Below, one piece after another: positions 1 through 64,000 of a stretch of DNA of 64,000 bases. Both the position numbers and the translations under genes were made by a program. Each line of letters begins with the position of its first letter. Within the stretch, counting starts at the first letter, position 1. The stretch spans positions 496,001-560,000 of the forward strand of contig JBBPFI010000003.1 in assembly GCA_037974965.1 (NCBI GenBank). Direction: 5' to 3'. The notes below the pieces were generated by a model. That model ran no database searches and was not told the origin of the DNA. It saw only the letters and a program-made list of their open reading frames with translations. Origin of the DNA: Dacryopinax spathularia. Lineage: Eukaryota; Basidiomycota; Dacrymycetes; Dacrymycetales; Dacrymycetaceae.

Positions 1-226
1 AGTCTTATTGTCAGCCATTGTTGTCCTGCAGAAGTACAGAAAGTAGCAATGTCCTGCAGTAGAGACTGAGGTCGCGGTGACCTCGACTTCCGAATGGAGG
101 GAACGGAGACAGAACTGAATCCGTTTGGACTTTGCGGCGCGCGTTCGCCACTTCCCGCAAAGGGCAGAGGCTGCGTGGGCGGCCACTGAGGCCAACAGAG
201 CGCCTTTTCTCTCAACGACGACCAAC

Positions 227-3200
227 ATGGACTCGCCTCATCGTCAGGCGCGGACCATAGCTCGAACAAGTGCACGACAGGAACGATCTTCACCGTATAC
301 CAGACCGCGTACGCAGTCACTAGCGCTCCAATCGACACAATCGGTGAGTTGACAGGGTTGTGCGTGAACCGTGGACGCTGACTTGAATCACAGCGCCAAC
401 CCTCGTCAAGTTTCTTGACACTTCTGGGACGTGCAGTATCATGGTGGGTAGGAACAGGCCCCACGAACGGCGCGAGTAGGGATGCAGAAGGGAGGCTATC
501 TGACGAAGATATGGAAGAGAGACCGGAAGAGGAGGAAGAGGAGAGAGATGGCACGATGACTCCCTTAGGTCCGCCAGGCGGCTTCAGCAGATCTGTATGT
601 GCCCGATCTCCTATCGTCCGCGTCGTCTGACAGAACATAGATTGCACCCCCGGAGAAAACCCAGGACGAGGATGACGACGTCCAGATTATATCCCCTCCG
701 CCACCAAAAGAACCACCACCTGAGCCGGCGGCGGCTGCGCCGCAGACGCCCGCACCAGCACCGAGAGTATCCTCTTTCAACAGCTTTGCTCGTAGCTTCC
801 AGCCTGTCACTCCTCAGCAATCCGTCTCGTCCTCGCAAGTGCCTCCATATGGTGAAGACAAGTCCCCTGAAAGGATCAATGCGGCGATCAGCGAGTTCTT
901 CGCGAAAAAGGGGTCTGAGCCTCTCTCTCCTATTGAATGGGCCGGGGTGCAGAAGATGCTCGAGGACCTACGCCAGGCCACAGCAGGTGAGCTCAGTGAC
1001 TCATACATCCGTGCCCTCATTCATGTAGCATATAGACGGTTCCGGGGAGTCTTTCAAGCTTTCCGCACCCGCATACAGCACTCCAACTTTCCGGGTCGGT
1101 ACGCCTGACCGTTCCACCCAACTACGAGCAAGCCGCTCCGTCGCTGCATCACCTCGTCGCTCGACTCCAGTACGAGGCACCCCCCCACTATACATCGGGC
1201 CAGGCTTCGGCGGTAACTCCCGTATGAGGAGTTCCACAAAACGCGACCCGCCGCCAGTTCCCAAACCCGAGACACCTACACCAGCAGAGAAGAATACATC
1301 GTTGACCCGCTCTACACTTAGCGCGTCGATGCTCGCAGCACCATCTTCAAATACCCCTGCAACGCCCGCTAAGGCTGCCGAACCCGTGAATCCATCCATT
1401 TCCCGATTGACTCGCCAGCCATCGGCACCGTCACCCCTCCGCAACGCTATATCCCGTAAGCATCACCCTCATTCTTATGGTATGCTCATCTCATGCTGCG
1501 TGTAGAAACATCCCCTAGCGGCGATCGTGTCTCGCCACCTAAAAGAGGGCCTACCATTGCTGCAAGCCTGTTGAAGGACCTCTTGGACGCCGGCAAGGTC
1601 TGTGGTCTTCCTACCTGATTCTTGGATACCGCTGACCAGAAGCGTGCAGAAGGACAGCAGTCCGCTCCAAAACCCATACCTGAACAGGCCAGGAGCCATA
1701 AAAGGCAAGATCAGGCCAAAGTCAAAGCCTGCTACGCCAACCCGCGCTTCAGATGAACCTGCCAAGCCAGCGGTCAATGGTACGAAGGTACCGGAATCGC
1801 CAGCGCCCGAACCGCAGACTGGAGCCAAGCGGGACGCGAAGGCTGCCTCACTTGACGAGCCTGCTGCCCCGACAGCCTCGTCGTCGCTCTTCGCAAGTAA
1901 AGAACAGCGTGCGGCTGCACCAAGCCCTCCTGCAGCGAAGAGGGCGCGCACATCCTTCGCTGACGCACAGGAGGTCTTCGATCTCCTGGAAGCGGACCAG
2001 GACAGCCAGCCGGCTCCTCAGACCCACAAGACCGCAGCTGCGTCACAGGAGACTGGTGAACCAAATCCGACTTCCTCGACATCGTTGTTCGGGACTAACG
2101 GAGGGTTTACGTTCCCGAAGTCGTCGACGAATGTGCCCTCATTCGACTTCCTGTCGTCATCCTCTTCAACGTCGAAGCCCAGCTTTACGGCACCTTCATT
2201 CGACTTCTCCTCGACCTCCTCGACCAAGGCGGATGCTGCTCCCCCTTCATTCGGTCTCACCTTCCCAACCCCCAAGCCGGACAATCCTACGCCGTCGTTC
2301 GGCCTCTCATTCCCCACGTCGAAGTCGGATGCTTCTAACTCTTCCTTCGGCCTTTCCTTCCCAAGCTCCAAGCCAGATGCTGCGCCTCTATCATTCGGCA
2401 TCCCCTCCACCTCCTCGAGCAAGTCCGATTCTGCTCCCGGTCTGTTCGGATCTTCCGCCACCGGAACAGACAGTCAAGCGGCGAAGAAGGCCGACGATAC
2501 CGCGAAGGCAGCGCCTTTTGGTGGATCGGGTCTGTTCACGAGCAGTGCTCAGCCACCACTGTTCCCTTCGACTGCTTCATCCTTCTCGGGACTCGACAAG
2601 CCATCAGAACCATCCACCACGCCGACAAAGCCGCCACCCAGCAACCTCTTCGGGCAGCCATCCGCTCCATCGTTTTCCGCCGACTCCTTCGGTGCCACAA
2701 AGCCAACACCTGCCCCACCATTCGGTGCGTCGAATGTATTCGGCATGGGCAGCTCTGCAGCAACGTCTTCCTCTGCAGACAAGCCCATCACGTTCGGAGG
2801 ACCTGGTGGTAGCAAGTCGCTTTTCGGTGTTGCAATGAAGACGTCTACTGCTCCTGCTCCTCCCAGCGCGACATCCCTTTTCGGCGGCTTTGGCTCGACC
2901 TCCACAAGTACATCTGATACCTTCGGTCTTCCAGCTACCAAGCCGACTACCTCAGAAGCACCAGCCACGAAGGATGTCGAGATGGAAGCAGCGCCAGCGC
3001 CGGCATCGAGCGCTTCCGGTTGGGACAAGATCATGGCCCATGCCTCATTCCATAAGAGTGCAAAGCCTGAGGAGCCGAAAGTCGATGCTGCCACTACGAA
3101 GAGCGATGCAGCATTGCCGATGTTCTACTTCAAGGTTGCGACCACGCCGTCCGCTGATGCGGCCGCCGCGGTACCAAAGGACCAGCTGCCCATCTTTTCT

Positions 3201-3644
3201 TTCGATAAGAAGCTCACGCCTTCCGGACCGTCGGCTACTATTGGATCTGCCAGCTCGGCATCTGCTTCCTCCGGAGCCGGTACGGCCGCGGCCCCAGCCA
3301 AACCTCCTGCTCCAGTCGTTGCATTCGATTTCGCCGCTGCCGGCCTTTCGAAACCGACCTCTAGTGGCAGCACATGGGAATGCCCCGTTTGCATGATTTC
3401 GAACAAAGCCGACGCTGCGAAGTGTGCGGCTTGCGAGAGCGACCGGCCTGGAGGAGCGCCTGCGCCTGCCAAACCGGCAGCTGCACCAGCCATGCCTACT
3501 CCACCTCCGGTCGTGAACAACTGGGCCGGGGTCTGGGCACCGCCTGCTCCTCCTTCCGGGAAAGTGACTTGCAAGCATTGTGGCTTGATGACCGATAAGG
3601 GGTTGGAGAAGTGCCAGGTCTGCGACCTGAAGGATTACGAGTAG
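227..3644 (+). CDS. FG-repeat nucleoporin with two C-terminal zinc fingers (Nup153/Nup1-like)
   Basis: Six exons (227-343, 394-594, 641-986, 1036-1455, 1506-1597, 1650-3644) join without a frame break into 1,056 residues. The middle is rich in Ser, Thr and Pro, with many spaced FG motifs of the types SLFG, PSFGL and GGFTF, the phenylalanine-glycine repeats that bind transport receptors in the nuclear pore. The start holds a short amphipathic-looking stretch (SFLTLLGRAVSWW), as seen in membrane-associated basket nucleoporins. Near residue 967 is a RanBP2-type zinc finger (WECPVC, then CAAC), and a second C2-C2 finger closes the protein (CKHC, then CQVC). Together these suggest a nuclear-basket nucleoporin of the Nup153/Nup1 kind; orthology to one named yeast gene is not certain. 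The start is the first ATG in frame with exon 2. Confidence 0.88.
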
Positions 3645-3749
3645 TTAGAATGTTCGCGCAAGTGATGTTCTCGTGCGGATAGTGTACAGTGCATTGGTAT
3701 ACAGAAGAAGTGGGATCTAATGGTACAACATTCCGATTTGCTCAGGAGC

Positions 3750-5093
3750 TCATTTGAATTCGAGCTTGCGTGCAACCTTCCTTGGTCCGTCATCGTCTCC
3801 CATTGTAGATTTTCGCTTCTTGACGGCACCCTGCCCGGTAACGGCGGCACCTTTACCGTCCAACTCATCTGGTGGAAGAGGTCGGGGCTTCATCGGCTGG
3901 CCAGTTCTAGGCAGCTTGGACGGGTGGGTGGGATGCGGTAAGGATGTGAAGTATGTGTGGTGCAGTGCCTAGCGACGTATCAGTCAACTCGTGAACACCG
4001 CACGCGCAAAGATTGCTTACATCTTTAGCTGAGATGCGCTTGAGCGGGTCATACAACAGGAACTTTTGCAAGAGATCCAATGCAGGTTGACTAGCCGCCG
4101 TGAACAGATCCTGCATAGACGGCCTGGGGTATTTGCCCAGGTCGACATAGTCCGGCAGTTTTGTGTGCCCCTGAAGAGACATTAGGAAGACGCGGAGAAG
4201 TGCATCAACAGACGTACAGGCCATGTCTCCTCTGACGGAGACCCCAGAGCTCGGAAGATGGTCTTCAGCTGATCCATATCCGTCTCCCCAGCCATATACG
4301 GCACGCGCAACATGAGTTCTGCGAATATGCATCCCACGGACCACATATCCACCCCTGTGCCGTATGCTCTGCAGCCGAAGAGCAGTTCGGGCGGGCGATA
4401 CCAGCGCGTAATAACTTGGCAGGTCATCTTCGCCCCCGGGTCGGTGAAATCCCTCGCTAGGCCGAAATCGGCAATCTTGAGTTCTCCATTAGCAGCGAGC
4501 AACAAATTGTTTGGTTTGAGATCCTGCACATGGGTGAGTTTCCTACTGACAGCTGCATGCGAAGACCAGCGCACCCGATGGAGTATCCAATTCCGATGGC
4601 AGAACTCCAACCCTCGACAGGTCATCGCCATCCACGACTTGATATCCGCCGGCTTGAAGACATTGCTCCTATCCTTAATAATCATCTCCAAATCTGAATC
4701 CAAGAACTCCAAAACCAGGTTCAAGTTCGACTTGTTCGAGTATACATCGAGCAGCTGTACGAGTATTCAGCATATATGCACCAAACTGCGTGAGCAACGA
4801 GGGCGGCGCGAACCTCAATGACATTCGGGTGCTTGAGCTCTTGCAGGAACTTGACTTCCCGGATTGCGGTCATATCCAGTCCATCTCTAAATTGGCCAAC
4901 TTTGATCTTTTTGATAGCGACCGGTCGGCTGGTCGAGACTTGTCGACCTGCATTGCTCGTCAGCGAGAGCTTGCATCCTGCAGAACGGACGGGGTGCACC
5001 TCGATAGACGACGGCGAACGTTCCCTCTCCGACCTTGGCCTCCTTCGTCCACCGGCGCATGGCCTCTAGATTCTCGCGCTCCGCGACGTCCAT
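3750..5093 (-). CDS. CDK7: Cyclin-dependent kinase 7 / Kin28-type TFIIH kinase
   Basis: Six exons (5000-5093, 4814-4947, 4575-4754, 4218-4523, 4021-4170, 3750-3968) give 360 residues. All kinase landmarks are present: glycine loop GEGTFAVVY, catalytic lysine in [23 protein letters not shown], and the T-loop threonine in [14 protein letters not shown]. The phrase DLEMIIKD in the hinge region and the ending ALHHTYF...KLPRTG are typical of CDK7 rather than of cell-cycle CDKs. In this family the kinase pairs with cyclin H/MAT1 in TFIIH, phosphorylates the RNA polymerase II C-terminal domain, and often activates other CDKs. A basic tail (KKRKS, RKVARK) may be a nuclear localisation signal. It is tail to tail with the nucleoporin gene, with only 105 bases between the stop codons. 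Confidence 0.93.
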
Positions 5094-5451
5094 CGTGTGC
5101 GAGAGTCAACTCTGGCTAGAATCAATGGAGTTGGAGGGTGAGGAGGCTAGGTTATGTGGGCGCTCGGCGACCCTACGTCTCATGAAGCGCGCGCGTTTGT
5201 TCCCGAGTTGAATGCTGGTGCGCTAGTCATCAACGGAAGCCCAGTAGTGGTATCAATTGCAGACTAATGGTACATGTATACAAGTGCTGTAAAGAGACTG
5301 AAAGAAATAAAGCGTAAACGAGTGACTCTGAGCGGCATTCTGCGGCTCCGACGGCATTCTGCGGCTCCGACGCAACAAGAGGAAAAACCGTCTCCAGTAC
5401 ATGAAGGTTCATGGCACGTCATGGTTGTATATTACAGGGGCGCGGACGTTC
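5094..5451. other. Intergenic region with a small tandem duplication
   Basis: Lies between the start of the CDK7 gene and the stop of the Ste50-like gene, both on the minus strand, so it holds the CDK7 promoter and the Ste50 3' region. A 19-base unit is repeated exactly twice at 5334-5352 and 5353-5371. No coding sequence was recognised. Confidence 0.6.
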
Positions 5452-8278
5452 TCAGATACCTGCCATCATCGCAGCTGGAGCCCTGGAAGAGAAGGAGTTG
5501 TAGGTGATAGTGGGAGCCGATGGACCACGATCGTCGGAGGGAATGAAGGCGTCCTTTTCCGTGTATGTCGGCGTCGTAGGACTGGGGGAGATGGCGCTCA
5601 AGGGGGAAGGTCCTTCTCCCGGACCCGAGCTGGGAGTTGTGTTGGGGGTGCCGTTCCTCGGTGTGAGGGAGCCGGATGAAGACACGTAGTCGGGCACTCC
5701 ACCACTTGCAAAGCTGCGAGCGACGTACCACGAAGGATACCAGCCGCGCTCCCCTGTTGCGTCTTTGATAGCCTGAAGCTGGGTTAGCGGCCAACAACGG
5801 TGTAACGACTGATTATACGCACATATGCCCAATGGTTGTATCGCTTGAATACCCTGAGAGCATCGCCCTTCTTCAGCGTCAGCTCATACTTCCCGCTCGC
5901 CTGGTAGTCCTTCAGAGCAAACGCAGGGAACTGCGTCGAAGTGATGCTAGACGCCAGCATCGGGATCAGGGCAGGGTCGCCAGTAGGTGCACGACCATTC
6001 CTCGATAAGCGCGCAAACGCCTCCGAGCGAGGAGTTGTGAGCTCCAGCAGACAGCCAGCGGGGATCCATCCGCGTTCGGCAGTGGGGTCCACGATGCCGT
6101 CTCCGGTCAGATCGCGCTGGCCGACCCACCAGCCTTTGAATCGCTGAGTAATGATGAAAGAGTCACCCCTGAAGATGTTCGCGTCAGCGCAAACATGAGG
6201 AACACACAGGATCTGACTTACATCTTGACGTCGAACTCGTCTGCTTGCTCAGCGATATGCGGATAGATCGCGATCGTATAGACGGGTTCTTCGAGGGTCT
6301 CGATCTCCCCTCCCGAGCGAAGCGCACCATGTCCGCCCTCCATCTCCTCGGGATCCAAGCCAGCCAAGCCTTTCGACCGAAGCGGCGGCGGGCGATCAGC
6401 TCTGCTTGCAGGAGATGGAGAAGGTAAGGGACCATTCGTCGCACTTCCGCCGTGCTCGACCTTTGAGGCTGAGCTTCGCTTGGCTGCTTTCTCTTCGGAA
6501 ATCGCGATGGGTGACTTGATATCCTTTATGTGCCGCAGCATGAACACGGGGTGCTTGCCCCGCTCCTTCTGTTGGCTGAACAGCAGGAGCGGTTTCTCAT
6601 CGTAGTTCAAGCATCGATCTAAGCCTAATCAGCATCATTAAACCAAGCAAAGCGCATAAGATACGTACCGCCGCCACCCTGCCCATAACTAATAAACAGC
6701 GCATACTGTTGCCAGTCATCCTTGATGTTATACTTCTTGAGCGCGGCGGGCAAGACTTTCCAGCACGGATCCTCCAGACTATGCAACGAGCCTGATCGAT
6801 CACGCATACCATCGCCGCGAGAGCGCCCACTCCTGCGGCCGGAGCTCCCGCTGGCGGGTGTCACCGCACTCTGCGGCATCAGGCCTGATGCGGTTGGTAT
6901 GCTGGTCGGAAGAGAGGACATGTCGCTTCCCAGAGTCGATACAGCAGATATGGAAGAGAGCAAGCTGTCGTCGGCAGTAGCAGAGACAGCAGACTGTGGC
7001 GAGCGGGCGAAATCAGGTGAAAGGGTGGCTGAACTAGACTGGGCTGCACCGGACGTCGACGGCCGCCGTTGCTGCTCCCTCTGATCGGTTCGAGATGACG
7101 GCCGATCAGGATGCCTGTCGGTGTTGGGAGTAAGGCCTGCAGAGCTGGGTGGGTTGCCTGAAGTCGACGGTCGTCGATCGTTACGGGAACGAGGCCGATC
7201 AATATCCGGCCGTCCCGAAACGGGCGTGGACAAGCCTGAGGACGGCCCCGCAGATGTGCTCGGGCGGCGCGAATCGGAGATACGCGACGGCGGACGCTCG
7301 CCTCGCGGGAACTGACGCTCACGAGCTGAAGAGGGTCGAGGACCTTCTGCACGCGTCGGCGTCTTTCGCTGCTTCTCCGACTCTCGACCAGGGATATCGT
7401 GCTCCGCCGCTTCGGGAGAAAGATGCGGGAAGTCCGGTAGATCCGCTGCAGGAGACGTCGACTGGTATGGCGCCCATTTGACAGACGGCTGTCGTCGGAG
7501 CTTGTCATTGCCTCCCTGATATGCGGTCAGCAAGCAGTCAGAAGACGAAAAGCAGAAACGTACCCCGGACTCGGACGTAGGAATGCTGCTACTGTTCTTC
7601 GACAGGCTCAGCAGTTCCTCGAGTGTCTCTTGTAACCGCCGGTTCTCCTGCTCTAGACTGGCCAGCCGTGCATCTGGACATGAACCGATAAGAACGCGGT
7701 CCAAAGCAGGGTAGGCAAGGAACGTACTCTGTTGTTCGATGATAGCGAATATACGGTCGTAGGTTGAACCATCTTGAAGCTCATTCGCAGCGGGTGTAGA
7801 GCTGGCGATGGACTCCGCTTCATTCCCAGTCAGTACAACCCGCATATCGACAAGATAACGCGCATACATGGTGGGACGTATTGATCTGGCTCAATAGGGA
7901 TATTCTGGGCGACTTTGATCTGGTAGACAGCCTTAAGGATGGCAAGTCGATGACCGACGCTATTGATGCCAATTTCCTTGAGCTCTTCTTGGTTAAGAAG
8001 CAGCAAGGTTTCGCCAGTGATACCATTCTCTATACTTAGAGGTCAGCATGTACCAATTTAGCGCACGCGCGCAGCAACGCACCCTTCAGCTTGCGCTCGT
8101 ACTGCTCGAACCCCGGACCAAGCCCACACATCCACTGAAAGACGGCATTCTCGTCCCACTCTGTGATATCCCCTCCCGGACCCGGGCTAGGACATGAAGA
8201 CGACGAGCGTGGAGAATGCTGGTCGGCCGTTGCCGAGGAGTGTGTCCGCCACTTGGCCTTGTACAATAGAGGCACCAT
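5452..8278 (-). CDS. STE50: Ste50/Ubc2-type MAPK adaptor (SAM, RA, two SH3 domains)
   Basis: A multi-exon gene. Domains in order: a SAM domain (WDENAVFQWMCGLGPGF ... NGITGETLLLL ... GHRLAILKAVYQI, about 7.87-8.19 kb), a coiled coil (ARLASLEQENRRLQETL), a long Ser/Pro/Arg-rich linker, a Ras-association domain (CWKVLPAALKKYNI ... YALFISYG, then KPLLLFSQQKERG ... FMLRH), and two SH3 domains at the end (VYTIAIYPHIAEQ ... GWWVGQRD and FPAFALKDYQASG ... GWYPSWYV). Ste50 links the kinase Ste11 to Ras/Cdc42 signals in the mating, filamentation and osmotic-stress MAPK pathways. Basidiomycete versions (Ubc2 of Ustilago, Ste50 of Cryptococcus) carry the extra SH3 pair, and this gene fits that form. The start is uncertain: the ATG at 8278 is the nearest upstream of the SAM domain in frame, and the frame stays open to 8455. 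Confidence 0.88.
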
Positions 8279-8996
8279 CCTAGGCCTGCTCCTGCGCCTC
8301 CGTTTGTTGTGCTTGAACGGACGCGTCCAGGCTTGACAACGGTGGTGGTGCTGGCAGTCGTCGACACTCGTAAAGGGATAGGAGGAAAGACGCTTGCCGT
8401 TGGACGGGCAGTAGGATGGAGATGGTGCGACGGGGGTGGTGAGTATGGGGTACAAGGGCCCTTACGGTGTCTCGCTCGTATTCGACTGCCCAAGCGCGAC
8501 AGACCAAAAAAGCACGGAGCCAATCTTACATGAGCCATGCATAGCCTCCCCTTTTTAAGGCATAAACGGGCCTGATTATCAGCTCGCCTGCTTTGTCGCT
8601 GGGCAAAAAGCGCGCGTTGCTGTTCGTCGTTACGGACAAAGTCGTTTACCGCCGGCTCAACAGCGCATCTTCCTACAACGTCGCCCCGTCCCCGCTGGTT
8701 CGCGTTGGCTTCTGGAACTCTATCAGCGAGCTCGCACTCCTCGTCGGCATATGGGGACGCCGTCTGCGTCAATACTGTCCAACATGGGCTGATATCCTAG
8801 GCGACGGATGACAAGATCTGCTCATTGTCCTGGAAATTACGCCAGGTGGATTTCCGGCCTCCATTCTCCATCGCCCTTCCCCGCGTTCGGAGTTGTGACG
8901 CCAGATCGCTCGTCTCTGTCGTCACTGAGCTGCAGATATCCGCCTCCTCGTCGAACAGATCATCACATGGTATCATTTAAAATTATAGGAAGAATG
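8279..8996. other. Intergenic region upstream of the Ste50-like gene
   Basis: About 700 bases between the Ste50-like gene start and the edge of repeat copy A. Open frames exist on both strands, but none shows a recognisable motif or a convincing exon structure. It probably holds the Ste50 promoter and unique flanking DNA. Confidence 0.5.
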
Positions 8997-10582
8997 ACAA
9001 AAGGTTTGCGGCGAGCGCGGACCTCGAGCGCGACTAGAGACACCTGCCTTGTCCCAGAAGACGGTCGTCGGTGAGCGCGTCCGGTTGCGGAATTGCTTCC
9101 CTGGCCGGAGCAGCGCGCTCATTATCCATTGGGTGGCTGTGCGGGACCTGCGTCCTGCGCCGAAATGGACCAAGGAGTCGTGGGGGGCGGGGCTCGATCG
9201 AGCGCACTCGAGGATGACCCGCTGGGGGAGTAACCCACCGCATTCCCGAGTTGGGGCCGTTACAGCCCATGCACTATCCAAGCACAATGAAAGTCAACAA
9301 TCTTTCTACGCTCACATTCCACCTTCTCCCCAGAAACGGGAAATGCCCCCGTGTAATAAAGTTGCCTTTTGTTCGTCTCGGTCATGGGCACAAATTTGCG
9401 TTGCCCGAATCGTCGTCATCGTTGGTGGGATAATGAGCCCGAGTACATCCAATACTTGAACATCAAACATACCACCTCTCGACCTCTTCGTCGCTGTAAT
9501 GCGCTTCATGACAACGCGTTCATGCAGCAATCCTCCAACTTGGCTGAGACATGGTGTCGTTTCATCGTTGTCGCGTTCGCTGATCGTCCCTGGACGCGCT
9601 CACCGCATCGTCTAACCTCGTCTCATCTGTCGTTCCGTCCCATTTTGTTCGCCGAACTCCCTGCGTGCAGTCTCTATCGAACTTGTCGACGGTGAACTGT
9701 TCACTTGCAGGATGGATGGACTCGTCAGTCGCTTGCGCATCAGAGCTTATTCCACCCTGGCCGACGACAGCCACTGCACCTCACAGCGCTGCACACAACG
9801 TGCCACTTGCAACATAGATTACGTTGTTAATGTTTGTTACATTGGTATGTGCTAGATACAAGTGAGGACGAAACCCTCGCAAAGAAATCCCAGCACGAAG
9901 CTGAGGAGGTTCCAAAAAGTAAGGCCAGGGCTCCGCCTCCAGCCCTCGCAGCCTGTCGACCCACGTCGGCAATGGGTCCTGTGCCATAACGGCACCCACC
10001 AACGGCCACTTTGGGACATGAAGCGTCCATACGCGGCCACTTTGGGCCACTTTGGGACATAAGCGTCCATAAAACGGCCACTTTGGGCCACTTTGGGCCA
10101 CTTTGGGATGCTGTGATGTAAGCGCACGGATGAACTCACCTGAACAGTCCACGAGGGCCACTTTGGGCCACAATTCAAACCGGCCACTTTGGGCCATAAT
10201 TTCTGCAGGCCACTTCCCGGAGACAGAGGTCAAGCACATGTCGAACTTGCAAAACATCGAAGACGGTTCAAGAAGGAACAGCGTTGGGGAAGGATGCCGG
10301 GTGACGCGGACTCAGACTTGAGGGTGGGAGGGGGAATGGAAAGGGGTGCTCTGTCGTGTCGCGGGGAGTTCGACCAGGGTTTAAGTATGCTGCACAGCGA
10401 CACGCGAGCCGCAGTTGCGGCAGCAAACGAACTTCAGGGTGAGCTCGTGTCTGCCGTGCAGTAACGGAGGGAGCGCCAGCTGGCCCAAAACGGAAAGGGC
10501 GGCGTTCTCTCTGGTCGGGGCGAACCACTCCGCCGTGGACCTGTTCACCGCTGCTTACAACATTCTGCCCCTTCTGATAGTC
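8997..10582 (-). repeat. Repeat block copy A, head to head with the JmjC gene
   Basis: This block matches, in inverted orientation, the DNA at 39995-41578 (copy B) almost base for base over long stretches. For example, one 78-codon frame near the outer end differs between A and B at a single residue. The outer edge is sharp: the match stops at 8997 here and at 41578 in copy B. Reading away from the JmjC gene, the block holds a TATA-like site (CATACTTAAACCC, near 10380-10390), an array of AAGTGGCC motifs (10001-10220), and about 1 kb of further conserved sequence. No terminal inverted repeats were seen. Open frames exist but are broken up or differ between copies, so a spliced or non-coding transcript cannot be told apart by eye. 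Confidence 0.85.
10001..10220 (-). repeat. AAGTGGCC motif array of copy A
   Basis: Read on the minus strand, the octamer AAGTGGCC recurs about nine times, alone or in head-to-tail runs with a 12-base period (CCCAAAGTGGCC). Runs are separated by short spacers that also repeat (TATGGACGCTTATGTC type). The array lies about 160-380 bases downstream of the TATA-like site. A related but clearly different array sits at the same place in copy C. Confidence 0.85.
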
Positions 10583-13112
10583 ATGTGGTCTTCCTCTTAT
10601 CGAGCTGATCGGCGCTCCCGGTCCCCGTCGAGACCTGTCGGGGATCGTTATCCGGATACTCCACGTCGAGATCTGTCCAGAGCCCGTCTCCAGGATGCAT
10701 CTCTCTTGCCGGCTGCTTCAGAACCCCGGCGATATCAATCTGGATGCTGGCTTTGTACAGGAGCCCATCACTGGCAGAGCTGCCCACTCCGTCCCGAGCT
10801 ACCCCCGGAAGTCCTTCAGGAGCAATTGCGCCGTGGCAAGGCTCTCAGAGACTCCCGAAACGCCTGGCATTACAAGGTCGGAGCAAGGCGAGGTACGTCT
10901 TTTCCCATCGATCTTGTCAGTCATGATGGTCTTTTTTCTGAAAAATCGTATATTGCAGCGGTCACCAACACCCACCGCGGCAACCAACCAGTTGAAGATA
11001 TTACGCGCCGACTCGACGCTCTTCACCCGGACGTGTCCAGGAGTGCTACGCCGCCAACTGCGAGCTACGCAACAACGAACACGCTGGTGCAGCTTCCACA
11101 ATCTCCCTCTGTACATCGCCCGAAGGCCGTCGACAGTATTGAGTGGGACATGCCCACATTACAAGACTATAGAACCCAACGCGGATTCTCATTTCAAGGA
11201 ATGCCAACCAAAGTACGTTCATCCCGCTAGAGCGAAAGCGTGGTGACTGAAACTCAAATAGTGGATCTCGAAGCATTGCATCAGGCCTATGGAATCCGCC
11301 TCCTTGCCCGCTAGAGAAGACCCAAAGCTGAAGGTGTTCTATGCCGACGAAGATCTGTCGAATGTGGCTGGCCTTCTCCAAGAACAACATGTCGTCGTCA
11401 TCCGCGGCCTGGAAAGTTTTGATTGCGAGAGCCTTGGCGACCTTCTCCGCTGGCAGGGCGTTCTGGCGCCCGAGGAAGAAGGGGAGATGCATAGCTTCAT
11501 AGGTATGCAAACTCTGCTGCGCCTTTGTCGACTCAGCACATGCTACATCATTGTCAGATCAACGGAATCTTTCGAAACAGCTGCATGCTGTCCGGATGGA
11601 GGAAGCCGACCAAGTGCACGCGCATCGTATGGATCACCACTCAAGCGATACAGAGTCAGAATACGATGAGGAGGAAGGCATTCACGTTTCTCGAAGCCTT
11701 CAGGAATTTTGCCAGTTGGCCGAGGACCCATCTGTTTGCCTGAACCTGCTAGACCAGGCCTTTCCATTCTACAACTGGCCTCGTTGCCTGTGGTATGTGT
11801 TACCCGTGGGCTGGAGTGACATACTGAGCATCTGTAAAGGTCATTAGCGCAACAGACTTGCCAGTTCCGCGTGAAGAACCAAACTGAGGCCACAGGCGAT
11901 GACCGTGCCCTCGAAGAGTCGTGGCTCGTTGCAAGCCACGCATTCTCCTTCACTCCCACGCACCACGACACCGGTGCGTGGAGTACCTTCACGCACATCT
12001 TGAAGGGGTTGAAACAGTGGTACTACTTCCGAATGAGCGATGAAGGCGAGGCAGCACTCGGACGCGACCCAGAGGCTGTGATGTTAGACATCTTGTCATA
12101 CAACCCAAACCGGATGTCTCGGTGGGGCCAATGGTACTATGTTCCTCTTCATGCTGGGGACGGCTTGTGAGTGGTTTCATTTCACATGAATTCAGCATAC
12201 TCATGGCTTGTAGGATAAGCTTCCCTGGACTGCTGCATTGTGTGGTCACGCTAGAAGACACAATCATGGCCGGCAAGCATTTCGATCTCCCCGACTTCAA
12301 CCGCATGGAATGGGTACTGCGGGAAGAAGTGGCATGTGGTCATCGGTCAACCAATGCCAGCCGGCCAGGAGTCTTCAATTCGCTGGCCTTGTACGCTTGC
12401 AGGCTCTCGGCCGACACCCCTCCATCAATACTTCCTGGTACGCATGTCCACCACAGCTGCAGACAGCATGCTAAACAGTTTGACAGATGCACAGCTTGTT
12501 TCGCTGTACCGGATTCTGACACATCAAAACGAGTACGTTTCGTCCGCAGAAGGAGAAGATCGCCAGAAGCACGACCGCTGGTGGCGATTCCTTGTCGTGC
12601 AAGAGGCCCTTCGCTGGCTCAACAAGGAGAAGGGGTATCCACGGGACAAGTCGCAAGCCGAATGGGTCGACATCAACGCCGGCGAGCTCGGACACATGTC
12701 GACTTTCCTCCCAGCACGACATGGTTCGGATGTGCATCTTCTGCAGAATGCCATGTCCACCCTGGAGAAGATCTTCAAGCATCGCAGGCTACCCTACGAC
12801 GACATCAGACCGGCGATCACGACCTACGCGACTATCAAGAGGAGCGCCCGGAAGAGAAAACCAGATGGTGATCGGAAGGATAAGAAAGGCAAGGGCAAGT
12901 CAGAGCCACGAGAGAAGAAAAAGAGCAGAACGGGCACGACTTCCCGGTCGAACAAGATGGCGATTCATCAATCTCCGGCAGGACCGAGCAAGCCGAGCGC
13001 GTCGAGGTCGAATAGTGCGACCCAGTGGGCAGAGGAGGAAACCTACGTCTTGAACTACAGTTCAGACCTCACGGATATGGAGGAGGACTCGGACGAAGAG
13101 GGGGATCCGTGA
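10583..13112 (+). CDS. JmjC-domain protein with N-terminal zinc knuckle
   Basis: Eight exons (10583-10892, 10959-11212, 11262-11502, 11558-11792, 11840-12166, 12214-12313, 12361-12437, 12479-13112) give 725 residues with no break. The Ser/Arg-rich start is followed by a knuckle-like C-x2-C-x3/4-H-C motif (CWLCTGAHHWQSC, residues 55-67). The JmjC core has the iron-binding H-x-D as HHD in FTPTHHDTGAWSTF, a likely oxoglutarate lysine in LKGLKQWYYF, and the second histidine in FPGLLHCVVTLED. The C-terminus is Lys-rich, then acidic. JmjC enzymes are Fe(II)/2-oxoglutarate oxygenases that demethylate histone lysines or hydroxylate proteins; the substrate here is unknown. The gene starts back to back with repeat copy A, and the similarity between copies runs through its first codons. 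A decayed relative lies at 37.6-38.7 kb. Confidence 0.85.
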
Positions 13113-14225
13113 GCGCGAGTGTAAGCGGAGAACGACGAGAACGAATGACCGAAACCGTGTCCCCGCTCCCGCAATGAAAACCTTGTATATGATTGCCTGT
13201 TGCTGAATCCATGCCAGAGTTGCCATGTCCGATATAACGTGCAGAGCGCCAGCACTCAATTGCAGGGGCGCCTTTGAAGTCGAGGATGTAGACGGTTGGC
13301 AGGAGCTAACAACAGATGCCTTAATCCGGCAAGGCTGTGCGCCGCATCGATGATGGCAGACAATGACAATACAATGCATGCATGCGCTGGCAACAGCGTC
13401 TTTCCTTGCTGGTTGGCGCTGACAGAGCACGGCCGATAATATGCGAAGACAGGACGCAGTTGATAGTCCAAGCAGATCGTATATTAATGATTAGGCTATT
13501 TTAACATGCGATAGGAAAAAGCTCGCTGAAACGGTCCGGTTATGTACATGAGGTCAAGCATCGGAGAGGAGCACGGAAGCCGTACACCAACTCCACACAT
13601 ATATGTATGACAGTGCGGGGAGAATCGGCCAGGCGATGCTGAGTACCGATGGTTGGAGCGTTCGTCGTTAAGCCGCGGGAAGAGGCTGGTTTGACGATGC
13701 GCGACGCAGGAACAAACGAATAACAACAGGAAGAAGGCATACACATGGCAGGGGGTGCGAGCGGTCAACGAGCACGTATTAAGCCAGGTTGAGAAGGATA
13801 TAGGGTAGAAGGAAAAGGCAGTGTACAGCAAAGCGGCCAGCAATGCGATGCAAGGGAAACAGCGAAGAGCAAGAAGTTCGAGGATGATGAATCGCAAAAT
13901 AGAGCCGGATAAGGAGACTAGGCGCAGGAATGTTGTGGACAATATCGTTGACGGAGGCATGTTTCGAGCCTTCCGCGGCATTTCGTATGCGTGAGTCGGT
14001 GCGTGAGTCGAGGGGTGTATTAGTCTCCATATATGCAGTGCGAAGACTGGCCGACCAATCCGTTGGGGTTAAGGGCCGGTAGTGTAAGCAGTACTTGCTA
14101 GCCGATGTATCGGGAGATGCCGAAGACGAGACCGTGTCAGGGGTAAATGGTGGACAGCACGACAATGATGCGCTATCAGACGGTATCACCCGTAGTCCAT
14201 CAAATTCTTTGATGCAGGCGCAATC
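13113..14225. other. Intergenic region after the JmjC gene
   Basis: About 1.1 kb between two convergent genes. Open frames on the minus strand (for example 13779-14189) show no motif, no domain and no plausible start, and I read them as chance. Probably two 3' untranslated regions and spacer. Confidence 0.5.
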
Positions 14226-14922
14226 TCACCCTCGCCTTGGCGGCGAAGGGCGGCTCCTCCCCTGAGGCGGGTCACCCAGACTGAGGAAGCTACTGCCCTG
14301 CGGAACTTCACCATAGCCATTCAGCTGAGACGGATGAGGACGGTACTGAGGGTGTTGCTGGGCAGGCGAGGGGCGACCCTCTAGACGAGCAAGCGCGGCG
14401 GTGCGGGCATCGGTCGGGCTGGCGCCGTATGATGCAGCGGTCGGTGTGCGGGCGTGTCCCGGAATAGGAGCTCCGCGGGCGGGTGGAGGAGGGGTGCCGT
14501 AAGGGGGTGACGAGTAAGCCGACGGAGGGAGCGAAGGCAGAGCGTGACTGGGAGCCGGAGCAGGAGGAGGGATGTTGGCGTGTCTGGTATGCGGAGGGCG
14601 GGAGGGCACGCCGTGCGGTCGCACAGTGGGTGTAGGTGACACAGCACGAGCCGCTTGAGAAGTAGGCCTAAATATATGCGTCAGATAATGAACGAATGAA
14701 GGCGATCACGAGGGGGACGCACCGAAGAGAACCAACAAAGGAGGACATGCTCGCATCCGTGTCATCGCCAGACTCGGACGGATCATCGACATCGAGGAAA
14801 GAGGAGGACGAGGATGCCACTGGTTGAACGGGGCGCCTAGATGCAGGGTCGGCCGCATAGAGACCCCTGGTAAAGAGGTCTGAATATTCTGAGCGCTGAG
14901 GTGCCTGAGGGGTGGCCATCAT
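14226..14922 (-). CDS. Proline-rich protein of unknown function
   Basis: Two exons separated by one short intron near 14668-14722. Exon 1 starts at the ATG at 14922 and encodes a Ser-rich segment with an acidic patch (FLDVDDPSESGDDTD). Exon 2 is very rich in Pro, Ala and Ser (for example PSLPPSAYSSPPYG) and ends in PSPPRRG. No domain is recognised. Low-complexity content and a C-terminal GSSFLSLGDPP segment are all that can be seen. The stop at 14226 sits inside a possible splice donor (GTGAG), so a further exon downstream cannot be excluded. Function unknown. Confidence 0.5.
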
Positions 14923-15808
14923 CGTAGAGTGGAGGGGTTGCTGAGGTCGTGCAGGTTGCAGAGAGGGCACGGCAGTGGCAGAACGGTAGAGCTGTAGAGG
15001 GAGTCGGGGGGATGAAGGCTAGGGGGAGGGAGTTGGGGTGGACGGGAGGGAAGGGGGCAGTGGAGAGATTATAAGGTGTTCAAGGAAGCAGAATTGAAGG
15101 CTATAAGAGGAAAGTGATGAGAAGCGCGTTGGAAGTGCGCAGTGTGCGTGGGCAAAGAGGTCGGAGGCGTGACCGAAGGAGGCAGGTGAGTACCCAAAGA
15201 CGGCGGAGGAGGGCAGAACCGAGCGGCGGGGGCTGGCAACGAATTCCGCTCGCAACGGTCCCACCGCCTTTTTCACGTCAAAGTGACCCAAAACGCATCA
15301 CCCCGTTCCCAAAAGAAGAACGCGAGGCAATGCACGGCCGGACTGAACGGCACCGGCACTCACCCAAAGATGGCAGAACACGAGTCAGGCGGGATCAGAT
15401 GTTCCCAATTCTCCTCCCAAACCCATTAAAGTTTGGGTAACCACACACACACGCTCGAACGTGGCGGCCCTGGCAACCACCGAAATGCCGCCCACGTCAT
15501 CCCTCTGCGTCAGATCCCGCTCGGCCAGCAACCCGCTCCCAGAAGAAGAAGAAGCGTCGTGGTTGCTTCCGTGCCTTAGTCGCCCAACCACATGCCGCAA
15601 ATTCGGTTCGTCCATGGCAACCGGACCCCAGCATGAGCCCCTTGATCCCCCCCGGCGGAAACCGCTTCCTGCGCCAGCAACACATTGCAATTTACATTAC
15701 AACTTTTGTTCCTCCTAATGCTAAGTCTCAGCATCCAGCAGTAACACAATATACGACGCACAATGAAAGGCATCAGCAACACTCCCAGCACTCTGCTGCG
15801 AGGCCAAC
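14923..15808. other. Intergenic region with pyrimidine/purine-rich tracts
   Basis: Upstream of the proline-rich gene. Holds purine-rich tracts near 15000-15110 that would form a CT-rich leader for that gene on the minus strand. No gene recognised. Confidence 0.45.
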
Positions 15809-16070
15809 ATGTCCGCGGGTCACCGTCGACACTCGGCGGACAACAAGCTATTCCAGTATCAACGCTTTGAAGACGCACAGCCCAGCGCCACACCTTCTGG
15901 TCGAACAGTTCGCCGTGTACCAGCGCTAACAGTGCCCCATTCCCCATTTTTCATGTCTTCGGAAACCCCACAGCTCCCGATGCTCGATCGGCTTCCCCGT
16001 CAGCTTCTTCGGTAAGGGTAGGCCCGGCCACGATCGGTTGCAGGTTGACGTGCAGGACCCGTTCGGGTGA
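15809..16070 (+). CDS. Possible 52-residue hypothetical protein (three exons)
   Basis: A tentative model: exons 15809-15914, 15974-16011 and 16056-16070 join in frame into 52 residues that begin MSAGHRRHSADNKLFQYQRF and end SASSDPFG. The splice sites are canonical (GTGTAC...CAG, GTAAGG...CAG), but the second intron is only 44 bases. The peptide is basic and Ser/Pro-rich with no known domain. It may be chance; the only support is the tidy splice structure and an ATG in a reasonable context. Confidence 0.22.
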
Positions 16071-17447
16071 AGCCTTTGGAAAGCACCGGCTGTCTCGCAC
16101 CCGTTCTGCGCCGGGGGTTGTCCACCGTTGACGCCCCCACCCAACGGCGCCAGTGTCCAACCTTTCATTCATACTTCGGGATGGCGAATCTCCAGAGTTT
16201 CTGCCTTACCCAGCGATCTCTGTGCTGCTAGTCATCGCCATCTGTTAAACTGGAGCCGCAGCTCCTCAAGCGCCGGGGTTCCAGGACTTCGCACCGATGG
16301 GTAGATACCGGGAAATGCTATCTGTCTTTTGCGCCTATCCATCGCCATCCCTCGCACGATCGGTCCTCGTCCGAAGCACCGCATTCCGGAGCGAGCCCCA
16401 TCCGGCTCGATGGGCAATTCCAAAATCACGCCCGTGCGATGAATTGGTTTGTTTACGTACATTCACTCGCAGGGCGCGAACACCCATCCTGCTGACCAAC
16501 CCAGCTGTCGCATTATCAACGCTCACTCATCATCCAGCATCGAGTCAGCGAGCATCATACAGTCAGGAAGAATAAACAATATCAAGATCCGTCCGCGGCT
16601 TGTTCGGTGCATCCGAATGCGGTGAATAGAGAGCATCAAGATCGCGCAGGCTCGGGTTTCTGAGAAGCCAGCAACGACAGAAAGCGCTGACAGCTCGTCC
16701 GGCTTCTTCGCACGGTTCTGCTGGGCGCTAAGCCCGCTTTAGAAGCTACAGACTCCGATTAGAGGTCACCGGGAAAGCGCGTGGTTCTTGGCATGTACCC
16801 CGCAGCAGGCGGGGCAGTGCAGAACGTGCGCTTCTGGCTTCTCTGGCTTCTCCAACTGGGGAGGGACGAGTCCGAAGCGGCCGCACCTCGCCGAGCAACA
16901 ACGTATTCAAGCTGACCAACTTGGCAGCGGCTGACAGCTCAGCCTGCCCCTGCCAGCTGGAGTCAGCCAAGTGTATAAAGCCCGTAGGTGTGCAGACAGC
17001 GGACGTCAGCATCAGATGTTTCAGAATCGTCAACTTCTTAGCTCGGGAATAAGACATCAGTATCGAGCATCTGGATATCGGGATCGGGCTAGTCTTGTTG
17101 TGCGCTCCCGGCAACTTGGCAGCCTGTCAGCGGCGGGCGAAGGGAAGAAATCACAGGCGGGGGAAGCGTTGCTGAGAAAGGGAAGATGCGTCAAAGTGGA
17201 TCCGTTAGACGCGTCGTCCAATCTCCGCTGTTGGGTCGCGTGTTCTTCCCACGTCTACCTCGCAATCCGCAAAGATCGGCAGACCATTTCGACATCTTCC
17301 ACGCCATTTCTGGTGCTGTCATTGCCCAACTTTGGAGGGAAACAGCTGACTTTCGTGACAACGGGACACGAGTCGAATCTGCTCCCGTCCGACGCGTTCA
17401 TTCCTCCCCGAACGCGCACGACGCGTCCGACATCGACTGAACATACG
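16071..17447. other. Intergenic region upstream of DAD3
   Basis: About 1.4 kb. Several open frames on both strands lack motifs or conserved-looking composition. The last few hundred bases before 17448 should contain the DAD3 promoter and leader. Nothing else supported. Confidence 0.45.
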
Positions 17448-18016
17448 ATGACAACACCGAACGCTGCACGGCCGTCGACCGCGGTCATCCCAACACAGGC
17501 AGACGACGCCGTCCTCTCCCAGAACCCGTATGCATCACATCCGCAACTATCGCAGCTGGAGGGTGAGGTGTTATGGGAGTACGCGAAGACGGCGCGGTTG
17601 GTACGAAAGGTGCGTCTCATTGTCAGACATCTACATGCGCGAGCTGACGAGTTGTCCGGTCTTGCTATCCGACTTCTGCTCCTTCTTCCACGTGTACTAT
17701 GGCTTGTCGACGTACTTCAGCTGTCTGGAATTGCCAAGGAACTAGGTGGCCGGCCGAACGAAGAACTTCTGGCGCAGCTTCGCATCCTAGAGCGGAAGAT
17801 GGGGCTCGTGCTGACTCTGGTGCGTTCTCTTCTTGGAACATTTGTATATGCTAGCTAACGTACTGCCCCGCATAGTTCAAAGCGAGCGTATGGGCCGTCA
17901 TCGTCGAAGGCGAGGAGGCGGAGCAGGAGATGCTCGCGAAGCAGCAGGAGGAGGAGGCGCGCCGGTCCGCTTTACAGGAAGGGTCGTACGCCGGCGAACA
18001 GGATGCATATGCCTAG
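17448..18016 (+). CDS. DAD3: DASH complex subunit Dad3
   Basis: Three exons (17448-17609, 17721-17819, 17876-18016) give 133 residues. The central signature matches Dad3: NPYASHPQLSQLEGEVLWEY, then an AKTARLVRK helix, then LLAQLRILERKMGLVLTL and FKASVWAVI. Dad3 is one of the ten small subunits of the fungal DASH/Dam1 complex, which forms rings around microtubules and couples them to kinetochores. An acidic, Gln/Glu-rich tail (EEAEQEMLAKQQEEE) follows the conserved part and is longer than the yeast protein needs. The first intron (111 bases) is the longest of the gene. The start is the only ATG before the conserved block that fits the frame with normal spacing. Confidence 0.9.
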
Positions 18017-20993
18017 CTCGGGCGGCGGGAGGACGTTGGTTTTGCCTTGGATGGGCTTTATGAACCCCTACTTCTGAGAAGGAAGGGTGCGTTCGAGATT
18101 GGACTGGCGGGTGGCTGGTCATGCTACTAGGGGACGAAAGGGCAGCGGAGATATTGCAGGCTGGGCTGGAGGAGGCTGGCTACTTCAGCCCATGCCGTAA
18201 CAATGATCCAGCAGTCTATGGCGAGCGCGTTCGCCACCTGTTCGGTCTTGGATGCTGCTACAGATCTCGGGATGTTTCTCTTATGGGGATTATAACGTAT
18301 CGTCTGTATTTGTAGATGTACTGTAACAGAGCAACGCATACATCCATCTCCTGCGCTTGACCGTGCTCCTTGGACTCAGTCAGATCATCATGGGCGAACA
18401 TGAAGCAGCATAGCCTCTACTCGAGGGCGCTATCTGGGGCAGACAGCTCGCAAATCACCTCGGCAAAGTATGCTAGGCTCCATATCATAATGTTCTGCCG
18501 CCGACCTGAGAGCGCGACGAATGTGCTTCTGCAAACTCGTCAGTCTACTCCGTGACCAGGAAGGGACCGAAAGCTCTGGTCATCGCTCGATCAAGTTGAA
18601 TACTACTACTAACAGGCTCTGCTAGTTGCTCGGACCTAACGACACATCATCGCTTCGGCCATCAGAACGTCGCCGGCCGCAAAAGCCCCGCGTTATCGGC
18701 ATCCCACGGCGTATTCAACAACATCGGGCAGGCTCATGCCGACATGACCTCATCCAAACGCGGATGACGCCCACCACAAGAAATGACGAGGCAGCGATTC
18801 TGACCATTCATCTTGTGTTTCTGGTTGATAAGTCGCTGGGAACGGCGATTGCAAGCACAGGACAAGACGTGTTCTGTTGCGGCTCGGCTCGGTTCGGCTC
18901 GTTGCGAGGGCTTTCGTTCACCTGTGGGGGATGTTGCTGTTCGCAGGACTGAGATGATGGACTCCGGAGCACGCGGATGACTGCGCCGAAAGATGAGGCC
19001 GGAGGACTCGGCGGTGCATAGCAACGTGGAGCGCCGAGCGCGGACACGACGACGGAGGAATGTTGCTCGATCCACGTGAAGCGGACATTGCGTACACATT
19101 TCCGAGGGCGCGAACACATTCAAGCTTTGGGCTTCTTGGTGCTGAGAATCTGTGGCTCCATCAGATGCATATCCACGGGAAGGTTCCCACCGATAGTGCG
19201 ATACAGTTCCGGGATCGATACGCGAGACCGATACTCTGCTATAGCCCACTCATCGACCAACGTGATTGTTAATTGGACCGATCTCCAACCCTGCAGGGTC
19301 CGGAGTACACTTCTGCCCAGACCTATGTCGCTCATTCCAGGCACCGACAGCTGTCGAGCGAATCTTGGAGAGCCAGTGGCGTCCAAAGCGCTGGGTTTGT
19401 GGACAATGGCGAAGTCTATTACCTGAAGGCTAGCGGAGACTTCAGGTTATTGAGTCCGCGTATGCGGTTTGTTCCCACGCGCTAGCCGGCGGTTATCGTT
19501 TATTTCGAGCTTGTTGCGATATGGCGTTCGATGTCTCGTTCTGGGCGTGTCATACCACGTTACTAGGGGACTGCACCCCATCGCACAAGATCGGGCTATG
19601 CGTGTGTTGCTTGCGGATGTCCACTGCGTCAGGCAGGCGTCATTTCCACTTCCGGCGTGTGCCTGATTCTTGCCTTACTGCGGTCTGTGCGCGTGCCTTG
19701 GGTCAGCGGATAGTGGAGAGTAGAAATGTATCATGTAGGCTCGGGAGCTCACGAGTTCGAATCACACGTGCTGACTGCCAACTTGCTGCGCTGGTCGCCA
19801 TGACAGAAAGCCCAGCGGTCCTAGGTCCGAGGGAGGAAATGTCCGCCCCACATCGACGATAATGCAGGTACCTCCTTTCTTGACTAGGCGCAGGGTGCGA
19901 AAGGAGCAAACCAAGACCCCACGGATGGATTTCTCTTGCTCCAAATTCGGTGTCGGGAATTCGCTCCGATGCTCAGAAACGATTCCACGATAGGAGTGCT
20001 CCAGTTCCACTGATCGATGACGCTGGCGACAGATATGCGGTTCGGACCGGGTCAGAAATTGCTGCTTACGATGACATCGCGGTGGTAAATGGCCGTCTGG
20101 AACACCAGTTATGGGTTGAGACCGAAACAGGAGACGAAACTTCTTGACGTCCGAGACAAAACAATCAGAATGTTTTGACGACGGAGATCCGGATCGCTGT
20201 ATACTGGTCGCCGGTCGTCGCCAAGCGCTCGCAGGCGATTCTGTTCATCGGAACTTTGGAGAGCAACGCGGAGTAGCACGTCTATCGTCAGATCGTGTGC
20301 GGTTTCGGACCCGTTGCCTTCTCCAATATCCAGACTAAGGCGTACTAACAGAAGACCGGATGTTCCGCGAACATATTCTTGAGCAGATGCTTCAGTCGAC
20401 TCGGAAAACCGAGTCGCTCTAAGAGCGACCAACCGAGTAAGGAGGAAGAAAGAATAGGAACGTTCCGCGAGCCACCCGAAGCTATCAGAAACCGTCGCCA
20501 GCCGCCCTCAGAAGACTTCCACCTTCCGGCGGATCATGCAGAGGGAACGGTGCAGCGGCACTACCCTTCCCTATCTGGGTTTTCGCCGAAGTTTCTCAGA
20601 ACAGAAAGAGGCTTCCTTGCCATTCACATGCCATCGCCGGTAGAGTGCAGTTAGGCAAGTGTGGAGTCGGTGAAGATAGTCCAGATTTGGAAAGGAGCCG
20701 CCGATCGTTGAGGAAACGGCTTTTCCCGTGGCAACCAGTAGCCATCTGGGTGGTCGCGGGTTTGGGGAAATTATGTCTGTCAACAGGAGTGTCTTGAACC
20801 TTCCGATGGGTATACAAGATGGTAATCTCGATAAGAGAACGATGGTGCGCTGTACAGGATAGGCTGGTTCTACGAATAGTACAAGGTTACGCGCGATGAT
20901 AGGAAAAACCAAACAGCACCTGGGGCAATAGAAGATGACACGGAATAGGCAAGACGGTGCACCTTCGCCGGATGTCCATGGACGCCGAGAATG
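18017..20993. other. Gene-poor stretch of 3 kb
   Basis: No gene can be supported. Short open frames occur on both strands (for example minus 19120-19386 and plus 19950-20147), some with protein-like composition, but none has a recognisable motif, and I could not join them with good splice sites. A T-loop-like GAGTTCGAATC at about 19750 is not part of a foldable tRNA. The stretch may hold decayed genes or mobile-element debris. Confidence 0.5.
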
Positions 20994-23485
20994 TTATGAG
21001 GAGATGCGGGCTTGTTGTTTGCGGGCTGTGCCAATCTGGGTGTTGTTGACCTGAGAAACGGGTACGTGTTTTAGATCGCAGTGATTGAACAGAATGCATC
21101 GGCCGTACCTTTGTTGCGAAGCGCAAGGAGCACAGAGACTCATTCAAATGAGCAGCGAGCGGAGACAGATTGAGAACCATCTACGAATACGGTCAGAACC
21201 GCTCGACCGCCGGCACAGCCAATGCTTACCAAAGTCTTTGAGTTACCAGAGAGTGAATTCTGAAGCAGATAGGTCAACTTGGAATTGCGATAGGGGATGT
21301 GGCCTTTGTCGGAGCCCTTCTCGCCGAGTGCTGCGATCACGTCGCCGAGCGCACTCAAGCTCTTGTTGATTGCTTGAGTCTCCTTCAAGCGATCCTTGTC
21401 GTTAGCAGCACCGCTTGTGGCCAACCGCTCGGAGCCCGCTAGGTCAACCAGGTTGAGACAACCCTCGCACGATTCGCCAGTAAGAGGGTTGCTCCCGCTC
21501 ACGCGAAGAGTAAAGACGGAGTGGGAACGGGAGGAGCGCTCGTTCATGAGAGTGGCATGTACGGTGCGCCGGCTCTGAGCACGCATCAATAGTGTACGAA
21601 CTTGAGAGGCAGACTCTAGGGGTACTATCGCGAGAGTCAGTAGTGCAGAGCTTCCTCCGTCCAAGGCAGCTTACCAGTCACGACATCTGTGACAGTTGTC
21701 CTGCCATTCTTTTCGTGCTTGATCTCATGCTTCTTCTTGTCTAACTCGCCAGTACCGAGCAGATCATTGATTGTCTCGTTATACTGTGCCAGACTCAGCC
21801 ACCGTCCCTCTCAGAAATAGGCAACCACCTACGATCTCAAGGAACTGGCCTTCCATCTTGTACCTCCAGCCTTTGCTGCCAAGTTCCTCCGTGACCTCGA
21901 AGATCTGCTTGACGGCACGGGGTATCATACCCGCCGCGTCGTCGGAGGAACCACCTTCCATCGTGTATGTCTTTCCGGAGGAGGTCTGGCCGTAGCCGAA
22001 GATGCAAACATTGTAGCCGTCCGTGCAAGACTGTGCGAGCTGGGAGATCTCTTCGAACACCTCGGCCTGGGTTGCTTGCGGTTGGAACACCTACCAAGCT
22101 CATGAGCGGACTGTAAAAGGACATCTATTCCGGCACATACCCGGTCGAATGTGAACGGCATGACTGCCTCTCTTGAGCCTCCAGTCGCTGTCTCTGATGA
22201 CTGTGACAAGACGATCTCCCGACTTTCTTTGCCGGGGAATGTCATCATCGCCATGCTTTCCTCATTCTCCCGCTCATGGGCTAGGAAAACTCAGTCATGT
22301 GCATTTCATCCAATATGAGGACAGTCTTACGCAGGATAGGACGAACACGACAGAACACGCGGATGTTCCCCTTGAGCTCCATGACGGTGTTATGAAGCTT
22401 ACGCCGCAAGCCCTCTGCTTCCCTCAGCTCCTGTTCCCGTTCCTCAATCACCTTCTTCGCCTGCTCAAGCATCATCTCCAGCTCGCTCGCCCTTCCTTCT
22501 CGCTGCCTGATCTCTTCCTGGAGTCGCATAGCTTGGGTCTTCAAGCCGGACACTTGGGTTTCAAGCGTAAGATGCTCGTTCGCTTGCTCAGCCATGGCCC
22601 GTCTCAGCGCGGAAGAAGTCTCTCGCTCTCGACCGAGATCGTCGCGTGCTAGGCGGAGATCTTCCCGTACTTCCCGAAGCTCACGGTCGAGCTTCATCCG
22701 CTCAATCTCCCAGTCTTGTCGTTCTCTGGCGTGCGCGGAACGAAGCGACTCCAGTTCAGCAGTGGAAGCTTGATACTGACGCCCAGAGTCTGCTTCCACT
22801 TGGCGGAGCGTAGTGAGTTGTTCCACAGTCAGCTGGTCCTTGAACGCCTTTACCTCGGCAACTACGGCGATGGTCAGTACTGCGAGCCATGAAAACAAAG
22901 TTCGCACTTACGCTGGACGTTCTGCGACATCAGTGCTGTCTGCATCCTCTCCATGCCTTCCAGTAGGCTGGCGATCCGGTCATCAGAGAGCGGACTGGCG
23001 ACCGCCCGGTTCAGCACACTACTTCCCATGCCGCCACTCCCTTGCCTACGCGTCTCAGCTACTGAAGGAGGCCGCGTCCTCGTTGTTTGAGCAAGTTGCC
23101 GCTGGCTCTGACTTTTCTCGATCGAGCTCTTCGTAAGTGTGGGCGGCCGAGGGACTGTGAGTGTACTCCGTTCAGAAGGCTTCTTTCGTGCGGCAGTTGC
23201 GCCCGAAGTGGGAGCGAAGCCGCGATCCGCACGGACGGAGGTTCGGAGCCCAGCAGGACGATTGCTTATGCTTGTACCAAATGCAGGCGCCTTGGCAGGA
23301 TGACCGGAGCTCACGTCGTCAGATGCCTTCCGTTTCAGCGCCAGCGTTGGAGGTGCCTTGTCGGGTGATGAGGCAGGTCTAGGCAGACGCGATGCTGCCC
23401 CAAGTACGGGCTGAGCGTGGACATCATCAGTTCTCGTCCTGGCATGTACGAGGAATATGGATACCTTGTTCTCGTTTGTGGGCAT
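20994..23485 (-). CDS. KAR3: Kinesin-14 (C-terminal motor, Kar3/KlpA type)
   Basis: A multi-exon gene. A short first exon (MPTNENK) is followed by a basic, Ser/Pro-rich tail with microtubule-binding character, then a long coiled coil (about 22.3-22.9 kb), and then the motor. The junction [14 protein letters not shown] is the hallmark neck of minus-end-directed kinesin-14s. Motor motifs: P-loop [13 protein letters not shown], switch I NERSSRSH, switch [10 protein letters not shown], and [11 protein letters not shown]. The protein ends shortly after the motor (SLRFATK, then [13 protein letters not shown]), as expected for a C-terminal motor. Such kinesins focus spindle poles and act in nuclear fusion and spindle positioning. 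The start at 23485 is divergent from the eL37 gene 447 bases away. The motor appears complete. Confidence 0.92.
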
Positions 23486-23932
23486 TGTTGCAGACCCGAA
23501 GGAGTTGTCGCTGTGGTAGATACGGCCAACGTTGTGGTCAGCGTCGAGTGGGACGTTGATGTCGAGGAGGACGTTGATGTCGACGAGCGTCGATGTGCGG
23601 GGTGGCGCGTCGTCGCCGCACGAGGCACAGTGATGTGACCGTCAGACCCTTCAGACCCAGACGCGACAAAGTAAATGGTCACGTGTTGTTCTTCCCACTC
23701 CTTCCAGATCACGCGTCTTCTTCGGGAGCAGTCGATCGACACCGCCACCAACCGAGCTAGGGAAGCTGTGGCTGGCAAGCAAACCTGCCCTGAAGAACTG
23801 TATCGTACCAACCCAGCACCGCTCCCTAACGGAGGCAATCCTCGGCGAGCGACTGCAGACGGAAAGTGGGTACGCTGATCGACTCGAGCACGACAATCTC
23901 GACTTTGACGGCAACGACAAAATACCCTCAAG
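23486..23932. promoter_or_regulatory. Divergent promoter between kinesin-14 and eL37
   Basis: 447 bases separate the two start codons, which point away from each other. No TATA box or repeated site stands out. Inferred to serve as promoter for both from position alone. Confidence 0.4.
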
Positions 23933-24620
23933 ATGGTGAGCTCGTTTTGGGCTTGTGTGGGATGGAGCGGATATTGGAGGATGATGGGACGGTGTTGGCA
24001 TGCTTCGACTGGTGCTGAGCGTGTTGGGCCGATTGCTGTCTGAGTGACGGTGCAGACCGTGGATGGAGTGGGCTTGGAGATGGGAGGTACAGGACCGCTG
24101 TCTTTATCGACGGTCGGATCGTGAAGCCTGCGCTCGGTCATCGCCAAAGCATCCCATGCCGTCTCGTCATCCCGATATCGTCTATCCGCCAATCCCTGCT
24201 TCGTCCGTTGAGCAGCTTGTTGACCATTTCGTCTAGACCAAGGGTACCTCCTCCTTCGGTAAGCGGCACACCAAGTCGCACACCCTCTGCCGGCGATGCG
24301 GCAACCGTGCTTTCCACAGGCAACACAAGAGTACGTCTTTCAGGCCTGTCTCAAGCGGCATACACTGACTTTCTGTGACCAGCCTGCGCTTCCTGCGGCT
24401 ACCCCTCCGCCAAGATGCGCTCGTATGAGTGGGGCCAGAAGGCTAAGAGGAGAAAGACGACCGGAACTGGGCGTATGCGCTACCTCAAGGAGGTTAGCAG
24501 GCGGTTCAAGAACGGCTTCAGGTGCGTCGGGTTCACTCGTTCGTCTGCAAAAATGGTTACTCATGAAGGTGCAGGGAGAACACCGTCGCTAAGAAGAAGG
24601 TCAAGCCTTCCTCCGAGTAG
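23933..24620 (+). CDS. RPL37: 60S ribosomal protein eL37
   Basis: Four exons (23933-23935, 24237-24330, 24383-24521, 24575-24620). The first coding exon is the ATG alone, followed by a 301-base intron, an arrangement common in fungal ribosomal protein genes. The protein is 93 residues: [18 protein letters not shown], then the zinc-ribbon cysteines (CRRCG, CASCGYP), [19 protein letters not shown], and a basic end. eL37 is a small zinc-binding protein of the large ribosomal subunit at the peptide exit region. Every residue block of the family is present. The long first intron may carry regulatory elements; no snoRNA boxes convinced me. Confidence 0.96.
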
Positions 24621-24860
24621 GCTAGGGCTGGGCCTCTAGTGTCGTGCTCTGCTCAGGGATGATGCCGTCGCGGTGTAACATGCTATGCAACTATGTCTAC
24701 GCAATGCATGTGTTCTCATGATCGTCCAATTGTGTTGGCTGTTGGTTGGGGGATTGCGGGAATAAGTGGTATACCATTAAACTGCGCGATTGCGAGGATG
24801 CATAACCATATCTGCATGAGAAGAGTCAAATGTAAGTGCATGAGGAGAAATTGTCCGGAT

Positions 24861-27800
24861 CTATGTCTCCTCGAACCCGCCAACCGCCTTGAGGGCTCCA
24901 ACAACCCTCCTGTACTCTCTAAGCAGCTCGCCGATCTCGCTCAAGCGGAGCTCATCTGGACTGCACGTCATAAATCTTGCGTTTGGTCCAGGAACCTTGG
25001 GTATCGTTATGGGAAGAGCGGGTGCCGGTGGAAGGGCGGGCGACAACTCGCGTGGAGAAGGCGAATGCGAGTCGGTTTGCGGCGGATGTTGAGCGTATCC
25101 AGAGGGCAAAGTCGGCGAAAGAAGCGATGTCCTCCTCGACCTCGGCGGTGATGGTTGCCTACGTGGATGCTCCGGCTGCGGCTGTCCAGACGTCGAGGGT
25201 GTCTTCCCGTGGAAACGGCCAGCAGCCATACTAGCCAGCCGGTCCTGGATGCTCATCCTCTCTCTCCGCTCGTCCCGCTCCCGGCTCTCACGGGACATCA
25301 TACTGCTGAAACTGCGAACGCTGCGCACATCGCTCCTGTAACCGCGTTCCCGATCGTCCTCGTCTTCTTCCCCTTCTTCGTCTTCATCCTCCGTTTGGCC
25401 GGAAGTGCCGGTGGTTTCCTCATCCGAACCTTCCTCCTCCTCCTCCGTATCGGTCTCTCTCTCCTCTCTGATCGAGTTTGCCCGGGAGCTAACTTCGACC
25501 AGCGGTCTTCCGCCCTCCTCATCCTCGTCCTCATCACGTCCGTGCATGCTCCTCGTCCTACCATGCCCACCAGGCAAACTAGCAGCCATGCTAGCAATGG
25601 AGAACCCGCTTGCGCGCCTAAGCAACCCAAACCCAGGCCGGCTTCCGTTCCACGGTGCCATCTTCGAAAGATCATCAGTCGGGGATATAGGCTCGGCAGA
25701 CAACGGTCCTTGACTCAGAAGTCCGCGCAGTGCGGAGAATGAAGAGTCCACGACGCCGGAAATGACCTTGTTTGTAGAGGCGGCCAGCTCGCCGACCTGG
25801 TTGACAGTTCCCCGTAGACGGCCGCCCATGTTCTCAACCGCTTCAGCTTGCGCTTGGGACTGAGGTGAGCGAACGAGCGGGATGGGAGTGAGATCGTCAA
25901 TGCTGTCATAAACATTAGCATCGCATACTGTTAGGAACGGAGACGAGTGGGACTTACCTAAGCACTTTCTCCTGCCCACCCAGACCCAGCACACCGAGAT
26001 CCACATGCTCTAGGAACTCGACCACCGCGCTCAAGTTGATCAAGCAGTAGTTCTCTTCCCCACCGATGGTAGAGTCCCTATACCGCTGCACGTACAGCAA
26101 ATGCGAGACGAGCTGGGCAGGGTTGGACTTGACCACAGCGAAGATGATGAGCGGGAGCATGAGGTCTGCTGCTGCTGTTGCCTGAGGCGCGGGCGACGAT
26201 CCAGACGAGCGGGAAGGCGAGGGATGCCGAGGTGGGAGAGGAGGCGGGATCGGGTGCTCCGGCGTTCCTTGCAGGGAAGGTGGGTGGTCCGATACCAATT
26301 CTGGTGGGAGTCGCAGTGCCGGTACTGGGGGAGGAGTGCGCACTACGGCGTCCTGACCTTCATCGAGGTTCGCACCGGATGTGGGGGCCACACTGTCCTT
26401 CTGCGCCTGATACAGTTCCTCCTCAACCGAGGCATGCCCGTTGACGTTCACGCGTTCCTGCAGTTCCCGGTCCTCATGCTGCGCCCGCGGGCTGTTAATC
26501 CTAGGTTTGGCAGTCAGATCCCCCTCATGCGGCTCTCCTTCCTGAGGCAAGATCGCGGGACGAGCAGTCTTCTCCTCCACCTCGGGCTCAGGACGGAGCC
26601 GAAGTGGCGGTAACCTGGCCAATCCATCCGCGACCAGCTTATGAGCAGAAACGAGGATCGCAGCCTTCTCCTTCGGTGCCTGGTGCAGCAACAGCTTCTG
26701 CAGCTCTGTTACTCCGTTAGCCTTCCCATCGCACAGAGAGCATAAAGTCACCTACCGCGCCCACACTCCCGCACGACTTCCTCAACACCCTCCTTGCTCC
26801 CTCCGCCGATCACGTCCACTCCCAGATGTTCCAAGCCCAGGTCGAGCATGTTCAGCGCGGCGATCCTGCTCGCCAGAGCCGCATCGTGTCTCTCGTCATC
26901 CGATTCCGCGGGCCGGAAGAGCCTATCGAACAGGAGGGTGCACACGGTGCTCTCAACTCGATCGACCGCCTCGCGTACGTTTGTGAGAACCGAGCTGGTA
27001 TCAGTCGCGAATGACGCCTTCTCGTCGACTTCTTTCTCTTCCGTACTGTTCCGCTCTCGGTCCTTCTCCTTACTCTCGCTTCGGTCCAGCTCTTTGCTCC
27101 CCCTGCGGAGCAGGAGAGAGCTAGTGGGACTGCTCGCATGCTCGTAATACAGCTGCAGATCCGCATATATCGCCGCGTAAAACTGCTGGAACGCCTCAGG
27201 AGTCGGTACGAGTTCTGGCACTGGGCTAGCAGGAGAGGCAGAAGTGCTTCCGAGCGATGTACGGAGCTTGCTAGGCTTGGGCGCGGGCTTGACGGCTGGT
27301 AGGTAAGGGTTGACGAATGCCGTCACTCGGTCTGGTAGCCAGGAGGGTAGCCCAGACAGTGCGGCTTTGATCTCCCCCCGCACGGCTTTCCCGATATCTT
27401 TGCTTATCTCGCGAGTACGGAGGATCTTGTCCACGGGCCAGACTTCGATCGTCGGTCCTTCTGCGGTGACTGTGTTGCCAGCAGTAGGAGCTGGAGTGCC
27501 GATCTGAGGTGTTGGTGGTGCAGAGTGGGCGGGCGTGGAGGCGGGGACGGGAGTGGCAGCTGCTGACTTGCTTCCGAAGAGGGAAGCGAAGGGCAGGCTG
27601 GCTAGACGACCGGTGTGCTGTGCTGGCTTGGGTCGGTTTGGCAAGGGCGGAGGTACGGGAGACGGTCTAGGAGGAAGCGGGACGGGCGAAGGAGCGCCGC
27701 TTACCGCGAACGTCGGGTACGGAGCGGGGAGATCGCGAACCAACGGAACAGGCAGCGGAGCTAGTCCCTGGAGAGTAGGTGCTCGCGTTGTTGTAGCAAT

Positions 27801-28502
27801 AAGATTGGTGAACTGGGTTGAGTCCGTCGGGAGGAAGGAGCGGAAGGTCAGCGTGTCCCCATCCACCACACCTCGCAGACCGGAGAGGGTGACGAGAGGT
27901 GTTGGGCTCGTCCCTGGCGGAGAAAGGAACACCACGTGGTCCCGGACAAGATCGGCAGTGATCTCGTTGTTCGGAAGAGGCTCCTTAGGCAATAACAGGG
28001 TAGCCTACAAGCGCAGACTAAGTATCAGAGGAAGGAACAAAAGGATAATGCACACCTTGCCAACAGTGATCATACCCCATACTTCCTCCCATTCCTCGTC
28101 TGCAGCAGCTAAGCTGCTCAGCCGATCCAGCATTCCCCATCCTGCACTTTCTCCGCTCAACCCCAAGCCCTGTACTTCCGACTTCATATTCTGTCTCTGC
28201 AGCTCACGAGTTGCTCCTCCCGCGGCACCTGAGCTGGTTGGGCTGCCAGTGGCATTGGTGCTCGTCAGTGCAGAGGCAGTAGCCGTTGACGTTGATGCGA
28301 CGGGTCGGTGGCGCGGGGTGTACGGTACGTACTTGGGAGGAGTAGAGGTGGATGCTGTTGCCTGTGATGAGCCCGACGCGAGGGTTGTCGATGGAGACAG
28401 AGTTGGAGTGGACGTCGCTGATGGTGCCGGTGAGAGGAGTGGATGTGCAGGAACGGGATCCTTTGCCGCAAGATGCTGTCCTTGTGCGCGACCGATTGAC
28501 AT
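24861..28502 (-). CDS. VPS9-domain protein, putative Rab5-family exchange factor
   Basis: A long protein (about 1,150 residues) in about four or five exons starting MSIGRAQGQH at 28502. The first 450 residues are Pro/Ser/Thr-rich. A helical segment with PSWLPDRVTAFVNPYL leads into LGLEHLGVDV. The core reads ELQKLLLHQAPKEKAAILVSAHKLV, then ADLMLPLIIFAVVKSNPAQL and GEENYCLINLSAVVEFLEH, which is the VPS9 fold that opens Rab5/Ypt51-type GTPases on endosomes. The C-terminal third is disordered, very acidic (Glu/Asp-rich runs near 25.4 kb) and Ser/Pro-rich, ending GALKAVGGFEET. It resembles Vps9/Muk1-type factors, but the domain layout does not let me choose one. The start is the first ATG of the open frame, in front of low-complexity sequence, so it is less certain. 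Confidence 0.8.
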
Positions 28503-29788
28503 CTTCTACTTCTGTTTGCAGATGGATTGTAGTGTTGAAGAAGAGAGGAGGAGACGCCGATATGCCTAGTGAGATGATGAGGGGTATGTGTGTATGATGA
28601 CGAGGCTGATTGAGGTCAGCAGCTGAGGGTGATCGACGCCTCGGTTCCGCCTAACGCCACGCAGTCAGCGTAGCACTGACGCGTCCTACCGCGCACAAGA
28701 GCAGATTCGACAATGTCAAGCAGAAGCGCCTCGAGGATATTGTTCCAACAAAGAAGCAGAGAAAGCAAGTTTCTAGTGAATAACGCTGCTGCAGCTGGAG
28801 GGCAAGGGATTGGGCAGCCTATCATCAGTCGGCTCGACACGCGTCATATCGCCGTCTCCGTTCTCAGGGGAAAAGCGAGGTGGCGATGCAGAAGCAACGA
28901 TCTGGCTTCCACTTCGTTTCTCCGTCTTCCCCTTGTTCCCCGCGGCTATACCACAATCACCCACCATCACATACAGCTGCAATATAGGCTTCATCAGCCC
29001 ATGCCCCCGTTTTCTGCCAACTTTCCTGACCCATACTGGCGAAAATAGGGGCAAGGCTCCCATCTGTTTCCTCTCAAAGGACCAACTGCTTCCGGCTTTC
29101 CGTTCCGTCCTTCTTCATCGCTTTGAGTACCTTCCCAGTCAGCGAGAACGCATGTAACCCCGGATCGACAGGCGTTAGAGTGCCCAAGGAACGGGCCGCC
29201 CGATGGACAGACTGCTTGGGGAGAAAGTGGAGATATGCGCTCTGGGATATAGACGTCTTCCCCGCATGCCTTCGTCTGAACCATGAAAGGCTATTGTTCG
29301 ACCATCTCATTTCCCCAGTCCGCGGCCACTTACGTCCTCTTCTGCTGGTGGGTTCGGGCCACCAATAGGGGTGGAGCAGTATGGCACGCTCAACAGTGCT
29401 CTGACGGGTGGGATGGCTCCATGTCGTGCCACGCGGTCACTCTCTCAGTCATCACGCCACAGTCTCGACCGGGTCTCCCCGTCCTCCCACGTCCTCACTT
29501 ACGCCTACTCCCGCACCGACGCACTGGCTTCAGGCATACAACATGACATTAACACACAAAGAAGGGATGTACGCTTCACCTGCGCACTTATCCCCGCCCT
29601 CCGCCGAGTCCTCCACGCCCTCCACCATCTGTCCCTACTTGCCGACGCATCACCACCCAGGACAGAAGACAAGAACAGACGTTTCAAACCCGACGGGACG
29701 AGCTACGAGAAGAGAATGAACGATGGACCGAGAGACCCGTCAACCCGCTGCATACAGTGTGACACCTGGGGCATGGAGCATGAGCCGC
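28503..29788. other. Intergenic region between the VPS9 and metallothionein genes
   Basis: About 1.3 kb. One short plus-strand frame near 28690-28785 ends in a Lys-rich peptide (VKQKRLEDIVPTKKQRKQ) that looks protein-like, but I found no start or upstream exon for it. The rest shows no coding evidence. Confidence 0.4.
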
Positions 29789-30037
29789 TCAGCAGGAGCA
29801 GGAGCCGGCCTGCATGCGTGGGGAGGTGAGTCATCTGTGGTACCGTAGGACACGAATGGGGAAAGGGGGACGTACGCTGCAGGAGCAAGAGGTCTTGCAG
29901 GCGTCGCAGCTGCAGGAGCAGGAGCTGCCGGAGCACTCTGTCTCGTTGACGAGGATCTGGACGGTGGTAGCCTGCGTTCGCCAGGGGAATCAGTCATCCT
30001 GCCCTCGTCACGAATTCAGAAGACGGCTCACAGCCAT
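29789..30037 (-). CDS. Metallothionein, 40 residues, three small exons
   Basis: Three exons (30032-30037, 29876-29971, 29789-29809) with introns of 60 and 66 bases (GTGAGC...CAG and GTACGT...CAG) join to 40 residues. After a short start (MAATTVQILVNETE) nine cysteines follow in C-x-C and C-x2/4-C spacing (CSGSSCSCSCDACKTSCSCS, then AGSCSC). No aromatic residue occurs in the cysteine part. This is the make-up of small fungal metallothioneins, which bind Cu(I), Zn or Cd in clusters and are usually induced by metal. A TATA box lies 95 bases upstream (30133-30140) with a tight leader. The gene is too short and too split to show up as an open frame. Metal preference cannot be told from sequence. 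Confidence 0.8.
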
Positions 30038-30132
30038 TGTAGTTGGTTGAAGTTGCTCGAGTGGTGTTCTGCGTGAAGCGGTGGTGGTGGTTGGATGTTT
30101 GACTTGAACGTCTCGGTGCCCTCTCAGCGGGG

Positions 30133-30140
30133 TTTATATA
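30133..30140 (-). promoter_or_regulatory. TATA box of the metallothionein gene
   Basis: TATATAAA on the minus strand, within CGTATATAAACCCC, 95 bases upstream of the metallothionein ATG. This is normal spacing for a strongly inducible fungal gene with a leader of about 60 bases. Confidence 0.6.
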
Positions 30141-30524
30141 CGCCTCAGAGAGCCCTCCATCCGGCTTATGCTTATCGCACAATTGCATGCTCCCGGAAGT
30201 AGAACGGGCAAAAGCACCGGGTGATCCGAACACGTCTTGTCACCCTTGGGGCCTTGGGTCCCCCTTTCTGCTCTCTAACGAGTCACACGGCTGTATTGGA
30301 TCCTACATTCCTGTCTCCTGTGACTGGAGCGTGTGGTACTGTGAGTGCCATTAGCGTGCATGTGGAAATCGACGGCGATCCATGACGAGCCCGAAAGGGC
30401 TCCTGTTCCGGCGGTGAATGATCGCGGCTTCCATCCGCCGGTCCTCCCTCCTCGTGAAGAAGGGAAATGAGCCTAAGCGGCCGTAAGCCGGACTCTGAGG
30501 CCTCCTAACCGGGCAGTCATCCCA
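30141..30524. other. Upstream region with a perfect GNRA hairpin
   Basis: Holds the upstream promoter of the metallothionein gene. At 30388-30403 there is a perfect 6-bp stem closed by a GAAA tetraloop (GAGCCCGAAAGGGCTC). No coding sequence recognised. Confidence 0.45.
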
Positions 30525-30920
30525 TCAGCCCCTTGCCAAAAGCATCACATCGCCTTTCCTCAAAGGGTTCAAACGCCGGCGGAGCTCCGGGCTTCCGTGG
30601 GTGATCATGCGTTCCTCCGCAGTCAGCTTTACGTTCGCGTGTACGTACCGAGCCGACCGAACGGCGTTCACATAATGTCTCACATTGTTGGGGATAGTGC
30701 GTTGGAGTTCCACCGCCGATCCTGACTTTCCTCTTTCAGCGTGATCCCGCAAGGGGGGAGGACTTCGAGGAGGTGAGACCCAAGAGTGTGGCAGACACAT
30801 AGGGGTTCCATCTGCCTTCCGTGCGGCGTGAACAGATGCATCCGCATGGCCTGCTGATGAATAGGTGTTCCCCTTTTCGTCACAGATGCGATACAGACGG
30901 CCGAACACGTTGCATTCCAT
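30525..30920 (-). CDS. Doubtful hypothetical protein
   Basis: An open frame of about 130 codons from the ATG at 30920, reading MECNVFGRLYRICDEKG at the start and RKGDVMLLARG at the end. It matches no family I know. A strong splice-donor-like GTACGTA occurs inside it, so the real product, if any, may be spliced differently. It lies just downstream of DAP3 in the same direction. Possibly chance. Confidence 0.2.
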   Translation of the reverse strand: MECNVFGRLYRICDEKGNTYSSAGHADASVHAARKADGTPMCLPHSWVSPPRSPPPLRDHAERGKSGSAVELQRTIPNNVRHYVNAVRSARYVHANVKLTAEERMITHGSPELRRRLNPLRKGDVMLLARG

Positions 30921-31012
30921 TCCCACCTCCTAGCCGGGTACAGTCGGCAACCTCGGTCCGCACATGCTTTCCGTCGGCATCCACGGCACAGCACGGTGGC
31001 GCCACGTTGTAC

Positions 31013-32859
31013 CTATTGCAGGGTACCGAGCATCTGCCTAGCGAACTCGCGAGCGTTTCCGGCCGCCTCGGTGTACTTAGCCAAGAAGAACTCGTCGCTT
31101 GGACCTGAGGAAGCGGGTTAGACTATGCGAGACCACACCCTTACGCTGACTGGAAGAAAGGGGGAAGCGGACGTACGACTGTGCATGACTAGCCCATTAT
31201 GCCACGTCTCGTACCAACCCCTGGCTGCTTCTATACCGAACTCGTGCGGCACCGCGAACCCTTTCAGGCCCTTCGCGTAGTACACTTGGTCCTTGTGACG
31301 CGGTGCATATCCACCAGCAACCGCGTCCCTCCAGGAAATTTCTGCGCCGATTGCTTCTCGCAACGGCAAAGGAGTGTTCCACCGCGTATGAAGGGCCCCA
31401 ATAGCTCCAAGGATTACCCCTCGTGACTAGAGCAGTACACGTCAGTAGGATCATGGGAGGAGAAGAAGGTAGCGTACTAGCTGACGGGTCCCAATAGCGT
31501 ACTCTAGGAAGAGTCGTGGTATTGACAAGTCATACGACTTGATAGGGAAGAATTGCGGATCGCGGTACACTGAGTTGCAGTAGAACGTTTGGTAGTCGTC
31601 AATTGCAAACATCACAGGAAAGCTACGACGGGTCAGCCAGGAGCCTGGACTACACTGGAAAATACGTACTCTGTCTGCCTCCCCAGCTGGTCCAGAACCG
31701 CCTCCAGAACGACCACCTTGTCCGTCTCAGGCTCCAACCCTACATCCACTAGTCTCTGCAGTGCGCCTCCGGCTACAAAAGTCTGCCCCTTGTCGCTATA
31801 AACAACATCCTGATCGACTTGGATGTTCGCCAAGGCAGCGGAGTTCACGACTTGCAGGACTTTGAGGAGATTATGGGCAATCTGTGGTTGCTGGAAAAGC
31901 TTCGTTCGGGGATCGTAGTGGTAGGGAGAGGTGGAGTTGACTATCTCGGTACTACGTCCGATATACAGGACGACCCATCCATTTTGCAGACCGTACGTGA
32001 CGGCTTGCATGAGGAGTGTGCTCTTGCCACAACCACTTGGACCATCTAGCTCGGGGTTCAGTTCCAGTTTATTGCAGGCGAGGAATGGACGCACGTAGAA
32101 CGAGTCCCGTCGGTTCAGCACTTTCTCTCACTTGATCCTTTAACTGATGCAACTCTCCCACCAGCCGCTCAGTCGTCTCGGTCACCACGGAGAACGGCTT
32201 GGAGAAATATTCCTGCTGGAAGACAGGCTTCGTAAATGCGGCAGTCTAAATCCAAGGTCATTCAAGATGGTACCACAAGTGGGCAGATCGCGCTCACCTC
32301 CCAAGTGGCCCTCCCAGGTAGCCCAGAAACCTTGAAGGCTTTCAAGGCGACGTCGGGATAGGCCCATGGTTCACCAACTTTGAAGGGAACAAGGCTCTCC
32401 TCCTCTATCGCCTCGCCTCCACTCATTAACTGTTCAAATGTCTGCTGGAGCTCTGATTTGAGCTGCGGCATAGGCAACTCCGGCTTCGTAGGCTTGAACC
32501 ATGCTGCGTCAACCTCGGCGTAGTTTACTTGCGGCTGAGAAGGATGTCAACAATCGTGGGCCTTTTCAAAGACTGAAAGTCACGTACAGGGTTCCTGTGC
32601 GGCGGCTTCGCCCTTCCCTGGTCTACCTTCTTCTTGAAAGCAGGCTTGACACCTCGTGTCTGAGTCTTTGGTAGCTGAGCGCTCGCTGGGAGGAAAGTGA
32701 GCAGACGGAGGTGACCGTTAGCGGGAACGAAGGCACACCTTTCTCCGCTTTATGCTGTACCCGGGACGTCGATATGCTCCTGGTACATAGCTGACCTTGT
32801 ACCGAGGTAGGATATAGGAACACGAGCGGTCTCCGGAGCGTGTACGCCATTGCCGACAT
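31013..32859 (-). CDS. DAP3: Mitochondrial small-subunit ribosomal protein mS29 (DAP3/Rsm23)
   Basis: A multi-exon gene of about 450 residues. The ATG at 32859 opens a typical mitochondrial presequence (MSAMAYTLRRPLVFLYP ... CTRSISTSRVQH). The conserved part has YAEVDAAWFKP, the P-loop GPSGCGKSTLLMQAV, then GWVVLYIGRSTEIVN, and near the end AGNAREFARQML. DAP3/mS29 is the GTP-binding protein of the mitoribosomal small subunit and is also linked to apoptosis in animals. Two other frames are open over exon 1, but only this one gives a presequence and continues through the first intron in phase (KAEK to ASAQLPKTQ). It shares a 224-base divergent promoter with ARPC1. Confidence 0.9.
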
Positions 32860-33083
32860 TGAGGTCGGCGGTGGACGCGGAATTTGGGACGACGAGCGCG
32901 ACGAAATTGGCAGCCCTGAACCGTCCGGAAGCAGTTGGAAGGCAGGGAACGCCACAGCATCGAGTCGCAGTGCGCGCGCATGTACGGTGCATCATCCTAC
33001 TCTCTTTCTTACCATCCACCTTCCGGAGTAGACTGCTAGTCCTCCGACAATATACTTAAAAACAACCGCAATCATCCGCAAAC
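32860..33083. promoter_or_regulatory. Divergent promoter between DAP3 and ARPC1
   Basis: Only 224 bases lie between the two start codons. The ARPC1 side carries an AT-rich stretch (ATACTTAAAAACAA, about 35 bases before its ATG). No other element stands out. Shared promoter function is inferred from position. Confidence 0.4.
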
Positions 33084-34354
33084 ATGTCTACTCCTGACGT
33101 GTACTCGCTCTCGCAAGGACCCATCACGAGTCATGCGTTCAATGCTGATCGGTCGCGTGAGTGCGCAACTTGAACCAGCAGTACCTATCTGATCGTCTCA
33201 TTAATCAGAGGTCTGCGTCAGTCTCAACTCGAACGAGGCCCAAGTGATGGCCTACGACGGCCGAGAATGGAAGACGACCGAGACGCTGTCCGAACACGAC
33301 AAGCTGATCACGTCTATCGACTGGGCACCCAACTCGAACCGGATCGTTACCTGCTCCCAGGACCGGAACGCGTACGTCTGGACACAGGTATCGGATCCCC
33401 AGACTGGAGAAGTTACGTGGAAGCCTGTGCTCGTGCTTCTGCGGATCAACAGGGCTGCGACTTGTGTTCGCTGGAGCCCGAATGAGGACAAGTTCGCCGT
33501 TGCGAGCGGGGCGCGGTACGTATATGCGGCGCTTCCTGGGTTGCCAATGGCTTATTGCTCGTGCTAGTGCAATCGCCATCTGCTCATTCGATGAGGAGAA
33601 CAACTGGTGGGTTTCTCGTCACCTCAAGAAGCCCATCCGCTCTACCGTCCTGTCGATCGACTGGCACCCGAACAACGTTCTTCTTGCGGCGGGCAGTGCG
33701 GATTCGAAGGCTCGCGTCTTCTCCGCTTTCATCAAGGACGTCGATAGGCGCCCTGGTCCTACCATCTGGGGTGACAAACTGCCATTTAACACTATCTGTG
33801 GCGAATACGCGAGCCCGAATGGCGGCTGGGTGCACAGCGTCGCCTTTTCCCCGTCAGGAGACGCGATGGCTTTCGTCAGCCACGACTCGTCGATCAACGT
33901 CGTCTACCCGGGTGGACCAGCCGTCATCTCCATCAAAATGTCGATCTTGCCGTACGTCACCCTCACCTGGACCTCGGAGGGCTCCATCGTTGCTGCCGGA
34001 CACGACTGCCAGCCGCACGTCTACCACGGCTCAGAAGACGGCTGGGCTATGGTCGGCTCACTGGACAGCTCCAAAGGGTCGCAGCACAAAGCTGGCTCAC
34101 GCCACCAGATCGAGGCCTTCAACCGGTTCCGTCAAGCCGACTCGCGGGGCACGCAGAACGAGGAAGACAGCGAGCTCTTGCCTACAGTTCACCAGAACAC
34201 GATCACGAGCGTGCGCCCCTTTGAGGGCGCTCCTGGTCAGGTGACAAGGGTTAGCACCAGCGGCGTGGATGGCAGACTGGTCATATGGGATGCGAATGCT
34301 GTTGGCCAGCCTGTTGGCAACTTGGCGGGGAAGCTGGCTGGCATGAGGGTTTAG
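33084..34354 (+). CDS. ARC40: Arp2/3 complex subunit 1 (ARPC1/p41-Arc)
   Basis: Three exons (33084-33156, 33209-33515, 33568-34354) give 388 residues. It is a WD-repeat propeller: [30 protein letters not shown], then [22 protein letters not shown], and [11 protein letters not shown] at the end (shown here as joined repeat cores). ARPC1 binds ARPC4/5 in the Arp2/3 complex, which nucleates branched actin at endocytic patches. The insert before the last blade ([21 protein letters not shown]) is typical of this family, where it contacts nucleation-promoting factors. The start follows from the conserved [20 protein letters not shown] and the match across intron 1 (NADRSQVCVSLN). Confidence 0.95.
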
Positions 34355-34895
34355 ACCAGCTGCCACGTCGAGTGCCGTTGCTGTTGATAGCCACTTGTGC
34401 GCATGGTCAGCATGCGGGGTGGGTGCGTCAGCAGAGGAATAATGTTGAATGCAGATAAGACCCCTACGCTGAATACTAGGTCGTAATGGATAATCATTGC
34501 CTCTGGCCTTGTACTCAGCCCGTAGTAGGCTCAACATTATGCATGGGTCCAATTATTCGTTGCTATTTTTGAGCCGCCCATCGTGTGTGCCACTCTGTTA
34601 CGTGCCGGTTGCATGCCCCTTTTACCGGCATCTCCCTCCCGCAGTTGCCCCTGATATGAGTAGATGGGGCTGTGCAGACGCTCCCCATACCGTCGGAAGG
34701 TCGTCCTCGCACTCCCTATCGCTCACCACTCTCTCATCGTCACCGTCAACGGCTTACTTCCCCATCCTATTCCAAGCCTCGTCCCGCCTGTCACATATAC
34801 TTATATACCTTCCACCACTCCTCGGACACTCAGCAGGTCGCCGCCTCTCTTTCCCTTCTTGTTGCTACTATCTATCTATCCTCTCTACGGTAACC
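34355..34895. other. Intergenic region between ARPC1 and UBC6
   Basis: About 540 bases holding the ARPC1 3' region and the UBC6 promoter. The last 200 bases are pyrimidine-rich with a TATA-like ATATACTTATATACC near 34795-34810, which suits a leader upstream of the UBC6 ATG. No coding sequence. Confidence 0.45.
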
Positions 34896-36020
34896 AATGG
34901 CGTCAAAAGCGGCCCACAAGCGGGTATGTCTTACCTCCGCTGTTCGCGGTCAAGCACGGGCTGATTGTCTGGCAACGCACAGCTCACTAAGGAATACCTC
35001 GCGATGCAAAAATCGCCCCCTCCGTTCGTTTGGGCCGCTCCGGACGAGAAGAACATCCTGAACTGTGCGTGTATTGTACGGGATGTGGGTGTTTCAGTGC
35101 TGACTAGCTTATGACAGGGCATTATATCCTCGTACGTGACCCGACATCCTGCATCCTTCTGTGCTGGACTCCCGTTAAAACTCTTCTGTAGCGTGGTCCG
35201 CCAGATAGCCCGTACTATGGTGGCGAGTACTATGGCATGCTCACCTTCCCTTCCGACTATCCCTTCAAACCGCCTGGCATCAAGGTGCGCCGCTTTTGTT
35301 CAGGCTGGGTCGGAACCGCTAACCGACTATGATCCCTGTGCATTAGATGATTACTCCAAGCGGGCGGTTCCAACCAGACAAGAAGATCTGTACGAGCATG
35401 AGCGACTACCATCCCGGCACTTGGAATCCGGCATGGAGTGTGGCGACCATGTACGTCTCATGTCGCTGCCTGACCTACCAAGTTGCTAACGGCTGCTCTA
35501 GTTTGACTGGGCTCTTATCCTTCATGCTGTCCGACGAGATCACCACTGGGTCCATCACGACGACCGACCTTGATAAGAAAGCGTTCGCTAAGAAGAGCCA
35601 CGAGTACAACCGGGGGTTGAAGAAGTTCAGGGAGATGTTCCCTGAGGTGCGCTGGCTTCTTCCTCCACCTGCAACTCGCCCTGACTGCGCATACAGTATG
35701 CCGAGGAACAGATGAAAGACTTGCCGAACATGGGAGAGGCAGCTAGAAGCCAAGAGACGAAGGCTGCAGTCGCCTCCGCTGACGCGAGTGCATCGACTAC
35801 GACGGCCGTTGCACCTCCTGACACACGAAACGACGCAGAACCGAGTGCGCAGACCAAGCCTGCAGGACAGACAGCGGTTGGAAAGACAGCACCGGCGCCT
35901 GGTCAGCCGCAGGTAGTACCCGCGGGATGGACCGGTCGCTTACGAGTCTTCACCGCTAGGTGGCGCTATCTGATCGTTATCGCGCTCGCTGTGCTGGTCA
36001 GCCGGGCGCTCTCTGGGTAG
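34896..36020 (+). CDS. UBC6: ER-anchored ubiquitin-conjugating enzyme Ubc6 (UBE2J type)
   Basis: Exons begin 34896-34922, 34983-35064 and a 14-base exon 35118-35131 (completing WHYIL), followed by three or four more. The E2 fold is clear: [51 protein letters not shown] (the TPSGRF version that replaces the HPN motif in Ubc6 enzymes), and the catalytic cysteine in [16 protein letters not shown] disordered linker precedes a single C-terminal membrane segment ([17 protein letters not shown]). Ubc6 works with the Doa10 ligase in ER-associated degradation and is tail-anchored in the ER, matching the hydrophobic end. Start: first ATG, directly in front of the conserved N-terminal helix. Confidence 0.95.
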
Positions 36021-36212
36021 CTGATTCGCCCGTCCACCGCCCCTGCCCATTGGAGCTCGTCTTTCTCATGTCGCATCATAGTTTGACCAGCATGTCGCCC
36101 TCTTCGTTCGCACTTCATTCTGTACAACTTACATCTTCACGCACCGCTTTGTAACACCTGTACAGCTTCAGTTGCGGATAATTGTACCGGAATTCATCAG
36201 GATAGTCATCCG

Positions 36213-36970
36213 TTATGGATTGTGCGGTTCCTCGACCCATAAGCGCTTCACCTTGCCCTCTACGCCCCCGACGAGCGGTCCAACCCTCTGCCAGATAGCG
36301 CTCTCAACGTCCTGCAAGCTCCATCCCGCATCCAGCTGCACCCATCCCTCCGTGTCCTTCTCTAGCTGCTTGAACCACCCCCTCACACGCTCCTGCATCT
36401 CCCGCTTCTCATACCGCTCCTCGCCGTACCCTCCTCGCGCAGCCGCCGCCTCAGGGCTGATATCGAGGAACAGGACGAGGTCCGGCGCAGGCAGGCCAAC
36501 GTCGGGAGCACGACACCAGTCCAGCGGAAGACCCTTCGAAGCAGAGAACGCCACTCCGGAAAAGGCGTATCGGTCGGCAATGACGGTCGTACCCTGCTCG
36601 AGGAGCTGATGGATACGCGACCTGCCAGCCTGATCAGCTTCGGTATAGACGCGGAACGATGACAGACGTACGCGAGCTCCCAGCGGTTTGCAGAGAAGAG
36701 AAGATGGATCGCCCGGTCGTCCAGCTCGGATTGGGACCGTAGGTAGTCGTCAATCATCTTCCCTATGGCAGTGGTACGGTCTACAATACGCGTTGTCGAT
36801 CATGAGCCTGGTCCTCCTAAGGATGCGATGCGGTAATAGGGCTCACCGGGGAACTTCAGGAGCTCGACAGGCCGACCCAGCGCTGAAATCCTAGCATGAA
36901 GACGAGCGGTTTGGGTGGACTTGCCCGACCGGTCAAGTCCTTCTATGACTATGAATGCGCCTCGAGACAT
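36213..36970 (-). CDS. CDC8: Thymidylate kinase
   Basis: A gene of about 220 residues with a few introns. Motifs: P-loop FIVIEGLDRSGKSTQ, then RTTAIGKMIDDYL, the lid/substrate part HLLFSANRWEL, then ADRYAFSGVAFSASKGL and the DR-Y signature, and PDLVLFLDISPEAAAARGGYG. Thymidylate kinase phosphorylates dTMP to dTDP and is essential for DNA synthesis. The start at 36970 is fixed by MSRGAFIVIEGLD, standard for the family. The gene is tail to tail with UBC6, with 192 bases between stops. Confidence 0.94.
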
Positions 36971-37599
36971 GATGGACGCATGATGAGGGGAGACGTGCGA
37001 TGAGACATGGACGCGTCGCGCTCTCGCACAGGGCAGCGAATGCTGGCATGGACCTTGTGCAATATTATCCTCTTGCTGGACTCTCGATATATTTATACTC
37101 ATCAAATCTGCTGCAAGTCAAGTCGTCTCATTCAAACGGATTCTGCCATGTGATTTCAAGGAGTAACGACGGTTTTTACATGCCATTCCCATGATTGTAC
37201 GATACTTGGACGTCCTGGACATGCACGATTGGACCGGCTTGCTTTCACCCTTGGCAACCTCGTCTGCTCTACCCGCCTGCTTCAGCGCCTTCTTTGTCCT
37301 CCCTGCTCTTGCTCTGTGGGCCAATGCTCGTGGGCCATGGGGACGCTGATATTATGCGGAGGACGGTCGGCCTGACGTGGCTGGGACCGACAGACTCCAT
37401 GTTGTCGCAACTGCTTGGTTTGGTCTGTCACCAAGTTGGAAGGGAAGATGCCGAGTTGGAACGATGTTTGGCCCATTGATTCCTCCTAACCTGAGGTTGA
37501 CATCTTCTGGGACTTACTCCTCTTACCATCAGATCTCCGTTATTGTCCAGCGGCACAAGACCGCGTGTGCCGAGGCTAAGCGGGAAGCGAGTCGAGTGT
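36971..37599. other. Intergenic region between CDC8 and the JmjC remnant
   Basis: Contains the CDC8 promoter side; an AT-rich GATATATTTATACTC occurs near 37086-37100. No gene recognised. The JmjC remnant may extend into it, but similarity cannot be followed by eye. Confidence 0.4.
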
Positions 37600-38749
37600 C
37601 CACTTGTCGCACGCCTGCCCGTTGCGCCGCAGCAGATGCGCTTCTTGTCTCGTAGAGCTTTCGATGACTTGTCGAAGATCTTCTCGAAGGTCTTGAGCAT
37701 CCATCTGGCGTTTCAGTGGATGATCAATGATGCCGAGCGCGCGCAGCTCTTCCGACAGACTGGCTGATCCGCCAAGTATGGGTATGTCATCAGTTGCTGG
37801 GCTGGCTGTTGTGCTTACCTCTGAAGCTATCTGACCTGGTCTCGCTGATGCGACGGGATGTTGTGACCATGGAGTTCATCACTCAGACCTTCTCCGTCAA
37901 CGCTTTCCAACCTACGTAAACAACGACATGTCGCTCGAGAAGGCCGTCCGCATTCGGAAGAGCTTCGTCCGCATCGAATACGCTGAGTATCGAATCTTCT
38001 CTGGCCGGCAACGAGCAAGCTGAATGGGCCGATGAAGTCCTCTGAGATGCGCTAGGAGAAGGCCTGTCAGAGAGTGCAGGCGGTCCATCGCTCCGCACTC
38101 ACCACCGTAGACATCCCTTCGAGGCAAGAACCGCATTCCGTCCTATATCACTGTCACTGAGGAACATCCCAAGCCATGCCTTCTTTCACCGGCTCTTCGG
38201 GCGGGTTTTACGCAAATCGAGCCGAGTAATCGCCCTCTACGATGTGCCCTCGAATCACCTTCACACATCGTCGAGTCGGGGTTGCGACTGTGCGGCCGGC
38301 TCGCATCGGGCCCAGGAGCAGTTTCTTCTCCTGACAGCCCAGCCAATCCGAAGTTAAGCAAGGGTTGCGATCTATGAGAAGAAGTGGCTCACCGGGCAAC
38401 GCAGCCCCCTTGAGGCTGTAGTGCTTAGCATTCTGGGCGTCACGCCGTGCTTCCCACGGAGAAAACGCTAATGAGTTTCTCCTCAGGTAATTCTTGCTTT
38501 GGACCGTACTGGTCAGAATGAGGAGCTACGACGTAGAGCCCGCACTTGGCCCGGTATCGCCCTTGGGAGAAGAGTTCGGAGCTGTTGGGATATGGGGGAG
38601 ATACGTTTGCGAGCGTTGCTCAAGAGATCACGGGCAGTGATCACGTCGCGGTCGAGAGAAATGACAGGATTGTCCTTAGAGCTGTCTGGAGCGACGGGAA
38701 TGAGATGAGGTAGATGACAGAGTATGACTTGGTTTGTCCCCGCTGACAA
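37600..38749 (-). pseudogene. Decayed copy of the JmjC/zinc-knuckle gene
   Basis: Three islands resemble the intact gene at 10.6-13.1 kb in the same order on the minus strand. First, an N-terminal part next to repeat copy C (about 38513-38749). Second, SLPAREDSILSVFDADEALPN..GLLERHVVVYV (about 37880-38030, in pieces) against SLPAREDPKLKVFYADEDLSN..GLLQEQHVVVI. Third, MLKTFEKIFDK (about 37670-37700) against MSTLEKIFKH. In the intact gene the second and third islands are about 1.4 kb apart; here they are about 0.3 kb apart, so the whole catalytic JmjC core is deleted, and stops interrupt the rest. It is clearly non-functional. Its position, head to head with repeat copy C, mirrors that of the intact gene with copy A. 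Confidence 0.7.
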
Positions 38750-39920
38750 TAACCAACGTCTTAGGCCAGGGAGGAGCTGCCTCCGCTACTGCACCGCCGC
38801 AATCAAGTCCAAAGCTCCTCCAAGAATGCTCAGCGGCTCGCCCTAAAGTCGGTTTGATGCCGCAGCGGCGGTCTGTGCGACTCCCTGCAGCATATTTAAA
38901 CCCGCCCAGGTCCGTCGTACCCTGACCATCCTCCCTCTTTCCCGCGCATCCATCACCCTTGCTCACAATTCGGATGTCGTGTGGCCTTCGTGGCTTTACC
39001 CTCTAGTGGCCCCCGTGGACGCTATCCTCCTCTTTCCCACACATCCATGACGCTTGGATGTCGTGTGGCCTTCGTGGATCACTCCTTAGTGGCCCTCGTG
39101 GACGTTCTTCCCGAGTGGCCTTTGTGGACATCCACCCCTGACCCTTGTGGTAGCTGCCGAATGTGGCCTTCGTGGTGCTTCCCCCTTGTGGCCGCAATGG
39201 ACATTCACCAACAGTGGCCCTTGTGGAACGATGTCCGAAGGTGGCCTTCGTGGTTGTCCATCTCCGTTAGTGGCCGACGTGGATACTACCCCGGGTTGAT
39301 CCCGGTGGGTGCTGCTACAGCACATCTGGGCCCATGCTTCGGCATGGGTCGACGGGTTGAGAGGACAGAAGGCGTGTCCTGGCCCAATTTTTGGAAACCC
39401 TGTCCGCTTCATGCTGGGCAATTTCTTTACACCCTCTTCGTCATTTGTTGCTAGAACATGCCATCATAATACACGCGTTAGCAATGAAATCTATTGTGCA
39501 GCAGATGCGGTCCATCCTGTTTGTCTGTCTAAAATGTAGCAGCTGTCAGTCAGGGCGCCTCTCTGCAGTACGAAGCTCCCGTGCGCAAATGACTCTTGGA
39601 CTGTTTTACTGCACAAGCGGATAGTGGAACTCAGACGTGTGTGAGACAGAATGAATGCAGTAGAATGTGTGACAAGAGTGCTCTCGCTGATGGATGAGAG
39701 CAGACAAGACGAGGATAAGGTTGTCTGACAACCGCGTCGGCCCGTTCCGACGATGAACGACGCAATGTCTCAGGATTCTTGGCGCACACAGAGGAATGCT
39801 GCATAAACGCGTTGCCGTGGATCGCATTACAGCAACGAATTTGGGTGAAGAACGTTGAGTCGGTGTGTGATGTCCTCGACCAATTGGTTGACGCGATGTG
39901 GAGAGGTATCTAAGTGGATC
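38750..39920 (+). repeat. Repeat block copy C (diverged)
   Basis: A diverged relative of copies A and B in the same orientation as B. Shared landmarks in order: the promoter-side block (GCTGCCTCCGCTACTGCACC against GCTGCCTCCGTTACTGCACG), the TATA-like CATATTTAAACCC (near 38891), a GTGGCC motif array, the block GGGTCGACGGGTTGAGAGG ... TTTTTGGAA, and GCTGCATAAACGCGTTG against GCTGCATGAACGCGTTG near 39800. It ends near 39920, where copy B begins, and lacks the last part of the block. It is much older than the A/B pair. Confidence 0.75.
38972..39285 (+). repeat. GTGGCC motif array of copy C
   Basis: About ten occurrences of GTGGCC, most followed after two to four bases by GTGGA or GTGG (pattern GTGGCCTTCGTGGA), spaced irregularly by about 20-45 bases. 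It sits where A and B carry AAGTGGCC runs, but the spacers are different and there is no 12-base head-to-tail run. Confidence 0.8.
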
Positions 39921-39929
39921 ATCTGGATT

Positions 39930-41578
39930 CGGTTCCCGGCAGCTCACGACGGCGACGGCGAGCGTCGATCAGCTCGAGATGAGGAAGACCACATAACTAT
40001 CAGAACGGGCGGAACGTTGCAAGCAGCGAAAAGCGGAAAGGTCGACTACGAACTGGTTCGCCCCAGCTAGAGAGAACGCCGCCCTTTCCATTTGCGGCCA
40101 GCTGGCGCTGCCTCCGTTACTGCACGGCAGCCGCGAGCTCACCCTGAAGTTCGTTTGCTGCCGCAACTGCCGCCCGTGTGTCGCTGTGCAACATACTTAA
40201 ACCCTGGTCGAACTCCTCGCGACACGACAGAGCACCCCTTTCCCTTCCCCTTCCCACCCTCAAGTCCCCGCGTCACCCGGCGTCCTTCCCACACTGTTCC
40301 TTCTTGAACCGTCTTTGATGTTTTGCAAGTTCGACATGTGCTTGACCTCTGTCTCCGGGAAGTGGCCTGTGGATATCATGGCCCGAAGTGGCCGGTTTGA
40401 ATTGTGGCCCAAAGTGGCCCTCGTGGACTGTTCAGGTGAGTTCATCCGTACGCTTACATCACAGCATCCCAAAGTGGCCCAAAGTGGCCCAAAGTGGCCG
40501 TTTTATGGACGCTTATGTCCCAAAGTGGCCCAAAGTGGCCGCGTATGGACGCTTCATGTCCCAAAGTGGCCCTTTATGGGTGCCCGGTTTTGGCACAAGG
40601 GCCCATTTTCGTCATGGGTCGACAGGCTGCGAGGGCTGGAGGCGGAGCCCTGGCCTTACTTTTTGGAACCTCCTCAGCTTCGTGCTGGGTTTTCTTTTCG
40701 AGGGTTTCGTCCTCATTTGTACCAGCACATACAAATGTAAAGCGCATTAACAATGTAATCTGTGTGGTCAGCGACATCCATTGTGTTCAGCTAGGTGCAG
40801 CCGCTGTCGTTGGCCAGGGTGGAATAAGCTTCGATGCACAAGCGACCTACGAATCCATCCATCCCGCAAGTGAACAGTCCGCCGTCGACAACGTTGATAG
40901 AGTCTGCACGCAGGGAGTTCGGCGAACAAAAATGGACGGAACGACAGATGAGACGAGGTTAGACGATGCGGTGAGCGCGTCCAGGGACGATCAGCGAACG
41001 CGTCAACGATGAAACGACACCATGTCTCAGCCAAGTTGGAGGATTGCTGCATGAACGCGTTGTCATGAAGCGCATTACGGCGACGAAGAGGTCGAGAGGT
41101 GGTATGTTTGATGTTCAAGTATTGGATGTACTCGGGCTCATCATCCCACCAACGATGACGACGATTCGGGCGACGCAAATTGTGCCCATGACAGAGACGA
41201 ACAAAAGGCAACTTTATTACACGGGGGCATTTCCCCCGTTTCTCAATAGAGAGTGGAATGTGAGCGTAGAGAGAGGCTTGACTTTCATTGTGCTTGGATA
41301 GTGCATGGGCTGTAACGGCCCCAACTCGGGAATGCGGTGGGTTACTCCCCCAGCGGGTCATCCGAGAGTGCGCTCGATCGAGCCCCGCCCCCCACGACTC
41401 GTTGGTCCATTTCGGCGCAGGACGCAGGTCCCGCACAGCCACCCAATGGATAATGAGCGCGCTGCTCCGGCCAGGGAAGCAATTCCGCAACCGGACGCGC
41501 TCACCGACGACCGTCTTCTGGGACAAGGCAGGTGTCTCTAGTCGCGCTCGAGGTCCGCGCTCGCCGCAAACCTTTTGT
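39930..41578 (+). repeat. Repeat block copy B
   Basis: Near-identical inverted copy of block A. It starts with a stub of the JmjC gene on the minus strand: its ATG at 39994-39992 and about 16 codons (MWSSSSRADRRSPSPS against MWSSSYRADRRSRSPS), then a stop. Next come the head-to-head spacer, a TATA-like CATACTTAAACCC (near 40192), the AAGTGGCC array (40355-40580), and about 1 kb ending sharply at 41578 with GCAAACCTTTTGT. A 272-codon minus-strand frame inside it (40768-41586) is broken in copy A and is not taken as a gene. Confidence 0.85.
40355..40580 (+). repeat. AAGTGGCC motif array of copy B
   Basis: About nine AAGTGGCC octamers, including runs of three and two with a 12-base period, in nearly the same pattern as in copy A. 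Confidence 0.85.
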
Positions 41579-41705
41579 AAATTCAAACTAACTACAATAT
41601 CCTTTACACGCTCTGTTCCTGTCTGCGGAACCCTATGATGTTTACTCCGTTTTATACAACTATAGAAGACATTTGTACATCATCCCTCCTCCTAGCTACA
41701 CAAGA

Positions 41706-43983
41706 TCACCGCGACTTCGGCCTAAACAGCTTGTCAAACACACTCAGCCCACCACCGCTCTGCTGCACCGGCTGCCCCGGAGGAGGTCCATAAGGACTCA
41801 AATACGCTCCCTGTCCCCCCGGAGGACCATTAGGCGGTCGATAAACGGGATATGGCGCCTGTCCGGGTCCGTACGGTCCGTTTGCAGGTTGAAGGTATGC
41901 GCCATTTGGCCCTTGTGGTGGGTATCCATATGGCTGACCTTGCGCCGCGGGAGGACGATAGGCTTGCTGCTGCTGCTGCGAGGGTTGAGGTGCTGAGGGA
42001 GGAGGTTGATAGCTCTGCGGCCTCTGCTGCAAGGGAGCCGGAGCCGGTCTGCCGTTCGTATCCACTCTCAACTGCGGGACAGACGGGGATGGCCGATGCT
42101 GTCCCTTCCTGTCTGGGTCGTCGGCGCGTCCTTTTCCTTTGTCCGGCTTGAGATCGGGTGGGGAAGAGGACGAGAAGGGGGAGAACATAGAGATGGGTCG
42201 TTCCTTTCCTTTTCCTTTGTCCACCCGAGGGTTGGGCGCTGGCGGAGGAGGAGATGCGCGTCCTTTCCCCTTGTCCTTCTTCGTCTCTTCCTCCTCGGGC
42301 CACTGTTCCCACTCTCCTTCATCCGCCTCAGCCCGCCCTTTGCCCTTCGCATCCTTATGCAGGAAACGTTTCGGCGATGGAGGACTCTTTCTCCCCACGG
42401 GCGCGTGGGAGGGTTGAACGGGCGAGGCGCGACTGGGCTTGGGGGCGGCTTTGGGTTGGAGTTCTGGCATTGGGATCTTTGAGAGATGGATTGTGAGTGA
42501 TTTTGGCGGTCCGGGGGGTTGGTAGTCGTGTTTTCCACTATCATGCACCAGTCAGCTTCTGCTACACCCCACGATTTCGAGAGAAAAAGCAGGCAAAAAG
42601 GACGGGAAGGAAAGCCCAAACATGGAGGAAAGGAGGCCAAACGGGAGAGGAAAAGAAAGGGAATGAACAGATGCGAAGAGAGAGAGAGATAGTACGCACT
42701 CCTTCGGCCCGGGTCCATCCAGATTGATCCTCCCCCTCCTCCCCTTCCCCCCAGCCTTCTCATCAGCGACCACATACTGCCAAACCTCCTCCTCCTCCTC
42801 CCCCTCCTCCGCCCTAACCCGATGTATATACCTCTTCGTCGCCTCGGCCACCTGGACACACTTGGCGACCGTCTGCTCCGATTCCGCGCGCAGGAGGATG
42901 AACAGGATTGAGGGGTCTCGCAGGAGCTGAGCACATTGCTGGACGTAGTCCGAGAGGGGGACGTCGGGGAGGATGAAGATCTCGTTGCCGTCCCTGGGTA
43001 TAGGCGCAGGCGGGGGCGGAGGAGTGGGGGGGAGGGCGTCGTGCAGCGAAGACAGGGAGAGAGAGTCGGACGAGGGCTGGGGAGTCAGTCGGGCGGGTTT
43101 GGAGGGGACGGGCGGGCCCGATGTCGGAGGAGAGCCGGAAGCGGATGCGGAGGTGCGTGGGACGCCTAGGAGAGGAGGACGCGATTCGGAGGATTTTTGA
43201 CGGACGGCGTCGTCTTGCATGTCGTAGAACGTTAGCAGACACGCAATAATACATATCTCCAGCCCTGACCGCCCAATCACAACATGTTAGCTACTGACCC
43301 TCCACATGAGAGCTAGAGGCAGACGCACCCTTCCGATCCTCAATATCGAACCTCTGCAGATTATAGTCCAATATCTGGAGCGCGCTGCGCTTCGACGTCT
43401 GGGGCGCGTCGCACGAGCAGACAATAACGGGCGGGTCGGGCTTCCTGATCAGGTAGCACGCTTCTTTCTTCCACTCGAATTCGTTCCTTTCCCCCTAAAT
43501 CAGTATCGCTCACTCGGAGCAGGGAGGGCAGGGTGGAGACGTACTCTTCCCATTGGAATGTCCATTTGAATGACCTGCTCGTGGGTTGGTATGAGTAGGA
43601 GGGGGAGAGAGGTGGAGGGAAGATGGGGAGAGGGAGGGACGTACAGCGTGCCGGTAGATTGGAATGAGACAGTCACATTAGGGTTGAACAGCTCGATCGT
43701 CTTCATCTTCGCCGCCGGGCTCGTACCCTTCACAGTGCACAGCAACGCATCCGTCAATGGGTCTGCACATCCAATCAGCCCAACCGTTCTACGTTGCACC
43801 CCAGAGAGTGGGGAAGGGGAGGGGAGTGGACGCACCACTAATACTCATCTCATACACCGGCTGGGCGCTAACAAGCCTCTTCCGGTAATGCACCTCCCCC
43901 TGCGGGTCCACTAAATCCACAGCGCCGAGCGAGGACTTGGAAGGGGTAAGGACAAGAGTGAAGAGGTTGGCATCTAGGACCAT
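41706..43983 (-). CDS. Conserved-looking fungal protein, disordered C-terminal half
   Basis: A multi-exon gene. It starts MVLDANLFTLVLTPSKSSLG at 43983 and continues through several short exons: DPQGEVHYRKRLVSAQPVYEMSIS, DPLTDALLCTVKGTSPAAKMK, and ACYLIRKPDPPVIVCS, then CIIACLLTFYDMQDDAV. This first third has the alternating hydrophobic pattern of a beta-rich domain; a tubby/LURP-like fold is a guess. A middle helical segment (FILPDVPLSDYVQQCAQLLRD ... QTVAKCVQVAEATKRYI, shortened) follows. The last 280 residues are Pro/Gln/Lys-rich with repeats of DKGKGR and end VFDKLFRPKSR. I do not recognise the family with confidence. Confidence 0.6.
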
Positions 43984-44551
43984 CTTCGTGCCTCTGAGTC
44001 CTTCCTTTGGCTGCTTCTGAGGTCGGGCGGTAGCTTGGCAGGAGTCGGCAGGATTAGCAGCGCTGACAGAGTTGTGGGCTTATATTTTGGTGGTGGGAAG
44101 AAAGGAGAAGGCGAGGATTGGATGGTGGTTGGACATATGTAGGCCTTTGAGGCGCCTAACACTGCTCGCCGCTGTGCGAAGGGAGGCGCAGGCGGCGAGG
44201 CACCGAACTCAGGGCACTCAGGGACTGCGGTATGCGGGGCACGGACGGCACTTCGAGGAGGCGATGCGGATGTCGACAAAGGGAATGGAGGCGGTGGGGT
44301 CGTGCTTTTCCGGCGGACGGGAGAGTGGAAATACTCACTATGGATGAATTCTTTAGATGATTGGCTGTAGATCGGATTCTATGTAGGGAGTACACATGTG
44401 GATCGGTGGAGCGTTCATCACGGACTATCAATGAATAACCAGCCATCACGGGCGCCTATTTAAAATTCGCTCTCTCCTCCCTAACCGATAGCCCACATCA
44501 ACCCAGTCTCAACATCTTGGGACTCTGCATCACCATACCGGGCAAGATGAA
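43984..44551. other. Intergenic region
   Basis: About 570 bases between the starts/ends of two minus-strand genes. Open frames here are low-complexity and overlap on both strands. Probably the promoter of the gene at 41.7-44.0 kb and the 3' region of RPC4. Confidence 0.45.
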
Positions 44552-46619
44552 TCATCGACCCTCAACCTTAACCCCCACCCCACCTCCCCCCGCTCCACCC
44601 AACCCGCCCAACCCCTCCCGCTTAACCCTCTCCTCAACCTCCATCTCCCTCAACAGCTCGTCCAAATCCGGCGAGACCACAAACCGTCTCTCTACGGGCC
44701 CGAGCGAGGTCATCTGTTTTGTAAGAGGGTCGATATGGACGACTTGTTCCAGGAAGGAGGTTTCCGAGGCGGGGTGGACCTGCGTGTATGCGTCATGCGT
44801 CAGCAACTCGCTCATCGACAATCTCTATGCCAAAACGGGACAGGAGGGGGGGGAAGACAGCACGGTCGGAGAGACGGTTGTGTAGAGTATTGGGGGGACA
44901 GCACGGTCGGAGAGACGGTTGTGTAGAGTATTGGGGGGAGGCGTACCTCCATGACGATCCCCTCGCCCAGCACGATCTTAACCCTCCCATTCGCAAAAAG
45001 CTCCATCCGCCCAATCACCCCGTCCACTTTCGGCGGAGCAGGCTTCGGCCCCCTCCCACCAGCATGGGCGGCGCCAAAACTAGGCTTCCGGTCTTCGGCC
45101 TTTATGCCCTCTCCTGAAAAACGGACCGTTTTCTCCCCCGCCTGCGTTCCTCCAGCTGCAGCAGCGCTCGGCCCAGCGCTCGTGGCACCGCCCGCCTGTC
45201 CCGGACCCGTATTCCCAGCGAGGGGTGCATCGACCATCTCCACATCCCCCTCTCCTTCCCCAGGGTCAGCCTCAGCCGGCTCAAAAACGGGAAACGGCCT
45301 CGGAAACTGAAACCAATACACCCTCTCCCTCCCCGCTTCCGGGTCCAGTTCCAGCCCTAGCGCACCGGGAGCAGGCTGGGGGAGGAGGAAAGCGGGGAGG
45401 AGGTCTTCTGCGTCTGTTTCTCCTTCGGCTGCTTCGGAGTCGGAGTCTGGTGGGCTGGGGTGGATTGATGTGGGGGGTTTGGAGGATGGGGAGGGAAGGG
45501 CGGAGGAGTGAAGGGAGGTGGTGGATGGTTCGGAGGGTTCGAGTTTCGCTGGATAGTACACATTCGTCAGTCCTGCTCCTATATTGCACAGCAAAGAAGA
45601 AGACAGAAATGCAGAGCTGCACTTACTTCGTATTTCCCCCATCCTCCCCAACCCCAGCGCCGGCTCCTGCGCTCGCTCTCGCTCGCGCTTAACCCTCTCC
45701 TTCCCCTTCAAAACCTTAACCCTCTTCAAACTACTCGGCGCACTCTCATCCAACCCCTCCACAGCATCCAAGTCAACAATCTCGACCTCCTCATCCGAGT
45801 ACTGTTCCGCCTCCGCCAGCACCAGTGCTGGCCTCTTCTGCAGGCCCAATCCCCCTACGGAGTGAGCGGAGGGGGTTGAGGAGGACGAGGGGTGCGAGGG
45901 GAGGGGGATGGGCCCGGGGCCGGAGGATGGGCGGGGGCGGGAGGAGGTGAGGAGGGCTGAGGGGCCGAGGGCGAAGGGACCTGAGGCTGTCATTTGTAAC
46001 TCGCCGCCTCCTCTGCCTGCGCCGGGGGGAGCGCCTCGTCCGCGACCACGACCTCGTTCGAAGGTTCCCCTCGTGGGTGCACTAGGACCAGGCGTGGGTG
46101 TTGGCTACAGGGTATCGTCAGCATAGGCAAGACCTCCAGGAAATAGGAATGCGTACAGGTTTGACATCTTCCGGCCTACATAGGACTCAAATCAGTCACG
46201 CGCTAAAGACAGTAGGAAAGAGAATGGACGCACTCCCTCTTCCCCCTAGCCACAGGCAGCTTAGGCATAAACTTCAACTTGCTCACTCCCGTCCTTGCCA
46301 GGTCCTCCGGCTTCCTCGCGAGATTTCCCGCTGTGGGTCTAAATGCTCCCGGACCATCCCGGAGAGTGCCTAGTGGGCGAGGGGCGGCTGGGGGGGCATT
46401 GGGATTCTGTGCTGAGGGTTGGGGGGTGGGACGGGTGGGTCGGGGGGTTGGAGGTGGAGGGTGGGTTGAGGATGTTGGGAGGGAGGTGGGGAGGGAAGAG
46501 GGGTTGGGTGGGGAGGCTGCTGTTGCTGTTGCTGTTGGTGTTGGGCGGGAGGGGGCGGCGCCGCGCGGTATGGCACGTCCTCGTCCTCTTCCGCGAGGAG
46601 CAGGTGGTGGTGCTGACAT
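44552..46619 (-). CDS. RPC53: RNA polymerase III subunit RPC4 (Rpc53)
   Basis: A multi-exon gene of about 580-600 residues. The start (MSAPPPAPRGRGRGRAIPRG) is Arg/Gly/Pro-rich, as in many RPC4 proteins, followed by KLKFMPKLPVARGKRE, which matches the conserved KFxPK block, and RGTFERGRGRGRG. The C-terminal domain is diagnostic: VDGVIGRMELFANGRVKIVLGEG, HPASETSFLEQVVHIDP, and MTSLGPVERRFVVSPDLDELL. In yeast this part pairs with Rpc37 in a TFIIF-like module used in initiation and termination. The last intron contains an exact 41-base tandem duplication. It is head to head with MED4, 314 bases away. Confidence 0.9.
44857..44938 (+). repeat. 41-base tandem duplication inside an RPC4 intron
   Basis: Two identical head-to-tail copies, 44857-44897 and 44898-44938, starting ACAGCACGGTCGGAGAGACG. 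It lies wholly within the last intron of RPC4, so it does not change the protein. Identity of the copies suggests a recent event. Confidence 0.85.
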
Positions 46620-46933
46620 TCTCTCCTATGTCTAACGCAGATAGTCAGATACCGCGGTAGGAGGAGTAAGAGTAGGAAGAGGAGGAGGGGAGGGACGGTT
46701 GGAAGTAGTCGTCGACCTAGTCAGGGACGTGCAGATAAATTGGGCGCTGGATCGGACCCTTTTGTTATTCATAGGGTTCGCGATGGGCGCTAACGTCTCG
46801 CCTCCCACCACCCACGGACAGCATCTCCATCACTTATACCCCAACTCAGTCTAGATCATCTACAACCTCCTTGACAACCCTCTGCTTCTGGAAATACCTC
46901 TACAATCAGCACCGCAGCGAGTAGGAAAGCAGG
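46620..46933. promoter_or_regulatory. Divergent promoter between RPC4 and MED4
   Basis: 314 bases separate the two start codons. A purine-rich tract lies on the RPC4 side. No clear TATA box. Shared promoter function is inferred from position. Confidence 0.4.
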
Positions 46934-48024
46934 ATGTCAGCCCTCAGCGACCCCCCTCTCCCCCACACACCCATGCGAGAAGCCCTCCTCAACCACCTCG
47001 ACCGTCTCTCAGAACTCACATTCGCCCTCTTCTCATCCCTCACAACCTCCATCTCACCCTCCCTCCCTCCCAACCCCTCCGACACTAATGACCCCGCCAA
47101 CCCCAACCCCGAACCCGGGACCGGAGAAGCAGCCGGGAAGCAGAACCAGCGAGTCCACCTAAGCTTGAGCGGAACGCATCGGATGCCCGACCCAACCCTT
47201 TTTCTAGCGGTGGACGAAGAGCTAGCTCGGACGCTACAAGGCGCGAGGCTGCACCAGCTGAGGTGGGGGGCGATCGAGCGGCTTAAGAGGGAGGTCTCTG
47301 AGCTTGAGGAGGAGATCCGGCGCGTTCTGGGTGTGCTGGAGGGAGGGGAGAGGGAGTTGGGGGAGATGCTGGAGAGGGGGGAGGAGGATGGGAGGGATAT
47401 TGGAAGGGCTAGGGAGAGTACGTCGCCTTCCCCTCTTTCTCTCTTTCTCTTTCTCTTCTCTTCCTCTGCGCTGTCCTGCGGCATCTTGCCTTGGCTGGAC
47501 GATAGGGCATGGGAGGGCGAGCAGGCTGAACGCTAACGCACGCTCAAACAGACCCAATCAAACTGCCAGACCTCCTCTCCTACGCCCAACACCTCGCACC
47601 ATTCACCTCTCTCCCCCCCTCTTTCCCGCCCTACCGTCTCTCCGACCCTTCCTCCTCCTCCTCAACCTCACACCCCGGCATCTCCGGCCCCGGACTGGCA
47701 GGAGGAGCAGACGAAGAAAAACAACCCTTCAACATGCACGCCCCGACAGCCGAGATGCTCCGCCGCGGCCGCTTAAACGCCGAGGGCGGAGGAGGAGGGA
47801 TAGGGGGCGTGGGGCGGGAAGGGGAGGTTGGCGTCCGTGCGTGCTCTTCCTATACTATACTCTTGCGGAGAGGGGGAGATGCTTACGGGAGAACAGAACA
47901 GGAACAGATCGGTTTGGGGGTGGAGGAGCAGCAGTCGGTTGTACCTGCTGGGCCGGGTGGGGGGAGGGAGAGGCCGAGGGCGCAGGAGGTGTTCGAGGAG
48001 CTGGACTTGAATTTGGATCTGTGA
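46934..48024 (+). CDS. MED4: Mediator complex subunit 4
   Basis: Three exons (46934-47417, 47552-47836, 47897-48024) give 298 residues. A helical N-terminus (REALLNHLDRLSELTFALFS) and a long coiled coil (LKREVSELEEEIRRVLGVLE) precede the MED4 signature: IKLPDLLSYAQHLAPFTSLP, then NMHAPTAEMLRRGRLNAE, which matches the usual 'YA..I..TTSAP ... P.P.E..MR.G.L'. MED4 belongs to the Mediator middle module with MED7, MED9 and MED31. An acidic tail (FEELDLNLDL) ends the protein. The reading frame is preserved across both introns only with the splice sites given. Confidence 0.87.
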
Positions 48025-48608
48025 AGCTCGTGCCCAGGTTTGGGCTAAGACCGCAGGACGTGAGTTGCTGTAGGGGTTTAAGGAAGTTGAGGAAGTCGGG
48101 GCGTCACCATAATGATGAGGTTGCTTGGGGGCAAAGGTGTATTATTACTATTTCTACTTTCCGGGTTTATGGGATGTGCGATCCTGGGATCCTGAGATGC
48201 AATGACATGTTGGCGATACCACCCAACTCTCCACAGCAGCGTCTGAACCGCTCTTCCTCCTGTATGTTTGGCATGATCTTCTAGTAAGAACATCCCGGTA
48301 CTAAACAGAAACAACCAACCAACGCAACCAGCTCGGAGAAAAGCCAACACCCAATTACCCAATATAGCCCATCCTCCGGACCTCCGACTCCGCGAACTCA
48401 GGGTCGGCCAACTCGGTCCGACGCCCTCTCCCCTCACTGTTCTGGTGCACGCTTCCCCGGTGGAGTCCCCCACGTCTGGGGAAGTCGGAAGGCGTTTAAA
48501 TAACCACCAGCAAAGCAGCCCAGCTGGCCCATCCCTCTCCTCCTCTCTATACCTTTCACTGTCTACCATCTTGGAACCGCACTAGAAAGTAAGAAAGAAG
48601 AGAGAAAG
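48025..48608. other. Intergenic region upstream of the oxidoreductase gene
   Basis: About 580 bases between two plus-strand genes. A 164-codon minus-strand frame covers much of it but has no motif and no plausible start. Taken as promoter and 3' region. Confidence 0.45.
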
Positions 48609-50186
48609 ATGGCAGCTGCAGTCCAATCCATCCTCGGTAGCAACAAGCAGCCCACGACGATCCGATGGGGCATTATTGGCGCAGGATGGATCTCGGGCTG
48701 TTTTGTGAGGGATATCGTGTTGGATCCTAAGACGTAAGTCTTCCTCAACCCCTCCCCCTTTCCCCACAACCTATCTCCACTTCTCGATCCATTCTCCGCC
48801 CTGCTGCTCCTGCTCTTTCGCCGTCCTATCGTTCTGCCGTCACGCTCGCCCACCGTCGCGCTTCTGCTCTCCCACTCTTGGAGAGATGGTGCGACTTGGA
48901 TGCTGATTCTCTACACGTAGGCGCGGCGTAGAAGACGTAATCCACAAATTCGTCGCCGTCGGCTCGCGCGACGTCGCAAAAGGCCGCGAGTTCGCCGAGA
49001 AGAACGCGCCGGGCGTCGCAGGCGTAAAAGTCTACGGGACGTACGAGGAGGTCGCTGCTGACCCGGAGGTGGACGCGATCTACGTCGGTGCGTCCCTCTT
49101 CCTCCTCCCTCTCCATCCCATCCCATCCCATCCCATCCCGTTCCCATTTCCGTGCTGTTCCGTCTTCGCTGAAGGAAGCACAACGCTGATGCTATCCGTG
49201 ATTTCATGGTTTTGCAGGCACCCCGCACACCTACCACTACGAACACTCCCTCATCGCCCTCAAAGGGAACAAACACGTCCTATGCGAAAAACCCGTCACG
49301 TCCAATGCAGCAGAATTCAAAGCCCTCGTCGCCTTCGCCAAGGAAAGGAAGCTCTTCTTTATGGAGGCGATGTGGACCCGGTTCCAGCCCGTGGCGGAGT
49401 ACGTCAAGGGGATTGTGGCCAGGGACGAGCTGGGGCCGGTCAGGCTCGTGCAGGCTGATTTGGCGGGGGATTTTAAGTTGGATCGTGTGTCGCCTTTTCT
49501 GCTTTTGATTCGATTTGTGGAGAGAGGCTGAATGGGTGTGGTAGAAATCGCGAAGACTCACAGGATCCTCGATCCCAAGCTGGGCGGTGGAGCCCTGCTT
49601 GATCTGTACGTCCTCTCTCCATCCATAGCCCAGTAAGACGACAGCGACTAAACCTCGCCACAGCGGCCCCTACCCCTTCGTCTGGCTCATCATCTCCCTC
49701 TTCGAGCACCCCTCCAACGCCTCCCGCCGTCCCACCTCCATCACCGGGTCCATGCTCAAAACCCCCCTGACGGGCGTAGACCAGAACACAGTAATAGTCC
49801 TCAACTTCGACCATCTCCCCGCCCAGGCCATCCTTTCCTGCTCCATCAACCTCCCTTCCCCGAGCCCGGCAGTCCAGATCCGTTGTGCCAATGGCACAAT
49901 CACGATCGACCCCCCGATCTATAAACCTACGAGCGTCGTAGTCCAGGAATTCGCGCCGGGGACGAGTAATGTGGTCAGTGAGAGGAAGAAGGTGTTTAGG
50001 TTTGAGGGTGGCGGGTGGCATTTCCAGGCGGATGAGGTGGCGCGCTGTGTTGCAAGTGGGAAGACGGAGAGCGAGGTGTGGACGCTGGAGAAGACGTTGT
50101 TTGAGATGGAGGTGTTTGATGAGGTTAGGAGGCAGGGGAAGTATGTCTTCCCGCCGGGGGTGGAGAAGGTTACGGTTTTCCCTTGA
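48609..50186 (+). CDS. Gfo/Idh/MocA oxidoreductase (dihydrodiol / D-xylose dehydrogenase type)
   Basis: Five exons of about 390 residues. The Rossmann fold opens with TIRWGIIGAGWISGCFVRD (GxGxxx nucleotide-binding loop), followed by VAVGSRDVAKGREFAEK, GTPHTYHYEHSLIALKGNKH, and the catalytic-lysine motif VLCEKPVTSN. Then come FFMEAMWTRFQP and GGGALLDLGPYPFVW, which are typical of the subgroup containing animal dimeric dihydrodiol dehydrogenase and fungal NADP-dependent D-xylose 1-dehydrogenase. The substrate cannot be told from sequence; a sugar or small diol is likely. The first ATG precedes the conserved start by 19 residues. No signal peptide, so probably cytosolic. Confidence 0.88.
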
Positions 50187-50422
50187 GCGCAGGCGAGCGA
50201 AGCGAGCCAGTGGGCGTGACAGCAAGCAAGCGAGCGAGGTCGAGTGACTGATTGACATGCGTTTTAGTGGAAACTTGAACTCCGTACAGTGGGAAATGTA
50301 TCAAGCAGATTAAGACTACAATGAGAATGATTGTACAAGGTGTCCGCAATACAGCTCCTAGTGCTCGCGCATAGTCGTGGGAAAGTGAGAGGACGGTTCA
50401 CAATTCGGATGTGTGTCATAGG

Positions 50423-51103
50423 TCAGAGGTAGAACTCCGGCTTCTTAGCGTTTATCCCATACTCGCCGAGAGCAGCACTAAGGTCGTCCATCGTCAGTAC
50501 CGTTCTGGTGCGGTCGTTCTGCCCGCGCATGTCAGCATGCTATCATTCAAGGGGGATGTGGAATAATGAGACACGTACCCGAGCGGATGTCCCAGCAAGA
50601 CCGGTCGCTTTCAGCCTACTGGGCGCAGCGTTCGTCCGTATCCTCGCGTGCTGGAAGGCGTCCGAGGCGATATCCGCAACGAACTTCTGAGCAGCGAGGG
50701 AGATGAGACGTTTCCTATCCCGTACACCCGTCAGCGCCGCACCAGCAGCTACACGAGCCTGAGCTGGAGAAAGGGGACGTACAAGCGAACATCATGGCAC
50801 TCAAACCCCACCTGCTGTAAATAATAATCCGTCACCTCCGCCGGGATCTACACCCTCCTCAGCTGCCTTACTACCGCACAGCAAGGGAGGACGTACGAGT
50901 GGCTCATACTCATCAAGCATGAGCATAAACTCCGCCAACGTCCTATCCTTCCGCGCAAGCTCTTCTTCCCTCCTTGTATGGGCTTGACTGGGGCCGGCAG
51001 CGGCATTATCCTGCCCTCCTCCTGCTGGGTTGGCGCTGGATCCAGCAGGGACGAGCTGGGTTGAGGTGGATGCTTCGGGTTGGGGGGTTGCGCCGTCCGA
51101 CAT
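50423..51103 (-). CDS. TAF10: TFIID/SAGA subunit TAF10
   Basis: Four exons (50897-51103, 50783-50847, 50579-50714, 50423-50518) give 167 residues. After a disordered N-terminus the histone fold is nearly family consensus: LAEFMLMLDEYEPL, IPAEVTDYYLQQVGFECHD, RLKRLISLAAQKFVADIASD, and LTMDDLSAALGEYGINAKKP ending EFYL. TAF10 pairs with TAF3/TAF8 in TFIID and with SPT7 in SAGA. The second exon is only 65 bases. It is tail to tail with the oxidoreductase gene, 236 bases apart. Confidence 0.95.
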
Positions 51104-51773
51104 TTGAGCTGACCGTCGTCGTTGTCGAGCAGTGGGCGACTGAAGTCGAAGTCAGGGACGCGAGAGTGGCGCGAAAGAAGTGAGAGGCGTGACCTGCCCT
51201 GAGGCGCGGACCCTTTTCACGCAAACGAGCAGCACTTTTCAGCGCGTCTCTCCCTCCCTCCTCTCTCTCCTCTCTCTCCTCGCACTCTCCTCATCTTGCT
51301 CGACTCCTGCTCCTCTCGTCTCGGCTGTTTCTTGTGGATTGTAGAGATGGTATATGATGATGATGGTTAGTACCTGGTTCGGTTTATGTCATTCGAATGA
51401 TGCCTTGAGGCATTTGGCTTTATGCGGCTCCTGCCGCACTGCAGAAACCTATCTCAGCTACCTACAGGGCATGGTCGTTCCGACCGTGTCCTGCTTTGTC
51501 TGACTCTTCTTGTCTCAACACATATCTCATCGATCTCTTGCTGACCTTTACTTCAGGCCGATACTTGTTACTGTGCGGTGGAACTCGTGGAGTAGGTTGG
51601 GCGTGGATGTGCTCAGCACATGTATTTTGCTATATACGTCGTATTGTACCACAAAAGTGAAGAAATTTTATCGTCCCCGGGAATCAGTCCGCCCTCCTGG
51701 TATCTTCCTCAGGCCGCACCGTCCAAAGCTCAAGCCGACAAGTTCCAAGCACCTAAGCACTAAGAACTACGCA
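51104..51773. other. Intergenic region between TAF10 and the RhoGAP gene
   Basis: About 670 bases holding the TAF10 promoter and the RhoGAP 3' region. Contains a pyrimidine-rich tract at 51240-51300 made of CTCTCC/CTCCTC repeats. No coding sequence supported. Confidence 0.45.
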
Positions 51774-54700
51774 CTAAGAACTATCCTCCCCCTCATCCCC
51801 ACTCAGCCCACTCCTCCCATCCCTCTTCGCAAACAGCCCCGCGGCCGCCCTGCCCCCTTTCCTCCTGGGCGCATACTCACTCGCATCTACCGGTCCGTGC
51901 GGGTGCGCTACGGCCACGTCGGAGGAAGCGACCTGTTCGGCCGATACGAGCCTGCTCCTGCCCCCAGCTGGGGTCGCCCGTGGGCCTCGGGTACGGGATG
52001 TCCGGGCTGTGGAGAGCTCCCCCGAGCGGTTGCGCGTTAGGGTAGAGGCGCTCCGGGTTATGGGCTCGTCTTCGTTTATGAGGGCTGAGACGGCCGGTGA
52101 GGGAGGTATGGCGGGTGACGCGGGCACTGCGCTCTCGGGCCGTTCGTCTGAGGTTCCCTTCGCAGCAGGGGTGGTCTCGATCGCGGGAGGTTCTGGTGCA
52201 GGAGGCTTGGGGCTAGGAACGGGCGTGGGGCGCTCAACTGCGATTGTTGGCGTGCTGGCGTCTGCTTCCTCGTGATCTTGAGTAACTTCATGATCATGTT
52301 CCGGCTCCTCAGCAGTAGTAGGTTTCTCCTTCTCCGGCGTAGGAGGTACAACGTCCGTCCTCACGTTCACCCTGAACGGCTCGTCCTCCGGGGGCGAAGC
52401 CGGCGATGGGAAATCTCCCCTGGAAGGACTAGCGTTCCTCGACCTCGGGCTGCGCAATAACATCTGCGCGTGCAAGAGCTTCTGCTGGTCTTCGTTCCCG
52501 TTTAGGCTGCTGCGGGAGAGACGCTGGTCCACCAGCGCGGTCCGTTTGCGCGTGGGCTGGATTCGCGAGGTCGCGCCGGATTCGCGTTGCTTGCGGGAGA
52601 TGATGGGGGGTAGGATCGTGCTGCTTTGGTTGAGCAGGTCGATGAAGAAGAGCGTGGGGTGGCGGTCTTGGATCGAGAGCTCGTTTTCGTATTTGGGTCG
52701 CAGAATAGCTGCGTTGCTGTCAGTACCTATCTCATCGACCAATTGAATGCATGCATACCTCGTCCAAGGGATAATGCAAGCTTCGTCTTGTAGACATCAT
52801 CAGGCTCCTCCACCTTGGTATTATCGATCAACCTAGCGAACACCTTCAGTACCCGGCCACCAGCTCATTGTACAAGGTCGCTCACCCCTTCAGATGGCTC
52901 ATAAGCGCATCAAGCGTCTGCAAATACACCCTCGGTAAATGTCCCAACACCCTCGTCAGATCCTCCGTATGATCAGCACTGTTCTGTTCCGCCCCAGCTC
53001 CCACTAACGACCCGTCAACACGCCGTCTCCTAACAATGGAGGTATTACATACCAGACGGGTAAATCTTCCGCACTTCTTCCCAGCCTTCCCAGGAGCCGA
53101 GAGGGGGGTTCATCTCCAATAGCCAGAGCTTGACCGTCCCTGCCAGAACGGGGGCGTCAAATCGCGCTAAGAGGTCGAGCGGGGGCGTGTCGTCTGGCAG
53201 GAACCTGTTCAGGCTGTCCCTCAACTGGTGGATGTTTCCTAGAGGGACATCGTAGATCCAGGTCCGGCGACGTTCTGCGACTGCGTCAGCGACAGCATAG
53301 GATAATGCAGGAGAAGGATGTACCATCGTCGGTAGCAAGCTTCTTGTATGCTTCGTCCAGCCCCGTCAACAGACCCGTAAGAACGCCAGGAACAGCAGGC
53401 TTGTCCCTCTGCTCTTCCATCCCCGCCCTGAGGGCGTTCCACCCACCCTCACCAGCCCAATTACCGAGATCAATGCCGAATGACACGCTCCCAGGGCCGA
53501 CATGTGCCACCGATTCGTATACGTGGGCTGTAGGACGGAACGGACCAGTTCGGTATCGCTCGATCAGGGCAGTCAGGTCCGCCTCAGGCTTGTAGGTGGC
53601 GATAAGCGTCGAAGACCTCTCGAACGACGCTTGCAGTGCTGACGACAGCGTCGAAAGAGTGCCCTCGTACTGCAGCAGAACAGTCTTGATAGCCCTCAGT
53701 CTCTCCACTTCCCAGCTCTGCAGGACCTTCAGCCCATGCTCGATCCTCTCCTCCAGATCCAACCTCTGCTTGTCCAGGTTCCGGACTGCGGTCGCATACG
53801 CGTGATCGGCCTTATCGGCTTCGGCCCGCATCCGCTGGATACGGTCGTTCGTGTTCCCTCCCAGTGCGGAGGAGATGTACGAGGCAACTGTGCCGGAGCG
53901 CTTGACGAGTGAGCTGGCGCTTGAGACGAGCGTGGGGGAGGAGACGCTCTCGTTGTCTGTTTCTTCAGAGAGCATGAACGCTTTGGGACGGAATTGGTAG
54001 AATGCTTCTTTGCTCGGCTCGAACTTATTCCCTAGAACGGAGTCAGTCAACACTGGAGCGATAGTGTAAATCACGCATACCGATTGCGCCTACCCGCCTC
54101 CAGACACCAATTTCTTCACCCAGATCACGAGCCGCATCCTCAGCAATGTCCAGACTGCCACCAAAGGCCTCCACGTTCTCCCTCAGCCACTTGGTGATAT
54201 CCTCGCCAGTAAAGCATTCATCATACTCGCCAATAATCGGCACCCGGACACTCTGCATCGGCAATTCGGCCCTCGCACGAGCAAGCAGGGCAGACACCGT
54301 AACAGGTGTAAAGGCAATTCCGGCAAGGTAGATCGGTTCCTGCCCGCTGCTGGCTTTCGCAGGTGTGAGCGGGACGTCAATACTCGCTTGCCGGTTAGGA
54401 GAAGCTTGGGTCTGGATAGTAGGTGATTCCTTCATCTTCCCCTTTTCTTCGGCTGTGTACCGAGGTGTCGAGGGCAGGTCTTTTTCTTCTTCGTCTTCTT
54501 TAACGCCGGTAAGCTTGGAGGGAGCCATCTTCTCCCGCAGGCGTTGCTGGATGCGGTCTGTCACGGTGCCTGTGCGCTTGATCGAGCCAGTGGGGGAGGC
54601 GGTGAACTTCTCGCTGATCTCGCTCGTGGGGGCGAATTTGGCGCTGCGGTGCTGTTAGCCATCCGTGCGGATTTCCAGAGCATGCTAACGTACTCATCCT

Positions 54701-55354
54701 CAGCCTCATCTGCCGCTCGCGTCTTGGTGATATATTGATGCTTCAACTTGGCCACCTATACGAAACGTTGAATACACTCTTTGCCTCGCCTTATGACGGT
54801 GATCCGTACCTCAGCAGACGACTGCTCATACGACTTCACCGCCCCATCCAACAAATACTCCCTACTCTCCTGGATCCTACTCGCATGCGCCTCCGCCCAC
54901 TGCTCAAACGGATTCAAGACGATCGTCTCCAGATCCCTCGCAACAGCACCATGCGCGACCTCGCCCTGGATCATCGATTCGCGCTGGAGGCCGCGGAAGG
55001 CCATGAGCAGGGAGGCGCCATCGTCTTTTCCGAAACCGGCGCCTCGGGGACCGGTGAGGGCGGGGTTTGTGAGGGTTGTTGAGATTGCTCGTTCGGCGGT
55101 GATGCGGGCCTGGTCGACATCATTCAGTATTTCGTCCTCGCATGAGGTGAAAGCAAACGGCGACTCACCTTGATGAAGTTGATTATCTCAGAATTCTCCT
55201 CGACACCCTACATGACGCATCAGACGAAGGCGCCTCGTCGCACATATGTTGAACGAACCTGCTGCAGCTTCCCGTAGAGCACATCAAGTCCTCTCCGGTA
55301 ATCCTGCGTCCAAAACGAGTTGGAAAAGGACAGAGGAAGCGTGACGACAGGCAT
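51774..55354 (-). CDS. F-BAR, DEP and RhoGAP protein (Rgd2-like)
   Basis: A gene of roughly ten exons and about 1,000 residues. The F-BAR domain begins at the first residues (MPVVTLPLSFSNSFW, then YRRGLDVLYGKLQQ) and is split by a DEP domain (IIGEYDECFTGEDITKWLRE), then resumes in a second coiled-coil half (DRIQRMRAEADKADHAYATA). The RhoGAP part reads IYDVPLGNIHQLRDSLN, ARFDAPVLAGTVKLWLLEM, LPRVYLQTLDALMSHLK, KTKLALSLGRAILRP. The C-terminal third is Ser/Pro-rich and disordered. Fungal proteins with this layout (yeast Rgd2) act on Cdc42/Rho at sites of membrane curvature and polarised growth. Where standard RhoGAP domains have an arginine finger (GIYR), this one reads IYDV, so catalytic activity is in doubt. 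The start is fixed by the F-BAR beginning. Confidence 0.85.
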
Positions 55355-55880
55355 GGTCGATTTCCGTGTAGGGTCTTGTTGGAGATGAGGAGTGCGTCAC
55401 CAGGAAGGCTGATGAGCTGTCGACCAACAACGCAGAAACAACTTGAAGTCAATGGACAAGTCGCCTCAACCAGCTCTATATTTGTCCAACGCGAGCGGTT
55501 CAGCTGTGTAAATGTTGAATGATGGTCTCCAAGGGCCTTGCAGCCAGGGGTAGCGTTCTGTAACGTCAGTATGCCGGCGTGAACGGACTGGAATGCGTCG
55601 AGGCGACCGTGGGACGCAATGCGGGAGGCGCTTCCGGTGGCGCAGCCTCTGAGCTCCAACAGCAAACAGCATGAGCCTTGGCCTGAAGACGCCAGGGTCC
55701 AGCATGGCATCACCAATTGACGGCGCGCGCCGCAGGCACGGGCACCTGCCAAACTTTTGATAGACGCCCTTTTCCGCTTGCTGCCCTGCCCTTATCTATC
55801 TTTTCCCCCTGGTACCTCGCTTCACTCTACGTTTTATTTACTTACAAGGACCTTGCTAAGATAACGATCGAGTTACGGAG
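55355..55880. promoter_or_regulatory. Divergent promoter between the RhoGAP gene and HPT1
   Basis: 526 bases lie between the two start codons, which point away from each other. A 189-codon minus-strand frame crosses the region without motif. No distinct element seen. Confidence 0.4.
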
Positions 55881-56981
55881 ATGGCCGACGCACCCCATCT
55901 TGGCGCTACCTATAATGAGATCCATACCGTGCGTTTCTGTGCCAATCTTCGGAGATCACGCGACTGAAATCGTTTCGCAGATCATTGGGAAGGCGGCGGA
56001 CAGGATCAGGGAGCAATTCGCGCCGGATATGATGATCGCGATCGGTTCGTCCTGTTCTCATTGCGTCAAGGAAGTAGAGACTGATGTACTGTTCCGTATT
56101 TAGGAGGAGGGTAAGTGCTAGCCTACTTGCAAGGCGACCTGGACCTATATCCTGCCCGCAGTGGATTCTTCCCGGCACGTGTTATGGTGCGCCTTTCCTC
56201 ATCCTGCCATCCTCCACTCTATCTGACCTGCATCCGATAGAGGACGTTCCTGAAAGATCCCAAGAGCATGCGGAACATCCCTATCCAGGCTATTGGGCTC
56301 AGCTTATATGAGTCACTGCCTACGACGACGGCTGAGCAGCAGGGTGTGGAGGTCGTGAAGACGCAGTGGTTGGGCGCGGACATGCAGGCTTTGCTGGGGC
56401 ACAAGGTCCTCATTGTCGTACGTTTTGGTCCTGACCGAGAGAAGTTGAGCACGGGCTGAGCCAAGATAGGACGAAGTCGATGATTCTGGGAGGACGCTCT
56501 ACTATGCTATTTCAGAGCTGAAGAAGGATGTGGAAAAGGCACTCGCCAAGTTGCCCGAGGAAGAACGGGAAGCCAAACGGCCCAAGTTTGCCGTCTTCGT
56601 AGGTACGTCCTCGGTCGCCGTCCTCCCACCGGGCAGTCTTCTGACGAGCCGGCGTCTTTTCACATTCATTCCTTCGCCGACGAACGTTCAGTGCATAACA
56701 AGCTCAAGCCGAAGGCGGAGAAGCTTCCAGACGATATTATGTACTTTGCTGGCCAAGAGATTCCCGATGTCTGGTTTGATTATCCGGTGCGTCAATATCG
56801 CTGTTCCAGCCCTTGTCCATCGGCTGATATCGGGAACGTGTAGTGGGAGATGAAGTACGTGTACAAAGCGAGACGTGGCGGGTAAACGGTGGGACTGATG
56901 CGTGTTGGCAGGGATATATATGCGCATGACGCCAAGGTGCTGGCATCGAGGAAGGCGGCGGGGGCAACGGAGGAGAAGTGA
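55881..56981 (+). CDS. HPT1: Hypoxanthine-guanine phosphoribosyltransferase with micro-exons
   Basis: Nine exons (55881-55928, 55981-56044, 56104-56110, 56162-56186, 56241-56417, 56470-56602, 56692-56786, 56844-56854, 56912-56981) join to 209 residues. The protein matches yeast Hpt1: FAPDMMIAIGGGGFFPARVM, RTFLKDPKS, VVKTQWLGADMQALLGHKVL, the PRPP-binding DEVDDSGRTL, VHNKLKPKAEKLPDD, and VWFDYPWEMKDIYAHDAK. It salvages hypoxanthine and guanine to IMP and GMP in the cytosol. Exons 3 and 8 are only 7 and 11 bases, and exon 4 only 25. They are needed to restore the conserved GGGGFFP and YPWEMKD segments, and all have good GT-AG flanks. Confidence 0.92.
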
Positions 56982-57712
56982 ATAACGCTTTGATTGACAC
57001 GAATCGCACACGCTCATATGTAGGATAACAAGCCAATTCCAAGGACGAGATCGATCGGTCAGGGGGTTGAGAGGAGAGGGGGGTAAAATAGAATAAGACA
57101 GCTGATTACACAGCCCAAAAAGGGATATACAGCGCCTCAACGTGAGCCGTTACTGCCGTGGCGAAAGGAGCCAAAGTTCCGAGGCCGTAAGAACACCGCG
57201 CGTCAGAGGGAAGAGAGTGAGTTGCGTCCATCTTATCAGGCGGCCGATTGTTTCCGTCCGGTTTAAAAATCGCCCTATGCTTTGGCGCAGCCAAAAGGGC
57301 AATAGAGTCCATCACCTAGCCGCGGCCGGGCATACCGACGACTCCCACTCCTCGCCGTCATTTCATTTTTATCCTTACTCCAGCGCCGCCATCTCAGTCA
57401 CCTTCCACCACCACCAGCACCCCTTGTCCGTCCCCCGACCTCATCGACATACGACTAAGTAGTCCCCGTGCAAAGGCATTCTACCACCACTACTACCCCT
57501 AGCAAAGTTAACGTCGCCGGGAGCAACAGTCCCGACCCTTTGGAGCGAGAGCTTTTATCGCCGATACCCGCACACCACCCGCCTCTCGACCTCCCCCGAA
57601 GCTGGATCTGCACACCACCCCCAAAGTAAAGGTTTCGGACGGAGAGAGGGACCAAGTACACGTATACAGGACTCCTCCTCCTCCTCCCCCTCCGGCCCAG
57701 TCAGCCCTGCCC
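56982..57712. other. Region between HPT1 and the mitoferrin ATG, possibly part coding
   Basis: About 730 bases. The last 210 bases before 57713 stay open in the mitoferrin frame and read like protein (KVNVAGSNSPDPLERELLSP ... PKVKVSDGERDQVHVYRTP, shortened), ending in a Pro run. An acceptor-like CCCTAG precedes it, so an upstream exon may exist. The rest shows nothing recognisable. Confidence 0.4.
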
Positions 57713-58903
57713 ATGGCTGTCGAGGATGAGGAGTACGAGGCGTTGCCGTTGGGTGTCGGCGTGGGTGTGAATATGCTGGCGGGCGCGATGGTGCGTCCCA
57801 CACTTCACGTATGCGTTTTTTTATTGTTATCGCTGACTTGGTTGTGTAGGCTGGCATATCAGAACACGCCGTTATGTTCCCCGTCGACAGTATCAAGGTA
57901 TGCCAAGCTGGCTTTTTCTGCGGACCCGTGTTCACATGACCCTATCCAGACTCGTATGCAAGTCTTCAGCACGTCGCCTGCAGCCGTATATTCTGGGTTG
58001 GGGAACGCAGTAGCGCGGATATCTTCTACTGAGGGGTTGAGGACGCTTTGGAGAGGAGTGGCTTCTGTGATCGTCGGGGCGGGGCCAGCACATGCACTGT
58101 ATTTTGGGACGTATGAGTTGATGAAGGATGTGACTGGAGGGAATAATCCGGGACATCATGTAGGGTCAACAGGTGCGTTTTCTCTTTTTCGAAGCGAAAC
58201 GGCGGTTTTGACGTGCATGCAGCATTAGCAGGAGCTTGCGCTACGCTGGCCCATGACGCGTTGATGAATCCTTTTGATGGTATGGACCTCGCAAAAGGCG
58301 GCGAAAATGTGCTAATTCATGATATATAGTCATCAAGCAACGTATGCAACTTTATGGATCCTCTTATCGAAGCGTCGCGCAGTGCGCTCGATCCGTCTAT
58401 CGAAACGAAGGAATGATTGCCTTCTACGTTTCCTACCCAACCACCCTCATGATGACCGTCCCCTTCACCGCCGTCCAATTCTCGACCTACGAATCCATGA
58501 AAAAGATCCTCAATCCGCAAGGCACATACTCGCCCTTAACACACGTGATGGCTGGCGGGATCGCCGGAGCATTTGCGGCAGCCATCACGACGCCCTTAGA
58601 TGTCGCCAAAACCCTGCTTCAAACGCGGGGAACATCCGATGACATACGGATACGAAACGCACGAGGCATGACGGATGCCTTCAAGATTATCTGGCAGCGA
58701 AATGGGATCTGGGGCTTCACTCGGGGTTTAACGCCTCGAGTTCTGACGTACATGCCGAGCAACGCGCTTTGCTGGTTATGCTACGAATTCTTCAGTACGT
58801 ATACTTTGTCTCCGTTCTTGTGTGCGTATTTCTCATCCCGTTCCCAGAGGTGGTGATCGGGGATGCCAGCCGTGCAAGCACCGGCACGGTCGCAGTGCCA
58901 TGA
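57713..58903 (+). CDS. MRS4: Mitochondrial iron carrier (mitoferrin, Mrs3/Mrs4)
   Basis: A multi-exon gene with the three-fold repeat of mitochondrial carriers. The signature Px[DE]xx[KR] occurs in each repeat: FPVDSIKTRMQ, NPFDVIKQRMQ, TPLDVAKTLLQ. The phrases NMLAGAMAGISEHAVMFPVD, GACATLAHDALMNPFDVIKQ and YPTTLMMTVPFTAVQF are specific to the Mrs3/4-mitoferrin group, which brings ferrous iron into the matrix for haem and Fe-S cluster synthesis. The last exon (after a GTACGT...CAG intron) ends KVVIGDASRAS ... AVP. The ATG at 57713 is the first in frame after an open, Pro-rich stretch, so the true N-terminus may lie in an upstream exon. Confidence 0.88.
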
Positions 58904-59358
58904 TGGACGTTCGTTCTGATTGTCCTTTTTCTGCATATATATCACGCATACTTGCTATTCTCGCACGCATACATAATTGTAATCCTCTACAACTTGTGCA
59001 TGCTCTCGCGATTCGATTTCCATTCGGGCTGCCTGATCGACTCATCATCCACAGGCACTAGAACCAATTGAAGGCTGGCTGGCAGGCAGTCGTTTGTAAT
59101 CTAGTTCTTTTTTTCGATGCTTCGCTGAGCTGGGGCTGATAGAAGGGAGCGAAGCGCAGAAGATCGAGGGGAAGCGTGGCGCAGGATCCGCGCGGTCCGA
59201 GGAGGCCTCGGTTATCCCGGCAAGCCTGTGACGACCCACCTCGGGTCAGGGACGACCCATTTCGGACTTTCGGACATCTCCCTCATCCTTCTTCGTTGCC
59301 GTCGCTGTTGCCGCCTGCAACTCAATCTTCTCTGAGAAGCGTCATCTGCTCATTATAT
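58904..59358. other. Intergenic region
   Basis: About 450 bases between two plus-strand genes. The glycosyltransferase frame stays open upstream to 59176, but that part is Arg/Pro-rich and lacks protein character. A TATA-like CATTATATATG overlaps the chosen ATG. Nothing else supported. Confidence 0.4.
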
Positions 59359-61149
59359 ATGTCTCTCCACGCTGCGGAACTTGCCGAGCATATGAAACCT
59401 AATCTGATAAGATACAGGGCCAGGCGACTCTGGCGGCCCGCATTCCTTGGCGACTTCCTAATCACACGGAAGCGCCGTTACGTGAGGGCGGGCCAGGGCC
59501 TGCTCGGCCTCATCCTCATCCTGTCGATATATGCGCTATATTTCGCGTTCTTTCGGAAGAGTCAGCCGGGTCTGGCGGCGCAAACAGCGTTTTCAGCTCG
59601 TCGTCATCGTTTGAAGAAGCCGAACGAGCCGGACAGCCAGGCAGCACCTGAGCTCGAGCCGCTCCCCATACTGCCTATAAACAGACCCTTCGATGCCGAG
59701 GAGTACGACATCGTGCCTAAAGAGAAGGTGACAGTCGTCCTCCCTGTCGACGGCGGATCATACGCGCACCTTCCGAGTCTGCTAGCTCCTTTCTTCATCA
59801 ATGCCAACCGGCCAGGGGAGATTATCGTCGCATCGCCGGCATCTCTCGTTGGGGAAGTCGATGCGGTCGTCAAGGCTACTCTGCTGACTCTGCGCAATGT
59901 GGACCTTTCCGTACAGGTTCGTGCTTGGCAGGAGGACCTGGGCGCGCGCGTGGGCTGGCTGCACGTCGCAGCAAGCAGCACGAAGGACTTCATTCTCTTG
60001 CTGGACGAAAACGGCACGCACGAGATCGACGCAGAAACGCTGGCCATTCTGCTCGAGCCGAAAGCGCTACCCTACCCCGTCGGACCTCGAGGTGTCTCCT
60101 TCTCCCCTACGAACGTATCGTGCATCGCGCATACAGCTGACTCGTACGTCCCGGTCGCATTTCTGCTTCCACCTTTCGTGATTCCTACGACTCTGTTGCG
60201 GGAAGCTGATTCCATGATTCGTATGAACGACATGCGGATCTGGTTCTCACTTGGTGAGCGGATTAGTGGACTCACTCACTCAGGCTCCGGCGGGCTCGCG
60301 AGAACTCCTTTCCCTCCATCAGCTACGTCAGACACGCCACAATGGTGCCATACCGCCGAAGAACAAGTGCTCGATCCCCCCTCCAGTGGAAGCCTGAATC
60401 CTCGTCAAGCCGTGCACGAACGATATCGTTCTTTCCAAGTCCGCGAACTACCAGGAACGCCAGAGTTGCCTATCAGGATCGTCCTAATGACCATGGAAGA
60501 GCTGTTCTCGTTTGCTTTCACCATCTGCCGGATGGCAGGCCGGGGTCAGTCCATTCGCGTCCACGTAGTGGAAGCCTCTTCGGATCCTGCCGGGACTGTC
60601 AATACCGTTTCTGCCGGTGGCTGCCACATACACTATGACCTGCCGTCCTCGGACGCTCCGATCGAGTCTCTCCAGACGTGGATTTTGCGGTACTGTCAAT
60701 CGCGCAGTATCCTCCTGCATACCATTACGAGGGCGAGCGACGCTTTGCTCCTAGGTCTCTTGCGCATATATGCTACTAGTTCGTCTTCGTCGTTGATCTG
60801 GTTGCCTGCTGCAGATCTGCATTCTTCTGGCTGGATGGGCGAGCTGACTTCGGAAGAACTGCAGAGTGACTTCCTTGGTCTCTGTGCGTGAGTGACCTGC
60901 TCACAATTGCACAGAGTGGCATTTACCGCATGTCGAGCTTTGCGTGATCACCAACAACCGACCTGCTTCTCTGCGCCGGCTGCTCACGTCCGTCCAGCGA
61001 GCATACTACTATGGTGACAAGCCTCTTCTAACGGTAAGTCTCGAAGAGTCAGCAGATGCAGAGACCCTCCGAATCATACGAGAACTCGACTGGCCCGGCG
61101 GTGGCGCACATGCATCAGGAAATGCGCGCCTACTACGAAGACCCTCGTA
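59359..61149 (+). pseudogene. Glycosyltransferase-like type II membrane protein, 3' end missing
   Basis: From the ATG at 59359 the protein reads MSLHAAELAEHMKPNLI, then one membrane segment (GLLGLILILSIYALYFAFF) close to the N-terminus, as in Golgi enzymes, and a luminal domain with KEKVTVVLPVDGGSYAHLPS and DFILLLDENGTHEIDAE. After a short intron near 60868-60914 the frame continues WHLPHVELCVITNNRPASL and RIIRELDWPGG, resembling a family of uncharacterised fungal glycosyltransferases. The best donor (GTGAGT) does not keep the frame; a weak GTCTCT donor does (37-base intron). After LDWPGG the similarity stops and a stop codon follows within 20 codons, so the usual C-terminal half is absent. 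Either a truncated pseudogene, or a gene interrupted here with its remainder outside the window. Confidence 0.6.
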
Positions 61150-61150
61150 G

Positions 61151-61260
61151 CACACAGGGACTACGGCCCTATCGTAGCTAAGGGTTGCTATCGTAGCCAC
61201 AGTAGTCTACATAGATAAGGTTGCAATCTACGTAGATTAGATTTCAGTCTGTGTGGCGCG
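61151..61260. repeat. CGTAGC/CTACG-rich stretch, possible transposon end
   Basis: Starts CACACAGGGACTACGGCCC and contains repeated short motifs (TATCGTAGC twice, CTACGTAGA, GTAGTCTACATAG). Dense short direct and inverted motifs just inside a CAC... start are typical of the subterminal regions of CACTA-like elements. It begins just where the glycosyltransferase gene loses its similarity. The matching other end is not in the window, so this is a suggestion only. Confidence 0.35.
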
Positions 61261-61536
61261 GCTTCATTCCGTACGACAAGTGCAAAGGAAAGATGTGATG
61301 ATCCTTATCACGGGAATTGAACATGATTTGAAGTCGTACAGATGCGAACTACTAGCTGTGCGAGTGCAACCTCGTCACAGTTTACAGCAAATTGTACGAA
61401 CGCGACGATGAGACTATGAACATCCACAACCCTCACATCACCTGCGCCCGATCTTCATCATCGCAACGAAATAAGCCTACTTGAATATTAGCAAATGTAT
61501 TCAGTGCGCGCAAGGATCGGGGACTTACGAGAGGCT

Positions 61537-61995
61537 TTAGACCATGTACCCCAAATCCCCAGCATCCCTCTTCCTCGGCTTGATCGTTCGTCTGGCCCTC
61601 GCAATCTTGTTCCGCACAGTCTTCAAAGTCGAAAGGCAGCGGTCGAGGATATCGGTTTCGAGCGCAACAGTCATGATAACGATCCATTCGCAAAACAGGT
61701 CGAGTTTCTTGGCGACTTTGCCGAGTAGTTGCGCGCATGTGCACAGAACATGCAAGAAAAGGAAGACGATTACGAGGAAACTCAGCCAGAACGGGCTGAG
61801 TATACCTCGAACGATCCTCCACGCGCACGACAGTTGCTTGAGTTTGAACAGGAGTAGCCCGATCGGCAGAATCAAGGCGAATGCCATGACTAGGCGACTG
61901 TGAGAGCTGAACCGATCTTCCATGCCGATGGTGCGATCGAAACCGGGGAGCAAGAGGTTGGAAATGGTCGAGATGATGAGAGGAATGACGGCCAT
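61537..61995 (-). CDS. Hypothetical membrane protein
   Basis: An ORF of 152 residues from the ATG at 61995. Hydrophobic segments: VIPLIISTISNLLLPG, LVMAFALILPIGLLLFKL, FWLSFLVIVFLFLHVLCTCA, and possibly IVIMTVALETDIL. The end is basic (KIARARRTIKPRKRD). Codon usage favours C in third position, as in the genes nearby. No family recognised. An intron near the 3' end (GTACAT...TAG) would change only the last residues. A longer 247-codon frame (61433-62176) overlaps on the same strand, one base out of register, and begins with a Ser/Thr-rich run; only the shorter frame has membrane character. It lies between the transposase and the possible transposon end, so it may be cargo of that element. Confidence 0.4.
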   Translation of the reverse strand: MAVIPLIISTISNLLLPGFDRTIGMEDRFSSHSRLVMAFALILPIGLLLFKLKQLSCAWRIVRGILSPFWLSFLVIVFLFLHVLCTCAQLLGKVAKKLDLFCEWIVIMTVALETDILDRCLSTLKTVRNKIARARRTIKPRKRDAGDLGYMV

Positions 61996-62075
61996 TGGGA
62001 GTATGAGCAGTAGGAGCGGCGTGCAGAGTAGGTTGGCGTAGGAGGGGCGAGGTGGATGAGGTTGCGGTCAGGGAC

Positions 62076-62150
62076 GACGTGGACGACGACGACGACGCAA
62101 GGGACGTCGACGACGACGACGCAAGGGACGTCGACGACGACGAGATATTC
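62076..62150. repeat. GAC-rich tandem repeat
   Basis: About two and a half copies of a unit near 24 bases (GACGACGACGCAAGGGACGTC type) inside a longer GAC triplet run. On the minus strand it would encode Ser/Thr-rich repeats (SSSSTSLA). Confidence 0.75.
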
Positions 62151-62474
62151 GCAAGTTTCACAACTTGCGTACGCAAGTCCGCACTATCTTCCCTTCTGTC
62201 CTGCTCTCTTCAGACTGCTTTTGCAGCACGTCCTTTGGCTGACTAGCGGCATGATGTTGGACACTCTTGCAGTCCTCGAGGGCCGAAGATGGATGACGGG
62301 AATGACTGGTTGAAGCGGCCAATCTTTGAGCGACGACATAGGTCTCGAGTCCGCGATGACCGCCTTGGCGACCACTAAACGGGATGTGAGACCTGTTCGC
62401 ATCGGTGATTGCTCAACCTCTCTTGCGGTACCGTCATGATCGAACTCGCCATGAAGCTGGGCAACGCGAAAGCT
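62151..62474. other. Spacer between the repeat and the transposase end
   Basis: About 320 bases downstream of the transposase stop. No coding feature recognised. Confidence 0.4.
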
Positions 62475-64000
62475 TCACCATACCGACATGTAAGTTAGGT
62501 GGTCGGCAAACGAATTAATGTAGAATTTTTTGTAGACCGACATGGCGTTGTCTGAGGTTACTCCGGCAACAGGACCATCGTCCCAAGCCGGAACGAGGGG
62601 ACAACTTCTTGCCACGGTCACCAGTGGCACGACGGACGACATCTGTTCTCCAGTCTCATTGGTCTGCCGCGATATTTTGTGAAGGTAGGAATCGGGTTCT
62701 GGGGCCTTCTTTGTTTTCTCGTACCAGTGCACGACGATCAGTGGCTCGTCTATTGCGAGACTGTCCGTGTGGTTCCAGACCAGTGGCTTGTGTGCTCGAA
62801 AGACAAGCCGGACTTGAGCGGCTTGTAGCCCTGAGCGACATGTTAGATCGGGGCTAAGGCAGGCCGGGTCCGCATTCCGCGAGACAAATAAGCCGCTCAC
62901 CGTCCAGAGTCTCCATACTGGCAACTTTGGGATCAACGACCAACAAGACTGGATCATATTGGGCTTCTTCTGGCAACATCGCTATCGCTCGTTTGTTCAT
63001 GCTCGTGCCGATATTTCGAACATCTCGTCGTGACGGTTTCGCTCGAATAGTGCGAATACCTCCTTTGCCGAACTGCTCGTCTAACTTTGGCAGATGTATG
63101 CGGAATTGAAGCCATACATCTAGAAAATCGAATCGAGCGGGAAGGACGTAACTGGCAGGAACCGAGGGTCTACGACGTCCTGTATGCGCAGTACCGGGTG
63201 GAAGGCTCTTCATGTACCAGTAAATAGTAAGCTGCTCGCGAAGATCGGGAAGAGAGAACAGTTCGGCCACTTGTTCAAGGGTATAACGTTCGAGATGGCC
63301 CTTCTTGGCGACTTGTATTGGCGACTTGCCCAGCAAGGACAGATGTTGGGAAGCTGAGGCGGAACTGTCGACCATTTCTTCATGGCTACAAGCTCTGTCG
63401 ACGGCAGGATCGGTCGGCCCGAAGCCATTATCGTCCGTCTGGTTATCGCTACACTGTAGGTCGAACTCCTCTTCATGCCACTGCTGGGTTCGCCAACCAA
63501 GATAGGCACCGAACTGATGTACTTTCTCTTGCCGATTCAGCCAAGTGACCATCTGACGACAGTATGATTTCTTGTTGGTTGCCTTGTACGCCTTTTTCGC
63601 ATAGTCGATGTGATAGCGCTCAGTGGTCTCAGTGTTGTAATTGTCCGTCGTACCGAGGCGACTGATAGTCCCTCTCCAATGTTCCAGGTTATGCAGCTTC
63701 TGGACGCGGAAGTGGTGTATTGTTCCGTTCTTTCCTTTTCGTGCGCCGTTGCGGATGAACACCTTCCGGTTCTGGAAGTAGCGGTTCTTGTACACATCGA
63801 GAAGTCCCAGTGTGGTGGACGTATGGCTGCTGTATTGGGCCATCTGAATGAAATCCAGATGCGCTCGAAGGGTCCTGACGGCTTGTGGCTCCATTCCTTC
63901 GGCTCCCAATACAGACGCAAGAATGATTCGCTGAAGATCGCGATGTAGACGTCCTGTCCACTGCGAGATTTTGCTGACCCCGTGACGCCAATCCCGCATG
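62475..64000 (-). mobile_element. Plavaka-type DNA transposase, C-terminal part
   Basis: Two exons, with an intron at about 62832-62902 (GTGAGC...CAG), encode some 480 residues; the gene runs past the right edge of the window, so its start is not seen. The signature ETTERYHIDYAKKAYKATNK followed by YCRQMVTWLNRQEKVHQFG is diagnostic of the large Plavaka-type transposases common in Agaricomycetes, which are related to CACTA/KDZ-class elements. Later blocks LQAAQVRLVFRAHKP and LIVVHWYEKTKKAPEPDSY (shortened) with SVVPLVTVARSCPLVPAW also match the usual C-terminal region. No stop codon or frame break interrupts the visible part, so this copy could be recent. The N-terminal catalytic core would lie outside the window. 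Confidence 0.8.

Follow-up and report, generated by a model that had tools for sequence, protein, structure and literature searches.

Results

Three copies of a JmjC gene and its head-to-head block

The 64,000-nucleotide stretch of Dacryopinax spathularia DNA analysed here (the window) contains three copies, A, B and C, of a unit in which a JmjC gene, intact or damaged, lies head to head with a block that carries a TATA-like box, an array of AGTGGCC motifs and a run of conserved hairpins (Table 1). Comparison of the window with itself matched 8997-10688 in A to 41578-39890 in B on the reverse strand, at 91.1% identity over 1703 columns, and also found weaker matches to C. Block C was recovered as a homologue of block B by nhmmer with block B alone as the query (38713-39873, E=1.5e-49), and the local alignment of the two scored 272, the maximum among 100 shuffles being 42. 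These comparisons bear out the proposal of an earlier note that the unit is present three times, with the JmjC part directed away from the block in all three copies and copy A (8997-10582) adjoining an intact JmjC gene, which gives 738 amino acids after conceptual splicing. At 59% identity to A and 55% to B in aligned columns, block C, a true homologue, is judged by its divergence to be an old copy, as had been said, and A and B are the younger pair.

The right half of the window reads, in order, decayed JmjC gene (-), truncated block C (+), damaged JmjC scraps (-) and block B (+). We interpret this half as two units arranged in tandem, their junction spanned by a deletion, and regard unit A, some 30 kb off, as a copy in inverted orientation; the layout is explained by local tandem and inverted duplication, in which JmjC gene and block were copied jointly at least twice. 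Some borders had to be redrawn. The earlier note had placed copy C at 38750-39920 beside a decayed JmjC gene, and copy B at 39930-41578 beside the first codons of another. The decay next to C and the JmjC scraps next to B are real; block C, however, ends near 39840 (9487-9535 matches 39839-39791, and the nhmmer alignment reaches 39873-39878, a border fuzzy by some 40 bases), and block B starts at 39995, next to a remnant that is itself damaged. Likewise, the similarity said to cross the spacer into the JmjC start in all three copies does so in A and B, but for C no match before residue ~157 was reported. The neighbouring genes, in which Pfam recognised WD40, RNA polymerase III RPC4, thymidylate kinase, DASH Dad3 and mitochondrial carrier domains, and the short introns of the JmjC gene give the window a fungal character; a tRNA search of the window with a bacterial code setting returned none.

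Table 1. Positions of the features of the three units in the window
Feature	Copy	Positions	Strand	Remarks
Block, including spacer to JmjC	A	8997..10582		RNA sense on - strand
Block	B	39995..41578	+	91% identical to block A
Block, old copy	C	38703..39840	+	cut near position equivalent to A 9487
JmjC gene, intact	A	10583..13112	+	738 aa; conceptual splicing
JmjC remnant	B	39842..39994	-	residues 1-22 and 106 to ~127; tblastn
JmjC gene, decayed	C	37730..38203	-	corresponds to A 11117-11597
TATA-like box	A	10380-10387	-
TATA-like box	B	40194..40201	+	TACTTAAA; sequence and alignment, function presumed
TATA-like box	C	38893-38900	+	TATTTAAA
AGTGGCC array	A	10004..10214	-	10/10 WGTGGCC in sense
AGTGGCC array	B	40361..40571	+	10/10 WGTGGCC in sense; spacings include 10-nt and 26-nt steps
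AGTGGCC array	C	38980..39275	+	9/9 WGTGGCC in sense; mostly WGTGGCC-YTYG-TGG
Folded 3' domain	A	9886..10012	-
Folded 3' domain	B	40563..40692	+	HP0, HP1, HP2, U5GG, HP3
Folded 3' domain	C	39292..39421	+
UUUUUGG	A	9912-9918	-	context ACUUUUUGG
UUUUUGG	B	40660-40666	+	context ACUUUUUGG
UUUUUGG, putatively Sm-like	C	39388..39394	+	in AAUUUUUGG
Region 2, second conserved stretch of block	B	40901..41165	+	2.3% A/B substitutions

One of the two origins suggested earlier was a mobile element carrying its own chromatin enzyme. Fungal DNA transposons with TET/JBP genes (PMC12730594) would be a precedent, in which, as here, a dioxygenase gene is copied with adjacent DNA; that precedent concerns another dioxygenase family, and no transposase or element ends were found here. 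The outer border (ACAAAAGG) is sharp and common to A and B, and the copies lie in both orientations. Set against this, a search past the far side of unit A for an inverted counterpart of the block's outer 14 bases, allowing up to 3 mismatches, found none, and between outer ends and far flanks of units A and C no repeat exceeds 9 bases; target-site duplications were likewise not found. These end tests had one complete unit to work on, its far end not located. Pfam showed no transposase domain in the 31 entries submitted, namely the spliced JmjC protein and 30 stretches of the window, of which some overlap; the three copies lie within 33 kb, and the spliced protein returned JmjC, not TET/JBP, as its only Pfam family. 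A mobile origin is thus unsupported by these comparisons, all made inside the window, and we consider it very improbable.

The JmjC gene and its remnants

The gene of unit A has six introns of 47-66 nt (10893-10958, 11213-11261, 11503-11557, 11793-11839, 12167-12213 and 12438-12486), the AAAG acceptor of the fourth having been picked because it keeps the reading frame. Its protein matches PF02373 at residues 375-475 (E=7.8e-05), where the 23.5 bits fall slightly short of the cut-off of 24. With E values up to 1 allowed, Pfam gave no other family for it, and no match to the TET/JBP profiles. In a weak match to the KDM7 homologue 3n9l, H388-x-D390 and H464 align with the H-x-D and the distal H of the latter. 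The product of 10583..13112 thus appears to have the JmjC domain with HxD/E...H that marks a JmjC dioxygenase, and it is putatively a histone-demethylase-like enzyme. It shares the aligned HxD...H iron triad with the JmjC histone demethylases of the KDM7 group, but differs in how close the likeness is, with only E=0.021 to 3n9l and a Pfam JmjC score just under the cut-off. When viral contigs and bacterial and archaeal genomes were searched by pattern for the JmjC domain, 1 stretch in the former and 13 in the latter fitted, none a relative by tblastn; as these collections are non-fungal, the outcome does not bear on distribution.

Relics were sought by tblastn with the 738-residue protein as the query, taking matches outside its own gene. 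The remnant of unit B comprises residues 1-22 at 39994-39929, with an in-frame stop, and residues 106 to ~127 at 39907 to ~39842, the stretch between them being missing; the second match formally spans residues 106-141, but its portion past ~127 runs into block C and cannot be credited. The relic of unit C aligns to A 11117-11597 with a score of 173, the maximum in 60 shuffles being 52, and contains stops and a change of frame, with tblastn matches to residues 162-187 and 186-237.

A one-strand motif array and uneven divergence

Downstream of the TATA-like box, every WGTGGCC motif in the arrays of A, B and C (29 of 29) is read in sense away from JmjC. AGTGGCC itself occurs 28 times in the window, compared with 9.8 expected, and 23 of these occurrences fall inside the three blocks. 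In C, five of the eight spacings measure 24-26 nt; A and B have one identical unit of the WGTGGCC-YTYG-TGG type (GTGGCCCTCGTGG), their other steps being mainly of 10 and 31 nt. Because the motifs are kept in all three copies but the steps differ, the array persists as an array and its spacing drifts.

Substitutions between A and B amount to 21.9% in the JmjC start, 13.0% in the spacer, 4.8% from the TATA-like box to the array, 3.2% in the array, 7.8% in the hairpin tail, 18.6% in the 210 bp past the tail, 2.3% in region 2, then 9.8%, and 1.0% at the outer end (chi-square p=1e-19). The part from TATA-like box to array and the array itself are therefore slow and the hairpin tail intermediate, with region 2 and the outer end slower still; the description of A and B as nearly identical fits their 91% average, but not this range of 1% to 22% by segment. 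At 41006-41076 in region 2, C retains 77-80% of the bases common to A and B, and in windows A/B divergence is not correlated with conservation in C (rho -0.16, p 0.38). Gene conversion could have contributed to the patchy divergence.

A conserved fold follows the array

On the 3' side of the array the hairpins follow in the order HP0-HP1-HP2-UUUUUGG-HP3. HP0 pairs GUGCC with GGCAC (GUGCU with AGCAC in C), HP1 has 7 pairs, HP2 has 11 bp (5+6) around a 3-nt bulge with three pairs doubly changed, and HP3 is paired in 93.3% of cells, with one mismatch in C. The consensus energy of this 3' domain is -43.4, against a column-shuffle mean of -31.8 (sd 3.3; 0 of 300 as low), and its six doubly changed pairs compare with a shuffle mean of 1.7, a count reached by 1 of 300. 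In the named 28-pair structure 98.8% of the 84 cells are paired and compensatory changes occur at 4 of 28 pairs (1.3 expected; reached by 6 of 500 shuffles), and a control that slid the partners left 28-50% paired with zero double changes. A scan of the three-way alignment (28 windows, two strands) reached z -4.75 at B 40553-40679 on the sense strand, with the main signal running from B 40433 to 40717 and fading past 40717 (windows from 40630 on, -1.6 to 1.9) and weaker peaks upstream of the TATA-like box (-2.8 on + at 40075-40173 and -2.7 on - at 40035-40133). Because the opposite strand also scores (-4.48 at 40553-40679 and -5.39 at 40473-40600), the strand call rests mainly on G-U pairs, present at 5 of the 28 positions when read in sense away from JmjC.

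When helices were tested in the three-way alignment with rows B and C only, 5 of them carried double changes against 0.67 (0/500), and a JmjC A/C control alignment of similar identity gave 1 against 0.46 (189/500). On pairwise alignments the test was weaker (A-C 4/500; B-C 29/500, or 19 with another MAFFT mode); confined to the transcript, it held for A-C (1/500) and was not significant for B-C (1 helix, 189/500). Two compensated helices also lie upstream of the TATA-like box (6/500), and such helices therefore need not all be RNA. Covariation is thin, since there are only three paralogues, two of them close. Between A and B, 12 columns differ in 40573-40690, 10 of them in loops or linkers; the 2 that fall in stems leave the pair intact (simple binomial P=0.02, counting 58 of 118 columns as stem). 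Folded as single sequences, the tails are unremarkable against shuffles (z -0.36 in A, -0.17 in B, -1.65 in C), as are longer stretches (0.10 in B and -1.60 in C), C folding only modestly better than shuffles in both cases. In single-sequence ensembles the lower part of HP2 reaches 0.06-0.39, its upper part 0.17 in A, and HP1 0.24 in B; HP3 alone forms with a probability of 0.86 in A, 0.95 in B and 0.37 in C. Kissing of the HP2 loop with array units was considered by eye in C and dropped, as it is not conserved in A and B.

A covariance model of the domain scores its three source copies at 127-149 bits, a match by construction. The next best match in the window, 30376-30496 (-), at 11.8 bits (E=0.041), was judged a chance hit, without U5 and with no array nearby, and a fourth copy was not found within the window. 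A DNA pattern for relatives of the 3' domain gave 0 matches in the viral contigs of the non-fungal collection.

The plainest alternative holds that the JmjC gene was segmentally duplicated with its upstream DNA, that gene conversion made the A/B identity patchy, and that the structure signal is a false positive of three sequences. The small number of sequences, the weaker pairwise helix tests (one of which fails), the lack of correlation by window and the ordinary folding of single sequences all suit this explanation; yet the signal is localised and survives column shuffles, and the JmjC control alignment is free of it, and we regard the explanation as a minor though real possibility.

A second alternative takes the block to be regulatory DNA only, a shared promoter or enhancer whose tandem binding sites work as DNA, with hairpins that are palindromes or have arisen by chance. 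The array adjoins the divergent promoter region and scores on both strands, and the DNA 5' of the TATA-like box, with its two compensated helices, is well kept in C (0.72-0.82 of the bases shared by A and B). However, paired changes with free loops cluster in the tail, at a distance of about 370-500 bp from the TATA-like box, and the G-U pairs belong to one strand. The array is also strictly one-stranded, although tandem expansion alone would give the same. On balance we think regulatory DNA alone an unlikely account.

The open frame across the array

An open reading frame crosses the array, of 140 aa in B (ATG at 40318), 158 aa in A (from 10257) and 135 aa in C, and the block might accordingly encode a small protein. 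The ATG-started frame is open in both A and B, with a net A/B gap of 3 nt over HP0/HP1; the stop-free stretches are long (179 codons in B and 184 in C, reached by 8 and 5 of 300 shuffles, respectively); 38 residues of the B and C frames can be aligned without a gap, at 37% identity (E=5e-04, a single comparison), and the two frames coincide on either side of the tail, a base having been gained and another lost in the interval. The pattern of change, in contrast, speaks against a protein: A/B codon differences number 12 non-synonymous and 3 synonymous, against 327:93 sites (a ratio near 1, with third positions carrying 9 of the 17 A/B changes in the frame), and 13 of the 14 runs of gaps between B and C shift the frame. 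The B/C protein similarity would be about what DNA identity gives in any agreeing frame, and none of the three frames has a Pfam match. The frame therefore appears to be under no clear amino-acid constraint, and a coding block seems to us about as unlikely as a purely regulatory one.

A candidate Sm-like site within the fold

The Sm site has the consensus RAU(4-6)GR and is single-stranded, and in RNAs of the Sm class this U-rich site is flanked by a long stem-loop on one side and the terminal stem-loop on the other. The UUUUUGG of C (AAUUUUUGG) fits the consensus exactly, and those of A and B (ACUUUUUGG) are one base off, with a cytosine, not an adenine, before U5. The U5 is unpaired with a probability of 0.44-0.99, and a stem-loop, HP3, is present on its 3' side. 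As TTTTTGG occurs 5 times in the window and 4.8 are expected by chance, UUUUUGG carries weight only by virtue of its position within the folded domain.

Rfam gave 0 gathering matches in the window, and when 38700-41700, with blocks B and C, was searched permissively, 3 matches appeared, all far under gathering. Telomerase RNA, for which a template of at least 1.5 CCCTAA repeats was required, was rejected: no 9 nt of any permutation of the template occur on either strand of the three blocks, assuming the usual repeat.

Discussion

What the letters of the window establish is the copy structure, the array and its strand, the conserved folding and the absence of clear amino-acid constraint. The reading that we favour, with a probability of roughly 0.55, is that the unit is a divergent pair of a JmjC dioxygenase gene and a head-to-head non-coding RNA gene, copied by ordinary local duplication. 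Conserved RNA folding and the lack of clear protein constraint thus favour the other origin suggested in the earlier note, a duplicating gene pair whose second partner is unrecognised and perhaps non-coding. A spacer of ~190 bp would separate the two genes, and the RNA, of ~450-500 nt, would start past the TATA-like box (its transcription and both ends are predicted) and end in the folded domain HP0-HP1-HP2-U5GG-HP3. Its same-strand AGUGGCC motifs would form a series of sites to which a protein or a complementary RNA binds, and the array may gather many copies of one partner, making the RNA a scaffold or a decoy. The fold would end and stabilise the RNA, the simplest form of which would be a particle like that of an snRNA, bound by Sm or Lsm proteins.

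The further suggestion that gene and block form a unit is weakened by the state of the JmjC gene, truncated or decayed in two of three copies whose blocks retain TATA-like box, array and folded tail. Because the RNA half outlived the JmjC gene in these two copies, the latter is not necessarily required for RNA function; the two are divergent neighbours first, and a working partnership is possible.

With the Sm-class RNAs, namely spliceosomal snRNAs and fungal telomerase RNA, the candidate shares the succession of stem-loop, U-rich site (in C, AAUUUUUGG) and terminal stem-loop at the presumed 3' end, but it differs in having no Rfam match, ACUUUUUGG in A and B, and a motif array in its body. 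According to PMC3675052, snRNAs and telomerase RNA typically bear an Sm complex at their 3' end. The telomerase RNA of Ustilaginales (PMC10035886) is likewise a long fungal RNA with an Sm-like domain, and Ustilago is a basidiomycete; the present candidate, in contrast, has no template and lies in three copies in the window. Like the fungal structured RNA candidates of PMC8216456 and PMC5640933, it was found through comparative folding of non-coding DNA. In a word search, the main texts of both contain 0 mentions of JmjC or demethylase, and that of PMC5640933, on 15 motifs, 0 of "basidiomyc". Among the matches listed from the open-access literature there was no fungal JmjC gene paired with an RNA and no similar RNA. 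A bolder reading, which we hold to be quite improbable, is that the RNA represents a novel class of nuclear RNA in basidiomycetes, a particle of snRNA type bound by Sm proteins, with a body made of tandem binding sites. It would be kept as the divergent partner of JmjC and act with it, for instance as a scaffold that recruits to chromatin either the demethylase or a partner of the latter.

The larger fungal screen, of 17 RNAs, covered 1371 genomes, all of Ascomycota (PMC8216456), and so the RNA families of basidiomycetes may have been explored rather little. A three-copy RNA gene whose tail fold is kept beside a decaying enzyme gene offers a cheap and well-defined test case. If the RNA is Sm-bound, it would add a motif-array type to a small set of RNAs, and if it is tied to JmjC, it would represent a fungal RNA-chromatin system.

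A second conserved stretch in the three block copies

The homologous blocks A, B and C share, beyond the putative non-coding RNA gene, a second conserved stretch (region 2), in which A and B differ by 2.3% substitutions and AACGCGTT is found in all three copies. Across 41006-41076, C retains 77-80% of the bases common to A and B. The ACGCGT of the shared sequence is similar to an MluI cell-cycle box. A fold scan of the three-way A/B/C alignment gave no structure signal here, and a 303-codon stop-free stretch on the minus strand of B at region 2 is broken in A.

Features of the block copies
Feature	A	B	C	Location
Region 2	9415-9680	40901-41165	about 39750-39839	3' of putative RNA
Outer 288 bp	8997-9300	41291-41578
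Internal tandem duplication			38928-39104
Compensated helices		40050-40160		5' of TATA-like box

Just three positions distinguish A from B over their outer 288 bp, a divergence far below that of the remaining block; no counterpart was found adjoining C.

Repeats, protein segment and upstream helices

Self-comparison of the window revealed the duplication inside block C (75.5%), which repeats both a CAUCC/GGAUG stem and the first WGTGGCC array units. Two perfect tandem repeats lie elsewhere: a 41-bp unit (44856-44939, 2.0 copies), within an ORF bearing an RPC4 domain (44812-46104, minus strand), and a 24-bp unit (62084-62143, 2.5 copies). In the JmjC protein, residues 55-67 (CWLCTGAHHWQSC; DNA 10745-10783) are similar to a zinc knuckle; Pfam returned none in this protein.

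Upstream of the TATA-like box, comparison of B with C showed two compensated helices (6/500 shuffles), which may therefore reflect either a putative RNA start further upstream or palindromes in the promoter.
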